Shown one piece after another: positions 1 to 55,300 of a stretch of DNA of 55,300 nucleotides. The notes beneath the pieces are model-generated. The model saw nothing but the letters and a program-made list of their open reading frames with translations. It was not told the DNA's origin and searched no databases. Each line of letters starts with the position of its first letter. Position 1 is the stretch's first letter. The position numbers and the translations under genes were made by a program. This DNA comes from Leptospiraceae bacterium (GTDB lineage: Bacteria; Spirochaetota; Leptospiria; Leptospirales; Leptospiraceae): contig JAGOHK010000019.1 of assembly GCA_017996175.1 (NCBI GenBank), positions 1 to 55,300 on the forward strand, given 5' to 3'.

Positions 1-67
1 TGATTAAATCCCATTCAGATTCTTTCAAATCACTCGGATATGGTTTTCTTGTTTTGTCTTTTGCCAT
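1..67 (-). CDS. IS5-type transposase, N-terminus only (runs off left edge)
   Basis: Reading leftward from an ATG at 67, the frame gives 22 residues beginning MAKDKTRKPYPSDLKESEW and continues past the edge of the window. The pattern 'YPSDLKESEWDLI' is the usual start of IS4/IS5-family transposases (the DUF4096-like N-terminal region, 'yPsdLtdaeWxli'), which cut and paste an insertion sequence using a DDE nuclease domain further downstream. That catalytic part lies outside the window, so I cannot say whether the copy is intact. The element's right end should fall between about 68 and 112, because at 113 a truncated host reading frame begins. Family assignment rests on a short but characteristic motif. 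Confidence 0.72.
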   Translation of the reverse strand, partial: MAKDKTRKPYPSDLKESEWDLI

Positions 68-112
68 ATCATATATTTCGTACAACACTGCCAAACACTT
101 GATCCCTTTTCA

Positions 113-208
113 GACACGCTCTTAGATCAAGTTTTAACAAAAGTAGATAATTTCCAATCCAAGTATTTTGATAATATAACAGAAGCAAAAAATTGGCTTA
201 AATCTTAA
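113..208 (+). pseudogene. 3' remnant of a host gene next to the insertion sequence
   Basis: The frame from 113 to the TAA at 206-208 gives 31 residues ending in YFDNITEAKNWLKS. That ending resembles the last helix of SpoIIAA-like/STAS proteins, where a phrase such as 'F.d..eAkeWL' is common. There is no plausible start codon, and the coding look begins just beyond the likely transposon end. The simplest reading is a gene whose 5' part was removed or displaced by the IS5-type element to the left. The family guess is weak because only one helix is visible; the pseudogene interpretation is an inference. Confidence 0.45.
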
Positions 209-255
209 AATGGAATTTTTACGTCAAATAAATAGTAACCACAAAGGAGCTAATC

Positions 256-699
256 ATGAAAAGCCTACTCTATGTAATCCTGTTTTCCCTAACAACCAAT
301 CTACTTTGGTCAGATCCAGTACCTGATTATAAAATTTCAGATATAAAAATAATTCCGTTCGAGTCCAAGACAGGCGAATTCCAAGAACAGGTAAAACAAA
401 ATCAGCCTGAGCCTTACTCCAACGCAATCTCGACTTCTTTTTTTGTAATTGTAGAAATCTCTGGAAAAGCCGGAAGTTATGAGTCCAAAAGAAAAGTAGA
501 AATCCAAGTTTTGGAAGGGGGACGCAAAAAAGTAAACAAAGTAGAAACAAATATGTTGCTCGGAGCTAATGGAAAATTTTTTATTCCGCTCTTACTTAGT
601 CCGCTTATTTGTAAGGATTTAAAAATTACGGCAAACGTTCTCGGTCAAACAAAAGAATCTAGTCTTACTAGAACGATTCCATTTCGCTGTGGAGAGTAG
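256..699 (+). CDS. hypothetical secreted protein
   Basis: This 147-residue protein begins with a typical signal peptide (MKSLLYVILFSLTTNLLWS, cleavage probably after residue 19). The mature part is polar and looks rich in beta strand, with two cysteines near the C-terminus (ICK and RCGE) that could form a disulphide. A good ribosome binding site (AAAGGAGC) lies 6-7 bases upstream of the ATG. It stands alone between the transposon scar and the aldolase gene. I do not recognise a family; export to the periplasm or outer membrane is the only inference I can support. Confidence 0.75.
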   Translation: MKSLLYVILFSLTTNLLWSDPVPDYKISDIKIIPFESKTGEFQEQVKQNQPEPYSNAISTSFFVIVEISGKAGSYESKRKVEIQVLEGGRKKVNKVETNMLLGANGKFFIPLLLSPLICKDLKITANVLGQTKESSLTRTIPFRCGE

Positions 700-857
700 T
701 CATTTAAAATTTCAATCCGCTTTCTAGAATTGCAGATATGATTTTTAAAATGAACCTATTTTCTTTTTTCCCAAAAAAATACTTGGCAGGGTAAGCATTT
801 GTTTTAATTTCTTACTAGAATTCGAATACGGCATGAAGAATGCCAACGAGGTAAAAA

Positions 858-2021
858 ATGTCATCTAAACCACCTGTATTAAATACATCCAGGAAATTTC
901 CAGACGGAATGGCTTGCGCACATAGTCTACTCATCCAAGCCAAAAACGGAGTAAAAGGAAATCAAAAAGGAAATCGATATGCAATTCCTGCTTACAATGT
1001 TACTACATTTCAATCTATCAACGCAGCAATTACGGCAGCAGAAATGTTAGGAGCAAGTGCAATCCTTGCTTTCTCAAACAGCGCGCTAAAATTTTTTGGA
1101 AACAACGACCAGACATTTGGAATTGAACTTGTATCTGACTATATTGCCAAATTAGCAAGACGCTCCAAGATTAAGATTGCAACACACTTAGACCACGGAG
1201 ATTATATTTCAGAAGGTGGGAGAAAAGTTGTCCAAGCCGCCGTACAGGGATTTACCTCTGTGATGGCTGACAATTCTACTGACCACAAAGCAGAAAAGGC
1301 AATGCCTCTAAGCGACAACATCGCATTAACCCGTGAAGTGGTTAACATGGCTCATCCGCTCGGACTTTCAGTGGAAGGAGAATTAGGAGTACTCGCCGGT
1401 GAAGAAGATGAAGATACTACATCACACCATAGCACTTATACTAATCCAGAAGAGTTAGAACAATTCCTAAAAGAAACTGGCGTACTCATGTTAGCCCCTA
1501 CCATTGGAACCATGCATGGTCCAAACAAAGGTAAACCAGGACAAAAAGTAAAACTCAATATCGAACTAGCTCACCAACTTTTAAAAATCGCTGATTCTAT
1601 TAACCCTGATGTTTTATTTGTAGCACACGGTGCATCTACTCTTTACTCAGAGGTAGTTGACTTCACTCTTAAAAATTTACCAGAAGGACATGCTTCGGCG
1701 CAAAAATGGAAAGACTTTGTAGGAACCGACTGGGATCAAATCGAAGGACTGATTGGGGCAGGTTTTGCTAAAATCAACACAGATACAGAAAATCGCCAAA
1801 CATTCGTTGCAGCACTTATAGGGGCAATCAAAAAAGATGCGGCTAAGATCGATATCCGCCACTACGACAAAGTAACCAGTGAAGCATTGACTCAAAGTTA
1901 TATCAAAAAATACATCATGGCGGGAAATTATGGTGTATACTACGAGCCAAAGATTGATATTAATAAGTTTAAATTTGACTTGGGTTTAGACTTAGCATCA
2001 GCAACTGGAATAGGGAAATAA
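858..2021 (+). CDS. fba: class II fructose-bisphosphate aldolase
   Basis: This cytoplasmic zinc enzyme cleaves fructose 1,6-bisphosphate to glyceraldehyde-3-phosphate and dihydroxyacetone phosphate in glycolysis, and catalyses the reverse in gluconeogenesis. The 387-residue protein carries the class II signature: THLDHG at 109-114 (D112 catalytic, H113 a zinc ligand), an acidic turn GEEDED near 180, a second histidine in TMHGPNKG, and the VAHGAS loop followed by KINTDTENR, which binds phosphate and substrate. It is slightly longer than the E. coli FbaA enzyme (359 aa), with an N-terminal extension of about 30 residues. A GAGG site lies upstream of the ATG. It is transcribed alone; the downstream gap to dapF is filled with repeats. 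Confidence 0.95.
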   Translation: MSSKPPVLNTSRKFPDGMACAHSLLIQAKNGVKGNQKGNRYAIPAYNVTTFQSINAAITAAEMLGASAILAFSNSALKFFGNNDQTFGIELVSDYIAKLARRSKIKIATHLDHGDYISEGGRKVVQAAVQGFTSVMADNSTDHKAEKAMPLSDNIALTREVVNMAHPLGLSVEGELGVLAGEEDEDTTSHHSTYTNPEELEQFLKETGVLMLAPTIGTMHGPNKGKPGQKVKLNIELAHQLLKIADSINPDVLFVAHGASTLYSEVVDFTLKNLPEGHASAQKWKDFVGTDWDQIEGLIGAGFAKINTDTENRQTFVAALIGAIKKDAAKIDIRHYDKVTSEALTQSYIKKYIMAGNYGVYYEPKIDINKFKFDLGLDLASATGIGK

Positions 2022-2030
2022 GAAAGATTA

Positions 2031-2055
2031 GCCACAGAGGCACAGAGACGCAGAG
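2031..2055 (+). repeat. CACAGAG-type interspersed repeat, left box
   Basis: A short run of near-repeated 8-mers (CCACAGAG, GCACAGAG, ACGCAGAG) lies just after the aldolase stop codon. A similar sequence in inverted orientation lies at 2201-2224 (TCTCTGAGTCTCCGTGTCGG). The two boxes flank the 72-bp palindromic doublet at 2115-2186, so the whole intergenic region looks like a nested repeat. Confidence 0.6.
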
Positions 2056-2114
2056 TTTTTTGGATAATTGGTTTTGTTTATTCGTATTCCTCATGTGAAA
2101 GAGAGATTACTTCT

Positions 2115-2186
2115 TGTCACCCCCGAAATTTTCAGTCGGGGGTCTCTAGGACTTGAGATTCCCGATTGAAAATTTCGGGAATGACA
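2115..2186. repeat. 72-bp REPIN-like palindromic doublet, copy 1
   Basis: The unit starts TGTCAC and ends ATGACA. It consists of two adjacent hairpins: left stem ACCCCCGA/TCGGGGGT, right stem ATTCCCGA/TCGGGAAT, each with a 9-base loop, and the two halves are also roughly inverted copies of each other. Three further copies of exactly 72 bp occur at 5490-5561, 33350-33421 and 46891-46962. Two longer variants lie inside the elements at 20502-20690 and 30835-31097. All copies are intergenic. Confidence 0.85.
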
Positions 2187-2273
2187 AATTGCAACCCCCT
2201 TTTCTCTGAGTCTCCGTGTCGGCGTTTACACTGAGCCTTGTCGAAGTGTGGCAAAAAATTTTAAAGGTATAAA

Positions 2274-3119
2274 TTGCAAAAGATTAAATTTACAAAAATG
2301 GAAGGCATCGGGAATGATTATGTGTATATCGATGCAACAAAGGATAATATCCGTTTAACCCCAGAACAAATTCAAAAAGTTTCGAATCGGAATTTTGGAA
2401 TCGGAAGTGATGGGGTTATTTTTATTCGTAAATCGGATAAAGCAGACTTTATGATGGATATGTACAACTCGGACGGATCTTCGTCTGAGATGTGCGGAAA
2501 TGGAATTCGTTGTGTGGGCAAATACGTATTTGACTACAAACTCACCACCTCCAAAACTCCCAAAATCGAAACCGGTAAAGGTGTTTTAGAACTAGACATG
2601 GAAACAGATTCTACAGGAAAAGTAAACCTTGTCACTGTAGATATGGGGGAACCAATTCTTATTCCAGAAAGAGTCCCTGTTTTACTTCCCGGCGAAAAAC
2701 CAATCATCGAACATGAAATCGAAATCAAAGGGTATAAGTTAAAATTCACAGCGGTTAGTATGGGTAATCCGCACGTGGTGATTTTTGTTGAAGACTCGGA
2801 TCAATTTCCTGTGACGGAGATTGGACCAATCCTCGAAACCCATTCTCTTTTTCCGAGACGCACTAATGTAGAATTTGTTTCTGTTCGGGGTAAGAATCAT
2901 TTTTACCAACGGACATGGGAGCGAGGTGCAGGGGAAACTCTGGCTTGTGGAACGGGAGCTTGTGCTGTGCATATTGCTGCAAACCTCACAGGTCGTGCAG
3001 AGCGCAAAACACGTATTGACCTCCGTGGTGGAACTTTATACATCGAATGGACAGAGAAGGGAAATGTCATTATGAAAGGTCCTGCAACTACTGTGTTTGA
3101 GGGTGAAGTGGAGATTTAA
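2274..3119 (+). CDS. dapF: diaminopimelate epimerase
   Basis: DapF converts LL- to meso-diaminopimelate, the last isomerisation before lysine and the cross-linking residue of peptidoglycan. The 281-residue product has both catalytic cysteines in their signatures: [12 protein letters not shown] (C74) and [13 protein letters not shown] (C225). It also has the opening [15 protein letters not shown] and the SMGNPHVV motif, and its length is typical of the family. I place the start at the TTG at 2274 because family members begin about seven residues before KMxGxGND and AAAGG lies about 7 bases upstream. An ATG at 2298 would cut into the conserved N-terminus. It appears monocistronic. Confidence 0.95.
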
Positions 3120-3269
3120 GAGACAAGTGAACAAGTTTTTTCTTTACTATAATAATCAGATTTCTAATGAGATTTAAGAATGGGCATAGAAAATATGATT
3201 AGAAATAAATTTCCTTATTCACAAAAAAAGGGTTTGGGCGATAGCCCAATAAGCCGCCGGCAGGCTAGT

Positions 3270-3315
3270 CATCATTACCCACCTTTCGGATCGAGCCGAA
3301 AGGTGGGTAATGATG
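3270..3315. repeat. perfect 20-bp inverted repeat upstream of membrane protein gene
   Basis: CATCATTACCCACCTTTCGG at 3270-3289 is repeated exactly in inverted form at 3296-3315, with a 6-base loop. It is preceded by a small GGGC-GATA-GCCC hairpin (3237-3248) and a near-palindrome around GCCGCCGGC. No T-run follows, so it is not a standard terminator. It lies 32 bp before the start codon of the next gene and could form a stable leader structure, or be an interspersed repeat. Confidence 0.7.
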
Positions 3316-3347
3316 GATTTGGATGCTTCAAATGAGGTCTTTATTAA

Positions 3348-5321
3348 ATGAGTAGGTATATCTTTTTTGGAACAGGCACTTTATTTTTTTGTATTATATC
3401 CATTTTATTTTTTAACTATGATAGATTTATTATAGGGTATGAACTGGATCCTTCTTATGTATGGGCAACTAATTATTTTGCATTCGGAGAAAATTTAATT
3501 GGAAACATTCCGATATTTTCTTATGGTCCTCTAGGTTTTTTAATTCAACCAGCGATCTATAAATATTCAATTCTTTTAGGATTTTTCTTTGAGTTATATT
3601 GTAATTTGTCTCTATTTTATTTATCAGATAAATTGTTAAATAAAAAAATACCAGTTCGCCCTTTACTAATCTTTATTATTTGTTTTGAAAGTATTTTAAT
3701 TTTTCCTATTGATCTTCGTATTGTGTTATTATGCTATTTGCTGGTTTTAGAAGCGTACAAGAATTTCAAAATTATAAAATTTCTTCATATTTTCCTACTT
3801 GTATTTGCATTGATTTTTATGAAGTCTACATTTATTTTCCTTTTATTAAGTCTATTTCCTATTTGGATTTATTTGTTTATTAAAAGAGAATTTAAAATCT
3901 CTCTTACAGTCGTTCCAATTCTTTCTTTTTTGCTAATACTTCTTGTCGTAATGGTAACTTTTAACTATTCTCTAATTGATTTTTATAATCTCTTTAGGGG
4001 TTATTTAGAATTATCCTTTGCAAATTCCTCTGCAATGACCTACGCGGATAATGGTTCTACAAAATGGACTCTCTTTTTCTTATACATTTCGTTAGCATCC
4101 TTCTTATGGATTTTTTTAAAAGAGACAACTTACCCTTTCTTCTTTCCTTCTTTTTTGATTGCTAATTTTATTTTTTTAAAATATGCAATGGCAAGATCAG
4201 ATCATGCATCTATTTTTTTCTTTCTCGGATTGGTTTTCTTCTTTATTTTTTGTATTTATGTATTTAATATTGAATCTGAAAATTGGAAATGGAAAACCTT
4301 ACTTATCTTTGGTTATTTAATTTCTCTCATTTTACTTAATTTTTTTATTTTAGGAACTCCGAGTAAGATTTATCTAAAAGAACAAATTACTGAAATAAAG
4401 AATAAACATTTAATTTTTAAACATAATGATAAAATTTCTTCCAACTCTGAAAGAAGTTCCGCTACCACTGAAAAACCGCAGAACACAGTCTTTATCAAAA
4501 ATCAATTTCTATCTTTTTTTGATTTAGTTTCTAAACAAAACCATACAAGTTTAAGAATGGATTTACTTCCAGAAGAGTTTATAAAAGAAATAGGAAATAA
4601 GTCTGTCGATATATATCCTTATGAAGTAGCCCGTGTATTATCCGCTGGTCTTAATTGGAAAAATCGACCTGTCTATCAATCCTATATTACTTCCAGTGAA
4701 TGGTTGATTGAGCAAAATATCAAATTTTTTAATGATACAAATAGAGCTCCGGAATATCTAATATTTCATTCATTAAACAAAAAACTTTTAACTATAGATA
4801 GTCGCTATCTACCACATGATGAATTGAGGACAATATTGCTTTTGCGCGATATTTATGAACCGACTATTCTTAAGGATGGTTTTTTACTTCTAAGAAAGAG
4901 AAGTGAAATAATTAAACCCGCTATATGGAAAGATGAATTAGTAATACAGTCTAATGTTATTTCTCCCCTAGTCTTTGGTAATGAAGAAATGAATCGTTTT
5001 GCAAAAGAAAGTATTTGTATCGGATCATTTCAATTAAAGAAAAGTTTGCTTGGAACGCTAAAAAGATTTTTTTACAAAGAAGAACCAATTTATATAAGTT
5101 ATGAATTTGGCGATTCAGCAAGAACCTTCCGATATATTCCTGACTTGGGAGAATCGGGATTACTCGTCTACCCATTTCTTGATTCAGCGGAGGATCTGTA
5201 TGATTTCTTTGCTAGAAAACAAAGAACCTTCCTAATTCCAAATAAAATTTCTATGCAGCTAACAAATAATAAGTCATTTTATCAAGAAAACTATACTGTG
5301 ACTGTGAAATGTGCAAAATGA
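3348..5321 (+). CDS. polytopic membrane protein, probably GT-C-type
   Basis: This is a 657-residue protein with about ten hydrophobic segments in residues 1-335, followed by a soluble domain of roughly 320 residues. The first loop reads GYELDPSYVWATNYFAFG and then FSYGPLGFL. That acidic first-loop pattern with 'YGPLG' is shared with uncharacterised multi-pass proteins that resemble GT-C glycosyltransferases, which move sugars from lipid carriers on the outer side of the cytoplasmic membrane. The gene is notably AT-rich with many Phe/Leu/Ile codons. No ribosome binding site is obvious before the ATG at 3348. The GT-C link is an inference from topology and the first-loop motif; donor and acceptor cannot be told. 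Confidence 0.7.
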   Translation: MSRYIFFGTGTLFFCIISILFFNYDRFIIGYELDPSYVWATNYFAFGENLIGNIPIFSYGPLGFLIQPAIYKYSILLGFFFELYCNLSLFYLSDKLLNKKIPVRPLLIFIICFESILIFPIDLRIVLLCYLLVLEAYKNFKIIKFLHIFLLVFALIFMKSTFIFLLLSLFPIWIYLFIKREFKISLTVVPILSFLLILLVVMVTFNYSLIDFYNLFRGYLELSFANSSAMTYADNGSTKWTLFFLYISLASFLWIFLKETTYPFFFPSFLIANFIFLKYAMARSDHASIFFFLGLVFFFIFCIYVFNIESENWKWKTLLIFGYLISLILLNFFILGTPSKIYLKEQITEIKNKHLIFKHNDKISSNSERSSATTEKPQNTVFIKNQFLSFFDLVSKQNHTSLRMDLLPEEFIKEIGNKSVDIYPYEVARVLSAGLNWKNRPVYQSYITSSEWLIEQNIKFFNDTNRAPEYLIFHSLNKKLLTIDSRYLPHDELRTILLLRDIYEPTILKDGFLLLRKRSEIIKPAIWKDELVIQSNVISPLVFGNEEMNRFAKESICIGSFQLKKSLLGTLKRFFYKEEPIYISYEFGDSARTFRYIPDLGESGLLVYPFLDSAEDLYDFFARKQRTFLIPNKISMQLTNNKSFYQENYTVTVKCAK

Positions 5322-5841
5322 AAAATTCCTTAGTGAACTTCGCGGTGAAAAATTTAATTGTAAAACCATTCAGTCTTTTCTATGAAGCACTTCGATACAG
5401 GTTGGTAGCTCTAACGATTGAAAAACCTTATCTTTTTAAAAGGTTTTTGTACAGATTAGATAAACTATAAACGAACCGGTCATCCAAAGTGTCATTCCCA
5501 AAATTTTCTGTTGGGAATCTCAACTTCTTGAGACCCCCGACAGAAAATTTCGGGGGTGACAAAGTGTTCGTCACTATAAAAAACGAGTGCGGATTACTAG
5601 TTTTGTTCTCACCACAAGAAGAACCACCGGCGAAAACACTCTCCAAGGCTAGTGACCGCCTATTACTAAATGTTTTTAAAGATTTTGTAGTAATTTTTCA
5701 AAAACTCTAATATATCTCTGCGAATACTATTTATTATCCGCAAAATTGAATAATGCAATAATTTTATTTAGATAAAAATTCTTTTTTCATTGATTCCTGA
5801 AAATATTTAATGAGCATAAAATTTATTCTGGAGAATTTTTA
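5322..5841. other. 520-bp intergenic region
   Basis: No convincing gene is present. It holds a stem-loop at about 5418-5444 (AAAAACCTT/AAGGTTTTT around a T-rich loop), which may end transcription of the membrane-protein gene, and the 72-bp palindromic doublet at 5490-5561. Short open frames here begin inside the repeat and have no ribosome binding site. Confidence 0.6.
5490..5561. repeat. 72-bp REPIN-like palindromic doublet, copy 2
   Basis: Same architecture as the copy at 2115 but with the arms swapped: left stem ATTCCCAA/TTGGGAAT, right stem ACCCCCGA/TCGGGGGT. The CAA/TTG change in the left stem is compensated on both strands of the stem, which supports a paired structure. Confidence 0.85.
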
Positions 5842-6120
5842 ATGAAAAAAAATTTATCTATATTTATAGTAATCATCCTATGTCTTATTACAACTAGTCT
5901 CTCTGCAAAATGTTATTCATTTCGTAAAACCAATGAAGTAAAAGTTTGTATGAATGGAGATTCAAATGCAGATAGAAGGAAAGCGCAAGTTATTTGCCAA
6001 CAAATGGTTGGTTTCGATTGTGGAGGTATAGGAGGATATACTGCTTCTTGCAACAAAGAAAACAATTTAAAATGTTATACCGAAGAAGGAAAGGAACGTA
6101 AAAATATAATTGTAGACTAA
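5842..6120 (+). CDS. small six-cysteine secreted protein
   Basis: A 92-residue protein with a clear signal peptide (MKKNLSIFIVIILCLITTSLSA) and a mature part of about 70 residues that contains six cysteines (KCYS, KVCM, VICQ, FDCGG, ASCN, LKCY). An even number of cysteines in an exported protein suggests up to three disulphides. The central segment DCGGIGGY is glycine-rich. GGAG lies 7-8 bases upstream of the ATG. I do not recognise the family. It is convergent with the end of the flagellar operon, with only 52 bp between stop codons. Confidence 0.72.
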   Translation: MKKNLSIFIVIILCLITTSLSAKCYSFRKTNEVKVCMNGDSNADRRKAQVICQQMVGFDCGGIGGYTASCNKENNLKCYTEEGKERKNIIVD

Positions 6121-6172
6121 CATCTATTAGCCTACAATTTCTGTTAAACTTTTTGTGAGAGGGAAGTTTTTG

Positions 6173-6811
6173 TTAATCTTGTAAAAGACTTGCATTTTCA
6201 TCTGGAACTCTGTCTGCTTCATGATCTAACCATTTATTTGTAATAACGGCTCTTCTTTTTTCATCAAAAAGCGTTAGTAGATAAGTAGTGATCGTGTTAG
6301 TTCCTTCCTCTTCTGCATCTTTGTCCATTTGTTTAAAAACATCAATAATATCTTGGTCAGGCCAGTTTACTAAAAGTTCTTTTGCTTTTTGAGGCGGCAT
6401 GTTCGCAATTTTATTTGCGAGAACTTTAATTTTATTTTCACGGCTTTCACTGTCTTTTTTACTCTTAGCCATATTTTTTTCTTTTTCTTGAATGCTTTTT
6501 TTCATTTCATTCAACTTTTCATTTTCGCCTTGAAGTTTTTCTTTTTCTTCATCGAGAGATTGGCGAATTCTTTCTATTTCGGCGATTTCTTCGTCTAATT
6601 TTTCTCTGGCTTTTTTATACTCTAACTTTTCTACCTCGGTTGGCGATTCCTTATCCCAATTTACAAGACTTGGTTTTTTGGCGAGAGCAGGAAAAATTTC
6701 ATCTGCATCAATTAATCCATAATAGTCAAAAATAAAAAAACCGACTGTTAATAAGAAAAATATTAATAATACTAAATATAAAACTCTTGCCTTGTCAGCT
6801 AACGTTCCCAT
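6173..6811 (-). CDS. flbB: FlbB-like flagellar collar/MotE-type protein
   Basis: The 212-residue protein has one membrane helix near the N-terminus (residues about 10-30), a long charged coiled coil (about 65-125, rich in E/K), and a C-terminal domain of the MgtE-N/MotE type containing ANMPPQKAKELLVNWPDQDI and later VITNKWL. In spirochetes FlbB (Borrelia BB0286) is a base component of the periplasmic flagellar collar, and its gene follows fliJ as here. The role is therefore to help organise stator units around the motor in the periplasm. Domain order and gene position both fit; the symbol is assigned by synteny and architecture. It is the last gene of the flagellar operon, starting 11 bp after the small gene before it. 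Confidence 0.8.
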   Translation of the reverse strand: MGTLADKARVLYLVLLIFFLLTVGFFIFDYYGLIDADEIFPALAKKPSLVNWDKESPTEVEKLEYKKAREKLDEEIAEIERIRQSLDEEKEKLQGENEKLNEMKKSIQEKEKNMAKSKKDSESRENKIKVLANKIANMPPQKAKELLVNWPDQDIIDVFKQMDKDAEEEGTNTITTYLLTLFDEKRRAVITNKWLDHEADRVPDENASLLQD

Positions 6812-6822
6812 TTTAATTCTCC

Positions 6823-6966
6823 TTAATTGTATTCATGTATTGCTTTGTCTAATCTAAAAACAAGGGTCTCAAGTTCAGTTACTTTATTTGAAAGTTTTAC
6901 AAGAGAATTTTGGATTTTTATATCTTTCGGATTTTTTTCTGAATTCAAATTGTATACTAAACTCAC
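6823..6966 (-). CDS. 47-aa coiled-coil protein between fliJ and flbB
   Basis: A short gene that would be missed if only ATG starts were used. I choose the GTG at 6966-6964 because a strong ribosome binding site (GAGGAAAG) lies 7 bases upstream and the fliJ stop codon is only 13 bp away. The product starts VSLVYNLNSEKN and ends in a heptad-like stretch (LVKLSNKVTELETLVFRLDKAIHEY) predicted to form a coiled coil. A longer upstream frame exists but overlaps fliJ in another frame and has no initiation signal. Its place inside the fli operon suggests a flagellar accessory role; I know of no function for it. Confidence 0.6.
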   Translation of the reverse strand: MSLVYNLNSEKNPKDIKIQNSLVKLSNKVTELETLVFRLDKAIHEYN

Positions 6967-6979
6967 AAAAGAACTTTCC

Positions 6980-7546
6980 TCATTTTTTCGGTTTAAGAGA
7001 TTCGGCATATTCCATGAGTTTTTCATACTCTGTTTTAGTTTTATCTTGATTGGGTTTAACCTTCGTAATCCTCTTTTGGATTTTAACAGTAGTTGTTCTA
7101 GTTTTTTCTTCACTTTCTTTTCTCCTACGATTGAATTCTGAGTTAGTAACTTCCTCTTCTTCTATACGTTCTTGTTTTAATAATCGATCATGGTATTCTT
7201 TCCATGCATCTCGTTTTAGGATTTCTAAAACTTCAGCATCGCGTTCAACGGCAATTACCCGCTGTCTTGCTTCATCTAAAATTCCCTGCTGCTGCAATAT
7301 TGCTTTTTGTAAGTTTTCATTTTGTATATTCAAACCTTTAATATACCCTTCCAGTAAGCGAAGAGTTTTAATTTCAGAGCCAGAATAACGAATAGTTGAA
7401 TTTTGAATGATTCGGTTGTTATCCTTAATTTCATTTTGTAACCGATTCAAATGACCAACAATAATTGATAATTTCTTAAGCTCTTCGTCTACTTTAATTT
7501 TACGAAGTTCTAAAACTGTCTCTAGATCAAACTCAAACTTCTTCAA
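6980..7546 (-). CDS. fliJ: flagellar protein FliJ
   Basis: FliJ is the coiled-coil stalk of the flagellar export ATPase; it escorts chaperones and couples FliI to the export gate. The 188-residue product begins MKKFEFDLETVLELRKI, the usual FliJ opening ('F.f.le.vL.lr...'), and is almost entirely helical coiled coil to residue 130. The tail is basic and K/R-rich (EKTRTTTVKIQKRITKV). It is longer than enterobacterial FliJ (147 aa) because of this tail. It is separated from fliI by 189 bp that hold a large inverted repeat, an interruption of an otherwise tightly packed operon. Confidence 0.85.
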   Translation of the reverse strand: MKKFEFDLETVLELRKIKVDEELKKLSIIVGHLNRLQNEIKDNNRIIQNSTIRYSGSEIKTLRLLEGYIKGLNIQNENLQKAILQQQGILDEARQRVIAVERDAEVLEILKRDAWKEYHDRLLKQERIEEEEVTNSEFNRRRKESEEKTRTTTVKIQKRITKVKPNQDKTKTEYEKLMEYAESLKPKK

Positions 7547-7583
7547 TCTGATTTACCTCTTCATGATAAGTAAAATATTTCAA

Positions 7584-7722
7584 GATTACTACCGATCGCT
7601 AACGCTAACACCGAGGACACCGATAAAAGATACGATAGTGTTTGATTATTCGTAAATTGGCTTGAATCCATATCATTTTTTATCGTTTTTTTATCGGTGT
7701 TAGCGTTAGCGATCGGTGGTTT
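7584..7722. repeat. CACCGAT-type inverted-repeat element inside the fli operon
   Basis: Perfect 24-bp arms at 7591-7614 and 7694-7717 (containing CGATCGCTAACGCTAACACC) enclose about 80 bp. The outer ends read GATTACTACCGAT and ATCGGTGG. The same end pattern (GATTACCACCGAT...ACACCGA...TAAAAGA) occurs at 47354-47519, with single-ended fragments at 49005-49040 and about 31140-31178, so this is a dispersed family. It fills the gap between fliI and fliJ. Confidence 0.8.
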
Positions 7723-7735
7723 TCTTAATTTCAAC

Positions 7736-9097
7736 TTATAGTTCCTCGTCTGGTGGTGTGAGGAAAATATCTCTTAGCTGGTAGAGCATGTCCTGAAAAT
7801 TTACTTTCTGTTCGATTTTCTGAGTCAAAAACTCGTCTATCGCTTGCTTTTTATGAATTGCTAGGTCGGTCTTAGGGTCTGATCCTTTTACATAGGCATT
7901 TAACATGATTAACTTTTCTGCTTTTTTATAGGTAGAAATAAGCTCTCTGACAAAATCAGAATACATCTTTTGATCTTCCCCAACTACTGCTGGCATAATC
8001 CTAGAGAGAGAAGAAGGAATATCTATTGCAGGATAATGGTTATGTTCCGCAAGATCACGAGATAGAACAATATGACCATCCATATAACCTCTCACTGCAT
8101 CTGCAACAGGGTCATTCATTTCGTCTGGTTCGGTTAATACTGTGTAAATCCCAGTTATACTTCCACCTGTCTTTGAAGTACCGGATCGTTCAATGAGTTT
8201 TGATAATTTAGAAAACACAGAAGCAGAAAATCCGCGAGTAATAGAAGGCTCCCCGTAAGATACCGCAATCTCCCTGTTAGCCTGTGCAAAACGAGTAAGA
8301 GAATCCATCATCAAATTCACATGCATTCCCTGATCGCGAAAGTATTCTGCAACGGATGTCGCGAGTAACGCACAATTCACTTGTTGCATTTTAGGAGAAT
8401 CAGATGTTGCAATAAAAACAACTGTTTTTTCCATTGCCTCCGGACCGATTTCATTTTCCAAAAATTCATTTACTTCACGACCGCGTTCCCCTACAAGAGA
8501 AATAACATTCACATCAGCGTTAGTATACCGAGCAATCATACCGAGTAATGTTGATTTACCTACACCGGAACCAGAAAAAATACCAATTCTTTGTCCGCGA
8601 CCAATGGTGAGTAACCCGTCAATTGCACGAACTCCAGTAATGACAGGCTCTTTTATCATTGGTCGATCTAGTGGATTTGGTGTTTCATTATCAGGAGATC
8701 TTTCTTCACCGGTAACAATGATGCCTTTGCCGTCTATCGGTCTTCCTGCGCCATTCATCACTCTGCCTAATAGCTCTTTGCCGACATGAATAGTAAGTTT
8801 TTTTCCAGAAGAAAATACAAATGCCTTTGGGAAAATTCCACTTACCTCACCGAGAGGCATAAGAGTGTATTTATGCCCATCAAATCCAATAATTTCACAT
8901 TGAAGATAACCCTTACCATCTTGGCGTTCGATTTCCATGATCTCCCCAATCTTAGAATCAGGTGGACCTTGTGAAAAAATTACATTTCCAAGTACTCTCA
9001 TGACCTTACCGCTTTTACGAATCGGCTCGGTTCGATTGACGATTAGTTTATACTTGGAGAGAACGTCAATTTTTTCTGTAAACTTTTTTTCAATCAC
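7736..9097 (-). CDS. fliI: flagellum-specific export ATPase FliI
   Basis: FliI is the hexameric ATPase at the base of the flagellar type III export apparatus. The 453-residue protein, of normal length, has an N-terminal beta-barrel domain, Walker A GSGVGKST (176-183), the GERGREV motif (203-209), the Walker B region LMMDSLTRFAQANREI, and the conserved VLTEPDEMNDPVADAVRG. The start is GTG at 9097; the fliH stop codon lies 9 bp upstream and TAGGA serves as a weak ribosome binding site. Sequence and position in fliFGHIJ leave little doubt. Confidence 0.95.
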   Translation of the reverse strand: MIEKKFTEKIDVLSKYKLIVNRTEPIRKSGKVMRVLGNVIFSQGPPDSKIGEIMEIERQDGKGYLQCEIIGFDGHKYTLMPLGEVSGIFPKAFVFSSGKKLTIHVGKELLGRVMNGAGRPIDGKGIIVTGEERSPDNETPNPLDRPMIKEPVITGVRAIDGLLTIGRGQRIGIFSGSGVGKSTLLGMIARYTNADVNVISLVGERGREVNEFLENEIGPEAMEKTVVFIATSDSPKMQQVNCALLATSVAEYFRDQGMHVNLMMDSLTRFAQANREIAVSYGEPSITRGFSASVFSKLSKLIERSGTSKTGGSITGIYTVLTEPDEMNDPVADAVRGYMDGHIVLSRDLAEHNHYPAIDIPSSLSRIMPAVVGEDQKMYSDFVRELISTYKKAEKLIMLNAYVKGSDPKTDLAIHKKQAIDEFLTQKIEQKVNFQDMLYQLRDIFLTPPDEEL

Positions 9098-9106
9098 AGG
9101 ATAATC

Positions 9107-10042
9107 CTAAATTGGCTCTGCGTTACGAATTGCTTCTTCGATTTCTTTGAGTTGTGTAGAAATACGAGCGTCGATTGCACCCACGTCTGTTTCGATAATA
9201 ACACCACCACGATCAATTCGAGAGTCTTCAAATATATTAACTTTACGTAGAGACTCCATGAGTTTGATGAGTTCGTCTTTATGCGCTGTTGTGATTTCCA
9301 AGTCAGAGAAGTTAACACGAATATCCACACGATCTCTATCTTTGATTCGTTTGAGAGCTTCCCGAATATTATTGAGAACAATTTCTTTACGTTCAATGAT
9401 TTCATCTTTGATAACTTTACGAGCAATGATAAGAATCATTTCGACCATTTGCTTTTCAGAAGCTTGGATAATATCTTCTCGAATATCAATGGCTTTACCG
9501 ACTATCGTTCCTAAACGGTCAATGAGTCGCCTAACTTCACCTTGCCCCTTCTTGAATCCAACCTCACGACCGGCGTCATATCCTCTTTGGTAAGCTTCGT
9601 GTTCAATTTCAGCAACCTTCATTTCTGCTTCTTTGATCATACGTTCTACTTCGAGTTTTGCGCGATCTAAGATTTGTTCTGCCTTTGCACGACCAGAGTC
9701 TTCTTCTGTTTTAACTTTTTCTTTTGAGTCTTGGATTAATTGGAAGGCACGAGTTTTTCCATCTTCTACAATTTTTTCTGCCTTCGCCTCTGCATCTGCA
9801 AGCATCTGGCGGACTTGGTCTTCAGTCTCTTGGCGGTATCTATCTAACTCGGCTTCGATCTCATCAATGGAAGGACCTTGGTACTGCTCAATGATATTGC
9901 CTTCTTGGTCAACTTCAAACTCTTCTTCCTCTTCTGCAGTGTGAAATTTTTTATACTTCTCGGGAATCGCAAGTTCAACTGCGTCACCTGAAGCGGATTG
10001 AGTCTCCGCAATTTGCATTGGTTTAAAAACTAATTTAGCCAT
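9107..10042 (-). CDS. fliH: flagellar assembly protein FliH
   Basis: FliH binds FliI and docks it to the C-ring, acting as the peripheral stator of the export ATPase. The 311-residue protein has a disordered acidic N-terminus, a long coiled coil rich in A/E/K (about 60-150, with repeated AKAEKI-type phrases), and a C-terminal FliH/YscL domain beginning near RRLIDRLGTIVGKAIDIRE and including KVIKDEIIERKEIV and DRGGVIIETDVGAIDARIS. AGGTAGG lies before the ATG, with only 3 bp after the fliG stop codon. Confidence 0.92.
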   Translation of the reverse strand: MAKLVFKPMQIAETQSASGDAVELAIPEKYKKFHTAEEEEEFEVDQEGNIIEQYQGPSIDEIEAELDRYRQETEDQVRQMLADAEAKAEKIVEDGKTRAFQLIQDSKEKVKTEEDSGRAKAEQILDRAKLEVERMIKEAEMKVAEIEHEAYQRGYDAGREVGFKKGQGEVRRLIDRLGTIVGKAIDIREDIIQASEKQMVEMILIIARKVIKDEIIERKEIVLNNIREALKRIKDRDRVDIRVNFSDLEITTAHKDELIKLMESLRKVNIFEDSRIDRGGVIIETDVGAIDARISTQLKEIEEAIRNAEPI

Positions 10043-10045
10043 TGA

Positions 10046-11014
10046 TTAACCTACCTTCCATAATTTAATAGTGCCTTTATCTATTGATTCGTTTAAGAGC
10101 GTAATAATAGCAGTTTGCGCTTCTTCTATTTCTGCAAGCGAAATTGGACCCATCGAATCCATCTCTAATGCAATTTGTTTTGAGAGCCAAGGATCTACTC
10201 TTTCTAAAAGTTTGTCTTTTATCTCAGTTTCTACACCTTTAAAAGAAGATGCAATCACAATTGGATGAATTTGTGCTAAAAATTCAGTTAAAGCAGATCT
10301 ACTCGCGTATTGTAAATCTTCCATTGTATAATAATGTTGATTTATATTTTCAGCGAATAACGGATTCTTTTTTTTGATTTTAGAAAAAAGTCGAAACGAA
10401 ACATGGGGGCTAATACGACTTAGTATCTCTGCCGTAATTTTACTTCCTCTATTTCTAACTTTCGAAACAGTCTGGTTGTTTTTAATTAAATCAAATTTGA
10501 AATTTAAGAAACGTTCTAATTCATTTCGAACAGTTTCAGAATGAAAATCTATTTTATGAATTTCATAGATGATCTCTTCTCTTTTTTTCTCAGGAAAATC
10601 TTCAATGAGAGAAGATGCTTCATCTGGATTAGCAAAACTCATCACAAGAGCAATGGTTCTTGCATCTTCTTCTTTTACGATTAATCCTAATTCGGCTCGT
10701 TTTTTTTTCTTTAACTCTACAAGCGGAGAAACTTTGTTATTCGCAGATTCTTGAATCAACTTTTCGATTTCGCGATTAATCTTTGCCTGGTAAGCAGCCG
10801 TAGAACTTCCGCGTAATCGGTTAAAACTATCGGCAAACTTAGATAAGACACTCTTCTCTTCTACGTTAGTCGGCTTTTGCATCTCTGTTACTTTTTGGAA
10901 AAGTTTTTCTAACTCTTCCTGAGAAAGTTCTGCCAATACTGACTTGGGGATATGTTCCCCAATCAGACTATAGAGAATAGCCGCTTTGCTAGTTTGGTTT
11001 TTGGTCTGTATCAA
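10046..11014 (-). CDS. fliG: flagellar motor switch protein FliG
   Basis: FliG links the MS ring (FliF) to the rest of the C-ring and transmits torque from the stator through its C-terminal charged helix. The 322-residue product matches FliG: a middle segment [27 protein letters not shown] (ARM-M type), and a C-terminal domain with [20 protein letters not shown], the torque-helix region. Start is a TTG at 11014 that overlaps the fliF stop codon (TTGA), with GAGGAGG just upstream, so translation is coupled to fliF. It is slightly shorter than many FliG proteins (330-345 aa). Spirochetes often carry more than one FliG; this is the operon copy. Confidence 0.92.
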
Positions 11015-12711
11015 CCTGCCTCCTCTTCAGAAAGCCAAGTTCTGAGTAATTGTGCCACGTCTTCTGGTTTTTCTTTTGCGAGGTTGATCGCATTTTCTAG
11101 AAGTTCTTTTCTGAGTTTTTCGTCGAGGGACAACTCCACGTCTGCCCCTCCTTCTTCCATTACTCGGAGTGCTGCTTCTCTCATCATTTGTTGTTGAGCG
11201 GCTAATTCTTCTTCTCTTAATCTTCTTCTTCTTGCGATTTCTTTTTTGATTGCTCTGTAGATTAGAATTACGAGTATGAGAAAGGTAAGAATTGCGAGTG
11301 AAATTACGATTGCATTTCGAATTGCTTTTTGACGCGCGAGCTCCGCATCTTCCGCAGCAAACTGCGCACTTCTATCTCTAGGAATAGAAATTACGTTCAC
11401 AGAATCGCCTCTTGTTTTATCAATACCTAAAGAACTTTCCAAATTCTTTTTGATATTTCTTAAATCGTCTGCGGCTACTGGTGTGTATGTCCTTTCAAAT
11501 TTATAACCATCTTCGGATTCTTTTTTTGTCCAAACTCCATCAATCACAACACCTAAATTAATCTTGTCGATTTTCCATTTTTGTTTTTTGACATCACTTA
11601 CTTTACGATTAAATTCATAGTTACGAATCTTTTCATCTTTTTCATAATTTGCTTTCTGATAGTCTACATCTTTATAACCCGGCGGAAGATTTGGCTCTGT
11701 TCCTGCGGGACCTTCTGGGGTAAATCCACGACCATTGAATTTTTCAGAAGTTTCTTTGTCTGATACTTTCAGAGAATATCCATCTACTACTTTTGTTTCA
11801 TCGTAAGGAGTATTTGGATTATCCGCAGTTTCAATCACAGGAGAAACAGTATTTTCTTTATAAGATACTTCATCCCAGTTGAGATCGTATTCAAAGCGGG
11901 TAATGTCAACTCTATCTTCTCCAGCGAGTAACCATTGTAAGGTTTTGCGGACGTCGATTAATTTTTTTACTCGTTGTTCGTCTGCAATCCTCATTTTTTC
12001 TTGCACTAGTCTTAATTCAATTTTTTCTTTTTCTAAGTCTTCTTCAAAGTCACTGATGATTTTTCCGGTAGAGTCAGCCACACTTACATCTTCTGGTTTT
12101 AATTTAGGAACACCACGGGAGACTAAGTTTACGATACCTCTAATTTCTTTAGGAGATAATTTGTCTACGCCGGGCACAAAATGGAGAATAACCGCAGCTT
12201 TAACTGGAGTAGTATTATTTTCGAAGTATTCTGTTTCGGGAAATGCAATATTGACATCTGCTTTTTCGATAGAGTGAAGAGTCATGAGAGATTTTTCAAT
12301 GGCACCTTTTAAAGCGCGGTATCTTTTAATATCTTTGTCGAATTGAGTCTCGGTAAATTTTTCTACATCAAAAAGTTCCCAACCTTGCACACCTGCTGGA
12401 ATTAAATTTTCTTGTGCGAGTTTAGTGATAATTTCCTGTCTTTTTTCTGGATCAACCGAAATGATAGAAGTGTCACTCGATGAATATTTAAAACCAAGAG
12501 CGTCTAACTTTTTAGTTATTTCCGAAAAATCTTTTGGTTGTAAGTCCTTAAAAAGAATCACAGCATTCTTATCTAAAGAAAAGGTGGAGAGAATGATGAT
12601 GGCAATGACAACAACAGCAAAAACTGCCCCAACGATAATCTTCTTGGTGCTATCTAATTTAGCGAATAGCTCTTTGATTTGGTTAATAACTTTTTGTAAA
12701 GACTCAGGCAT
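11011..12711 (-). CDS. fliF: flagellar MS-ring protein FliF
   Basis: FliF forms the membrane ring on which the motor is built. The 566-residue product has a first membrane helix near residues 25-45 ([20 protein letters not shown]), YscJ/FliF periplasmic ring domains, a second membrane helix near the C-terminus ([20 protein letters not shown]), and a C-terminal FliG-binding tail ending [15 protein letters not shown] start it at the ATG at 12711, which has GAGGA 6 bases upstream; an in-frame ATG 57 bp earlier adds an unlikely leader. A periplasmic loop holds the peptide [16 protein letters not shown] (encoded at 11644-11691), which also occurs in the DUF4139 protein at 14757-16187. Confidence 0.94.
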
Positions 12712-12760
12712 AAGTATCCTCGGAAAATAAACTCTGTGACATAATAACAAATCGACAAAA

Positions 12761-12791
12761 TTGTACAATTTTTTTTTAAATTTTCTATAAT
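12761..12791 (+). promoter_or_regulatory. candidate sigma70 promoter for the PrsW-like gene
   Basis: TTGTAC at 12761-12766 and TATAAT at 12786-12791 are separated by 19 bp in the 111-bp divergent region between fliF and the PrsW-type gene. The -10 box is a perfect consensus; the spacing is slightly long. Transcription would start about 25 bp before the gene at 12823. Confidence 0.4.
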
Positions 12792-12822
12792 TTTTTGGGA
12801 TTTTTAAAAAACTGCCCCAAAG

Positions 12823-14259
12823 ATGTTTTTTTTTGACTTCAATCTCTATTTGGTACTCAGTTTTGGTGGTGCAATTTTATATAGCTACCAAAATCACTAC
12901 AAAAATCCCCTGATTTATGGAACGAGTGAGCGGGATTATTTAGCTGCAATTATTTTGGGCATTGTGGCAGCAGGTTCATCCCTGGCGCTTCAGTTAGGTT
13001 TGAAGGAATTGGGTTTGCCAGAAAATGCATTTAACACTGCCTTTTTTTACTCTGCACTCATAGAAGAGGTAGTAAAATGCCTATCTATTCTGTTTCTACT
13101 TTGGTATTTTCGAATCAGAGAAGTTTTGTACGACGGTATTTATTATGGGGTCGTCGTTGGGGGAGCATTTGGATTTGTGGAGAACACGTTTTATTCTTCC
13201 ATACTTTCTTTTTGGCCCCTGATGCTGCGCACGATTACTTCCTTGGTTTTACATATGCTAAATGGGGGAATTTTCGGATATTTTTGTATGAAATTCCTCT
13301 TTACCGAAGCAAACTATAAAAGTTGGTTCAAAAATAATGTCAGTGCTGCTTGGACTTTTTCATTCTTTGACTGGGCGTCCTCTTCGAATAGGCGAAAAAG
13401 ATTTTTATATCTACTGGAAGGTTTTGGTCTCGCCTATATTTCGCATGGGGTCTACAATTATTTTGGATTTATTGGTGGTAAGTATCTTATGCTCTTACCT
13501 CTTATTCTTGTTTATAATTTTATATTAGTTGAATTTATTGGTGCATATTCTAAGAGTTCTCTTCCTAAATTTGCCTTGGACTTGATTGAATTATCTATCC
13601 AAGATTACGAGCTAATAAGACGTTATACGAAATATGAACTCTGGCTTTATAACGAACAAAAGTTTTTTAAAAAAACTACGAATCTTTTCCAGAAAGTATC
13701 TCTTAGAAGAAGTCTTTATATTTTGTTTTGTGTTATTTTAAGTATATGCTTTCTTATTTTATATTTTTATTTTCCTGAAATAAGAAAATCCATTTTTAAA
13801 AAAATTTTACTCTACGAATATATAAGTATATTTATCATTTATCCTTTTATGATCGCGATAAGTGTTTTATTCGGAGGTTTAGTTAATCCAGAATTTTTTC
13901 AAAGGCAGGTACTTCGAGTTCCCCTTATATGTGTCTTAGATTTAAAAACAAAACAATACCAAGAAACTACAATGGTTTTTTATCTGACGGGTTACGGCTT
14001 TTATGCGCCCTTTGTCAGCCCAGAGTTACTGCATGGTGAACTCGAACTGAATTTTATCATCGGAACAAAAGAATTCACAGGTCTAAAAGGACTTGCTATT
14101 TGGATTAACGAAAATAGAGACGAACCTATTAGCGCAAAATCTCGATTTTCCGTTTCAGGTGCGCTGATTCGATTTAATAGTTATCCTCTCTCACTCATAC
14201 TTTATTGGAAATGGGCACGTTCGATGTTACGCCTGCGGAATTTTTTTAATTTGATATAG
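12823..14259 (+). CDS. PrsW-family intramembrane metalloprotease
   Basis: PrsW-type proteases (M82) cleave membrane substrates such as anti-sigma factors. This 478-residue membrane protein has the family's motifs in order: EEVVK (81-85), a GFVEN segment ending at N121, a membrane-embedded histidine in [11 protein letters not shown] (H144), and a later SHGVYNY. There are several hydrophobic helices up to about 250, then a cytosolic-looking stretch, two more helices near 290-360, and a C-terminal domain of about 100 residues not seen in Bacillus PrsW. The gene is divergent from the flagellar operon. The start at 12823 has no clear ribosome binding site, so the true start may differ. The protease assignment is good; the substrate is unknown. 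Confidence 0.75.
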
Positions 14260-14280
14260 TATGATTGAAATTTTTTCGTC

Positions 14281-14418
14281 TTAATTTTCGATTTCGCCAC
14301 TAAGTAATTTATCTAGAATAATCTGACATGCATTTTTCAATTGTGGCAACTTGTATTTTACTGCACTCCAGATAATTTCATCTTCAATGTTGAAGTAAGC
14401 TTGAACATTACGCAGCAT
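14281..14418 (-). pseudogene. truncated HEPN (HepT-like) toxin, C-terminal part
   Basis: The frame gives 45 residues (MLRNVQAYFNIEDEIIWSAV then KLPQLKN...ILDKLL) that match the C-terminal third of HEPN/DUF86 proteins, where 'RN...aYf.id.eivW..v...LP.L' is typical. Those proteins are usually about 110-120 residues, so the N-terminal two thirds are missing. It overlaps the end of the nucleotidyltransferase gene by 11 bp in another frame. A deletion that joined the end of the antitoxin frame to the middle of the toxin frame explains this. The conserved RxxxxH motif of HEPN RNases appears as RNVQAY, without the histidine, so it is unlikely to be active. Confidence 0.65.
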
Positions 14419-14710
14419 ATTGAACAGTTTTGAAAATGGATTCTTTCAATAAAGGCTTTATACTTTTAGGGGTAACTAAATCAATTTTACGATGAAAAAT
14501 TTCTTCAAAAAAAAATTTTAATTCCATGTAGTTATCAAAAGTTTTTTTCCCATCTTCAAATTCTACAAGGAAATCGATATCGCTATTTTCGGTTTGGGTA
14601 TTGTCTACAAAAGAACCAAACAGTCCTAATTTAGCTACTCCGAAGCTTTTTAGTTTTGCTTGGTGTTTGATTAATTCTTTGAAAATTAAGTCTTTGTTTA
14701 GCAAGTCCAC
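14408..14710 (-). CDS. MNT-type nucleotidyltransferase (MntA-like antitoxin)
   Basis: This is a 100-residue minimal nucleotidyltransferase with the signature GLFGSFVDNTQTENSDIDFLVEF: GS followed by DxD (SDIDFLV), the metal-binding pair used to transfer NMP or AMP. MNT proteins are the antitoxin halves of MntA/HepT pairs, in which MntA AMPylates the HEPN toxin. Start is a GTG at 14710. The last residues (FKTVQYAA) look abnormal for the family and run into the truncated HEPN remnant, so the 3' end is probably the product of a deletion. It may still be expressed, but without a functional partner. Confidence 0.75.
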   Translation of the reverse strand: MDLLNKDLIFKELIKHQAKLKSFGVAKLGLFGSFVDNTQTENSDIDFLVEFEDGKKTFDNYMELKFFFEEIFHRKIDLVTPKSIKPLLKESIFKTVQYAA

Positions 14711-14756
14711 TTCTCAAATTTAGTTTAGACAGAGGAATTGTCAAGCCTATTCAATC

Positions 14757-16187
14757 TTATTCTGGATACTTATACCAAATTACTTCTTGCGTATACTCTA
14801 TCTTAGCTTCCTCTCCAGCTTTTATGGTCAATTCTGTAAAATAACGAATCTGATCCTTTTTAAATTTATGACTAGTTTCAATAAAACGAACCTCTCCCGT
14901 TTCGTATTGATGGTAATACTTAATTTTAACGGATTCTTTTTTGCCATTTCGAATTCGGATTTCGTGCTTTGCCTGGTATCCTTTCTTTTTTCCTAATTCC
15001 TTTCTAGAAACTTCTCGCCCGTTTACTACGATGTCGAAAGCATTTCCAGAAATAATTTTGATTTCTTCTTTATCAGGCGTATGCTCAATTTTATCTTCAC
15101 CGATAAATTGCTGTAAGCCCCTTGAATCAGATTTATAAAGATGAAACACTCCTTTAGGAAGAGGTCGACCTAGGGAATTTTCTTTATTATTTCGAATTTT
15201 ATACTCGACTTCTGGTTTGTAGTTATCTAGTTCTGTCACCAATCCTGCCCTTATTAAATAGGTTTTTTCTACCTTTACATCCTTGGCAGAAAAAAGTTGG
15301 ATTTGCTTTAATTCTTTATCTGCGATATCTACATTTGTATCCAAGTTATAGAGATAATAATCAGCTAAATTTTCCTGTTCAAATTTATAATTTGCTTTCT
15401 GATAATCGACATCTTTGTAACCAGGAGGAAGATTGCCTGATGGACCATCTGCGACCCAAGATTTATTGAATTCATTTCTAACTAATCTTTTAACACCTCC
15501 AGCGACTAACTGTAAATTAGCATTCTTATAACCAGCACCTGAATTATTCTCAAGGCTCACCCAGCATTGTAGATCTGCATTTTTTTCGTTCTCACTTAGG
15601 CTTAGATTGTAATCTGCCGACCAAGAGAATTTTTCCGTCTGATAAGATACGTCTAAATCAAATTCTTCCGAGCCTTCATTGGAAAGTTTCCAAAGTAAAG
15701 TAGGTCGAATAAATATATTCTCATTTAAGCTTGGGATTACAAACTTGGGGGAGTATTCATCATCTATAATAATTTCATTATTTAGTTTATACATCAATTT
15801 ATTTTCGAAAGAAAGTAATTGAATTTTAATCGGAGGCAAATCACCAGTTTGCGGACGATATCTAATTAAAAAAATTTCTTTTCCTAAGTATTGATTCAAT
15901 AGGCTATCCTTATTGATTACATCATAGCGATAGTTTTGTTCAAGAGTCTTGATATTTGGATTTGAAGCGCTGCTCACTCGAACAGATGCAGGAAGAATTT
16001 CTTTGGCAACATCTTCAAATTTCAGAATCGAAATTCCGCGGGGAAGAGTAGTAATTCGAGATTCTTTGATTAGAGCAAAAGATTCATATACTGTAATCGA
16101 AACAGATTTACGATGAGATTCATTGCTTACTGATTGAGAAAATAGAATAGATGTAAATCCAAGAAAGAATAATATTGTAGTTTTCAT
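14757..16187 (-). CDS. exported DUF4139 domain protein (MuiA-like)
   Basis: A 476-residue protein with a signal peptide (MKTTILFFLGFTSILFSQS). It has the usual arrangement of DUF4139/mucoidy-inhibitor-A relatives: an N-terminal beta domain (VSITVYESFALIKESRIT), a central SWSADYNLSL segment followed by WVSLENNSGAGYKNANLQLVAG, then the YYLYNL...KQIQLFSAKDV segment and a C-terminal beta domain (AKHEIRIRNGKK). Between the last two blocks lies a stretch containing [16 protein letters not shown] (encoded at 15387-15434), identical to a periplasmic segment of FliF 3.7 kb away. Function of the family is not known; periplasmic location is inferred from the signal peptide. It is followed on the same strand by the MNT gene. 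Confidence 0.75.
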   Translation of the reverse strand: MKTTILFFLGFTSILFSQSVSNESHRKSVSITVYESFALIKESRITTLPRGISILKFEDVAKEILPASVRVSSASNPNIKTLEQNYRYDVINKDSLLNQYLGKEIFLIRYRPQTGDLPPIKIQLLSFENKLMYKLNNEIIIDDEYSPKFVIPSLNENIFIRPTLLWKLSNEGSEEFDLDVSYQTEKFSWSADYNLSLSENEKNADLQCWVSLENNSGAGYKNANLQLVAGGVKRLVRNEFNKSWVADGPSGNLPPGYKDVDYQKANYKFEQENLADYYLYNLDTNVDIADKELKQIQLFSAKDVKVEKTYLIRAGLVTELDNYKPEVEYKIRNNKENSLGRPLPKGVFHLYKSDSRGLQQFIGEDKIEHTPDKEEIKIISGNAFDIVVNGREVSRKELGKKKGYQAKHEIRIRNGKKESVKIKYYHQYETGEVRFIETSHKFKKDQIRYFTELTIKAGEEAKIEYTQEVIWYKYPE

Positions 16188-16239
16188 ACGGTAAGGAAAT
16201 GAAATTTTAGTTTTAGAGTAAAGATAAATTTAATATACC

Positions 16240-16884
16240 ATGACTGAAATTCTCTATAGAGACGAAACGCTATTAATCGCTAATAAACCAGCAGGGATTC
16301 CTGTACATGAAACAAAGGATCCGAAGCGAGAAAATTTTACGTCTAACTTACAAAAAGAATTAAACCTGCCTTACCTAAGAACAGCGAATCGTTTGGATTT
16401 AGAAACAAGTGGACTTGTAGTATTTGGATTAAAAGAAGAAACAAACAAAGAAGTTGATGAGATTCTAAAAAGTGCGGATAAGTATTACTTGGCGGTAGTA
16501 GAAGGAAATCCACCGGATGAATTTAAAATCGAATCCTTCTTAAAAGATGGAAACAAACGAGTTACGACAGTAAGAAGTGGTGGTAAAAAAGCAATCACAG
16601 AGTGTAAAACAATTTATCGAAATGAAAAGAAAGGCTATTCGGTAGTATACGCAAAACTTGTAACAGGGAGGCGACATCAAATTCGAATTCATCTTTTTGA
16701 AAAAGGATTTCCAATACTCGGGGATAAAGTCTATACTACTCGCAAGACTCCGCTCGCGCCACGCTGTCTGCTTCATGCATATAAGTTACAATTTAAAAAT
16801 GGGTCAGGTGAGTCCATCATGGTCAAAGCAAATATTCCGAGAGAGATTAATGGGTATTTGCCTGTAGAGATTGTTACCTGGTAA
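16240..16884 (+). CDS. RluA-family RNA pseudouridine synthase
   Basis: The enzyme isomerises uridine to pseudouridine in rRNA or tRNA. The 214-residue product is a bare catalytic domain without an S4 RNA-binding domain, like RluA and RluC-type short forms. It shows motif I-like LLIANKPAGIPVH, the catalytic motif NRLDLETSGLVVF (D53), YYLAVVEG, and VTGRRHQIRIHL near the C-terminus. The first residue of the catalytic motif is N where RluA enzymes usually have H; this variant exists in other members, so activity is likely. The target site cannot be predicted. It is divergent from the DUF4139 gene with 52 bp between starts. Confidence 0.85.
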   Translation: MTEILYRDETLLIANKPAGIPVHETKDPKRENFTSNLQKELNLPYLRTANRLDLETSGLVVFGLKEETNKEVDEILKSADKYYLAVVEGNPPDEFKIESFLKDGNKRVTTVRSGGKKAITECKTIYRNEKKGYSVVYAKLVTGRRHQIRIHLFEKGFPILGDKVYTTRKTPLAPRCLLHAYKLQFKNGSGESIMVKANIPREINGYLPVEIVTW

Positions 16885-17272
16885 TTTATTTCAGATTTTT
16901 ATTTGTGTATCTTTACTGTTACATAAAATGGAAATCAATCAATAAAAATCTGTGAGGATATGTCGGACACCGTCTGAACTTTTATGCTTCGATGATTTGT
17001 TTCTTCTGCTCTCTGCTCTACAATGAAAAAAGCGGAAACCTATTTCTGAAAAGATTTTTTGAAAAATAAAATACTTTTTTAAAAAAAAGATTTGCTATTT
17101 TTTAAAACGTATGCTTATATGAAATTACTGAAGACGAAATCTACGGCGGAATTCGACCACTCACAGAGCCCAAAGGGGCAGAGTATCGAGCTTGTCATAA
17201 GACAAAATCCAATTACAGATATGGTCTTCAGCTAGAAATTAAGTAGACAAATTTTAGCAAAAGGAGAGATAT
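16885..17272. other. intergenic region with a possible gene remnant
   Basis: No complete gene is recognised. From 17115 to 17246 a 43-codon frame reads LYEITEDEIYGGIRPLTEPK and onward to YGLQLEIK before a stop. It looks protein-like but has an in-frame stop 10 bp upstream and no start codon. An overlapping 37-codon ATG frame (from 17119) also exists. I regard this as a possible decayed gene end. The remainder is AT-rich, with a poly-A stretch near 17080-17095. Confidence 0.3.
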
Positions 17273-17398
17273 TTGATCAAGATTTTTCTCACATTGTGTA
17301 TCCTTGCAATTTCTTTAGCAAGTTTTAGTCTATCTGCTTGCGAGGGAAAGGGCAAGTTAGTAGAAGATCCAGCACCGACAGAGATCTCTACAAAATAG
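17273..17398 (+). CDS. 41-aa lipoprotein
   Basis: A short gene with a TTG start at 17273, preceded 6 bases upstream by AAGGAGAG. The product begins MIKIFLTLCILAISLASFSL and has the lipobox LSAC, so the mature lipid-modified protein would start at C23 and have only 19 residues (CEGKGKLVEDPAPTEISTK). Tiny lipoproteins of this kind (entericidin-like in form) are attached to the outer or inner membrane. The strong ribosome binding site and perfect lipobox make it credible despite its size. It is convergent with the large membrane protein gene that ends at 17438. No family was recognised. Confidence 0.65.
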   Translation: MIKIFLTLCILAISLASFSLSACEGKGKLVEDPAPTEISTK

Positions 17399-17437
17399 TT
17401 TCATTTGGATAACCGCTTGGGTGCAATGCTCTTGCGG

Positions 17438-19285
17438 TTATTCCAGAAATACTCTCTCTCTTTTATCATCTTCATTCCAATCAAAATAATACTTTTTAAA
17501 TTCTAAATAATCTTTTTGTATTTCTCTTCTAGTCTTTTTATCCATTTCAGAAATGTATTTATCTAGGTAAGTTTCAAATCTTTGAAATTCAAATAGTTTA
17601 GTTTTTTTTAACTCAGAAAAGAGTGCTGAGTCATAGCGGATAATTCTAAATTCCCCCGGAATATTTTTTAGACGAATAGAATTGTAATCCGTTTTAGGTG
17701 TATCGGGAGTTGGGAAAAAATGAATATGTATGTTTCGCTTGAGCAGATAGGAAATTGGAGCTGGTTTTTCATGCCCAACTTTTCCTCTTTTTGCTATTAT
17801 TTGGTGGGCAACAAATTCATCTGTAAGTCCTGTGACTGCTTCAATAGCTACTTTCGGATTTAGATAATAAGCTAACATCGCTTGCGATCCACCGTACGCG
17901 ATATTGATTTCCTCTTCTTCAAAAATTTTACGAAAAGGTAAAAGGGAAAGTTTTAGTTGGTAAACGTTTTTTAATTTGTAAATATCGCTTTCGTTGGTTA
18001 TATTATCCACGATTGGTAAATCTGTTCCTTTATACGGGTTATAGTAAAATCCTGTACCTAAAATTACTAGAATGCTTAGTAAAATTCTCACTCGCTTAAA
18101 TTTCATTCGAAACAAAAATAACTCAGTAGTTAAATAAAGTAAAGGTGTGATCGGAATTAAAAGACGGGCAAACATAAAGTCGCCTCCAATCTTTGTGAGA
18201 TAAACAATGTATAAAAACGATGGTAGAAGGAACAAAATAAAGATTCTCACATAAAAGTTATCAATGCGGCTTTGACCAGAAATGATTTTTTTTAGCGAAA
18301 AAGTTGGATTGATTCGATATAGTTTTCTATGGCGTAAACGTATTTTTCTTCTTCTAGATTTGTAAGCGGAAGAAAAGTTGGTTAGAAAAAAGTATCTAAT
18401 TTGAGAGCTAATCTTAAATAGCCGCAAAAACCAAAAAAACACCAAAACAAAAGGTAAATACAATACATAGTAAGAATTAAAATATAAAAGTATATATTTG
18501 ATTCCCTGCTCTAAGTAGGTTCCCATTCCTGATTTCGCGTAAAAAGTATTGGGAAAAAACCAACCGAAATACGTATAACGCCAGATCCAATAAGGCAGAA
18601 AAATAAAAATAAAAGGAAGTTGAAGAGCAAGCTGATTTGTAAAATACGTTTTGTAATCAGTATGTCTAAATTTGAATAATGCAGTATATAAAAATGCAAA
18701 TATATAAAATAAAGCCCCATCCGGTCTTGTCATAATCGCAAGAACTAAAAGAAAAAAACCGGTTAATAAGTGTAATCCTCTGTTACTCAAAAGTAAAAAT
18801 ACAGTGCCCGCTAATAATAAAAAGCTAAATAGAGACGTTTCTAGCCCCCCTGTTGCAAAAATTTGCCCATGAGAATGCAATGCAAATCCAGCAAATGCAA
18901 TCGGAAAATAAAAGGATTTATAACGTTTACCTGCTCTAATTTCGTACGCGGTAGTTCCAGTTTTATATAAAACAAAGAGTGTAAGAAAATAAAAAAGAAT
19001 TCCAAGTCCTGCTGAAACATGAATCGGGTCTAAATGAAAAAACATTCCAACCGAAAGAAAAATTGTCCAAAGAAAATTGGTATAACCTTCTACAAATTCT
19101 CCAGCGTTATAGACAAGTCCCAGACCATCCGTTAAGTTCTTGGCATATCGAAACGAAATGAATGCATCATCGCAGACCCAATGCTGTATAAATGCTTTAT
19201 AAATTGCAAATATTCCAATCCCAATACTCAAATAAATGGAGAGTATTTTTCGATTCAAGCCAACTGAATATTTTTTGGAATCCAA
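17438..19285 (-). CDS. GT-C-type membrane glycosyltransferase
   Basis: A 615-residue protein with about eleven membrane helices up to residue 410 and a soluble tail of about 190 residues. The first external loop has WVCDDAFISFRYAKNLTDG followed by EFVEGYTNFLW. The DD pair and 'FRYAxNL..G.GLVxNxGExVEGYTNFLW' are typical of a GT-C family that includes arabinofuranosyltransferase-like proteins. A later loop, KIGGDFMFARLLIPI, is also characteristic. These enzymes use a lipid-linked sugar donor on the periplasmic face. Start is a TTG at 19285 with GGGGAG just upstream. It is divergent from a GT4 glycosyltransferase, consistent with a role in surface glycans; donor and acceptor are unknown. Confidence 0.78.
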   Translation of the reverse strand: MDSKKYSVGLNRKILSIYLSIGIGIFAIYKAFIQHWVCDDAFISFRYAKNLTDGLGLVYNAGEFVEGYTNFLWTIFLSVGMFFHLDPIHVSAGLGILFYFLTLFVLYKTGTTAYEIRAGKRYKSFYFPIAFAGFALHSHGQIFATGGLETSLFSFLLLAGTVFLLLSNRGLHLLTGFFLLVLAIMTRPDGALFYIFAFLYTALFKFRHTDYKTYFTNQLALQLPFIFIFLPYWIWRYTYFGWFFPNTFYAKSGMGTYLEQGIKYILLYFNSYYVLYLPFVLVFFWFLRLFKISSQIRYFFLTNFSSAYKSRRRKIRLRHRKLYRINPTFSLKKIISGQSRIDNFYVRIFILFLLPSFLYIVYLTKIGGDFMFARLLIPITPLLYLTTELFLFRMKFKRVRILLSILVILGTGFYYNPYKGTDLPIVDNITNESDIYKLKNVYQLKLSLLPFRKIFEEEEINIAYGGSQAMLAYYLNPKVAIEAVTGLTDEFVAHQIIAKRGKVGHEKPAPISYLLKRNIHIHFFPTPDTPKTDYNSIRLKNIPGEFRIIRYDSALFSELKKTKLFEFQRFETYLDKYISEMDKKTRREIQKDYLEFKKYYFDWNEDDKRERVFLE

Positions 19286-19344
19286 AATTTCTCCCCTAAT
19301 ATTTATCTTTATTTTAAAATGAATCTGGTCAATCTTGATTTAGC

Positions 19345-20505
19345 ATGAAGAAAAAGATTGCACTTGTATCACCCATATTTTCCCCTCATATCTCAGGTGG
19401 GGCAGAAAAACATGCGCTAAATTTTGCCGAACTTCTATCAGAAGAATATGATTTAGAAATCCTAACAACTAATGCTTTGGACTATATTACTTGGAAAAAA
19501 GCAATCCCTACCAATCTAGAGCATTTTGGAAATATTCTAGTAAGAAGATTTTCTGTAAGAAAAACTAGAACTATAAAATCTTTCAACAAGTTTCATGCAA
19601 AATTAATACAAAAAATGCCTGATATTCAAGAAGAGGAGATGTTGGAATGGATCAAAATGCAAGGTCCCTATTGCCCTGACCTAATTGAATTCATAAACAG
19701 AAATCACAATGAATACAATGCATTTATTTTTATGACTTATCTTTATTATACTACGATTTACGGAATGGACAAAATTAAAGAAAAATCAATCTGTGTTACT
19801 ACCTTACACGATGAACCACCTGCATACTTTCCAATCTTTAAGAAAATTCTGACAAATGAAGTAACCTATTCTTTTAATACTCCAGAGGAAAGAGATTTAT
19901 TTAAAAAAATTTATTGTTATGAACCAAGTAAATATTCAGTGATTGGATTACATGTTGATCCGCCGAGGCTTACATCTATTAGCCCGCCTAGGTTCGAGTA
20001 TATACTCTATATTGGAAGAATTGATGCCGGCAAAGGTGTATTTACCCTTATAGAACAATTTAAGGAATGGAAACAGAAATACGATTCGAATCTTAAATTG
20101 GTTTTAGTTGGGGGAGGGAAACAGAGATTATCCAATGAGGATATAATTTTTACTGGATACATATCCGAAGAAGAAAAAGTAAGTTATCTAAGGCATTCTC
20201 TTTTTTTAGTGAATCCTTCTCATCTAGAGAGTTTTTCGATTGTTGTAATGGAGGCTTGGTTATTAGAAGTTCCAGTACTCGTAAATAATGACTCTGAAAT
20301 TCTTCGCGCTCATTGCAATCGAAGTAATGCTGGACTGTATTATTCTGATCAAGATAGCTTTTCGGCTACTATGAATTATCTTCTCTCCAGTTCAGAGGTT
20401 CGAAAAAAAATGGGGGCTAATGGTAAAAGATATGTAGAGATGAATTATACACGTGAAGTTGTAAAAAAGAAATTATTTAATTTAGTAGAAACAGTAATCA
20501 ATTAA
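19345..20505 (+). CDS. family 4 glycosyltransferase
   Basis: A 386-residue GT-B-fold enzyme of the glycosyltransferase 4 family, transferring a sugar from a nucleotide donor onto a cell-surface glycan precursor in the cytoplasm. The N-terminal loop SPIFSPHISGGAEKHALN is the acceptor-side GG(A)E motif. The C-terminal Rossmann domain starts at YIGRIDAGKGV and has VLVGGGK, FTGYISEEEK, and the donor-binding NPSHLESFSIVVMEAW (the E...E pair). The stop codon (20503-20505) falls inside the left end of a repeat element, so the original 3' end may have been slightly altered by the insertion. Confidence 0.88.
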   Translation: MKKKIALVSPIFSPHISGGAEKHALNFAELLSEEYDLEILTTNALDYITWKKAIPTNLEHFGNILVRRFSVRKTRTIKSFNKFHAKLIQKMPDIQEEEMLEWIKMQGPYCPDLIEFINRNHNEYNAFIFMTYLYYTTIYGMDKIKEKSICVTTLHDEPPAYFPIFKKILTNEVTYSFNTPEERDLFKKIYCYEPSKYSVIGLHVDPPRLTSISPPRFEYILYIGRIDAGKGVFTLIEQFKEWKQKYDSNLKLVLVGGGKQRLSNEDIIFTGYISEEEKVSYLRHSLFLVNPSHLESFSIVVMEAWLLEVPVLVNNDSEILRAHCNRSNAGLYYSDQDSFSATMNYLLSSSEVRKKMGANGKRYVEMNYTREVVKKKLFNLVETVIN

Positions 20506-20690
20506 CGTGAGTTCGATATAAGAAAGCTATCCTTCATAGCGTGAGCGTCATTCCCGAAATCCCACCCGCTACCGGCAAGCGATATCGGGAATCTGTAGTG
20601 CTAAGAATGATTTTATATTGTTTGAGATCCCCGATAAGGGATTTCGGGGATGACAGAGAGTAATCTCCCGTTACATCGAGGTCACGTTAA
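20502..20690. mobile_element. 189-bp miniature inverted-repeat element, copy 1
   Basis: Imperfect terminal inverted repeats TTAACGTGAGTTCGAT (left, 20502) and ATCGAGGTCACGTTAA (right, ending 20690) enclose a longer palindromic doublet (20546-20654) with stems ATTCCCGA/TCGGGAAT and ATCCCCGA/TCGGGGAT. A related element lies at 30835-31097 and shares the left-end sequence TTCGATATAAGAAAG. No coding capacity. It overlaps the stop codon of the glycosyltransferase gene. Confidence 0.6.
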
Positions 20691-20740
20691 AAAATAAAAA
20701 CCCCTCTTTATTGCCTATATTGGGCTTTAGAGAGGGGTTA
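20690..20740 (-). terminator. rho-independent terminator of the first BIg2/LruC gene
   Basis: Stem AACCCCTCT/AGAGGGGTT (20699-20707 with 20731-20739). On the minus strand it is followed by a T-rich tract (complement of 20690-20698). It lies about 60 bp past the stop codon at 20801. Confidence 0.8.
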
Positions 20741-20800
20741 ACATTGATTAACTGTGGTTGTATAAAAGTTTGTTTACTTTTACACAACCTTTAGGTTTTT

Positions 20801-23800
20801 TTATTTCCTAGCATTTCTCCAGATTCTACCTGCTAGAATTGCTCCCACCAGAAGGGCGATTGCTGCTGCAATTCCTCTAGTTGAACCACTCTCTGCCGAT
20901 TGCGAAATATATGCCATCAGTTTGCTTCCTTCATCTATTACTTGCTCCATAAATGCTACTTCAGAGGTTGCAGTATAGGTTGTGGGTAGAGTAGATGGAT
21001 CGTAAGCTTCTGTTCCAACTGTGCAATCCAAACAAAGATTCTTATTTGGTAAAGGTTGAATTTGGTAAATTTTATCAGGAACCATATTTACAGTATCCTT
21101 AAACCAATCTGCATTTTGCTGTCCCTTTGTGCTTACCCAATTTGCATACTTAATGTAACCGGTTTTTGAAGTATTGTTGATCACAGTTGTTTCATGACCA
21201 GGTTTCCAAACTTGTGGAATCAGAATCGCCCACTGAAATACAGCCCACTCATCTAGGTATTTATCTTTGCCGATATAATCAGCCTGTGTTTTACCAGTTG
21301 ATACTGCACCGGATGGAATTTGATCAGCTGCACTCCATAAATATCCCAGACCAACTCTATGAATCTCTTTGGTTGCTGGAGATGGGTAATAACTTCCGTC
21401 TGAGTAGAATAGGAACACATCATAAGGAGCTGATCCTAACTCATCCCGTGAAATCGGAGCACCGAACTGAATGCTAACTCTACTAATGTCACCCGGATAG
21501 AATGCACCATGAGAAGCACCTGAATTTCCATAATATGGATTTTCGAAAGGAGCATCCCCATTAACACCAGTAACGCATAATACATCACTTGGGCAACCCG
21601 CTGTAGTATTTAAATTTCTTTGGGGAAAAATAAATAAGCTATCTTTCAACTGACTAGCGGTTAAATCTGTAAGGTTCGTAACAGTGTCCTTCGCAACATT
21701 CGTATAGGTGTATCTTTCCGATTTGAAAGAAGAAACGTTCGCGCTAGAAGGAAGACGAAGTTTAAGTCCAGCTTTATGAGAAGTATTCCAGATGGCTGTG
21801 ACTACTTCAAAATTACCTAAAATCTTTGTAACTTTACCAGCAGCATTCAGATATTCTTCATAGTAGTATTGAACTACATAGTCGTTTAAGTCTGTGCTAG
21901 TTGTGCTATACTTAGGCCAATCTCTTTCGAAACTTTGGGTAAATACTTTTCCTGAATTTTTTCCAGGGTATCTTTGTTTGAATGCAATTTGTGGATCATT
22001 TGGAGCATAATCAAGAGAATCCTCAACTCCGTCCCCATCACTATCAACAATAGTTATTCCATTCAAATTCCCTGAACTTCCATCTAGAACTAAATCACCA
22101 AATTGTAGAATGATTGTGATCGTTCCGTTTATTTCTTTTACAACTTGGATTGGATACCAAGAAGATGTATAGGTTCCTTTGTAAGCTTGCGCATACACAG
22201 TGATAGAATCTGAATTAATGGTAAGCCCAACTGTTCCAGTTACATTTCCTTGTGTATTGGTAATTCCTTGGAATAGAACATCACTATTTATATCTTGCGA
22301 GGTATAAATTTTTACAGTCACACCAGAGACGGCAACATTATCCGAAGATTTTACATTCATATTAACAGGAACTGTACTATAGATGCTAGATGTAAATGTA
22401 CTACTAACTGAATTGTAATTGCTTGCGTTTACAGTTAAATTTGCAGTTCCCGATTTTCCACCGTAACTTGCAGTGATTGTAGTTGGTCCACCAGTCGAAA
22501 CTGCGGTTGCCTTTCCTTTATTGGGACTTAAATTATCAACTGCTGCAACAGACGAATTAGAGGAAGTCCAAGTTGCTACATCTGTCACATCTATCTGTGA
22601 TCCGTTGCTAAAAGTCGCTAGGGCAGTATAGTATTTGATTGATTTATTGCTGTTCGTAGGTTCATCTGAGTATAGAGGCAAATAAGCATCTCTACCAATA
22701 TAGATGGAACTAACTGTTAAGCTATTTACAGTCAAAGTTTTACTTCCTGTTTTATTATCAAGAGTTGCAGAAATTGTAGTAGTTCCTGTTGCAACGGTAG
22801 TCGCAAGACCTGTGCTACCACCGATAGTCGCAATGCTTGTAGAAGAAGAACTCCATGCAACTTCCGATGTAATATCTCTTGTAGTTCCATTGGAATAAGT
22901 TCCTATCGCAGTATATTGTTGTGTAAATCCTGTAGGTAAAGATATACCGTTAGGCGAAACACTGATCGAACTGAGTGTAATACTTGGATTTACAGTTAAG
23001 GTAGATGAATTACTAATAATAGTTCCACCACCAGTAGTTACTATGCCATTTACCCCACTTGGGATACTTGCTGTTATGCTACTAGTTCCAGCGGAAATGG
23101 CAGATGCTTGTCCATTAGACCCATCCGCATTACTAATAGTAGCCGCAGTCGTAGAAGAAGATGACCAAGTTACTAAAGAAGTAATGTCTTGTGTGGTTCC
23201 ATCTGTAAAAGCTCCTATCGCAGTATATTGATTAGTCGCTCCAGCAGTAATAGTCGCATTTCCACCAATTGCTATGGAAGATAAAGTAGCTTGTGTTACA
23301 GTGAGTGTAGAGGAATTACTGGTAATTCCATTTAGAGAAGCTTGAATTGTACTAGATCCTTGTCCTGCACCAGTAGCAAGTCCTTCTGTTCCAGTTCCGT
23401 TACTAATTGCTACATTTCCTGTAGAAGAAGAATTCCAACTTACTAAAGAAGTAATATCTAATGTACTACCATCTGTGTAGGTTCCAGTTGCAGTATATTG
23501 TTTTGTAGTTCCTTTTGCGATAGAAGAGCTTCCATTGATTTCGATAGAAACAAGAGTGGCTGCGGTTACAGTTAAATTACCCGAACCTGATTGTCCACCT
23601 ATGGAAGCAGAAATTGTAGCAGATCCCATGCCGATTGCTTGTGAGGTTCCCCCAGTCGTTGAAGAAGTATCTACTCCTGCAACAGCAGAATTGGAAGAAG
23701 ACCAAACAGCAGAATTGGTAACATCAACTACAGAGCCATCCGAATAAGTAGCAGTTGCTGTGAATTGAGTAGTGGTTCCTTTTGCAATGGACTGAGGAGA

Positions 23801-24802
23801 TGGACTTACTACCACTGAAGTAACAGTAGCTGCAGAGATAGTTACTGGTTTTGTTCCAGTTACACCTAAATAAGAAACTTGAACGATTGTTGATCCAATA
23901 GAGATAGAAGTGAGAACTCCTTTATTTCCAACACTATCATTGATAGCTGCATGAGTGGTATTAGTTAAACTCCAAGTGGCTTGTGTTGTAATATCAGAAG
24001 ATGTTCCATTGGAAAATTGAGCACTTGCGGTATAACTAGTTGTATTTCCTGCACTGATAGAAGAGACCCCAGTTATTGTAATCGAAACAACCGTTGGACT
24101 AGTAACCGTTGTGCTCGTAGTTGCTGTTCCATTATTTGCAACACTTGGAAAATTTTCAGGGTTCGTAAGTGTGGCAGTAATAGTTACTGCTCCCGTAGAG
24201 CTTCCGCCTGTTCCAATTCCAGTTTGACTATCAATAGAAATTCCAGATGAATTGTTAGAAGACCAAGTTACTAAAGCGGATATATCTTGTGTTGTGCCAT
24301 CCGAAAAAATACCAGTTGCGTAGTATTGAACCGTACCACCAGAAACTAAACTCGGCACTGCTGTGATTTGAATAGAGGTCAGTGTGGCAGCAGTCACATT
24401 TAAACTAGCATTCCCAGCTATAGAATTATAACCTGCGCTAATCTGCGCTGGAGTTCCGACAGATGTAAGTCCTACACCTAAAAAATTACCCTTTGGGGAA
24501 TCAACGGCTGATACTTTATCGGTCTCAGAGTTAACAGTCCAATCACATTGGTTTGTAATATCTAGGGTTGTTCCATCCGAATAAATCCCTGTTGCTTTGT
24601 AGATTGCCTGTGTGCCTTTTGCAACAGATTGGTCTGCCGGGGAAACGGTAATATTGGTAAGAGAAGCACCTGTGGCACTCCTACTTACGTTAACCGATGA
24701 ATCCCCTGTTGAACTTGTAAAGGGGATGTATTTTTTTTCTTTTTTTGAGCAAGCTCCTGCAAAAAGCAGGGCTGTGATCAGTACAGATAGTATTTTTCTC
24801 AT
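20801..24802 (-). CDS. BIg2-repeat, LruC-domain lipoprotein (1333 aa)
   Basis: A large surface lipoprotein. The signal MRKILSVLITALLFAGAC has a lipobox (AGAC), followed by SKKEKKYIPF. Eight tandem bacterial Ig-like (BIg2) domains follow, each about 85 residues and recognisable by phrases such as QYTATGTYTDGSTLDIT and WSSS. Next comes a calcium-binding-like DSDGDGVEDSLDYAPNDP and an LruC-type domain (AFKQRYPG, DLNDYVVQYYYEE, FEVVTAIW) with a CLDC cysteine pair near the end. The C-terminus is a hydrophobic tail, GIAAAIALLVGAILAGRIW, plus basic residues. BIg2 proteins of Leptospira (Lig family) bind host and matrix molecules; whether this one does is unknown. I use the ATG at 24802, which has GGAGAAG upstream. 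It is a paralogue of the next gene. Confidence 0.88.
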   Translation of the reverse strand: MRKILSVLITALLFAGACSKKEKKYIPFTSSTGDSSVNVSRSATGASLTNITVSPADQSVAKGTQAIYKATGIYSDGTTLDITNQCDWTVNSETDKVSAVDSPKGNFLGVGLTSVGTPAQISAGYNSIAGNASLNVTAATLTSIQITAVPSLVSGGTVQYYATGIFSDGTTQDISALVTWSSNNSSGISIDSQTGIGTGGSSTGAVTITATLTNPENFPSVANNGTATTSTTVTSPTVVSITITGVSSISAGNTTSYTASAQFSNGTSSDITTQATWSLTNTTHAAINDSVGNKGVLTSISIGSTIVQVSYLGVTGTKPVTISAATVTSVVVSPSPQSIAKGTTTQFTATATYSDGSVVDVTNSAVWSSSNSAVAGVDTSSTTGGTSQAIGMGSATISASIGGQSGSGNLTVTAATLVSIEINGSSSIAKGTTKQYTATGTYTDGSTLDITSLVSWNSSSTGNVAISNGTGTEGLATGAGQGSSTIQASLNGITSNSSTLTVTQATLSSIAIGGNATITAGATNQYTAIGAFTDGTTQDITSLVTWSSSSTTAATISNADGSNGQASAISAGTSSITASIPSGVNGIVTTGGGTIISNSSTLTVNPSITLSSISVSPNGISLPTGFTQQYTAIGTYSNGTTRDITSEVAWSSSSTSIATIGGSTGLATTVATGTTTISATLDNKTGSKTLTVNSLTVSSIYIGRDAYLPLYSDEPTNSNKSIKYYTALATFSNGSQIDVTDVATWTSSNSSVAAVDNLSPNKGKATAVSTGGPTTITASYGGKSGTANLTVNASNYNSVSSTFTSSIYSTVPVNMNVKSSDNVAVSGVTVKIYTSQDINSDVLFQGITNTQGNVTGTVGLTINSDSITVYAQAYKGTYTSSWYPIQVVKEINGTITIILQFGDLVLDGSSGNLNGITIVDSDGDGVEDSLDYAPNDPQIAFKQRYPGKNSGKVFTQSFERDWPKYSTTSTDLNDYVVQYYYEEYLNAAGKVTKILGNFEVVTAIWNTSHKAGLKLRLPSSANVSSFKSERYTYTNVAKDTVTNLTDLTASQLKDSLFIFPQRNLNTTAGCPSDVLCVTGVNGDAPFENPYYGNSGASHGAFYPGDISRVSIQFGAPISRDELGSAPYDVFLFYSDGSYYPSPATKEIHRVGLGYLWSAADQIPSGAVSTGKTQADYIGKDKYLDEWAVFQWAILIPQVWKPGHETTVINNTSKTGYIKYANWVSTKGQQNADWFKDTVNMVPDKIYQIQPLPNKNLCLDCTVGTEAYDPSTLPTTYTATSEVAFMEQVIDEGSKLMAYISQSAESGSTRGIAAAIALLVGAILAGRIWRNARK

Positions 24803-24944
24803 AACACTCTTCTCCATAATTTCCTATTTCATCTGACGAAAAAAAAGGATTGATTCTTTCGCGAACACGGTATGCAAATTGCAAAATTTCGATATTCTTT
24901 TTTTAATATGTCTGAACTTTTTTGTAAATTCGGTTCCAACAAAA

Positions 24945-24990
24945 GAAAAACCCCTCTCCAAGGCTTACACCTTGAAAAGGGGTCTTTTTT
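24945..24990. terminator. bidirectional terminator between the two BIg2/LruC genes
   Basis: Stem ACCCCTCTCCAAGG/CCTTGAAAAGGGGT (24950-24982) is bounded by an A-run on the left and a T-run on the right, so it can end transcription on either strand. It should end transcription of the gene stopping at 25083. Confidence 0.75.
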
Positions 24991-25027
24991 AATCACTTAA
25001 TACTCCTGGCGTTTTCCATTGGTTTAA

Positions 25028-25051
25028 ACCCCTTTCGTAAACGAGAGGGGT
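25028..25051. terminator. second hairpin downstream of the larger BIg2/LruC gene
   Basis: ACCCCTTTCGT-AA-ACGAGAGGGGT forms an 11-base stem with one mismatched pair, 32 bp after the stop codon at 25083. It lacks a good T-run and lies just upstream of the stronger terminator at 24945-24990. Confidence 0.55.
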
Positions 25052-25082
25052 GGAATGGAAGTCGGGCAGAGGTTAGTGAAAT

Positions 25083-28000
25083 TTACTTATTCTTACGGTT
25101 ACTCCAAATTCTACCTGCGAGAATTGCGCCCACAAGGAGTGCGATGGCTGCTGCGACTCCTCTTGTTGTGCCACTCTTCGCTGACTTGGAAATATAAGCC
25201 ATAAGTTTGTTACCACCATTGATCACTTCGTCTACGAAGGCTACATCCGCAGTTGTTGTGTATGAGGTTGGTAAATCACCTAAAACACAACCAGATGGAG
25301 TTCCAGCAGTATTTGAGCAGTAGTATTTTCCGCTGTCATTTCCGGCTGTTCCAGGATCATAGGTATCAGCACCTGCACAATCTAGACATAGGTTTTTGTT
25401 TGGTTTTGGTAGGATTTGATATGCGTTAGAGTTAACGATATTTGCTGCCTTATACCAATTTGTGTAGGTGTTACCGTTTGAATTAATCCAATCTAAATAC
25501 TTAGGGTAAGCCGAATCAGTTGAACTGTTTAAGTTTTTGCCTTCTACTTGTGGTTTCCAAACTCCAGGAACGATTGTTCCCCAAGCGAACTTAATATTAT
25601 CACTCTTATACTTATCTTTACCTACGCAAGCAGAATCAGCTTCAACGGGAGCGTGATAAGGACAATAAGTTGAGTCACCTGATGCCCAAACATAACCAGA
25701 CCCAGCCACATGGATTTCTTTCGCAGAGCCAGATGTAGAGGGAGTTTGGAAGTATCTCAGGTATAAGTCATAGGGAGCATTTCCTACTTCATCTCTTGTT
25801 GCTGGAGAAGTTAGTTTGATACTAACACGACCTATATCACCTGGACGGAATGTTTTAAATGTGCTACTATAACCACCAGTAGAGTGAGTAGATGGAGCCC
25901 CTGCATTATTGAGGAGTACATCTGTTGTTGCGTTACTGGATGTTTTTGGGATTAACACTAGATTATCTTTCAGTTGTGCTGCTGTTGGGTTAGTGATAGT
26001 AAGAGGATTATTAACAGTCAAAGCTGTATCAACTCCGCCACTAACTGTAGAAACTGTCCAACTAGACGGTCTTTGTGTTCCATCGTAACGATAGTAAGTT
26101 GCTTTGTATTCAGAAACTCCTAAACCAGGAAGTCTGAGTTGTAGCGTTTGACTTTCGTAGTCGTAACGCCCTCTGACTATGATCTGATAATTTCCACGTA
26201 TCTCTACTATACCGCCTGTCGCATTGGTGTCTTCCTCATTATAGAACTGAACCGTATAGTCATTCAAGTCTCTGTTGGTAGGATTCGGCCAGTTATTCTC
26301 TATGTTAAGAGAATAAACCTTATCTCTCATACTTGGGAAACGAGTCTTAAATGCTTTAGTTGCATCACTTGGGTAAGCATCATTTGCATCTTCTACACCA
26401 TCACCGTCAGTATCTGTGATTGGGAGAGCGTTTAAAGCAGCAATCGTTGTGTCCAAGGTAAAGTCTTTAAGAAGTAACATAACTTTTAAAGTTCCAGAAA
26501 CATCTTTCACAATTTCAATTGCTTGCATAGAGGATGTATATCCACCTTTATAAGCCTGTCCATATACAAAGATGGAACTAGAATTCATTTGAATTGGCAA
26601 AGTTCCTGTTACTCTTCCTGAACCATCACTTAGAGCTTGGAAAAGAACATATCCATTTGACGAGGCATCATAGATTTTGATTATAACACCCGATACTGCC
26701 ACTCCATTTTGGTCTTTAACAATTAGGTCAATTGGAATGCTATTAGTTACTGAACCAGTAAAGTTATCAGTCACGGCGGTTTCATTTTCAGCCTTAACTG
26801 CTAGTGTTGCGGATCCGGTGATGCTTGATTTCACAGCAGTAATAGTTGTGTTCCCTGCAGCTACAGTAGAGGCTAAACCATTTGAGCCTGACGCATTACT
26901 AATAGTTGCCGCACCAGTACTACTAGATGCCCATGTTACTTGATCTGTAATGTCTACTTTGCTTCCATCGGAGAAGTTACCCCATGCGGTATATTGTTTA
27001 GTTGCCCCTGCCGGATAAGTCGCATTAGCCCCAATATAGATACCTGTTAATGTAACTGAGTTCACAGTGAGAGTTGTTGAGTCAGATACCGCACCTAACG
27101 TTGCAGAAATATTTGTAGAACCAGCTGCCACAGGAGTTGCGAGACCATTTGAACCACCAGCATTGCTAATAGTAGCCTTTGATGTAGCAGAAGAAGCCCA
27201 AGTAACAGTATTTGTTATATCCGCAGTTGTTCCATTGGAATAGGTTCCAGTTGCAGTAAATTGTTTTGTGAAACCTGTGCTAACAGTATCCCCTCTCGGA
27301 GAAATCGCGATAGAAGTTAATGTAACAGCGGCATTCACAGTCAAGGTTGCAGTTCCTGACATTCCACCAAATGCAGCAGTAACGGTTGGAGATCCTGCAG
27401 CTACACCAGTTGCTAGACCACCCGTTGTGATTGTCGCAAAACCAGTATTAGACGATGTCCACGTTGCTGTGTTAGTAATATCAGAAGAAGCTCCACCGTT
27501 ATAGTTTGCTGTAGCGGTAAATTGTTGTGTACCACCAACAGTCACAGAAGGAGTAGAAGGAGTAACAGAAATATTAGCCAAAACCGCTTGTACAGTTAAC
27601 GCAATAGAGTTACTAGTTACACCACTTAAGCTCGCGCTGATATTGGTAGACCCACTGTAGATACCGGTTGCTTTTCTGGTTGTGCCATTGATAGTTGCTT
27701 TTGCAGTATCAGAAGAAGACCAAGTTACACTACCTGAAATATCGCGTGGCGCAAGTCCATCATTGTATGTTCCCATAGCAACGTAGGCAGCCGTTTGATT
27801 TCCATAAGCAACACTTGTGTCCCCAGTAACGTTGATAGAAAGGAGAGTCGCAGCATCCACTGTTAGAGTTACAGAGTTACTTGTAATACTAGTCGTAGGA
27901 TCTGTTGCAGAAATACTTGCTGTACCTGCGGTTACACCAGTTGCCTTTCCTTTGTTTGCTGTTGCTGTATTATCAATCGTAGCATTTCCTGTATTAGAAG

Positions 28001-30209
28001 AATTCCAAGTTACAGACGAAGTGATGTTAGCTGTTGACCCGTTGTTGTAAGTTCCTGTTGCAGTAAATCCAGTTGATTGTGTAGTTCCTACAATTAAATT
28101 GCTAGGACTTGTAGGGGTAATTGCAATAGAAGAAAGGGTAATAGCAGTTACGCCTAACGCTACAGAGCTACTATTGATTGCACCTAAACTAGCGGAAATA
28201 TTGGTTGAACCTGCTGATACGCCAGTTGCTTTTCCTTTGCTAGAATCCGCCACATTACTAATAGTCGCATTTCCAGTTGCAGAAGAATTCCAAGTTACAG
28301 AAGAAGAAATATCCGCAGTAGTTCCATTGTCGTAATGACCGATTGCAGTAAATGCGTTAGTAGTCATACCTACAATTACAGAGGAAGCAGGAGCATTGAT
28401 ACTAATGGATTGAAGAGTAGTCGCATTAACTGTAAACCCAACTGAATTACTAGTTACGCCACTTAGTGTTGCAGTAATATTAGAAGAACCTGCTGATACA
28501 CCTGTAATTTTTCCTTTAGAAGCATCTGCCGCATTACTGATAGTAGCCGCTCCTGTATTAGAAGAAATCCAAGTAACTTGAGAAGAAATATCTGCTGTTA
28601 TTCCAGTGTTGTAAGTTCCTGTCGCAGTGTATGCATTGGTAATAGTCATACCAGCGATTGTAGAAGTAACAGACGGAGTGATTGCAATAGAAACCAGAGT
28701 AGCAGCAGAAACTCCGAGAGCCACTGTATTACTATTTACACCACTTAAACTTGCAGTGATATTGGTGGAACCTGCTGATACACCGGTTGCTCTACCTTTG
28801 GTAACATCTGCTACGTTACTAATAGTTGCAATTCCTGTGTTAGAAGAGTTCCAAGTTACAGAGGAGGTGATATTAGCAGTCGTGCTATTATTGTAAGTTC
28901 CGGTTGCGGTAAACGTTTGGTTATTCCCAGCTATGATAGATGGATTGTTGTTAGGAGTAATTGCTATCGAAACTAAAGTAGCAGAATTTACTGTAACAGC
29001 CACTGTATTACTGGTAACTCCACCGAATGTAGCAGTGATGTTAGTTGAACCTGTTGCTACCGATTGCATTGCTCCACCATTTACTAAATCAGAAACGATA
29101 GTCGCAGCAGCATTATTAGAGGAATTCCAGACAGCCATTTTGGTTACATCTAAAGTAGTATTGTCTGAATAAGTTGCTATTGCAGTAAATTGTTGTCCTA
29201 ATCCCACTGTAAGAGATGACCCGCCCGAAATTGCAATGGATGTGAGAGTCGGGGCGGATGCCGGAATCGTTATATTTACTGTTCCAGTTACTCCTAGCAG
29301 AGAAGCTGTCACGGAAGTAGTACCTTCGTTTACAGTACTTAGTATACCTTTTGTCCCAGAAGCATTGCTCTGAGTAGCGATATTGGAATCTCCTGTTCCC
29401 CAAGTTACTTGATTGGTGAGATTCTGGTTGCTACCATCTGAAAAAATACCTGTTGCTACGTATTGTGTTACAATACCTTTTGCAGGATTCAAATTTCCAG
29501 TGATTTGAATAGATACTAAGGTTACGGCAGCTACTGCTATAGGACTATTATTACTGGATACAGCCGAAGAACCAGTTGGAGTAAAACTTGCCGCAACAGT
29601 TGTGCTTCCTGAACTTACACCGGTCACTTGACCAGCAGTGCTAGGATTATTGCTAACTACAGTTGCAACACTGGAGCTACCTGTCGTCCAACTTGCATAA
29701 CTTGTAATATCCTGTGTTGAACCATCAGAAAAAACAGCTATTGCAGTATATTGTGTGCTTGTACCGGATGCAACTTGTGAGCTAGAGCTTGTTACTGTAA
29801 TGGAAGTTAGACTTGCATTGGTGACAGTTAAGTTACCAGTTCCTTCTAAGGAATCCATTGTAGCTTTTACTTGTGAGGTACCTGCTGTTTTTCCGCTAAC
29901 GCGTCCCTTTGTTCCCGTTGCTTCAGAAACACTGGTATTTTGCGTACCCCATGTTACCTCGGAAGTAATATCATGGTGACTTCCGTTGGAGTAATACCCT
30001 TCTGCCTTAAATACGCCGTAGGTTCCTTGCGCGATTTGGGCATTTGTAGGAGTTACTCTTATTTCTGTTAAAGATCCACCACCAGTTAAAGAAAAATTCT
30101 GGGTGGTATCTCCACTTGAACTCGAAAAAGGTAAAAATTTCTTTTCCTTTTTCGAACATCCGCCTACAAAAAGTAGGGCGGTGATCAAAATATAAATGAT
30201 TTTTTTCAT
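25083..30209 (-). CDS. BIg2-repeat, LruC-domain lipoprotein (1708 aa)
   Basis: Paralogue of the gene at 20801. The signal MKKIIYILITALLFVGGC is followed by SKKEKKFLPFSSSSGD, nearly identical to its neighbour. I count twelve BIg2 domains (for example TKQFTATGTYSNGTTADIT), then DTDGDGVEDANDAYPSDATK and an LruC-type domain (AFKTRFPS, WPNPTNRDLNDYTVQFYNEE, VEIRGNYQIIVRGRY, LRLPG). A CLDC pair and an extra C...C pair (YYCSNTAGTPSGC) follow. The C-terminal tail GVAAAIALLVGAILAGRIW plus SNRKNK matches the paralogue. I choose the ATG at 30209 because the lipoprotein signal begins there; the 21 codons before it are not signal-like. Likely lipid-anchored at the N-terminus with the repeats exposed; the C-terminal helix is unusual for an outer-membrane lipoprotein. 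Confidence 0.88.
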   Translation of the reverse strand: MKKIIYILITALLFVGGCSKKEKKFLPFSSSSGDTTQNFSLTGGGSLTEIRVTPTNAQIAQGTYGVFKAEGYYSNGSHHDITSEVTWGTQNTSVSEATGTKGRVSGKTAGTSQVKATMDSLEGTGNLTVTNASLTSITVTSSSSQVASGTSTQYTAIAVFSDGSTQDITSYASWTTGSSSVATVVSNNPSTAGQVTGVSSGSTTVAASFTPTGSSAVSSNNSPIAVAAVTLVSIQITGNLNPAKGIVTQYVATGIFSDGSNQNLTNQVTWGTGDSNIATQSNASGTKGILSTVNEGTTSVTASLLGVTGTVNITIPASAPTLTSIAISGGSSLTVGLGQQFTAIATYSDNTTLDVTKMAVWNSSNNAAATIVSDLVNGGAMQSVATGSTNITATFGGVTSNTVAVTVNSATLVSIAITPNNNPSIIAGNNQTFTATGTYNNSTTANITSSVTWNSSNTGIATISNVADVTKGRATGVSAGSTNITASLSGVNSNTVALGVSAATLVSIAITPSVTSTIAGMTITNAYTATGTYNTGITADISSQVTWISSNTGAATISNAADASKGKITGVSAGSSNITATLSGVTSNSVGFTVNATTLQSISINAPASSVIVGMTTNAFTAIGHYDNGTTADISSSVTWNSSATGNATISNVADSSKGKATGVSAGSTNISASLGAINSSSVALGVTAITLSSIAITPTSPSNLIVGTTQSTGFTATGTYNNGSTANITSSVTWNSSNTGNATIDNTATANKGKATGVTAGTASISATDPTTSITSNSVTLTVDAATLLSINVTGDTSVAYGNQTAAYVAMGTYNDGLAPRDISGSVTWSSSDTAKATINGTTRKATGIYSGSTNISASLSGVTSNSIALTVQAVLANISVTPSTPSVTVGGTQQFTATANYNGGASSDITNTATWTSSNTGFATITTGGLATGVAAGSPTVTAAFGGMSGTATLTVNAAVTLTSIAISPRGDTVSTGFTKQFTATGTYSNGTTADITNTVTWASSATSKATISNAGGSNGLATPVAAGSTNISATLGAVSDSTTLTVNSVTLTGIYIGANATYPAGATKQYTAWGNFSDGSKVDITDQVTWASSSTGAATISNASGSNGLASTVAAGNTTITAVKSSITGSATLAVKAENETAVTDNFTGSVTNSIPIDLIVKDQNGVAVSGVIIKIYDASSNGYVLFQALSDGSGRVTGTLPIQMNSSSIFVYGQAYKGGYTSSMQAIEIVKDVSGTLKVMLLLKDFTLDTTIAALNALPITDTDGDGVEDANDAYPSDATKAFKTRFPSMRDKVYSLNIENNWPNPTNRDLNDYTVQFYNEEDTNATGGIVEIRGNYQIIVRGRYDYESQTLQLRLPGLGVSEYKATYYRYDGTQRPSSWTVSTVSGGVDTALTVNNPLTITNPTAAQLKDNLVLIPKTSSNATTDVLLNNAGAPSTHSTGGYSSTFKTFRPGDIGRVSIKLTSPATRDEVGNAPYDLYLRYFQTPSTSGSAKEIHVAGSGYVWASGDSTYCPYHAPVEADSACVGKDKYKSDNIKFAWGTIVPGVWKPQVEGKNLNSSTDSAYPKYLDWINSNGNTYTNWYKAANIVNSNAYQILPKPNKNLCLDCAGADTYDPGTAGNDSGKYYCSNTAGTPSGCVLGDLPTSYTTTADVAFVDEVINGGNKLMAYISKSAKSGTTRGVAAAIALLVGAILAGRIWSNRKNK

Positions 30210-30834
30210 GACTCTCTTATCTCCATTTTTATCGTGTAATTTCTGACTAGAAAAAAATATGAATTCTATCAATATCGATCTTTAGAATTTAATTATTTTT
30301 CCGATACAAATTTTTTTTTTAAACGAATGGTTTTAATAAATAAAGTTATTGCAAAATAAAAGATAACCTAAATACGAATCAATGGTTTAAGTCAATCCCC
30401 CAATATTTCGAAATAATCCAATCTATAAAAGCACTTTTAATCAATAAATATAAAGTTATTTTCCTTTTCCTTCCAGGCTAAAAATAGACACTAATTAGTA
30501 TTAAATACTTATGTTTTGCCTACTTTTAATGAATAAAGATAAAATTCTAATTAAAACTAATACCCATTATCCGCTCATTTTTAAGAATTAATTTTCCAAG
30601 CTTTTGAATGTTACAAAATAAAACTTTATTCCCGCCGTGAAGACGTATTGATAACGATACATCATTAGTAGGTACAAGGATAAGTTTTCCGCTAGGATCA
30701 AAGATAGGTTGAGAAAAATACATTACAAAATTTAACCTACATATAATCTTAGATAGGAACCTAGTATTGAACCTATGATAGGTGTATCGTAAATACGAAT
30801 TCATTCAAAGTACCTACCGACTGACAATACTGTA

Positions 30835-31097
30835 CAACGTTAATTCGATATAAGAAAGTTATCCTTTATGTCATCCCCATGCGAAGGCGCTGGTTCGCGA
30901 ATACTTGGAGCGAAGGGCGGAACCCTTATCGGGGATCTCAAGTAATATAAAATACTACTTAGAACTAGAGATTCCCAACAGAAAATTTTGAGAATGACAA
31001 ATTCAAAATCCTCCTAACGAACTCCTAATTGTTTCTGGAGTTCGATAGATTTGTTTCCAGCAACGCTGGCTTTGGACTTACACCGAGTTCACGTTGA
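30835..31097. mobile_element. about 262-bp miniature inverted-repeat element, copy 2
   Basis: Related to the element at 20502-20690. The left end CAACGTTAATTCGATATAAG and right end CCGAGTTCACGTTG form imperfect inverted repeats. Inside is a long palindromic doublet (30869-30999) with ATCCCC and ATTCCC arms. After it comes an extra hairpin CGAACTCC/GGAGTTCG (31019-31046). No coding capacity is evident. Confidence 0.5.
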
Positions 31098-31178
31098 ATA
31101 ATATGGGATTAAACGACGCACGTTATGAAATTGAAAGGAATATCGTTTTGTTCATCTGTGTTCATCCGTGGTAATCTT
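31098..31178. repeat. CACCGAT-type repeat, one-ended fragment
   Basis: The segment ATGGGATTAAACGACGCACG and what follows resembles the interior of the element at 47354-47519 (ATGGAATTAAACGACGCGCA). It ends TTCATCCGTGGTAATC, close to that element's right end. The left terminal repeat is missing. Confidence 0.5.
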
Positions 31179-31319
31179 TAAATAACACCGATAGGTTTTA
31201 ACCCCTAAAACCACCTGAATTTCAAGTAGACATAAATAAAAAATGTGCTAGAATATTATGTCTATCCGATAATTTAGTATACAAATATACTTTTTTGAGG
31301 GATTTTAGGCATTTTTGCG

Positions 31320-32060
31320 ATGAACGAAGAGCAGTTTGAAGTAAGAAACAATCGAATTAAGCTAGGTGGGATTTTTATTATCTTCGCATCTTTACTTGTG
31401 ATTGTCTATGACTTTGGATTTAACCGAAAGTCAGGAATGTCTGCGGCTGTAAATAAACTAGTCATCACAGGTCACCACAAACTCACGAAAGAAGAGATTG
31501 TGACGATTCTTGGGGTTCAGGCGGGAGTTCCTTTTGAGGACTACAACCTAAAAGTTTTGGAAGAAAAGCTAGAAAAGCATCCCAGAATCAAAAAAGCAAG
31601 TGTCACAAGGAGATCAAAAGAGCAACTTTTAGTCTCGATTGTGGAGCGTGGAGCGCGATTTATCGTAAACTCCAATGACAATTTGTACGAAATAGATGAT
31701 GAATACCAATTGGTTTCGGTAGATGATATCCGAGATGCAAACCTTGTGGTTCTAAGCGGAGAGTTTCAAATTGGCAAAGACCAAAAGGTAAATAAAAAGC
31801 TAAAAGAATTTTCCGAGTCTGTAGAAAATCTATTGGAAGCCTACCCGGCACTCAAAGAACGAATCGCAGAAGTGCGACTAGATGAAGACGGAGAAATAAC
31901 GGTATATACTCAGTATCCGCAAAGGATTCGGGTGAATATGGGAAATAAATTAGAGAGTATGCAAATTCGAAAATTATATGCAAGCCTGGCTTATTTTGAA
32001 AACCAAGCTTCGAACGTAAGATTATTAGATTTAAGGGGAGATGACGCAGTTTATCATTAG
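31320..32060 (+). CDS. ftsQ: cell division protein FtsQ
   Basis: FtsQ is the periplasmic scaffold of the divisome, bridging early and late division proteins. The 246-residue product has a short cytoplasmic N-terminus, one membrane helix (about 15-32, IKLGGIFIIFASLLVIVYDF), a POTRA domain (about 45-115: KLVITGHHKLTKEEIVTILG, LEEKLEKHPRIKKASVTRR), and the FtsQ beta domain (ERGARFIV onward to RVNMGNK). No clear ribosome binding site lies next to the ATG; a GAGGG is about 18-20 bases upstream. Its position directly before ftsA and ftsZ confirms identity. Confidence 0.9.
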   Translation: MNEEQFEVRNNRIKLGGIFIIFASLLVIVYDFGFNRKSGMSAAVNKLVITGHHKLTKEEIVTILGVQAGVPFEDYNLKVLEEKLEKHPRIKKASVTRRSKEQLLVSIVERGARFIVNSNDNLYEIDDEYQLVSVDDIRDANLVVLSGEFQIGKDQKVNKKLKEFSESVENLLEAYPALKERIAEVRLDEDGEITVYTQYPQRIRVNMGNKLESMQIRKLYASLAYFENQASNVRLLDLRGDDAVYH

Positions 32061-32066
32061 AATCAT

Positions 32067-33317
32067 ATGCAGGAATTAGACAACAGTATAGCCGCAATAG
32101 ACCTGGGTTCTTCTCTTATTAAAGTTGTAGTAGGAAGAGCCATCAGTGAAAATGAAATCGAAATCATTGGCACAGGAACCGCACCGTGTTCCGGAATTAA
32201 AAATGGTGCTATCATCAATATTGAGACTACAACCAAATCCATCAACGAAGCAATTAGCCTTGCCGAACTTATGGCAGGACAAGAAATTTCACACGTAATT
32301 GTAAATATTACAGGCAAGACAATTAAAGCTGACAATTCCAAAGCGGTAGTCGCTATCACAAATAGAGAACGAATTGTAACTGATGATGACGTTAGGCGCG
32401 TGATTGAAGCCGCACAACCAAGAGTTCCAAGCGATCAAATGGTATTACATGTATTATCCAAAGAATTTTCCGTAGATGACCAAACTAATATCAAAGAGCC
32501 ATTGGGGATGACAGGTGTTAGACTCGAAGCAGAAGTCCATGTGGTTACTGCTGGTATAACGACAGTTCACAACTTAGACAAATGTATCAACGGCGCAGGT
32601 CTCGAACAAATAGACAAAGTGCTTTCTAGCTTTGCTTCTTCGGAAGCGGTATTAACTAGCGGCGAAAAAGACTTAGGCACAGCAGTCATTGATATAGGAG
32701 CGGGGATAACGGATATTGTAATCTTCCAAGACGGGGGAGTTTGTTATTCTAGCGTAATTCCATTTGGTGGAAATAATATTACGAGCGATATTTCGATTGG
32801 TCTTAAAACTCCACTCGAACCAGCAGAGCTCATTAAGAAAAAATTCGGACATTGTTTACATGAAGCAGTTGAACCAACCGAAAAGTTAGAAGTTCCTGCG
32901 GTAAGCGGAAGACCTTCTAGACAAGTTTTACGCCAAGACTTAGTGCGAATCGTGGAAGCTAGAACTAGAGAAATCTTAGAACATATCAACCACGAACTAG
33001 ACAAGTCTGGGAAGAAATCGTTCTTATCCGGTGGAGTGATTCTCACTGGAGGGACTAGTTTACTTCCTGGAATTGATGTACTCGCGGAAGACATATTCGG
33101 ATTATCCGTAATCGTCGCAAGACCAGCAGGACTAGGTGGACTTTCAGAACGAGTGGCTTCTCCCGAGTATTCGACAGCAGTAGGCTTAATAAAATATGTA
33201 GTCAGAAGTATTGAAATAGAAAGCAAAGCACCAGGCGATAAATGGAGTGCGTCCTCTTCAGGAGAAAAAGAAAATCCTCTCAAGAAAATGTGGCGTTGGA
33301 TGGAAACAAATTTGTAA
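32067..33317 (+). CDS. ftsA: cell division protein FtsA
   Basis: FtsA is the actin-like ATPase that tethers FtsZ filaments to the membrane. The 416-residue protein has the phosphate-1 motif [15 protein letters not shown], the 1C domain ([40 protein letters not shown]), phosphate-2 [16 protein letters not shown], and the adenosine motif [23 protein letters not shown]. The C-terminal WRWMETNL after a polar linker fits the amphipathic membrane-targeting helix. It starts 6 bp after ftsQ. A 72-bp palindromic doublet separates it from ftsZ. Confidence 0.95.
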
Positions 33318-33349
33318 AATATAGGTAAGCTAAATTGAAAATCGGTATT

Positions 33350-33421
33350 TGTCATCCCCGAGTTTTTTTGTCGGGGATCTCTAGAACAATAGATTCCCGA
33401 CTGAAAATTTCGGGAATGACA
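33350..33421. repeat. 72-bp REPIN-like palindromic doublet between ftsA and ftsZ
   Basis: Copy 3 of the family: left stem ATCCCCGA/TCGGGGAT, right stem ATTCCCGA/TCGGGAAT. It occupies much of the 177-bp gap between two genes that normally form one transcription unit. It could affect mRNA processing or stability there. Confidence 0.85.
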
Positions 33422-33494
33422 CTACTTCGCCGAAACCAATTGAACTTGTGTATATTGCAAAAGGTGAAATTAAAAATAAAAATGGAGCAAAATT

Positions 33495-34709
33495 ATGCTG
33501 TATATGGATGAACAAAGAACAAGTCCCGTAGTAATCAAAGTGGTAGGAGTTGGTGGTGGTGGTATGAACGCTGTTAGCCGCATGGTTAGCGCCAATTTCC
33601 GTGGTGTTGAATTTATAGTAATGAATACGGACGAACAGGTTCTGAGCAAATCCAGCGTAGAAAACCGCGTTCAACTCGGAAACAAAGTGACTCGCGGTAT
33701 GGGTGCAGGTGGTGACCCAGATGTTGGAAATAAAGCGGCGCAAGAAGACAAAGACCGAATAGCCTCCGTTCTAAAAGGTGCGGATATGGTATTCGTAACC
33801 GCTGGAATGGGTGGGGGAACTGGAACTGGCGCGGCTCCTGTGATCGCAGAAATCGCAAAAGAACTAAAATGCCTCGTAGTAGGTGTTGTAACTCTTCCCT
33901 TCGGATTCGAAGGACGTCGTAGAAACGACCTAGCAAAAACTGGTCTGAATATGTTGCGCCAAAACGTGGATACCCTCATCACAATCAAAAACGATTCAAT
34001 TTTCAAAGTAGTTGATAAAAAAGCATCTATCGACTATGCGTTTCGCGTAATCGACGATATCCTCTTAAATGCTGTAAAAGGATTAAGCGATATCATCAAC
34101 CATCCTGGAATTATCAACGTGGATTTTGCTGACGTGAAAACGATCATGAAAGACACTGGAGACGCGATCATGGGAGTCGGGGAAGGTATCGGCGAAAACA
34201 GAGTAGCCGACGCAGTTGAACATGCGATTAACAACGTGTTACTCGAAGAAAATTCTATCGGTGGAGCAAGCTCTCTTCTAATCAACGTAACCGGCGGAAA
34301 CGATCTAACGATCAACGATTGGAATGAAGTATCCCAAGTGATTACTAGCCAAGTGGATACTAACGCAAATATCATCATCGGTCTAAACGAAGAAGAAGGC
34401 TTGAACGAAAAAATCCGCGTGACTGTAATTGCAACTGGATTTAGAGCAAGACTTCCGCACACTCTAAACTCTCTAAAACGAGACCAAGCTCCAGTGAACA
34501 AAGAGCAACAACAACCACAAAGAGACCAACGCGAAGTCCAGCAACAGCCACAACCAATGGTTCGCCCAAAAGTTGTGAACATGCCAGACCCACACGATTA
34601 CATAGAGCCAACCCGCTCTATCAAATCCCAAAACCGCGTGAACTCTCCTTACAATTACAACGAAGACTACGATATTCCAGCTTACCTCAGACGGGGTAAT
34701 CGGGATTAG
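33495..34709 (+). CDS. ftsZ: cell division protein FtsZ
   Basis: FtsZ is the tubulin-like GTPase that forms the cytokinetic ring. The 404-residue protein has the GTP-binding loops [18 protein letters not shown], the tubulin signature [10 protein letters not shown] starting at residue 106, and [11 protein letters not shown], followed by the T7 loop region ([13 protein letters not shown]). A variable Q/P-rich linker (about 335-385) leads to the conserved C-terminal peptide DIPAYLRR that binds FtsA. The start ATG at 33495 has GGAG 8 bases upstream; a second ATG three codons later is possible. A large palindrome follows the stop codon. Confidence 0.97.
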
Positions 34710-34724
34710 GCTTACTTTGAGTAT

Positions 34725-34843
34725 TTGACCTCACCCCGACTTTTTTCGGATTTGGAATGTATTTCAGATGTAGTCCCCTCTCCTTAAGGAGAGGGGTTAC
34801 TTATAGTTATTCTGCAATATCAAAAAAGTCGGGGTGAGGTCAA
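34725..34843. repeat. 119-bp nested palindrome downstream of ftsZ
   Basis: Perfect 22-bp outer arms (34725-34746 and 34822-34843; core GACCTCACCCCGAC) enclose a perfect 22-bp inner palindrome at 34775-34796 (CCCCTCTCC-TTAA-GGAGAGGGG). The outer arm has TTTTTT on the inside. It probably acts as a terminator or transcript end for ftsZ and may be a dispersed repeat; only one copy is seen here. Confidence 0.8.
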
Positions 34844-34862
34844 GAACTAAGATGGAATTCAA

Positions 34863-36098
34863 ATGAAATTTCATAGCATTCGCATTCAAAACTACAAGAG
34901 CATAAACGACATTACCCTCTACTTGAGTGATGTAAATCTCTTGATAGGTCCAAACAATTCCGGTAAATCAAATATCCTCAGTGCACTAAAACTTTTTAGT
35001 GATTATGTTTATTATTTAAATGAGAATGAATATCCAATCGGGTCTGAATTCAATAAAGGATTTTCTGTAATTGAAGGAGAAGACGCTAGCCTTCTTTCAA
35101 TTTGCTTTAGAGTAGTGTTTATTAAAGAAGAATTTTATTACGTATGGGACATATTTTTATATCCAAATACAAACAATAATCGACTTGACTTTGACATCAG
35201 ACATTTGTTTAGCATTGGTAGATCAATAATTCCGAGCGAAATGGAAATGATGGAAAAATCAGAATATCTAGAAGTAGATGGTCTTTTTATAGGAGAAAGT
35301 AAAGATTTATTAATTAAATCGGGGCAATCGTATTTAATTAATAAAAGTGTTACAATTTATAGTAAATCCAATCAAGATTTTACAAGTTCTGTTCTTGCAT
35401 TTAGGGTTTTTATATCAAGGGAATTCTCCCCTTCCTCCATCTATTCCATCCAAGTTGAAAAGCTAAAAGCCCCCGCGAGGCTAACGGCAAATGAAGAATC
35501 GGTTCTTCCTGATGGATCAAATCTTGTTTCTTTCATTGACTCAATGAGAGATACGAATCCAAAAATAATTCGAGAAATAGAAAAAGATTTATTTCGTTTT
35601 ACAAAAGAATTTGAAAGTATTCGATTAATTAAAGTAACCGGTGACTCGACGACGGAAGCTACTTTCAAAAAACTAGGACTTGCGGATAAGGATGATAATA
35701 CGTTCTGGTCAGATCAATTATCTGAAGGCGTTCTTTACTTTCTTGCGCTACTTGCCATTATCCACCAACCTAATCCGCCGCATTTATTGATGCTCGAAGA
35801 ACCGGAAAAAGGGATTCATCCTAGACGAATTAAAGAAATCATTGAATTGATTTTTCAAATTGCGAAGGATAAGGGAATTCGAGTGATACTTACAACTCAT
35901 TCGCCTTATGTAGTAGATGAGTTTGCTGATGTTCCAGAAGGCGTTCATATCATTGATAAAGTAGATAAAGCTACACAAGTAAAAAATCTAAAAAGAGACT
36001 TTATTGATAAAGAAGCAGACAAGGAGGATAAGATTGATTATACTTCAAGTCTGGGTGAGCACTGGGCGATTGGTTTCTTGGGTGGCGTTCCTGAATGA
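34863..36098 (+). CDS. OLD-/AAA15-type ABC ATPase (possible defence component)
   Basis: A 411-residue SMC/ABC-like ATPase: MKFHSIRIQNYKSINDITL opens the N-terminal lobe, Walker A GPNNSGKS is at 29-36, the signature LSEG at 286-289, Walker B LLMLEEPEKGIHP at 308-320 and the H-loop TTHSPYVVDEF (H346). This is the architecture of AAA15/OLD-like ATPases without an attached nuclease. The next gene overlaps by 4 bp (ATGA) and looks TOPRIM-like, so the two should form a complex. ATPase plus separate TOPRIM pairs include phage-exclusion systems (for example RloA/RloB- and AbiL-like, PARIS). The defence role is an inference; DNA repair or RNA turnover are alternatives. Confidence 0.75.
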   Translation: MKFHSIRIQNYKSINDITLYLSDVNLLIGPNNSGKSNILSALKLFSDYVYYLNENEYPIGSEFNKGFSVIEGEDASLLSICFRVVFIKEEFYYVWDIFLYPNTNNNRLDFDIRHLFSIGRSIIPSEMEMMEKSEYLEVDGLFIGESKDLLIKSGQSYLINKSVTIYSKSNQDFTSSVLAFRVFISREFSPSSIYSIQVEKLKAPARLTANEESVLPDGSNLVSFIDSMRDTNPKIIREIEKDLFRFTKEFESIRLIKVTGDSTTEATFKKLGLADKDDNTFWSDQLSEGVLYFLALLAIIHQPNPPHLLMLEEPEKGIHPRRIKEIIELIFQIAKDKGIRVILTTHSPYVVDEFADVPEGVHIIDKVDKATQVKNLKRDFIDKEADKEDKIDYTSSLGEHWAIGFLGGVPE

Positions 36099-36709
36099 GT
36101 TCTCAGTATGCATTGTTCTGTGAAGATAATGCGCAAAGAATCTTTTTAAAAGAAATTATCCCTATCATTATCAAAAGCACTGGTGCGGATTATTCGGATT
36201 TTCCTTTTAGTAGCTCTGAATTTGATAGATTGAAAGTCAGAAATAAAACTGAGTTAAAAAAGTATTTTATCGCTGCTTCTAAAATTGCTTTCAGAGACTT
36301 TAACACAAAACTATTTATTGTCTGCTTTGATTCAGATTCTTCAAAAAAAGAAGAGGATTTGCGTCAGAAAAAAGAATGGCAAGCCATTAAAGACAAGGAA
36401 AGCCCAAATAATAAAGATAAATTTATTTTTGCAGTGACCGTTCAATCCATTGAGCATTGGCTTTGCTATTTAAAATATATAAAAACGGAACCTTCCAAAT
36501 TAAAAGCCAATGATTTAGAACGATTCCCGCAAGATATTTTAAAAAAAGAAATTTATGCGAAAGAGGAATACCAATCTATAAATCGTGAATCTATAATCTC
36601 AGATTTAGTTAGCAAAACATCAGCGGATAATGTTGATTCTCTTCGTTCTAATTCTGATAGTTTTAAAAAGTTCTATTTTGATCTAGAATCCTTTTTAAAA
36701 AAGATGTAA
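36095..36709 (+). CDS. TOPRIM/RloB-like partner of the ATPase
   Basis: A 204-residue protein whose ATG overlaps the stop of the ATPase gene. I see the pattern of a TOPRIM-like nuclease fold: an acidic residue after the first strand (YALFCEDN, E10), a DxD after a later strand (LFIVCFDSDS, D79 and D81), and VQSIEHWLCYL (E120, W122), which matches the 'FExWl' segment of RloB-type proteins. If active, it would cut or nick nucleic acid under control of the ATPase. The family link is from motifs only and could be tested by structure prediction. No other gene of a restriction system is nearby. Confidence 0.6.
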   Translation: MSSQYALFCEDNAQRIFLKEIIPIIIKSTGADYSDFPFSSSEFDRLKVRNKTELKKYFIAASKIAFRDFNTKLFIVCFDSDSSKKEEDLRQKKEWQAIKDKESPNNKDKFIFAVTVQSIEHWLCYLKYIKTEPSKLKANDLERFPQDILKKEIYAKEEYQSINRESIISDLVSKTSADNVDSLRSNSDSFKKFYFDLESFLKKM

Positions 36710-36847
36710 TGCTTTTTGGAACTCAACTTTCACAAAATACAGATTTCACTATTATTGGAAACATAACAGAGGTAGTTGTGGTAAAATCTTTCTATCTACA
36801 TGCCATTCTTTATCTCACCAAAAGTAGTCATGCATATATCAATCCAT

Positions 36848-37633
36848 TCACCCCACCGGCAAACTACTCTTAGCCACTTCCCTTTTCTTAAGTTCCTGGC
36901 GACGTTCTGGGAATTTGAGATAGCTGTCTAACATTCTAAAAAAATAGCCACAGTCTAAACCGAAGCGTTCAGGGAGAATTAGAATAGGGTAGCCGGTCAT
37001 AGTTAGATTCCAGCCAATCTTTTTATGGAGAGTTTTGATCGTGCTGTCCCGTCTGCCTTTTTTGACGAAGAGATAACGAGTGATATCCTCAGGGTTGATT
37101 AGGTTAATGAATACAGCCGCATGATGATTCCATTCATCGGTTGTAATTTTTCGGACGTTATCCCATCGGATGATATAGGAATAATTTTCATAGCCCATTC
37201 GAATTCCATCGAATTCAAATACCAAGTATTCTCTTGCTAAAAATCCAAACAGAACACCGAAAAAAATAAAGAAACCAAGGATGGAAAGTGTTGCAGTTGC
37301 AAGTGTAAAGATGAAATTGAGTCGAACGAAGTAACTTAAGAAACCTCCTAGAAAAAAGAGGATAATCGATAGTATGTATAACTTTCGTTTTTCTACATCG
37401 AATCTTCTTCCTCCTTCGATAGAAACGAACGTAGCGTTTTCTTTGATTTGCCTCTCGAATACTGCTTTGCGCCATGCGAAATAGGAGAATGTAAAGAAAC
37501 AAACTCCGAATAGTCCAAGACATCCCCATCCCAAGTTTTGTTCCTCTATGTTTTTGCCGTATAACGCGATGAAACCGCCGAGGATGCTAAATACAAAACT
37601 AATAAAAAGTAAAATTGCAGTTTGAAAGTTCAT
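36848..37633 (-). CDS. membrane protein of unknown function
   Basis: A 261-residue protein with four hydrophobic helices in the first 135 residues (for example TAILLFISFVFSILGGFIAL and FIFFGVLFGFLA). A soluble C-terminal half follows, with IRWDNVRKITTDEWNHHAAVF and later ILILPERFGLDCGYFFRML. The C-terminal part looks like the PH-like domains found after membrane helices in several bacterial proteins. Its start overlaps the stop of the symporter gene (ATGA), so it is translated with it, and may be an accessory or regulatory partner. No function can be assigned. Confidence 0.7.
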   Translation of the reverse strand: MNFQTAILLFISFVFSILGGFIALYGKNIEEQNLGWGCLGLFGVCFFTFSYFAWRKAVFERQIKENATFVSIEGGRRFDVEKRKLYILSIILFFLGGFLSYFVRLNFIFTLATATLSILGFFIFFGVLFGFLAREYLVFEFDGIRMGYENYSYIIRWDNVRKITTDEWNHHAAVFINLINPEDITRYLFVKKGRRDSTIKTLHKKIGWNLTMTGYPILILPERFGLDCGYFFRMLDSYLKFPERRQELKKREVAKSSLPVG

Positions 37634-39051
37634 GATTTATTTGTATGATTCATTCTAAGGTTAAATTTTTCAATAGCTTTTTTTTCTTCTTCTGTCTGGG
37701 GAAATAAAATAGAGCCAACAATTCCACTTACAAAAATAATTGGAATTCCATACGCCGCCCAAAACCAAGTATAAAGTCCATCTTCCCCAAGATATAAATA
37801 ACATCCTGTTCCCCAAACAAAACCTAGAAGGATACTGAACATCGCCCCTCTTCTGGATGTTTTATTCCAATAGAACCCTGCGAGTAATGCGAAGGAAAGT
37901 GCGGCTATTGGTATATTAGCCAGAATGAGTTTGTTTAAAATTTTATCCACGAAAATATTTCCCAAAAGCCAGGAAATTACAGCAAATGCAAAATAGATTT
38001 TCATACTTCCTACATAATCTTTTCCTAGAGTTGGATTTTTAGCGGATAATAGATAGTCTCCTACGAGCATGGTAGTGAGTGCGCTCCAAATTCCTGATAG
38101 TGTGGTTGCTGCTGCTGCGAATAATATGGCGAATGCGGTGGCTTTCAAACCAGTCGGAAAATAGTTATTTATAATATAAGGAATTCCTTCTTCCGGATTG
38201 GTTAGAATTACTCCATTTACTTTTAGATGAGTTAGGGCTAATATAGGAAAACCGTAAAGAGCAAATACAAGAACACTGGAAATTCCAACCGCAATAAATG
38301 CCGTTTTTTCTGAGGCAGCGGCAAATATTTTTTGTCCATACCAGGGTGCTGCGATATAGGTAAACATAGTTAGGATCACGAGAGAAGCGATATAACGAAT
38401 AGGTAAAGCGTTAGACGACTCTGGTGGGAATACACGGATAATGTCTTCTAGAGTAACAGACTTCTGATGATAAGAAAAAAAGAAAAGTAGGGGAATAATG
38501 ACAATTGTTCCTAAAAATCCCATTATATCTGTCGAGATAACAGCAATTAGCCCACCTCTCAGAGTCATAAAAAGTACAATAGCCACAAGACCTGCACTTA
38601 GAACAAATGGATTTAGACTCGGAACAAATGGTTGAAAGATTAAGGTCATAGACTTGATATAAGTAGCACTAAACCCAATCATTGCAATCATTAGAAATAG
38701 GCTTGCAGTAGTTCCAATCCCAGTTCCATACCGTAGAGTAAATAACTCGGCTACACTCATCCCGTTTAGTTTTTTCCATTTTTTAGAAACAGTAAATGTA
38801 TAGAACCCAAGTCCGATTAAAAATACAAATGGAAGCGTTAGTCCCCATAAACCTACCGTATAACCGGCAGCAGAAAAACCAAGTAGAGTAGAAGTATTAA
38901 ATTCTGTCATCACAAGGGTTGCGACTAATGCGAATAAGCCGGTTTTTCGGTTCGCTAAGAGATAGGAAGAGTCATCTTTGACTTTCTTAGAATCTCTAAA
39001 CCCTATATAAATAAAACCGAGTAGTATTACTATAAAAATCGTTATTTCCAT
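37630..39051 (-). CDS. sodium:solute symporter (SSS family)
   Basis: A 473-residue transporter with about 13 membrane helices. Family features include the opening helix, SYLLANRKTGLFALVATLVMTEFNTSTLLGFSAAGY (the 'S.....Gr....al..s..at.fsa.t.iG...aay' pattern), LNGMSVAELFTLRYG, and SGIWSALTTMLVGDYL. It uses the sodium gradient to import a solute across the cytoplasmic membrane. The solute (for example an amino acid, sugar or organic acid) cannot be told from sequence. It starts 24 bp after the phosphatidyltransferase gene and overlaps the following membrane protein gene, so the three are probably co-transcribed. Confidence 0.85.
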   Translation of the reverse strand: MEITIFIVILLGFIYIGFRDSKKVKDDSSYLLANRKTGLFALVATLVMTEFNTSTLLGFSAAGYTVGLWGLTLPFVFLIGLGFYTFTVSKKWKKLNGMSVAELFTLRYGTGIGTTASLFLMIAMIGFSATYIKSMTLIFQPFVPSLNPFVLSAGLVAIVLFMTLRGGLIAVISTDIMGFLGTIVIIPLLFFFSYHQKSVTLEDIIRVFPPESSNALPIRYIASLVILTMFTYIAAPWYGQKIFAAASEKTAFIAVGISSVLVFALYGFPILALTHLKVNGVILTNPEEGIPYIINNYFPTGLKATAFAILFAAAATTLSGIWSALTTMLVGDYLLSAKNPTLGKDYVGSMKIYFAFAVISWLLGNIFVDKILNKLILANIPIAALSFALLAGFYWNKTSRRGAMFSILLGFVWGTGCYLYLGEDGLYTWFWAAYGIPIIFVSGIVGSILFPQTEEEKKAIEKFNLRMNHTNKS

Positions 39052-39075
39052 AAAATACTTTCCTCTAATTCAAAT

Positions 39076-39681
39076 TTATTCAAATGTATCATGTGTACCT
39101 CTATATATTTGGTAGAATCGCGGAATGAATGTAACTAGAATATAAATTTCAATACAGATAGAAATGAAAATAAGCGGTGCAAGCCCATAAAGATTTAGGA
39201 GTTTGACATTATTTTCGTACTGCTTAGTTAACTCTGGAATTTTTATAATCACGAAATTGATTTCGTATAACGCTAGGATGATGAAATTTAGGGCTGTGCC
39301 TACTCTTGCAATCATCTTCGGTTTTACTTTGAACTCAATTTTTTTCCAGAGAAGTAAAATGGGAATTGAAAGTAATTGCAAAATGTCTCGTGTTAAGATG
39401 ATACAAAAGTAAATCGGCGAAGCTAAATCTACAAAAAATAAATATGTAAAAAAAGCAATGACTACCAACTTATCTGCGACTGGGTCAAGGATTGCCCCTA
39501 AATAGGATGTTTGGTTTAGTTTTCTTGCTAAGTATCCGTCAAAAAAATCAGTCAATAAAACAATAAGAATTAATAGGCTTGCAATCAAAAATTCGGATTT
39601 TTCTAAAAAATAAATAGATGGGAATATCAGAAAAATTCTGGATAAAGTTAGAATATTTGGTATTAGTAATAATTGTTTCAT
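39076..39681 (-). CDS. CDP-alcohol phosphatidyltransferase
   Basis: An integral membrane enzyme of phospholipid synthesis, moving a phosphatidyl group from CDP-diacylglycerol onto an alcohol. The 201-residue protein has the full catalytic motif D-x2-DG-x2-AR-x8-G-x3-D-x3-D as DFFDGYLARKLNQTSYLGAILDPVADK. It also has the N-terminal IPNILTLSRIFLIFPSIYF typical of PgsA. Phosphatidylglycerolphosphate synthase (PgsA) is the most likely activity; cardiolipin or phosphatidylserine synthase are alternatives. It lies 71 bp after the TonB receptor gene on the same strand. Confidence 0.82.
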   Translation of the reverse strand: MKQLLLIPNILTLSRIFLIFPSIYFLEKSEFLIASLLILIVLLTDFFDGYLARKLNQTSYLGAILDPVADKLVVIAFFTYLFFVDLASPIYFCIILTRDILQLLSIPILLLWKKIEFKVKPKMIARVGTALNFIILALYEINFVIIKIPELTKQYENNVKLLNLYGLAPLIFISICIEIYILVTFIPRFYQIYRGTHDTFE

Positions 39682-39752
39682 CTCAATTAAACCAATTGCA
39701 AAATTCCTTTCTTATTGCAATTCATTTCAAAAAAAATAAAAATTCTTATTTC

Positions 39753-42221
39753 TTAAAAATGATACCCGATTGTGAGCCAGAAATTTCTAGTTTCCAAAGG
39801 ATGCCTTGTTGGATAATAATAACCGTTAGCCGCTCGTATCCCCGGATCATAGAATTGTTCGTTTCCGAAATTATTTATATGTAATTGTAAAAACATTCCT
39901 TTCGTGAAAAAATTTTCCCAACGAATATTTGTTTTTAGCATAGTGTAGCCCTCAATTGTTTTTTCGGGATTTGTGGATCGGGTGCGACGAATATCAATAT
40001 AGTTCATCCCTAGATAAAACGAAATATCTTCTATTATAAACCAAGTAAATCCGAAATTAGCTTTATGTTCAGGGATATTTGGAATTTGCCCCTTGCTCGG
40101 GATAATGGTAACGTTTGTTGCCTCTTTAAAACTCTGCAAATAAAAATCTTCTAGCAAGTTATCACCTAGTCTTCCTTGTGTAGAAGGAGATGTGCTTTGA
40201 ACTCTTGGAAGGTTTTCATAAAAACCGCGCGAAAAAGTATGATTGAAATTAATTCCTAAGTTTTGTGTAATCTGAAAATCAAAACTTGATTCTAGTGCAT
40301 AAACTCTAGCATCACCCGAGTTTTGGTTTTGTTGCCACGCTCCACCGGAAGGACTGATTCCATTGATTGGATTTGAATCTCTAGTTGTAGTTTCTAAAAT
40401 TAGATTTGTAATTTTATTATAATAACCGTGTGTTGAAATGTAAAAACGCTTTAAAAAACGATAGGCGATTCCTGCTTCATAGGATTTTAAATGTTCCGGC
40501 TGTAAATCAGGATTTTGTTTTCTTTGAGCGGTAAATCCGAATAATTCTTTGACTGTAGGTTCTCTAAATCCAGTTCCTATTAAAAATTTTAACGTCAAGT
40601 CAGGTAGAATTTTCCAAATAATACTAAACCGAGGAGTAGAAGCTTTTCCATATAATGTATTTATATCGTATCTATAACCACCGGTTAACGACAATGTACT
40701 CCCTAATTTAAAAACTTGCTGGACGTAGGCTCCGTAGGTATTGTATGTAATTCTCTCTTGGCTTCCAAAATCTTTTGGTAAAACAAAATGTCTACCAATA
40801 ATTCCAATCGTAGAGGATAATCGTGAGTTAGGCTCAAATTGTAATTTTTCTTCTAGTTGATACCCATAATCCGGTCGAGAGTATTTGTCTGCTGTAGTAA
40901 AGTCTCCCGTTCTGTAATAAGCTCCTGTATCTGTAGTATTCGGATAAGACTCCCCGCTAGAACTGAGTAACTGTGTGGAACGAGTAACTAATTCACTATC
41001 TAAATTTAATTTTGGGGAAAATTTATATAGGTACCCGAGTCGCAAACTATTACTTCTTGTATCCCAGTTTGATCCTGGAAATCCTTTCGGCGAAGCAACT
41101 CCAGTTGCAATTCCTATTCTACGAATATTATTTCTTGTATCAAAATTATCCGTTTCTAACCCTCTCTGGTAAGTATCAATTTGATTTGTCCCATTTCCGA
41201 AAGTTCCCTCTCCTTGTAGATACTGCCAATTAACCGTTTGGAATCTAAAATTTCCCCTCGTAAACTGTGCAGTTAAATTATAAGTATCCTCTTTAGAGTT
41301 ATTATAAGTTGGAGACCAATAGCGACCTACGGACTTATCGGTAGGAATACATACTCCTCCGCAGAGTTTAGATTCCATTCCGTATATTGCATCGTTTGGA
41401 TCATAATTTGGTTTTTCTAAACGATTTGCTTTTCCAAGATTCGGTCCATCGGTTTTGTAGTAGTATCCTCCTACACTGTAGGTCATGGAATCTTCGCCTA
41501 CTCCCACTTTGCCTCTTGTTGAAAAACTCATAGACGCTCCTGGATTGGTTCCCTTTTTTTCCCAAACCCCGTAAGTCCCGGATACATGATTTCCGGGATT
41601 TGTTTTCCCGTCTTTTGTAATTACATTGATGATGCCGTTAAATGCATTTGCTCCATAGAGTGCAGATGCCGGTCCTGAAACGATTTCAATTCTCTCTACA
41701 TTGTCCAAGGGAAAACGCATTCCCCCATAAGGAATAAAATCATTCATATTATTATCAGGAATTCCATCTATATAAATTAAAGTTCGATTATTTTCTCCAA
41801 TAAAACCTCTCTGGTGAACTAGTTCGGGATAAACTCCATAAGTATGTTGAAAATCAAATCCCGGTATATCATGAAGAGCATCGACTAATGTGCGATAGCC
41901 CCTGGTGCGAATTTGTTTTTCTGTAACAATATAAACGGCTGCAGGTGCTTCTGAAATTTTTTGTTCTTTTTTGGAAGCAGTTGTAACAATAGTCTCTTCT
42001 AATTTAAAGAAATCTTCTTCCTTTTTCGATTCTTTATCAAGTTCCTTAAATTTTTTTTGAAGTGATTCTTTTTTTTTATTTAATTCTTCTATCTCCTTTA
42101 GTATTTGAGTTTTTTCGTCATTAGGTGAATTTTCCTTTACTTCTTCTTCTATAGATTGGGCGAAAACAAAAGGTAAAGATAAAAAAATGAGACAAATATT
42201 TAAGATAGATAATGGCTTCAT
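39753..42221 (-). CDS. TonB-dependent outer-membrane receptor
   Basis: An 822-residue receptor that would import a bound ligand (siderophore, haem or cobalamin) through a 22-strand barrel using energy from TonB. After a signal peptide (MKPLSILNICLIFLSLPFVFA) comes an unusual E/K-rich coiled-coil stretch (about 22-75). The TonB-box and plug follow: EETIVTTASKKEQKISEAPA, GYRTLVDALHDIPGFD, RTLIYIDGIPDNN, VERIEIVSGPASALYGANAF. The barrel ends with the aromatic FWLTIGYHF. A strong ribosome binding site (AAAGGAG) precedes the ATG. A structured leader upstream may be a riboswitch. The plug resembles CirA/BtuB-type receptors, but the ligand is not determinable. Confidence 0.9.
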   Translation of the reverse strand: MKPLSILNICLIFLSLPFVFAQSIEEEVKENSPNDEKTQILKEIEELNKKKESLQKKFKELDKESKKEEDFFKLEETIVTTASKKEQKISEAPAAVYIVTEKQIRTRGYRTLVDALHDIPGFDFQHTYGVYPELVHQRGFIGENNRTLIYIDGIPDNNMNDFIPYGGMRFPLDNVERIEIVSGPASALYGANAFNGIINVITKDGKTNPGNHVSGTYGVWEKKGTNPGASMSFSTRGKVGVGEDSMTYSVGGYYYKTDGPNLGKANRLEKPNYDPNDAIYGMESKLCGGVCIPTDKSVGRYWSPTYNNSKEDTYNLTAQFTRGNFRFQTVNWQYLQGEGTFGNGTNQIDTYQRGLETDNFDTRNNIRRIGIATGVASPKGFPGSNWDTRSNSLRLGYLYKFSPKLNLDSELVTRSTQLLSSSGESYPNTTDTGAYYRTGDFTTADKYSRPDYGYQLEEKLQFEPNSRLSSTIGIIGRHFVLPKDFGSQERITYNTYGAYVQQVFKLGSTLSLTGGYRYDINTLYGKASTPRFSIIWKILPDLTLKFLIGTGFREPTVKELFGFTAQRKQNPDLQPEHLKSYEAGIAYRFLKRFYISTHGYYNKITNLILETTTRDSNPINGISPSGGAWQQNQNSGDARVYALESSFDFQITQNLGINFNHTFSRGFYENLPRVQSTSPSTQGRLGDNLLEDFYLQSFKEATNVTIIPSKGQIPNIPEHKANFGFTWFIIEDISFYLGMNYIDIRRTRSTNPEKTIEGYTMLKTNIRWENFFTKGMFLQLHINNFGNEQFYDPGIRAANGYYYPTRHPLETRNFWLTIGYHF

Positions 42222-42288
42222 TTAATACTCCTTTGCCGTTATATCTGTAGTTAGATGAAAACCCTTATTAGAAAATTAAAAACAATAC

Positions 42289-42392
42289 TCTCCGTGAGGA
42301 GATTCTACAAGTTTTGCAGTAGCAGACCTTTTGGTTTTACCTGTCTTTTACTATTACCCATTTCAAAATTCTAAATGGTATTTCACCAGTTA
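42289..42392 (-). promoter_or_regulatory. structured 5' leader of the TonB receptor gene (possible cobalamin-type riboswitch)
   Basis: On the minus strand, reading toward the receptor gene, there are in order: GGTGAAATACC (42377-42387), a CCATTT/AAATGG hairpin, GGGTAATAGTAA, and AGACAGGTAAAACC. These resemble, in order, the GGTGnAAnTCC, GCAACTGTNA and AGTCAGGAGACC boxes of cobalamin riboswitches, but with several mismatches. They are followed by a hairpin TCTCC-TCAC-GGAGA and TATTGTTTTT (42279-42302), which could act as an attenuator. The match is imperfect and the usual upstream stems are not visible, so this is tentative. Confidence 0.3.
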
Positions 42393-42395
42393 GAA

Positions 42396-42425
42396 ATTTT
42401 ATGAGATTGATAGTAGTATAGTCAA
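42396..42425 (-). promoter_or_regulatory. candidate sigma70 promoter of the TonB receptor
   Basis: Minus-strand TTGACT (42425-42420) and TAAAAT (42401-42396) are separated by 18 bp. Transcription would begin just before the GGTGAAATACC element, leaving a leader of about 165 nt before the ATG at 42221. Confidence 0.5.
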
Positions 42426-42522
42426 GTCGGTTTCAAAAATAAGTAAAATTTAAAGATTGCGACTTACAATGAATTGATAAATTCTTGAGAATTTTCTTGG
42501 TTAGAGGCTGCACTTGTTATTC

Positions 42523-43416
42523 TTAAACAGTGACCTCGCAGAAATACTTTATATGATTTAGTAATCCACCTTGGTGTAGATAGATTCCTTTACCTTTCAG
42601 TTTTTCTTTTTTGATATAATGATTTAAGGTATATAGCGTTTTGCCGGAGTAAACTGGCTCAAGAGGGATTTTTTTTTCGGACCAGACTTTACGAATCCAA
42701 TCTTCTAGGATTTTATTTTTACTTGCGAATGCAGGAGATAGGTTTGGTTCTAGAAGTTTTAATTTAGAAATAAGATTTCTTTCAAGTCCTAGCTTATCTG
42801 CATTAGCCTCTAAGTCGTATTGGATTTTATCTAATTTGTTTCCAATGGATACTCCTATGATTTGAATCTTTTTTTCTTTAAAAAATTCTAAAGCCGATAA
42901 AGCAGTAAATCCAGTTCCTATATCTAAAAAAAGGTAATCAAAATTATCCACAGATTCAATTTCTTTCCACAGAAAATTTAATGTTCTTAAACCAGCTTCG
43001 TGAATTCCAAATTCTGGAATTACAAATCCATTGGGGAATCCTTTTTTGAATTCATTTAGGTAGAAGTCGCGGTTGGATTTTGATTTAGAAAAAATAATAG
43101 TTTCAGAAAATCGTTTGGATAATAGAGAATTAGCTGTAACCAATTTTATATCATTTGTATAAAATACACTATGCACTAAAAATCCTTCTAAACTCAAAAT
43201 CGTCGCAAATGTAGCCATAAAATTGGAGTGAGGATTTCCATAGAGTAATATATCTTTTATATTTCCCTGTTTTAGAAATTGAATCAGTCCATGGAGTTTT
43301 TTCAGTTTTACTCCAAAGTTGGCAAACGTTTTGTCCTCTCTTTTTATTAGAAGTGTAAAATCTTGGTAAAATTCGAAAATTTCTACGGGTGTAGTTTTGT
43401 AATAGTTTAGATTCAT
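42523..43416 (-). CDS. PLP-dependent ACC deaminase/D-cysteine desulfhydrase-like enzyme
   Basis: A 297-residue fold-type II PLP enzyme. LLIKREDKTFANFGVKLKKL aligns with the 'vKRdDl..l..GGNKvRKLe' stretch of the family, keeping the PLP lysine (K37) but lacking the usual GGN before it. YGNPHSNFMATFATILSLEG matches the 'G..qSNh...tA..a...G' loop, and LDIGTGFTALSAL the phosphate-binding glycine loop. Family members deaminate ACC or D-cysteine. It overlaps the pbpC stop codon (ATGA), an association suggesting a D-amino-acid or cell-wall link. Substitutions around the cofactor loop make the exact reaction uncertain. Confidence 0.72.
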   Translation of the reverse strand: MNLNYYKTTPVEIFEFYQDFTLLIKREDKTFANFGVKLKKLHGLIQFLKQGNIKDILLYGNPHSNFMATFATILSLEGFLVHSVFYTNDIKLVTANSLLSKRFSETIIFSKSKSNRDFYLNEFKKGFPNGFVIPEFGIHEAGLRTLNFLWKEIESVDNFDYLFLDIGTGFTALSALEFFKEKKIQIIGVSIGNKLDKIQYDLEANADKLGLERNLISKLKLLEPNLSPAFASKNKILEDWIRKVWSEKKIPLEPVYSGKTLYTLNHYIKKEKLKGKGIYLHQGGLLNHIKYFCEVTV

Positions 43417-45491
43417 CTTACTTCAAATTTGATTTCATCTAAAATTTTATTTTTGTTATTTTTAATGGCTAATTTGTATTTTCCGGTCTTAGGACTCCAG
43501 AAAAAAATTTCTTTTGTATCTCCAATTAATTTTCCGTTTAATGTCCAGTAAACGTCAGTTTTAGATTTGCTGGATTCAAAATAGATTTTTTGATTTTCAA
43601 ACGGAATATCTGGGTCTACTGCAATGATAGTTTCATTCACAGGGTGGAGTATTTTGATTTGACTAGATTTTTTACTTTCTGAATTGGAAATAAATATTCC
43701 TTCTTTTTCTGTTGGTTTTGATTTTTCAGTTAGAATTTCTCCACTGGAAAGTTGATTCATAATTTCTCTCCAGGCAGGGGCTGCGCCCGTTACCCCACTT
43801 ACATTCCACATTGGCTCCCCAGAAAAATTTCCCACCCAAACTCCTACCGTATACTTATGATTAAACCCTACACACCAATTGTCTCTCATATCTTTGCTAG
43901 TTCCTGTTTTTACACTACTTGGGAGTCTTGTAACAAGGGGATTTTCTAAACCGAAACTGAGTGCTCTTGCGTCGTTGTCTGATAGAATATCTTTTAGTAT
44001 CTCTGTTGTTTTCTCGGAAAAAATTCTTGTCGAATTATCTTTGGGGTCATCTTCCTTTATTCTGATTTTAGAATAGAATCCTTTATTGGCTAATGCTCTA
44101 TATGCGTTTGTTAATTCTAGTAAACTAATATCTAAAGAACCTAATGCGATAGACAAACCGTAGTAATCCGCATCCCGCAGTTCGGTAAATCCAGCTTCAT
44201 TTAATTTTAAAATAAATTCATCAGGGTTTAACATTGTTAATACTTTAACGGCAGGAATATTTAGAGAAGAAGCGAGTGCAACTCTTGCAGTGACATCTCC
44301 GTGAAATACATCCTGATAATTGGATGGACTATAAATCCCTGTTCCAACTTGGATATCAATTGGGTTGTCGTTTACTAATGTGTTATCCGTAATAATATTT
44401 TTATCAAATGCAAGTCCGTAGATAAATGGCTTTAATGTAGAACCAGCTTGTCTTCGTGAGCGCACTCCATCCATTTCGTAGGCAGAGGAAGTTTCACGTC
44501 CTGCACCTCCAATGTAGGCGAGAACATTTCCAGTAGAATTTTCTAAAATGAGCATTGCTGCATCTTTTACATTTTTACTTTTTAAGTGAAGCAATTGTTT
44601 TTTTAGTATATCTTGTGCGAAAATTTGGATTTCTAAATCTAGAGTTGTGCGTAATACTTGTTTGCCGGATTCATTCAATTGGTGCGCAATATGGTAAGTA
44701 AACCCATTTCTTGGTTTGATAAAATAAGTTCTGGAAAAAATTTCTCTCACCTTGTCTTTGATTTTTTCACAATCGGAATTTTTGTCCTGTTCTTTTGCGA
44801 TATAACAAGCTCTAGTTACGATTCGATTTTCTTTTCCCGATGGAGATTTGAAGAAAGAAACGATGATGCTTGCCTCAACTTCAGTGAGCCCATGTGCTTC
44901 TTTTTGAAATAGAGCACGAGAAGCTGCGTCAATTCCGACTAGTTCACCTTTGAAGTTTACAAGATTTAGGTAGCCCTCTAAAATTTCTTCCTTTGACCAA
45001 ATTTCTTCTAGTTTTTGTGCTGCTTCGATTTGATTCCATTTTTGCGAAATGGTTCTGCCACCAGTTTTTCCTTTTAAGCGACTATCTAAAATGGATGCGA
45101 GTTGCATTGTGATTGTACTTGCTCCCCGTTTTCCTCGAAAGGTAAAATATCGTAATGCGCCATCGGCGAGTGCTTTCCAATCAACTCCTTTATGTTCAAA
45201 AAAATGTCTATCTTCGGCAATGAGTAGAGAGTTGATCACATTTGAGGAGATATTTTCCAATTGCACCCAGTTAGTGCGTCTGGTCATTTTGTTATTTCGA
45301 ATTTCATGAAGTGGTTTGCCGTTTCGATCTAGGAGAACAAGCTCTGAGGTTTGGATTGAGTCTTTCACGGTTGTAAATTTTGGTATAGTGTCAGAAATTA
45401 GAGTTTTCGTGAAAAATAAGAGTAGAATTCCAATGAAATACTGTTTTTTTAAATCAAATCTTATCATCATTAATTGTTCTTTTCTTTCCAT
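43413..45491 (-). CDS. pbpC: penicillin-binding protein 1C
   Basis: A bifunctional peptidoglycan synthase anchored in the cytoplasmic membrane with its catalytic domains in the periplasm. The 692-residue product has an N-terminal membrane helix, the GT51 transglycosylase motifs EDRHFFEHKGVD (E93 catalytic) and RGASTITMQLA (122-132), and the transpeptidase motifs STLK (S351), SLN near 409-411 and KTGT (528-531). The C-terminus (about 610-692) fits the BiPBP_C beta domain typical of PBP1C. Start at 45491 lacks a clear ribosome binding site; ATGs seven and eight codons later are alternatives. The next gene overlaps its stop codon. Confidence 0.9.
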   Translation of the reverse strand: MERKEQLMMIRFDLKKQYFIGILLLFFTKTLISDTIPKFTTVKDSIQTSELVLLDRNGKPLHEIRNNKMTRRTNWVQLENISSNVINSLLIAEDRHFFEHKGVDWKALADGALRYFTFRGKRGASTITMQLASILDSRLKGKTGGRTISQKWNQIEAAQKLEEIWSKEEILEGYLNLVNFKGELVGIDAASRALFQKEAHGLTEVEASIIVSFFKSPSGKENRIVTRACYIAKEQDKNSDCEKIKDKVREIFSRTYFIKPRNGFTYHIAHQLNESGKQVLRTTLDLEIQIFAQDILKKQLLHLKSKNVKDAAMLILENSTGNVLAYIGGAGRETSSAYEMDGVRSRRQAGSTLKPFIYGLAFDKNIITDNTLVNDNPIDIQVGTGIYSPSNYQDVFHGDVTARVALASSLNIPAVKVLTMLNPDEFILKLNEAGFTELRDADYYGLSIALGSLDISLLELTNAYRALANKGFYSKIRIKEDDPKDNSTRIFSEKTTEILKDILSDNDARALSFGLENPLVTRLPSSVKTGTSKDMRDNWCVGFNHKYTVGVWVGNFSGEPMWNVSGVTGAAPAWREIMNQLSSGEILTEKSKPTEKEGIFISNSESKKSSQIKILHPVNETIIAVDPDIPFENQKIYFESSKSKTDVYWTLNGKLIGDTKEIFFWSPKTGKYKLAIKNNKNKILDEIKFEVR

Positions 45492-45750
45492 AAATCAGTT
45501 ACCAAAAGAAATTTTCCATTCTTTAAACTGATCTTTATTTTGGGTGTTTGGGAATACCCTATTTTTCACAAAAAAGGAAATTACTTTTGCTAGAGATAGC
45601 AAAGGGTATATAAAAATAGAACTGGGATTTTTAAGGGCTCTGCCCGATTGGTTAGCGTTGTCGAATCCATAAAACCCGCGCGGTAGCGCCTCCAGATCAC
45701 TCGTCAACGGCGTTAGCCGTTGCAATTAGTATTCGCTTTTTCGAATCATT
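45492..45750. repeat. intergenic region with a short palindrome
   Basis: This region holds CAACGGC-GTTA-GCCGTTG (45704-45721), a 7-bp-stem hairpin in a GC-richer patch that differs in composition from its surroundings. An open frame across the region has no ribosome binding site and no recognisable product, so I do not call a gene. Confidence 0.45.
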
Positions 45751-45900
45751 CTAATGGGACTGTGTAAAAGCAAAAAAAATTGTGAACCGCGAAGTGCGCG
45801 AAGATCACGAAGGTTAAAATTTCCTAGGAAATTTCTAGTTTTTCTTCGCGTCCTTCGTGCGCTTCGCGGTAAATAATATCTTTTTACACAATCCCATTAG
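45751..45900. mobile_element. 150-bp miniature inverted-repeat element
   Basis: Terminal inverted repeats CTAATGGGACTGTGTAAAAG (left) and its near-complement CTTTTTACACAATCCCATTAG (right, ending 45900) match at 18 of 20 positions. Inside, short units like GCGCGAAG and CACGAAGG are repeated and inverted (ACCGCGAAG...CTTCGCGGT). A degenerate relative lies at about 50194-50306. There is no coding capacity, so movement would need a transposase elsewhere. It ends 16 bp before the next gene. Confidence 0.7.
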
Positions 45901-45915
45901 AAAATAGAAAGACTT

Positions 45916-46446
45916 TTGCGAAATGATTTAAAAAACAAAAAAAGTTCTGGAAAAAGTTTGTATTACTTACAAAGCTATCTAATTGTAGAGGAAAGTTTGA
46001 ACATTATAGAGTATACAAACCCAAGGGAATATCCTGTTAATATTGAATTCTTTGAGGCAGGGGGACCCGTTGCTTCCAAATACAGGTATAGCACCCATAT
46101 TAGAGTATTTAGCAAGTCGGATAAAATTTTTTTGTACTACAAAGAAGTTCGAGATTTCATATCTAATAAACCGCGCCTTGTAGTTTCTAATGAAAAAGAA
46201 CTTTCTTTGGAAGTTTATAAGGAATTTCTAATAGATCTTCTGAATCTAAAAGTTTTAGAGGCTAATCGTAGTTTTATACCAGAAAATTCCCAGATAGAAA
46301 AGCCAAATTTCTTTTCTTTAACGTTAGGCGAATCGGTGAGCGTTCGTTTTGATTATTTAATCCTGAATAAAGACACTGTGGAATTTGAACCATTCGAAGA
46401 TATTATCCAAGCGATGAAAAATTTACTTTTTTCTAATTTACGTTAA
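45916..46446 (+). CDS. hypothetical protein
   Basis: A 176-residue soluble protein with no signal peptide or membrane helix. Start would be the TTG at 45916, preceded by AGAAAG; it lies 16 bp after the end of a 150-bp inverted-repeat element, so its 5' end or promoter may have been altered by that insertion. The sequence is a mix of charged helices and strands (IEFFEAGGPVASKYRYSTHI, KDTVEFEPFEDIIQAMKNLL). I do not recognise a family. It ends exactly where the convergent PIN toxin gene ends, with no space between stop codons. Confidence 0.55.
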   Translation: MRNDLKNKKSSGKSLYYLQSYLIVEESLNIIEYTNPREYPVNIEFFEAGGPVASKYRYSTHIRVFSKSDKIFLYYKEVRDFISNKPRLVVSNEKELSLEVYKEFLIDLLNLKVLEANRSFIPENSQIEKPNFFSLTLGESVSVRFDYLILNKDTVEFEPFEDIIQAMKNLLFSNLR

Positions 46447-46854
46447 TTAGAATCCAACTAATTCCACCTTAAATATCTTAAAATCCTTTGCATTTTTAGT
46501 TACAACTTTTAGATTGTTGATAGATGCGATAGCCGCTATATGTCCGTCCACAAGCGACGGAGTTTTTCCAATTTTGGTAAGACGTGCTTTTTCTTTTGCA
46601 TGCCAGAGAGCAGCTTCTGTGTTGTATTCGAAAATCGGTAGTGTATCACGGATGGATTTGATATATGTCTCGAGAATTTTTTTCTTTTTGCTGTCTTCTA
46701 AAATTTCCATTCCATACTGCAATTCATGAAGGACGAGACTACATGTTGATAGTGTAGATTCATTCTTTTCTAAAAATTCTAATACCTTTGCGTCGGGAGA
46801 TTTTTTGACTTGTTCGGAAAGAATATTTGTATCGAGAAGATAAAGCGGTTCCAT
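46447..46854 (-). CDS. PIN-domain toxin (VapC-like)
   Basis: A 135-residue PIN RNase, expected to cleave tRNA or other RNA when released from its antitoxin. The acidic active-site residues are present: LLDTNILSE (D8), LHELQYG (E44), SLVDGHIAAIA (D103) and VTKNAKDF (N121, D124), the standard order for VapC. The antitoxin gene ending at 47016 lies upstream on the same strand but is separated by 161 bp that contain a 72-bp palindromic doublet; such pairs usually overlap or abut. The spacing may change the toxin:antitoxin ratio. Confidence 0.85.
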   Translation of the reverse strand: MEPLYLLDTNILSEQVKKSPDAKVLEFLEKNESTLSTCSLVLHELQYGMEILEDSKKKKILETYIKSIRDTLPIFEYNTEAALWHAKEKARLTKIGKTPSLVDGHIAAIASINNLKVVTKNAKDFKIFKVELVGF

Positions 46855-46890
46855 AATTAAAGTCAGTTTGATCTAAAAAACTTTTGTTCC

Positions 46891-46962
46891 TGTCATCCCC
46901 GAAATTTTCTGTCGGGGATCTTTAGTAGTTGAGATTCCCGACAAAAGAACTCGGGAATGACA
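46891..46962. repeat. 72-bp REPIN-like palindromic doublet between toxin and antitoxin
   Basis: Copy 4: left stem ATCCCCGA/TCGGGGAT, right stem ATTCCCGA/TCGGGAAT. It lies between the antitoxin gene (stop at 47016) and the PIN toxin gene (start at 46854). Confidence 0.85.
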
Positions 46963-47015
46963 CATTGATTTACTAAATAAATCATTCTAATTTCTCGTAT
47001 TGAAGTCGCTTTAAT

Positions 47016-47297
47016 TTAGATGAGAACTTTTCTTCCCGTATTTTTGTCTCTCAGATTTGCGAAGTCTTTTTCGGAGAGTGGATTTTTTTTGAATTCCTCT
47101 GAGTTACGGAGTGTCTTCACTGCCTCGGTAAAACTTTTTCGTTTTCCTTGCAATAATTCATATTCGCGTGTGGATAATAGGTAAGCCACAACTTTTCCAC
47201 GCCTAGTGATTGGAATCACTGGGTTCGAATCAAGCGAATGGACTAAAACCGGAAGATGGTTTTTAGTATGCGCTATGCTGTAGCTCGTTTCTGTCAT
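47016..47297 (-). CDS. Phd/YefM-type antitoxin
   Basis: A 93-residue protein starting MTETSYSIAHTKNHLPVLVH. The segment NPVIPITRRGKVVAYLLSTREYELL is the DNA-binding core of Phd/YefM antitoxins ('...itr.GkpvavLls..eye.l'), which bind the operator and neutralise a partner toxin through a C-terminal tail. Here the tail is basic (NLRDKNTGRKVLI). I choose the ATG at 47297; another lies three codons upstream, within the operator palindrome, and a longer frame reaches 47372 but contains the operator. It is probably the partner of the PIN toxin downstream. Confidence 0.78.
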   Translation of the reverse strand: MTETSYSIAHTKNHLPVLVHSLDSNPVIPITRRGKVVAYLLSTREYELLQGKRKSFTEAVKTLRNSEEFKKNPLSEKDFANLRDKNTGRKVLI

Positions 47298-47302
47298 TAA
47301 TA

Positions 47303-47330
47303 CCATATAGCTATTTAGATGGCTATATGG
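47303..47330. promoter_or_regulatory. operator palindrome for the Phd-like antitoxin
   Basis: A perfect 9-bp inverted repeat, CCATATAGC (47303-47311) and GCTATATGG (47322-47330), with a 10-bp spacer, lies 5 bp upstream of the antitoxin start codon. This is the usual location of an autoregulatory operator in Phd-type modules. Confidence 0.7.
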
Positions 47331-47353
47331 TAAAATGTCAAGAGATTTTTGAA

Positions 47354-47519
47354 GATTACCACCGATGAACACCGATAAAAGAACGATGGTTTTTATTTTG
47401 GTTATGCAGTGGGATGGTATGGAATTAAACGACGCGCATTATAAAACGAAACTGAATATATTTAATCAAAGCAATATCGTATCTTTTATCGGTGCTCTCG
47501 GTGTTTATCGGTGGTAATC
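47354..47519. mobile_element. 166-bp CACCGAT-type inverted-repeat element
   Basis: The left end GATTACCACCGATGAACACC and the right end TTATCGGTGGTAATC are inverted copies. The interior has AAACGACGCGCATTATAAAA, related to the fragment at 31098-31178. It lies between the antitoxin promoter region and the rmuC stop codon (47523) and has no convincing coding capacity. Confidence 0.7.
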
Positions 47520-47522
47520 AGT

Positions 47523-48977
47523 TTATTCTTCCTCAATTCCGATCAAATCTTCTGGGAGGCTTTTTGAACCTTTGCCTCCGAGGGATTCGATTTTACGGGC
47601 GCGGTTGATTAGGTTGCCTTTGCCCGAAGAAAGTTTATTAAATGCAGATTGGTAAATTTTGTCTGTGTTAGCAATAGAGTCTCCGATTTTTTTCATGTCC
47701 TCTACAAAGCCTTGAAATTTATCGAGCATATTGCCTGCTTCCTTTGAAATTTCGCTTACGTTTCGGTTTTGTTTTTCTTGCTTCCAGATAACACTGATTA
47801 CGCGCAGGGCTCCGATCAACGTAGTGGGTGTGACGAGTAGAATATTCTTTTCAAAGGCGTGATTGTAGATTCCAGGGTCTTCGTGCATCGCGAGAGAAAA
47901 GGAAGGTTCGATTGGAATAAATAGTAATACAAAATCAGGTGAGTTGAGTCCTTTTAGTTTAAAGTATTCTTTTGCGGAAAGCATTTTAATATGACTGTAT
48001 AGAGAATCAATATGCTCTTTTAGGTATTTGCTTTTTTGTTCTTTGTCGTCTGTGCTGCAGTAATTGTCGTAAGCAACAAGAGAAACTTTGGAGTCGATGA
48101 TTAGATTTTTATTGTCGGGAAGATTTACAATTACATCCGGGGTAAAACGATTGTTATCCTCAGAAGTAAATTGTTGTTGGATCGTATAATCTCTTCCTTT
48201 TTCGAGTCCTGATTTATCTAAGATGCGCTCTAAAATTCCTTCTCCCCAATTCCCTTGGGTTTTATTGTCTCCCCGTAGCGCATTCGTTAGATTACGCGCT
48301 TCGTCGGTCATAGTTAGATTTAATTTTTCCAGAAGAGAAATTTGTTCTTTGAGAGAACTAGTTTCTTTGGCTTGTTCTAGTCTTGTGTTGTCTACTTTCT
48401 TTTCAAATTTTTCTAGGTTTTCGCGGAGTGGTTTTAGTATGGTGTCTAACGTTTCTCCTGTTTGTTTATTGAAAGTAGAGGAATTATTTAAAAGAATTTG
48501 GTTGGCAATGCTTTTAAATTCTTCGTTGAACTTAGAGTTTAGCTTTTCGATTTCTTCTTTTTGGCGAATCATATTTTCTTCTAGAGTTTTGAATTCTATA
48601 TTTCTACCAGATAGAGTTTTTTCGAGCTCGATGGATTTCTGTTGGAGAGTTTTAAATTCGGAAGATAGGGTTTCGTATTTGGTTACGATTTCTTTTGTGC
48701 GATCTTCACTCGATTTGAGTTCAGAGCTTCGACTTGCTAGGCTCTGTCCTAAGTTACGAGTTTGTTCTTGTTCGATTTTTAAAAGCCGATCTTTTTCGAT
48801 TAAAAGGAGTGAGGTTTGGTCTAATTTGGTTTCTAGAATGGTTTTTTCGCTTCTAAGAGCATTTTGCTCCTCTGGGCTAAGACCTGATTCCGACTTATAC
48901 TTGAATTTGGCTAAATAAAAGCCTCCAAGTCCGAAAATAAGCATTACGATTAGGTTTGTGATAAGAACTAGTTCCAA
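47523..48977 (-). CDS. rmuC: RmuC-family DNA recombination protein
   Basis: RmuC proteins limit recombination at inverted repeats and have a PD-(D/E)xK nuclease-like core. The 484-residue product has an N-terminal membrane helix (ITNLIVMLIFGLGGFYLAKF), a long coiled coil to about residue 230, and the conserved core: GNWGEGILERILDKSGLEKG, PDVIVNLPDNKNLIIDSKVSLVAYDNY, FVLLFIPIEPSF and LLVTPTTLIGALRVI. The length is normal. CACCGAT-type inverted-repeat sequences lie on both sides of it, a suggestive setting given the family's link to inverted-repeat recombination. Confidence 0.93.
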   Translation of the reverse strand: MELVLITNLIVMLIFGLGGFYLAKFKYKSESGLSPEEQNALRSEKTILETKLDQTSLLLIEKDRLLKIEQEQTRNLGQSLASRSSELKSSEDRTKEIVTKYETLSSEFKTLQQKSIELEKTLSGRNIEFKTLEENMIRQKEEIEKLNSKFNEEFKSIANQILLNNSSTFNKQTGETLDTILKPLRENLEKFEKKVDNTRLEQAKETSSLKEQISLLEKLNLTMTDEARNLTNALRGDNKTQGNWGEGILERILDKSGLEKGRDYTIQQQFTSEDNNRFTPDVIVNLPDNKNLIIDSKVSLVAYDNYCSTDDKEQKSKYLKEHIDSLYSHIKMLSAKEYFKLKGLNSPDFVLLFIPIEPSFSLAMHEDPGIYNHAFEKNILLVTPTTLIGALRVISVIWKQEKQNRNVSEISKEAGNMLDKFQGFVEDMKKIGDSIANTDKIYQSAFNKLSSGKGNLINRARKIESLGGKGSKSLPEDLIGIEEE

Positions 48978-49004
48978 GAATTTCTCCTATTTATGTAAGA
49001 AAAA

Positions 49005-49040
49005 GATTACCACCGATGCACACCGAGGACACCGATAAGA
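49005..49040. repeat. CACCGAT-type repeat, one-ended copy
   Basis: GATTACCACCGATGCACACC followed by GAGGACACCGATAAGA matches the left end of the elements at 7584 and 47354, but no matching right end is seen. It lies 28 bp upstream of the rmuC start codon. Confidence 0.6.
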
Positions 49041-49263
49041 TTTTAAAAATCAGTTTTTCTGTCGATTTTTAGCTGTTTATGTCATATTGGTAAGGTGTAA
49101 TCTCTTAAAATACAATTTTTTCTATTTTATCCCTATGGAAGGACAAATTAGCGCGAAAATTGAAACTTTTTTTTGCAACCTTTCTTTGGGCTTTGCATCT
49201 TAAAAATTAGAATGAGGGTTTAACTAACCCTGTTCAATTAAACAATTTTCGAAGGTGGGAGTT

Positions 49264-50184
49264 ATGGAAGCTCATATTAAGTCACAAAGAACAACGGGGT
49301 CGCTGATTTCACTGGTTGCATTTACCTTGATTTCGATGACGGTATTATTCGTATTTACGGTGCCCTTTACGTGGGGTTTATTTTGGTTAGCATTCTTTTC
49401 TTATTTTATCAGAATGTTTGCTATTACGGGAGTTTACCATAGATACTTTTCGCATAACGCATATAAAACTTCTCGCGTGATGCAATTTCTTTTGGCTTGG
49501 CTCGGATGTACGGCACAACAAAAAGGTCCACTCTGGTGGGCAGCTCATCATAGAAATCATCATAAATATTCTGATACGGAAAATGATTTACATTCCCCAA
49601 GACTAACTGGGTTTTGGAATTCTCACATGCTTTGGTTTTTAAAAAGTGATTTTAATGACTATGATGAAAAAATTATTAAGGATTACGCGAAGTATCCGGA
49701 GTTAGTATGGCTTGATAAATACCACTGGATTCCGCCATTATTATTTTCTATCGTGCTTGGTTTGATTAGTTTTCCTGTTCTTGTTTATGGTTATGCGGTT
49801 GGGACATTTTTACTTGGTCATGGAACTTGGACAATTAATTCTTTGTCTCATGTCATCGGCAAAGTGCGATTTGACTCAGGTGATGATAGCAAGAACAATT
49901 GGTTTTTAGCAATCATTACGATGGGTGAAGGTTGGCATAACAACCACCACTATTACCGACATTCTGCGAACCAAGGATTCTATTGGTATGAGTTTGATAT
50001 TACTTATTATATTTTAAAACTTCTTAGCTTCACAGGACTTGTTTGGGATTTGAAAAAACCTCCAGTCCATGTTTTAGAAGAAGGAATGAAATTGGATGCG
50101 CTAAAGAAAGGCAAAAAAGAATTTAAAAATCTTTCCGGTCAGTGGGTTCCCGTTCGTATACCAACAGCGCAAACTTCTACTTAA
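49264..50184 (+). CDS. acyl-CoA/fatty acid delta-9 desaturase
   Basis: A 306-residue membrane di-iron enzyme that introduces a double bond into fatty acyl chains, adjusting membrane fluidity. All three histidine boxes are present: HRYFSH, HHRNHHKYSD and HNNHHYYRHS. Two pairs of hydrophobic helices (for example LISLVAFTLISMTVLFVF and LLFSIVLGLISFPVLVYG) separate them. I use the ATG at 49264; a GTG three codons upstream is less likely. An AGG lies in GAAGGTGGGAG just before. It has its own promoter region downstream of a CACCGAT repeat and appears monocistronic. Confidence 0.92.
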   Translation: MEAHIKSQRTTGSLISLVAFTLISMTVLFVFTVPFTWGLFWLAFFSYFIRMFAITGVYHRYFSHNAYKTSRVMQFLLAWLGCTAQQKGPLWWAAHHRNHHKYSDTENDLHSPRLTGFWNSHMLWFLKSDFNDYDEKIIKDYAKYPELVWLDKYHWIPPLLFSIVLGLISFPVLVYGYAVGTFLLGHGTWTINSLSHVIGKVRFDSGDDSKNNWFLAIITMGEGWHNNHHYYRHSANQGFYWYEFDITYYILKLLSFTGLVWDLKKPPVHVLEEGMKLDALKKGKKEFKNLSGQWVPVRIPTAQTST

Positions 50185-50193
50185 CCTCAATTT

Positions 50194-50306
50194 TGGGACT
50201 GTTTAAAAAGATATTTTTTACCACGAAGAGCACGAAGTTCACGAAGGAGTTTATCAAAACTAATCTTTTCTTCGTGTTTTTCGTGCCCTTCGCGGTTAAT
50301 CCCTCT
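50194..50306. repeat. degenerate CGAAG-type inverted-repeat element
   Basis: TGGGACTGTTTAAAAAGATA followed by ACCACGAAGAGCACGAAG resembles the left end of the 150-bp element at 45751-45900. The inverted part TTCGTGCCCTTCGCGG follows, but the right terminal repeat has decayed. Confidence 0.55.
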
Positions 50307-50353
50307 TCTCTCTTTCTTAACTTAATGACATTGGGCTGGAAGCCGAGGTGAGG

Positions 50354-50524
50354 TTAGAGATCAATATTCTCAGGATAAATTTCTTCTGGGACAATGTAGG
50401 ACATTCTTTGTTTTGGGTCTCTTTTTGTGGAAAATCTATTTTTTGTATTTATTTTATCGGATTCATTCTTTTTCGAATCACCCTCCTCGACTTTAGAAAT
50501 TTCAATCTTTGTTAGTGTTTCCAT
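50354..50524 (-). CDS. small hydrophilic protein (56 aa)
   Basis: Starts at the ATG at 50524, preceded by GAGGTGG with suitable spacing; a GTG 12 bp further upstream is an alternative. The product is strongly charged (METLTKIEISKVEEGDSKKN and onward) and ends RMSYIVPEEIYPENIDL. No signal peptide or membrane segment. I do not recognise it; the ribosome binding site is the main support. It lies between a repeat and the promoter region of the Calx-beta gene, on the opposite strand. Confidence 0.4.
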   Translation of the reverse strand: METLTKIEISKVEEGDSKKNESDKINTKNRFSTKRDPKQRMSYIVPEEIYPENIDL

Positions 50525-50758
50525 TTTTTCTGCCACCTCATTTTGGCGGGAATCACTTTAAACATTATGTCAAATCTGTCAACTTAATTTGTTAATAATT
50601 TATTTACTATATTGAAAGTAAATCTCTTTAGTTTATTGTAATTACACTATAGATAAACGTTAGTTCCTATTTATTGATATGAATAATCCTTTTTCTGCTT
50701 GTTGTATTTGCGGTGATTTTGTAGTAAATATATTTCGGATAAAAAGAGGAACTTCTCT

Positions 50759-53700
50759 ATGAAACTTACTACACCTAAATACTTAAATATTGGTTTTTTA
50801 CTATTACTTACTTTAACTTTTTCGAACTGCACGGCTTGGCCGGCAGTAGCTGCACTTCTAGGCTTGGCAGGTGGAAAGGGAGGAGGGGGACTCATGATCA
50901 TTCCGCCTGGTGGGTCAGATGCTAGTACTGATCCTGCTACCTCTGTTGGAGGTAGTACAGGCATTGGGTTTAGTTCCTCTAGTTCTACGAATATTGAGAC
51001 ATCGCCGAACGTAACAGTACCTGTTGTAATTTCTACATCCATGAATGCGACTGTAGATTATACCGTTACAGGAACTGCGACAGGTGGTGGAGTAGATTAT
51101 ACACTTGCAAATGGAACTCTTACATTCACAAATGGGGGAGCGACTACTCAAAATATTACTTTTACAATTGTGAACGATGCCCTATTTGAAGCAAACGAAA
51201 CTGTAATTATTACATTGTCCAATCCAACCGGTACTACGTTAGGGGCTAATACTGTACATACTTACACGATAGTAGATGATGACTCTGCATCTATTGCGTT
51301 CGATGCTGTCTCCTCAAGTGGGGCAGAAGGGGTGACTAATGTTACAATTCCTGTTTCAATTTCTGATACGACTGGTGCTAGCGTTAATTACTCCGTAACC
51401 GGTGGGACTGCGACTGATTCAGGAGCGGATTATACCTTGGCAAGTGGGACGTTGACTTTTATTAATGGTGGTGCTACAACGCAAAATATTACATTCACAG
51501 TAAACGATGATGCGTTATACGAAAACGATGAGACAATTGAGATTACATTATCCAGTCCAACGGGCGCAAACTTAGGTGTAAACACAATTCATACTTATAC
51601 AATTACGAATGACGATGTTGCCCCAACCGTAGGATTTACAGCGACTAGTTCTAATGGATTTGAATCAGTTACATCTCCAATTATGACAGTAACTCTTTCT
51701 GCTCCATCTGCACTTACGACTATAGTTGATTATGCGGTATCGGGTGCGAGTACCGCTAGCGCAGGGGTCGATTATACATTATCCGCAGGAACTTTGACGT
51801 TTCCAGCAGGTACGACAAGTCTCAATATTACTCCAACTATTGTAAATGATTTAAACACGGAGTTAGATGAAACTGTAATCATAATACTCTCCAATGCTAC
51901 TAATTCTACTTTGGGGAATAGTTCTCATTTATATACGATTGAGGACAATGATGCCCCTTCTATTTCGTTTTCTGCTACTACTTCCGTTGGCTCAGAAGCA
52001 ACTGGCTCTGTAAATATTCCAGTCAGTGTTTCTGCACCCTATTCTGGAACGGTTACGGTGGATTATTCCGTTACAGGTGGGACAGCTATTGGCTCAGGAA
52101 CTGATTATACTCTTTCAAGTGGCACATTGGTATTTGCCTCAGGTGTTTCTACACAAAATATTAATGTTACCATTGTGAATGACACTTTCTTAGAGTCGAA
52201 TGAGACAATCGTAATTAGCCTCTCTAACCCAACTGCTGGTTCAAGCCTGGGGGCTAATGTCAATCATACTTATACAATCGTAGACGAGGATACTGCATCA
52301 GTGGAATTTACTGCAAATGCTTCTAGCGGGAGTGAGGCAACTACATCGGTAACAATTCCTGTGAGTATTTCGCAAACTGCTACAGCGAGCGTTAACTATT
52401 CCGTAACCGGTGGAACTGCCACAGGAAGTGGAACTGATTATACTTTGGCAAGCGGAACGTTGAATTTTACTAGTGGAGGTGCGACTACTCAGAATATAAG
52501 CATTACAATCAATAATGACGCTTTAAATGAATTAGACGAGACAATCATTATTACCCTCTCAAGTCCTTCTGCCGGTCTGAACTTGGGTGTAAATTCAGCA
52601 CATACTTATACAATTACTAATGATGATGTTGCACCTACTGTTGCATTTAGTGCAGCGACTTCTAGTGGAAGCGAGACAGTGACTGCGGTAACAATTCCAG
52701 TAACGTTAACTGGGAATACTACCGCACAAACGGTTACGGTTGGTTATTCGGTGACTGGTGGAACTGCTACAGGAAGTGGAACAGATTTTACCTTAGCAAA
52801 CGGAACATTGACATTTACTCCTGGAACTACTTCTCAAAATATTTCTATTTCTGTAATCAATGATTCAATTAATGAAACCAATGAAACGATCCAAGTTACA
52901 TTAGCTACTCCGACTGTTGCTACACTTGGAACAGATACAGTCCATACTTATACGATAGCGGATAATGACACGGCTCCTACGGTTGCGTTTAGCGCAACCA
53001 CTTCAAGTGGAAGTGAGGCAACTACATCGGTGTCAATTCCTGTCAGCCTAACTGGAAATGCAACTGCGCAAACGGTTACTGTCGATTATTCTGTAACAGG
53101 TGGGACGGCAACTGGAACAGGGACAGATTATACATTAGCCTCAGGAACTTTGACATTCAATGCTGGAACTACTTCTCAGAATATTGATGTAACTGTCGTG
53201 AATGATTTACTGAATGAAACAAACGAAACTATTATTGTAACCTTGGCGAATCCAACTATTTCTACGCTCGGCACGAATACAACGCATACATATACGATAA
53301 CCGATAACGATACAGCCCCATCAGTAGCCTTTGGCGCTGCAACTTCAAACGGTGCAGAGTCTGTAACTTCCGTATCAATTCCTGTGAGTTTAATTGGGAA
53401 TTCTACTACTCAAGCGGTTACTGTTGATTATTCTATCAGTGGAACTGCAACTGGTAGTGGGACTGATTATACATTAGCCGCTGGAACTTTGACATTTAAC
53501 CCTGGAACTACTTCTCAGAATATAGATATTACAGTTGTAAATGATGGAATTAACGAGACAAACGAAACTATTATAATGACTTTGGCGAACCCAAGTATTG
53601 TTACACTTGGCGCAATTACAGGGCATACTTATACTATTGTAGATGATGATACTCCTTCTATTGCGTTTAACGCTACTTCTTCGAATGCTTCAGAGACTAC

Positions 53701-55300
53701 AACTACTGTGACGATTCCTGTTACTATTTCCTTAACTGCAAATTCTAGCGTAGACTATACAGTAACCGGTGGAACTGCAACTGGTAGTGGAGCAGATTTT
53801 ACTTTAGCCGCTGGAACATTGAATTTTACCAATGGTGGAGCAATGTCGCAAGATATAAGTATTCTAGTAAATAACGATACACTTTATGAAAATGATGAGA
53901 CAATCGTTATTACCCTCTCAAATCCCAGCAATGCAAACTTAGGTGGAAATACAGTTCATACTTACACAATAACAAATGATGACGCGATGCCGACTGTAGA
54001 ATTTACGTCAGCGAGCCAATCAAGTGTTGGTGAAACTGGGACGATGACGATTACAGCACAATTAAGTGCAACGAGTGGTCTTGCGGTTACTGTTCCGTTT
54101 ACCGTAAATGGATCTTCTACTGCAACAGGAGCGGATTACTCATTATCCGCTTCTCCTATTACAATACCTGCTGGGTCAACTACAGGAACAGCAACGATTA
54201 CCATTACCTCTGACACTTTAGATGAGGCTAACGAAACAGTAGTTCTAGATATGGGAGTAGTGACTAATGCAACTGCCTCAGGAACAACAACACATACCGC
54301 TACTATTACTGATGATGATGCAGCGCCAACTGTTTCGTTTACCGCAGCAAGCCAATTAAGTGCGGGTGAAACTGGAACAATGACGATTACGGCAGAGTTG
54401 AGTGCTGTGAGCGGACTTGCGGTTACTGTGCCGTTTACCGTAAATGGTTCCTCAACAGCGAGTGGTGGGGGAGTGGATTATTCTATTTCTGCATTGCCAA
54501 TTTCTATTCCTGCCGGTTCAACAACTGGAACTATTACAATTTCTATTACAGCGGATACTTTAGATGAGGTGAACGAGACTGTAGTTGTAGACATGGATAC
54601 TCCAACGAATGCAACTGCATCGGGAACAACAACGCATACCGCATCGATTACAGACGATGATGCAGCGCCAACTGTAGAGTTTACCGCAGCGAGCCAATCG
54701 AGTGCTGGTGAAACTGGGACAATGATGATTACAGCACAATTGAGTGCTGCGAGTGCGAAAGCGATTACTGTTCCGTTTTCCGTAAATGGTTCATCGACTG
54801 CAACAGGAGCGGATTACTCAATATCAGCCTCACCGATTACTATTGCCGCTGGTTCCACAACTGGGACTGTAACGATTACTATTACAGGGGATACATTAGA
54901 TGAGGCTAACGAGACAGTAATCGTAGATATTGGATCTCCAACGAATGCAACTGCATCTGGAACAACAACTCATACCGCAACGATTACGGATGATGATGCA
55001 CCACCAACTGTAGAGTTTACGGCAGTTACCTCAAATGGTAATGAGTCAGCTACAGCAGTAACAATTCCAGTAAATTTATCAGCAGTATCTGCTCAAACGG
55101 TTACTGTTGGTTATTCGGTAACAGGTGGAACAGCGACCGGTAGCGGAACAGATTTTACTTTAGCTGCTGGAACTTTAACTTATACAGCAGGTGTTACATC
55201 GCAGGATATAACACTGACAGTTGCGAATGACACAGCAACAGAAGTGGATGAGACAATTATTATTACACTTGCAAGTCCAACGAATGCGACTTTAGGAACA
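50759..55300 (+). CDS. Calx-beta repeat lipoprotein, C-terminus outside window
   Basis: Starts at the ATG at 50759 (AGAGGA 8 bases upstream) and is still open at the window end: 1514 codons without a stop. The signal MKLTTPKYLNIGFLLLLTLT leads to the lipobox FSNC, then a glycine-rich linker (GGKGGGG). After that come about twelve complete Calx-beta domains plus the start of a thirteenth, repeating every 335-342 bp (about 113 residues). Each has a phrase like VDYTVTGGTATGSGTDYTLA, an ETN/DET motif (NETNETIIVTL) and the ending HTYTIxDDD. Calx-beta domains bind calcium and are common in secreted adhesins. Repeats 10-12 form a distinct, nearly identical subgroup (GETGTMTITAELSA). Confidence 0.88.
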   Translation, partial: MKLTTPKYLNIGFLLLLTLTFSNCTAWPAVAALLGLAGGKGGGGLMIIPPGGSDASTDPATSVGGSTGIGFSSSSSTNIETSPNVTVPVVISTSMNATVDYTVTGTATGGGVDYTLANGTLTFTNGGATTQNITFTIVNDALFEANETVIITLSNPTGTTLGANTVHTYTIVDDDSASIAFDAVSSSGAEGVTNVTIPVSISDTTGASVNYSVTGGTATDSGADYTLASGTLTFINGGATTQNITFTVNDDALYENDETIEITLSSPTGANLGVNTIHTYTITNDDVAPTVGFTATSSNGFESVTSPIMTVTLSAPSALTTIVDYAVSGASTASAGVDYTLSAGTLTFPAGTTSLNITPTIVNDLNTELDETVIIILSNATNSTLGNSSHLYTIEDNDAPSISFSATTSVGSEATGSVNIPVSVSAPYSGTVTVDYSVTGGTAIGSGTDYTLSSGTLVFASGVSTQNINVTIVNDTFLESNETIVISLSNPTAGSSLGANVNHTYTIVDEDTASVEFTANASSGSEATTSVTIPVSISQTATASVNYSVTGGTATGSGTDYTLASGTLNFTSGGATTQNISITINNDALNELDETIIITLSSPSAGLNLGVNSAHTYTITNDDVAPTVAFSAATSSGSETVTAVTIPVTLTGNTTAQTVTVGYSVTGGTATGSGTDFTLANGTLTFTPGTTSQNISISVINDSINETNETIQVTLATPTVATLGTDTVHTYTIADNDTAPTVAFSATTSSGSEATTSVSIPVSLTGNATAQTVTVDYSVTGGTATGTGTDYTLASGTLTFNAGTTSQNIDVTVVNDLLNETNETIIVTLANPTISTLGTNTTHTYTITDNDTAPSVAFGAATSNGAESVTSVSIPVSLIGNSTTQAVTVDYSISGTATGSGTDYTLAAGTLTFNPGTTSQNIDITVVNDGINETNETIIMTLANPSIVTLGAITGHTYTIVDDDTPSIAFNATSSNASETTTTVTIPVTISLTANSSVDYTVTGGTATGSGADFTLAAGTLNFTNGGAMSQDISILVNNDTLYENDETIVITLSNPSNANLGGNTVHTYTITNDDAMPTVEFTSASQSSVGETGTMTITAQLSATSGLAVTVPFTVNGSSTATGADYSLSASPITIPAGSTTGTATITITSDTLDEANETVVLDMGVVTNATASGTTTHTATITDDDAAPTVSFTAASQLSAGETGTMTITAELSAVSGLAVTVPFTVNGSSTASGGGVDYSISALPISIPAGSTTGTITISITADTLDEVNETVVVDMDTPTNATASGTTTHTASITDDDAAPTVEFTAASQSSAGETGTMMITAQLSAASAKAITVPFSVNGSSTATGADYSISASPITIAAGSTTGTVTITITGDTLDEANETVIVDIGSPTNATASGTTTHTATITDDDAPPTVEFTAVTSNGNESATAVTIPVNLSAVSAQTVTVGYSVTGGTATGSGTDFTLAAGTLTYTAGVTSQDITLTVANDTATEVDETIIITLASPTNATLGT

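What the first reader, a model, noticed from the sequence alone, without database searches (positions are those of the whole stretch)
2115..46962. 72-bp palindromic doublets with a hetero-arm rule and compensatory changes
Four intergenic copies are exactly 72 bp (2115-2186, 5490-5561, 33350-33421, 46891-46962); two longer variants lie at 20546-20654 and 30869-30999. Each copy is two adjacent hairpins with 8-bp stems and, in the 72-bp copies, 9-base loops. Stem sequences vary (ACCCCCGA, ATCCCCGA, ATTCCCGA, ATTCCCAA), and in the four 72-bp copies every change is matched by its complement in the same hairpin. That is direct evidence that each arm pairs with itself. In addition, every copy combines one ATTCCC arm with one more C-rich arm (ATCCCC or ACCCCC), never two of the same kind, in either order. 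The format resembles REPINs (paired REP sequences moved by RAYT/IS200-like TnpA proteins), but the head GTCAT and the two-arm asymmetry are not what I know from described families.
Basis: partly seen in the sequence, partly recalled or inferred. Interest (0 to 1): 0.72.

Follow-up and report, generated by a model that had tools for sequence, protein, structure and literature searches.

The report
One hairpin pair, many mobile elements
Short stretches of DNA predicted to fold into two unlike hairpins recur in a relative of Leptospira and in many other bacterial groups, where some copies form the middle of tiny transposon-like elements whose ends differ from group to group, so unrelated mobility enzymes have likely carried the same hairpin pair.

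Summary
All six copies are where stated; in the four 72-bp copies every stem change is matched by its partner. Across 69 fixed-length doublets from three congeneric genomes the two arms share the diagnostic stem dinucleotide in 3, against 26 expected: the one-T-arm, one-C-arm rule is strong but not absolute. "Either order" is only strand orientation. The interpretation needs changing. The GTC tag, the 8-bp stem and a preference for heterodimers are described for "CGTC" REPs (PMC3733652); here loops have 9 bases instead of 4-5. No such hairpin lies at 15 RAYT-type (Y1_Tnp) loci. New here: 72 bp is often not the whole element. Of 62 own-genome copies, 20 have an inverted motif (CGAATTCACGTTA facing outward) beyond both arms; short flank duplications are in excess and one site is empty in a sister genome. 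In other phyla, doublets are cores of elements with other ends and other duplication lengths (5, 5, 7, 8 bp). Best reading: a CGTC-like heterodimer serving as core of several unrelated miniature inverted-repeat elements, likely moved in trans by different DDE transposases. At 3 of 10 orthologous sites the arm order is reversed. No transposase was identified.

The parts
2115..2186 (.). 72-bp doublet, C-arm 2119-2143 (ACCCCCGA stem) and T-arm 2158-2182 (ATTCCCGA stem); shared with sister genome G002 in the same arm order
5490..5561 (.). 72-bp doublet, T-arm 5494-5518 (ATTCCCAA) and C-arm 5533-5557 (ACCCCCGA)
33350..33421 (.). 72-bp doublet, C-arm 33354-33378 and T-arm 33393-33417, between ftsA (stop 34 nt before) and ftsZ (start 75 nt after); not present at this place in G002 and G003
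46891..46962 (.). 72-bp doublet, C-arm 46895-46919 and T-arm 46934-46958; its T-side flank resembles that of a framed copy (L131); outer motif on both sides only with 4 of 13 substitutions
20504..20688 (.). 185-bp inverted-repeat-framed element containing the long doublet 20546-20654 (T-arm 20550-20592, C-arm 20627-20651)
20504..20522 (+). left terminal inverted repeat AACGTGAGTTCGATATAAG
20670..20688 (-). right terminal inverted repeat (GTTACATCGAGGTCACGTT read on +)
30836..31095 (.). 260-bp inverted-repeat-framed element containing the long doublet 30869-30999 (C-arm 30873-30936 with a long loop, T-arm 30971-30995) and extra sequence before its right end
30836..30854 (+). left terminal inverted repeat AACGTTAATTCGATATAAG
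31077..31095 (-). right terminal inverted repeat (CTTACACCGAGTTCACGTT read on +)

Best explanation
The doublets are pairs of CGTC-like REP sequences predicted to fold as hairpins, nearly always one T-type arm facing one C-type arm, that in about a third of the 62 own-genome copies examined (20) lie between inverted end motifs of a 150-300-bp element, which is likely moved by a transposase encoded elsewhere, while the unequal arms likely hinder the two hairpins from annealing into one long palindrome. Shown: the arm rule, within-arm covariation, inverted ends, an excess of short flanking duplications, an unoccupied site in a sister genome, and the same core inside elements with other ends in other phyla. 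Inferred: that DDE-type transposases act on the inverted ends in trans (no transposase gene was found), that different enzymes serve different lineages (from different ends and duplication lengths), that copies without visible ends are mostly eroded (seen for one), and that the arm difference protects the palindrome or tells its two ends apart.
For: Motif CGAATTCACGTTA (up to 4 substitutions) outward of both arms in 20 of 62 own-genome copies and of one arm in 16; null 7.7% per flank; 17 of these 62 are also paired-end elements under a stricter 17-nt end pattern. The 20-nt end motif occurs 85, 72 and 25 times in G000, G002, G003, which hold doublets, and 0 times in congener G001, in which none was found. 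33 paired-end elements: exact 6-bp flank duplication in 8 (0.94 expected) or, with ends placed one base outward, 4-bp in 11 (about 2.2 expected from 0.0663 per element). Empty site for C176:87032 in G003 with one TATTTA; G002 has TATTTA before and TATTTC after the element. Far phyla: 27 of 113 doublets (16 of 57 genomes) have flanking inverted repeats above the null's 99th percentile; exact duplications: Nitrospirae 130-bp element 5 bp in both framed places (of 4 places looked at), Schekmanbacteria 123-bp element 5 bp in 3 of 5 framed (of 6), Omnitrophota 8 bp in L100 and 7 bp in L021. Arm rule: 3 of 69 same against 26.2; wide set 33 of 121 same against 55.1. Cross-arm pairing depleted; recoding both arms alike favours the long hairpin by 14.5 kcal/mol against 6.5 (TC/TT) and 3.6 (CC/TT) (DNA parameters).
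Against: No autonomous partner or transposase gene with these ends was found (the listing was truncated). 26 of 62 copies show no end motif, 28 of 62 have no flank resembling another copy's, and a motif-free inverted-repeat test passes only 6 of 62, one of them through another repeat; doublets may also move or persist alone. 16 of 20 stretches fetched for unpaired end motifs show no second end, several at contig ends. Neither framed element in the window has an exact duplication, nor have other framed families (Schekmanbacteria B 0 of 3, Anaerolineales 0 of 3, Bacteroidota 0 of 1; KSB1 and a third Omnitrophota family only 2 bp); the families were picked from the best inverted repeats and carry no own null. 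Of the 27 far inverted repeats at least five are other REP arms, self-palindromes or low-complexity (L010, L051, L052, L054, L096). The long hairpin is still predicted better than two hairpins in 57 of 69 natural copies with DNA and 68 of 69 with RNA parameters, and the folded window element shows it. One far doublet has identical arms (1 of 118). A heterodimeric founder could explain the rule within the genus.
Confidence: 0.55

Rival explanations
1. A REPIN proper: the 72-bp doublet itself is the mobile unit, cut as single-stranded DNA by an IS200/RAYT-type HUH transposase that reads the GTC tag and hairpin.
For: Two inverted tagged hairpins; pairing looks DNA-like, 3 G-T among 1104 stem cells; 28 of 62 copies have no flank resembling another copy's; Y1_Tnp genes exist in the genome.
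Against: No hairpin at any of 15 Y1_Tnp loci; no Y1_Tnp ORF in 119 doublet loci; a congener without detected doublets has Y1_Tnp genes; inverted ends with flank duplications fit a DDE enzyme; the paper reports no transposase association for CGTC REPs.
Confidence: 0.15
2. The hetero-arm rule has no function: one heterodimeric master copy spread as a unit in each lineage and all copies inherited its two arms.
For: 66 of 69 genus doublets share one T/C polarity; some far genomes are homodimeric, for example Anaerolineales 0 of 3 hetero and KSB1 1 of 4; TT/TT doublets are common in the wide set (27 of 124).
Against: Loops agree between arms more than by chance while the stems differ (identical loops 19 of 66 against 7.0 expected; 66 of 69 differ at the third stem position); reversed arm order at 3 of 10 orthologous sites with the difference kept; taking one doublet per far genome, 37.4 of 59 are hetero against 28.2 for random pairing (maximum 40).
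Confidence: 0.35
3. RNA elements kept by the host as transcription terminators or mRNA-end stabilisers.
For: 19 of 22 mapped sites lie outside predicted ORFs (3 fall within an ORF of 80 codons or more), 11 of 22 between co-directional genes and 4 convergent; strong hairpins; one copy between ftsA and ftsZ.
Against: No Rfam match at gathering scores; almost no G-U pairs among varying stem pairs; no consistent orientation to the genes; none found in a 99%-complete congener; both-sided inverted ends with flank duplications.
Confidence: 0.1

Closest known systems
CGTC-tagged REP superfamily (Di Nocera et al. 2013, PMC3733652; includes Neisseria dRS3 and Rickettsia RPE-4/RPE-6)
   Same: CGTC/TGTC tag outside the stem, 8-bp stem with A-T first, head-to-head dimers with tags outside, heterodimers preferred in several families, patchy distribution (Spirochaetes among the phyla named), no transposase gene beside them; H. 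neapolitanus CGTC-1 dimers are all heterodimers and lie within palindromes
   Different: 9-nt loops instead of 4-5; TCT tail in this genus instead of CCA; here outer palindromes behave as transposon-like ends with flank duplications, different in each lineage
REPINs with RAYT transposases (Bertels and Rainey 2011, PMC3116915; search listing only, features recalled)
   Same: paired inverted REP hairpins dispersed between genes
   Different: no RAYT beside them, no GTAG tag, inverted ends and flank duplications around many copies
Bacterial MITEs (for example MITEAba12, PMC6382973; review PMC10969869; search listings only, features recalled)
   Same: short, inverted ends, flank duplications, no transposase gene inside
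   Different: unrelated end sequences in different phyla share the same doubly hairpinned core; parent insertion sequence not found

Membership tests
CGTC REP superfamily | CGTC (or TGTC) motif unpaired at one end of the hairpin | tested here: met
   GTC invariant in the 21 aligned copies; outward neighbour A or G on 233 of 242 flanks of the wide set, i.e. TGTC or CGTC
CGTC REP superfamily | 8-9-bp stem with complementary A and T at first and second position | tested here: inconclusive
   8 bp; first pair A-T 138 of 138, second T-A 101 of 138 and C-G 36
CGTC REP superfamily | loop of 4-5 bases | tested here: not met
   9-nt loops; the paper itself lists exceptions
CGTC REP superfamily | short CCA tail | tested here: not met
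   TCT in all 21 aligned copies; far copies often TCCA
CGTC REP superfamily | mostly head-to-head dimers (tags outside) | tested here: inconclusive
   doublets found are head-to-head (definition), but single and tail-to-tail units were not searched for systematically
REPIN/RAYT system | RAYT gene flanked by the REP | tested here: not met
   0 of 15 Y1_Tnp loci with a hairpin
REPIN/RAYT system | mobilisation by the RAYT protein | not testable with these tools
   needs biochemistry
MITE | terminal inverted repeats around a short element without transposase gene | tested here: met
   20 of 62 copies with the motif on both sides; 33 paired-end elements of 150-298 bp
MITE | target-site duplication | tested here: met
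   8 of 33 exact 6 bp against 0.94 expected; far elements with 5, 7 and 8 bp, others without
MITE | ends shared with a transposase-coding parent element | tested here: inconclusive
   no 1-2-kb pair noticed among the listed end motifs (listing truncated); the 717-bp candidate at C218 lies in a stretch with no ORF over 87 codons; assemblies are drafts

The most novel reading that the evidence does not exclude
The unequal hairpin pair is a portable DNA module that unrelated MITEs in many bacterial phyla have independently taken up as their core because it promotes their movement or survival; it flips in place, keeping one T-arm and one C-arm, much as the unequal arms of parvovirus terminal repeats flip and flop (analogy recalled).
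Probability: 0.2. Interest if true: 0.8.

Novelty: new variant of a known kind. Interest (0 to 1): 0.56.

Why it matters
CGTC REPs are scattered over many phyla and, in the 2013 survey, had no known engine. Finding CGTC-like doublets as the core of inverted-repeat elements with different ends and duplication lengths offers a concrete one (DDE transposases acting in trans) and turns the preference for heterodimers, noted there without explanation, into a testable question: do unequal arms protect a palindrome, mark its ends, or only reflect descent? Orthologous sites with reversed arm order suggest that the order changes within a genus while the difference stays.

Tried and rejected
RAYT as neighbour: tested on 15 Y1_Tnp loci and the 119 loci of the wide scan, negative. 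Rfam: no match. Clean empty sites for three window copies: flanks too rearranged to define ends; the copy at 33350-33421 is missing in G002 and G003, where other sequence fills the place. C176:80255 is missing in G002 and G003 without clean limits. A transposase inside the 717-bp end-to-end stretch at G000:C218: no ORF over 87 codons, not searched further. End motif in viral contigs: 0; the 185-bp window element in plasmids: no match. Compensation idea (same-dinucleotide doublets differ instead at the inner stem pairs): only a trend, 19 of 30 against 43 of 91, p = 0.14. Cross-arm energies came out as zero through a wrong constraint and were redone. Orientation against GC skew or genes: no pattern seen by eye in 22 sites.

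Rows dropped before counting: of 26 G002 and 16 G003 pattern hits, 2 and 3 whose second arm runs into a long loop were left out, giving 24 and 13; all 32 of G000 were kept, 69 in all. Loop statistics use 66 of the 69 (3 same-arm doublets have no orientation). Flank work used 62 of at least 79 own-genome places: 6 in the window, 16 of the loci and 40 fetched places. Of 124 doublets in the wide scan, 3 duplicates were dropped (121, including three Leptospiraceae loci); those loci were left out (118; 113 with 60-nt flanks). The 33 paired-end elements come partly from stretches fetched because they hold doublets; of the 16 in stretches L205-L236, fetched for end motifs (at least L215 and L216 were also known doublet places), 12 are flagged as doublet-bearing.
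Full report
Where it is. The window is contig C53 of a 5.4-Mb draft genome (G000). Its relatives G002 and G003 (same genus) coincide in contig length, place and sequence with records titled Leptospiraceae bacterium UBA2033 and isolate 336R_metabinner_194.

Observation. Genome-wide, 32 doublets have the exact spacing (control 0); a covariance model lists 77 places with the number scored capped, and with the two long window copies at least 79 are known. G002 and G003 have 26 and 16 fixed-spacing copies; none was found in G001, a 99% complete congener. Of 60 relatives searched with stricter filters only G002 and G003 match besides G000 itself. On 21 aligned copies each arm pairs with itself: 99.7% paired cells, 30 double-sided changes, no single-sided one, one broken cell. 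Pairing arm 1 with arm 2 gives no more pairs than any of 500 shuffles. Over 69 genus doublets 1085 of 1104 stem cells are Watson-Crick, 3 G-T and 16 mismatched; in the far set 1852 of 1888, 14 G-T and 22 mismatched, under a pattern that fixes part of the stem. This fits pairing as DNA better than as RNA (inference).

The arm rule. In 66 of 69 genus doublets the third stem position is T in one arm and C in the other; 3 of 69 share the dinucleotide against 26.2 in permutations (0 of 20,000 as low). Two of 40 further own-genome copies are T/T, 3 unclassifiable. Loops behave oppositely: both arms have the identical loop in 19 of 66 against 7.0 expected (maximum of 5,000 permutations 15). No genus doublet has identical arms over 28 nt (0 of 69).

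Wide scan. Of 121 distinct doublets 33 share the dinucleotide against 55.1 expected. Without the Leptospiraceae, 83 of 118 differ at the third position; 38 of 59 genomes are mostly hetero, 21 mostly not; in genomes with three or more, 48 of 60 against 29.3 in within-genome shuffles, but single genomes differ (Anaerolineales 0 of 3, KSB1 1 of 4). One perfect homodimer exists (1 of 118), so identical arms are possible.

The element is larger than 72 bp. Outward flanks of own-genome copies repeat. A motif CGAATTCACGTTA faces outward on both sides in 20 of 62 and on one side in 16 (null 7.7% per flank). Extended to 20 nt it occurs 85, 72, 25 and 0 times in G000, G002, G003 and G001 (reversed-pattern control 1 in G001, 0 in the others), the same presence and absence as the doublets. 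The fetched stretches contain 33 end-to-end elements of 150-298 bp. Exact 6-bp flank duplications occur in 8 of 33 (0.94 expected), or 4-bp in 11 of 33 with ends one base further out (about 2.2 expected). In the window the framed elements are 20504-20688 and 30836-31095; neither has an exact duplication. At C176:87032 the own copy has eroded ends, the G002 orthologue clearer ones between TATTTA and TATTTC, and G003 no element and one TATTTA. So at least one copy that looks naked is an eroded framed one. Against this, 28 of 62 copies have no flank resembling another copy's, a motif-free inverted-repeat test passes only 6 of 62, and 16 of 20 stretches fetched for unpaired end motifs show no second end; for most naked copies the question stays open.

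Same core, different ends. In the far set 27 of 113 doublets (16 of 57 genomes) have flanking inverted repeats above the 99th percentile of the null, about 1 expected; at least five of the 27 are other REP arms, self-palindromes or low-complexity sequence. Families picked from the best and read out: Nitrospirae, 130 bp, ends GAGGCTCTTGCAAAA, framed in 2 of 4 places, 5-bp duplication in both; Schekmanbacteria, 123 bp, ends ATCGTTTTCTAGTT, framed in 5 of 6, 5 bp in 3; Omnitrophota L100, 123 bp, ends GGTAGTGGGTCAGTTTGC, 8 bp; Omnitrophota L021, 149 bp, ends CTTGAGTTTGTCACTTTT, 7 bp. A second Schekmanbacteria family (0 of 3), Anaerolineales (0 of 3) and a Bacteroidota copy (0 of 1) have inverted ends without exact duplication; KSB1 (3 framed of 4) and a third Omnitrophota family (2 framed of 3) show only 2-bp matches. 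Different ends and duplication lengths suggest different transposases; that they are DDE enzymes acting in trans is inference.

Arm order at orthologous sites. Ten doublet sites with matching flanks on both sides were found between G000 and G002 or G003. Seven keep the arm order; three (L122/L268, L123/L242, L290/L253) have it reversed with collinear flanks. Direct against flipped distances are 13/8, 12/4 and 21/7. In L290/L253 the asymmetric spacer is reversed too, which supports inversion of the core; in L122/L268 loops and spacer stay and only the stem letters swap; in L123/L242 the spacer cannot decide. Independent re-insertion is not excluded.

Why unequal arms. With DNA parameters, recoding both arms alike favours the single long hairpin by 14.5 kcal/mol; unequal arms cut this to 6.5 (TC/TT) or 3.6 (CC/TT), yet the long hairpin is still favoured in 57 of 69 natural copies, and in 68 of 69 with RNA parameters, and the window element folds that way. 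Unequal arms weaken but do not abolish the palindrome. Protection from palindrome-cleaving enzymes such as SbcCD was proposed by Di Nocera et al.; marking left and right ends is an alternative; descent from one heterodimer per lineage is the null.

Comparison with what is known. Tag, stem length, dimer orientation and heterodimer preference match the CGTC REP superfamily; loop length and tail do not, so I call it CGTC-like, not a strict member. That paper notes H. [quoted passage not shown] A 2025 survey says that Spirochaetota REP motifs resemble those of other taxa (PMC12306157, passages only). In the searches I saw no title or abstract start describing CGTC dimers as cores of MITEs with different ends; most subscription papers are not held. 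RAYT tests were negative.

Verdict. A real, strongly non-random repeat, closest to CGTC REP heterodimers; new are the transposon-like frames, their diversity across phyla around one core, and the reversed arm order at orthologous sites. Enzyme and function remain open.

Noticed in passing
33318-33494: A doublet sits between ftsA and ftsZ (ftsQ-ftsA-doublet-ftsZ); G002 and G003 have other sequence there instead.
   Followed up: partly
L175/L249 and L289/L281: In two orthologous pairs with flanks about 94-97% identical, the short loop of one copy is replaced so that the doublet is 33 nt longer (103 instead of 70); the inserted sequences (GCGAAGGCG... or CCGCCAAGCGATAT... type) recur in other own-genome copies: other repeats enter the hairpin loops.
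   Followed up: partly
20801-24817 and 25083-30272: Two large adjacent proteins with bacterial Ig-like Big_2 domains and a DUF4842 domain, flanked by the two framed elements of the window.
   Followed up: no
about 47360-47519 and 49001-49040: Another intergenic repeat (TTACCACCGATG...ACACCGA type, both orientations), which also occurs in G002.
   Followed up: no
2229-2250: A CACTGAGCCTTGTCGAAGTGTG motif lies just after the first doublet; similar motifs occur inside the loops of several own-genome doublets (L177, L178, L181, L199, L204).
   Followed up: no
L002 and L148: G000 and G003 share a RAYT-like 175-180-aa gene (E about 1e-61) that was not among the Y1_Tnp hits of G002, although G002 is rich in doublets.
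   Followed up: partly
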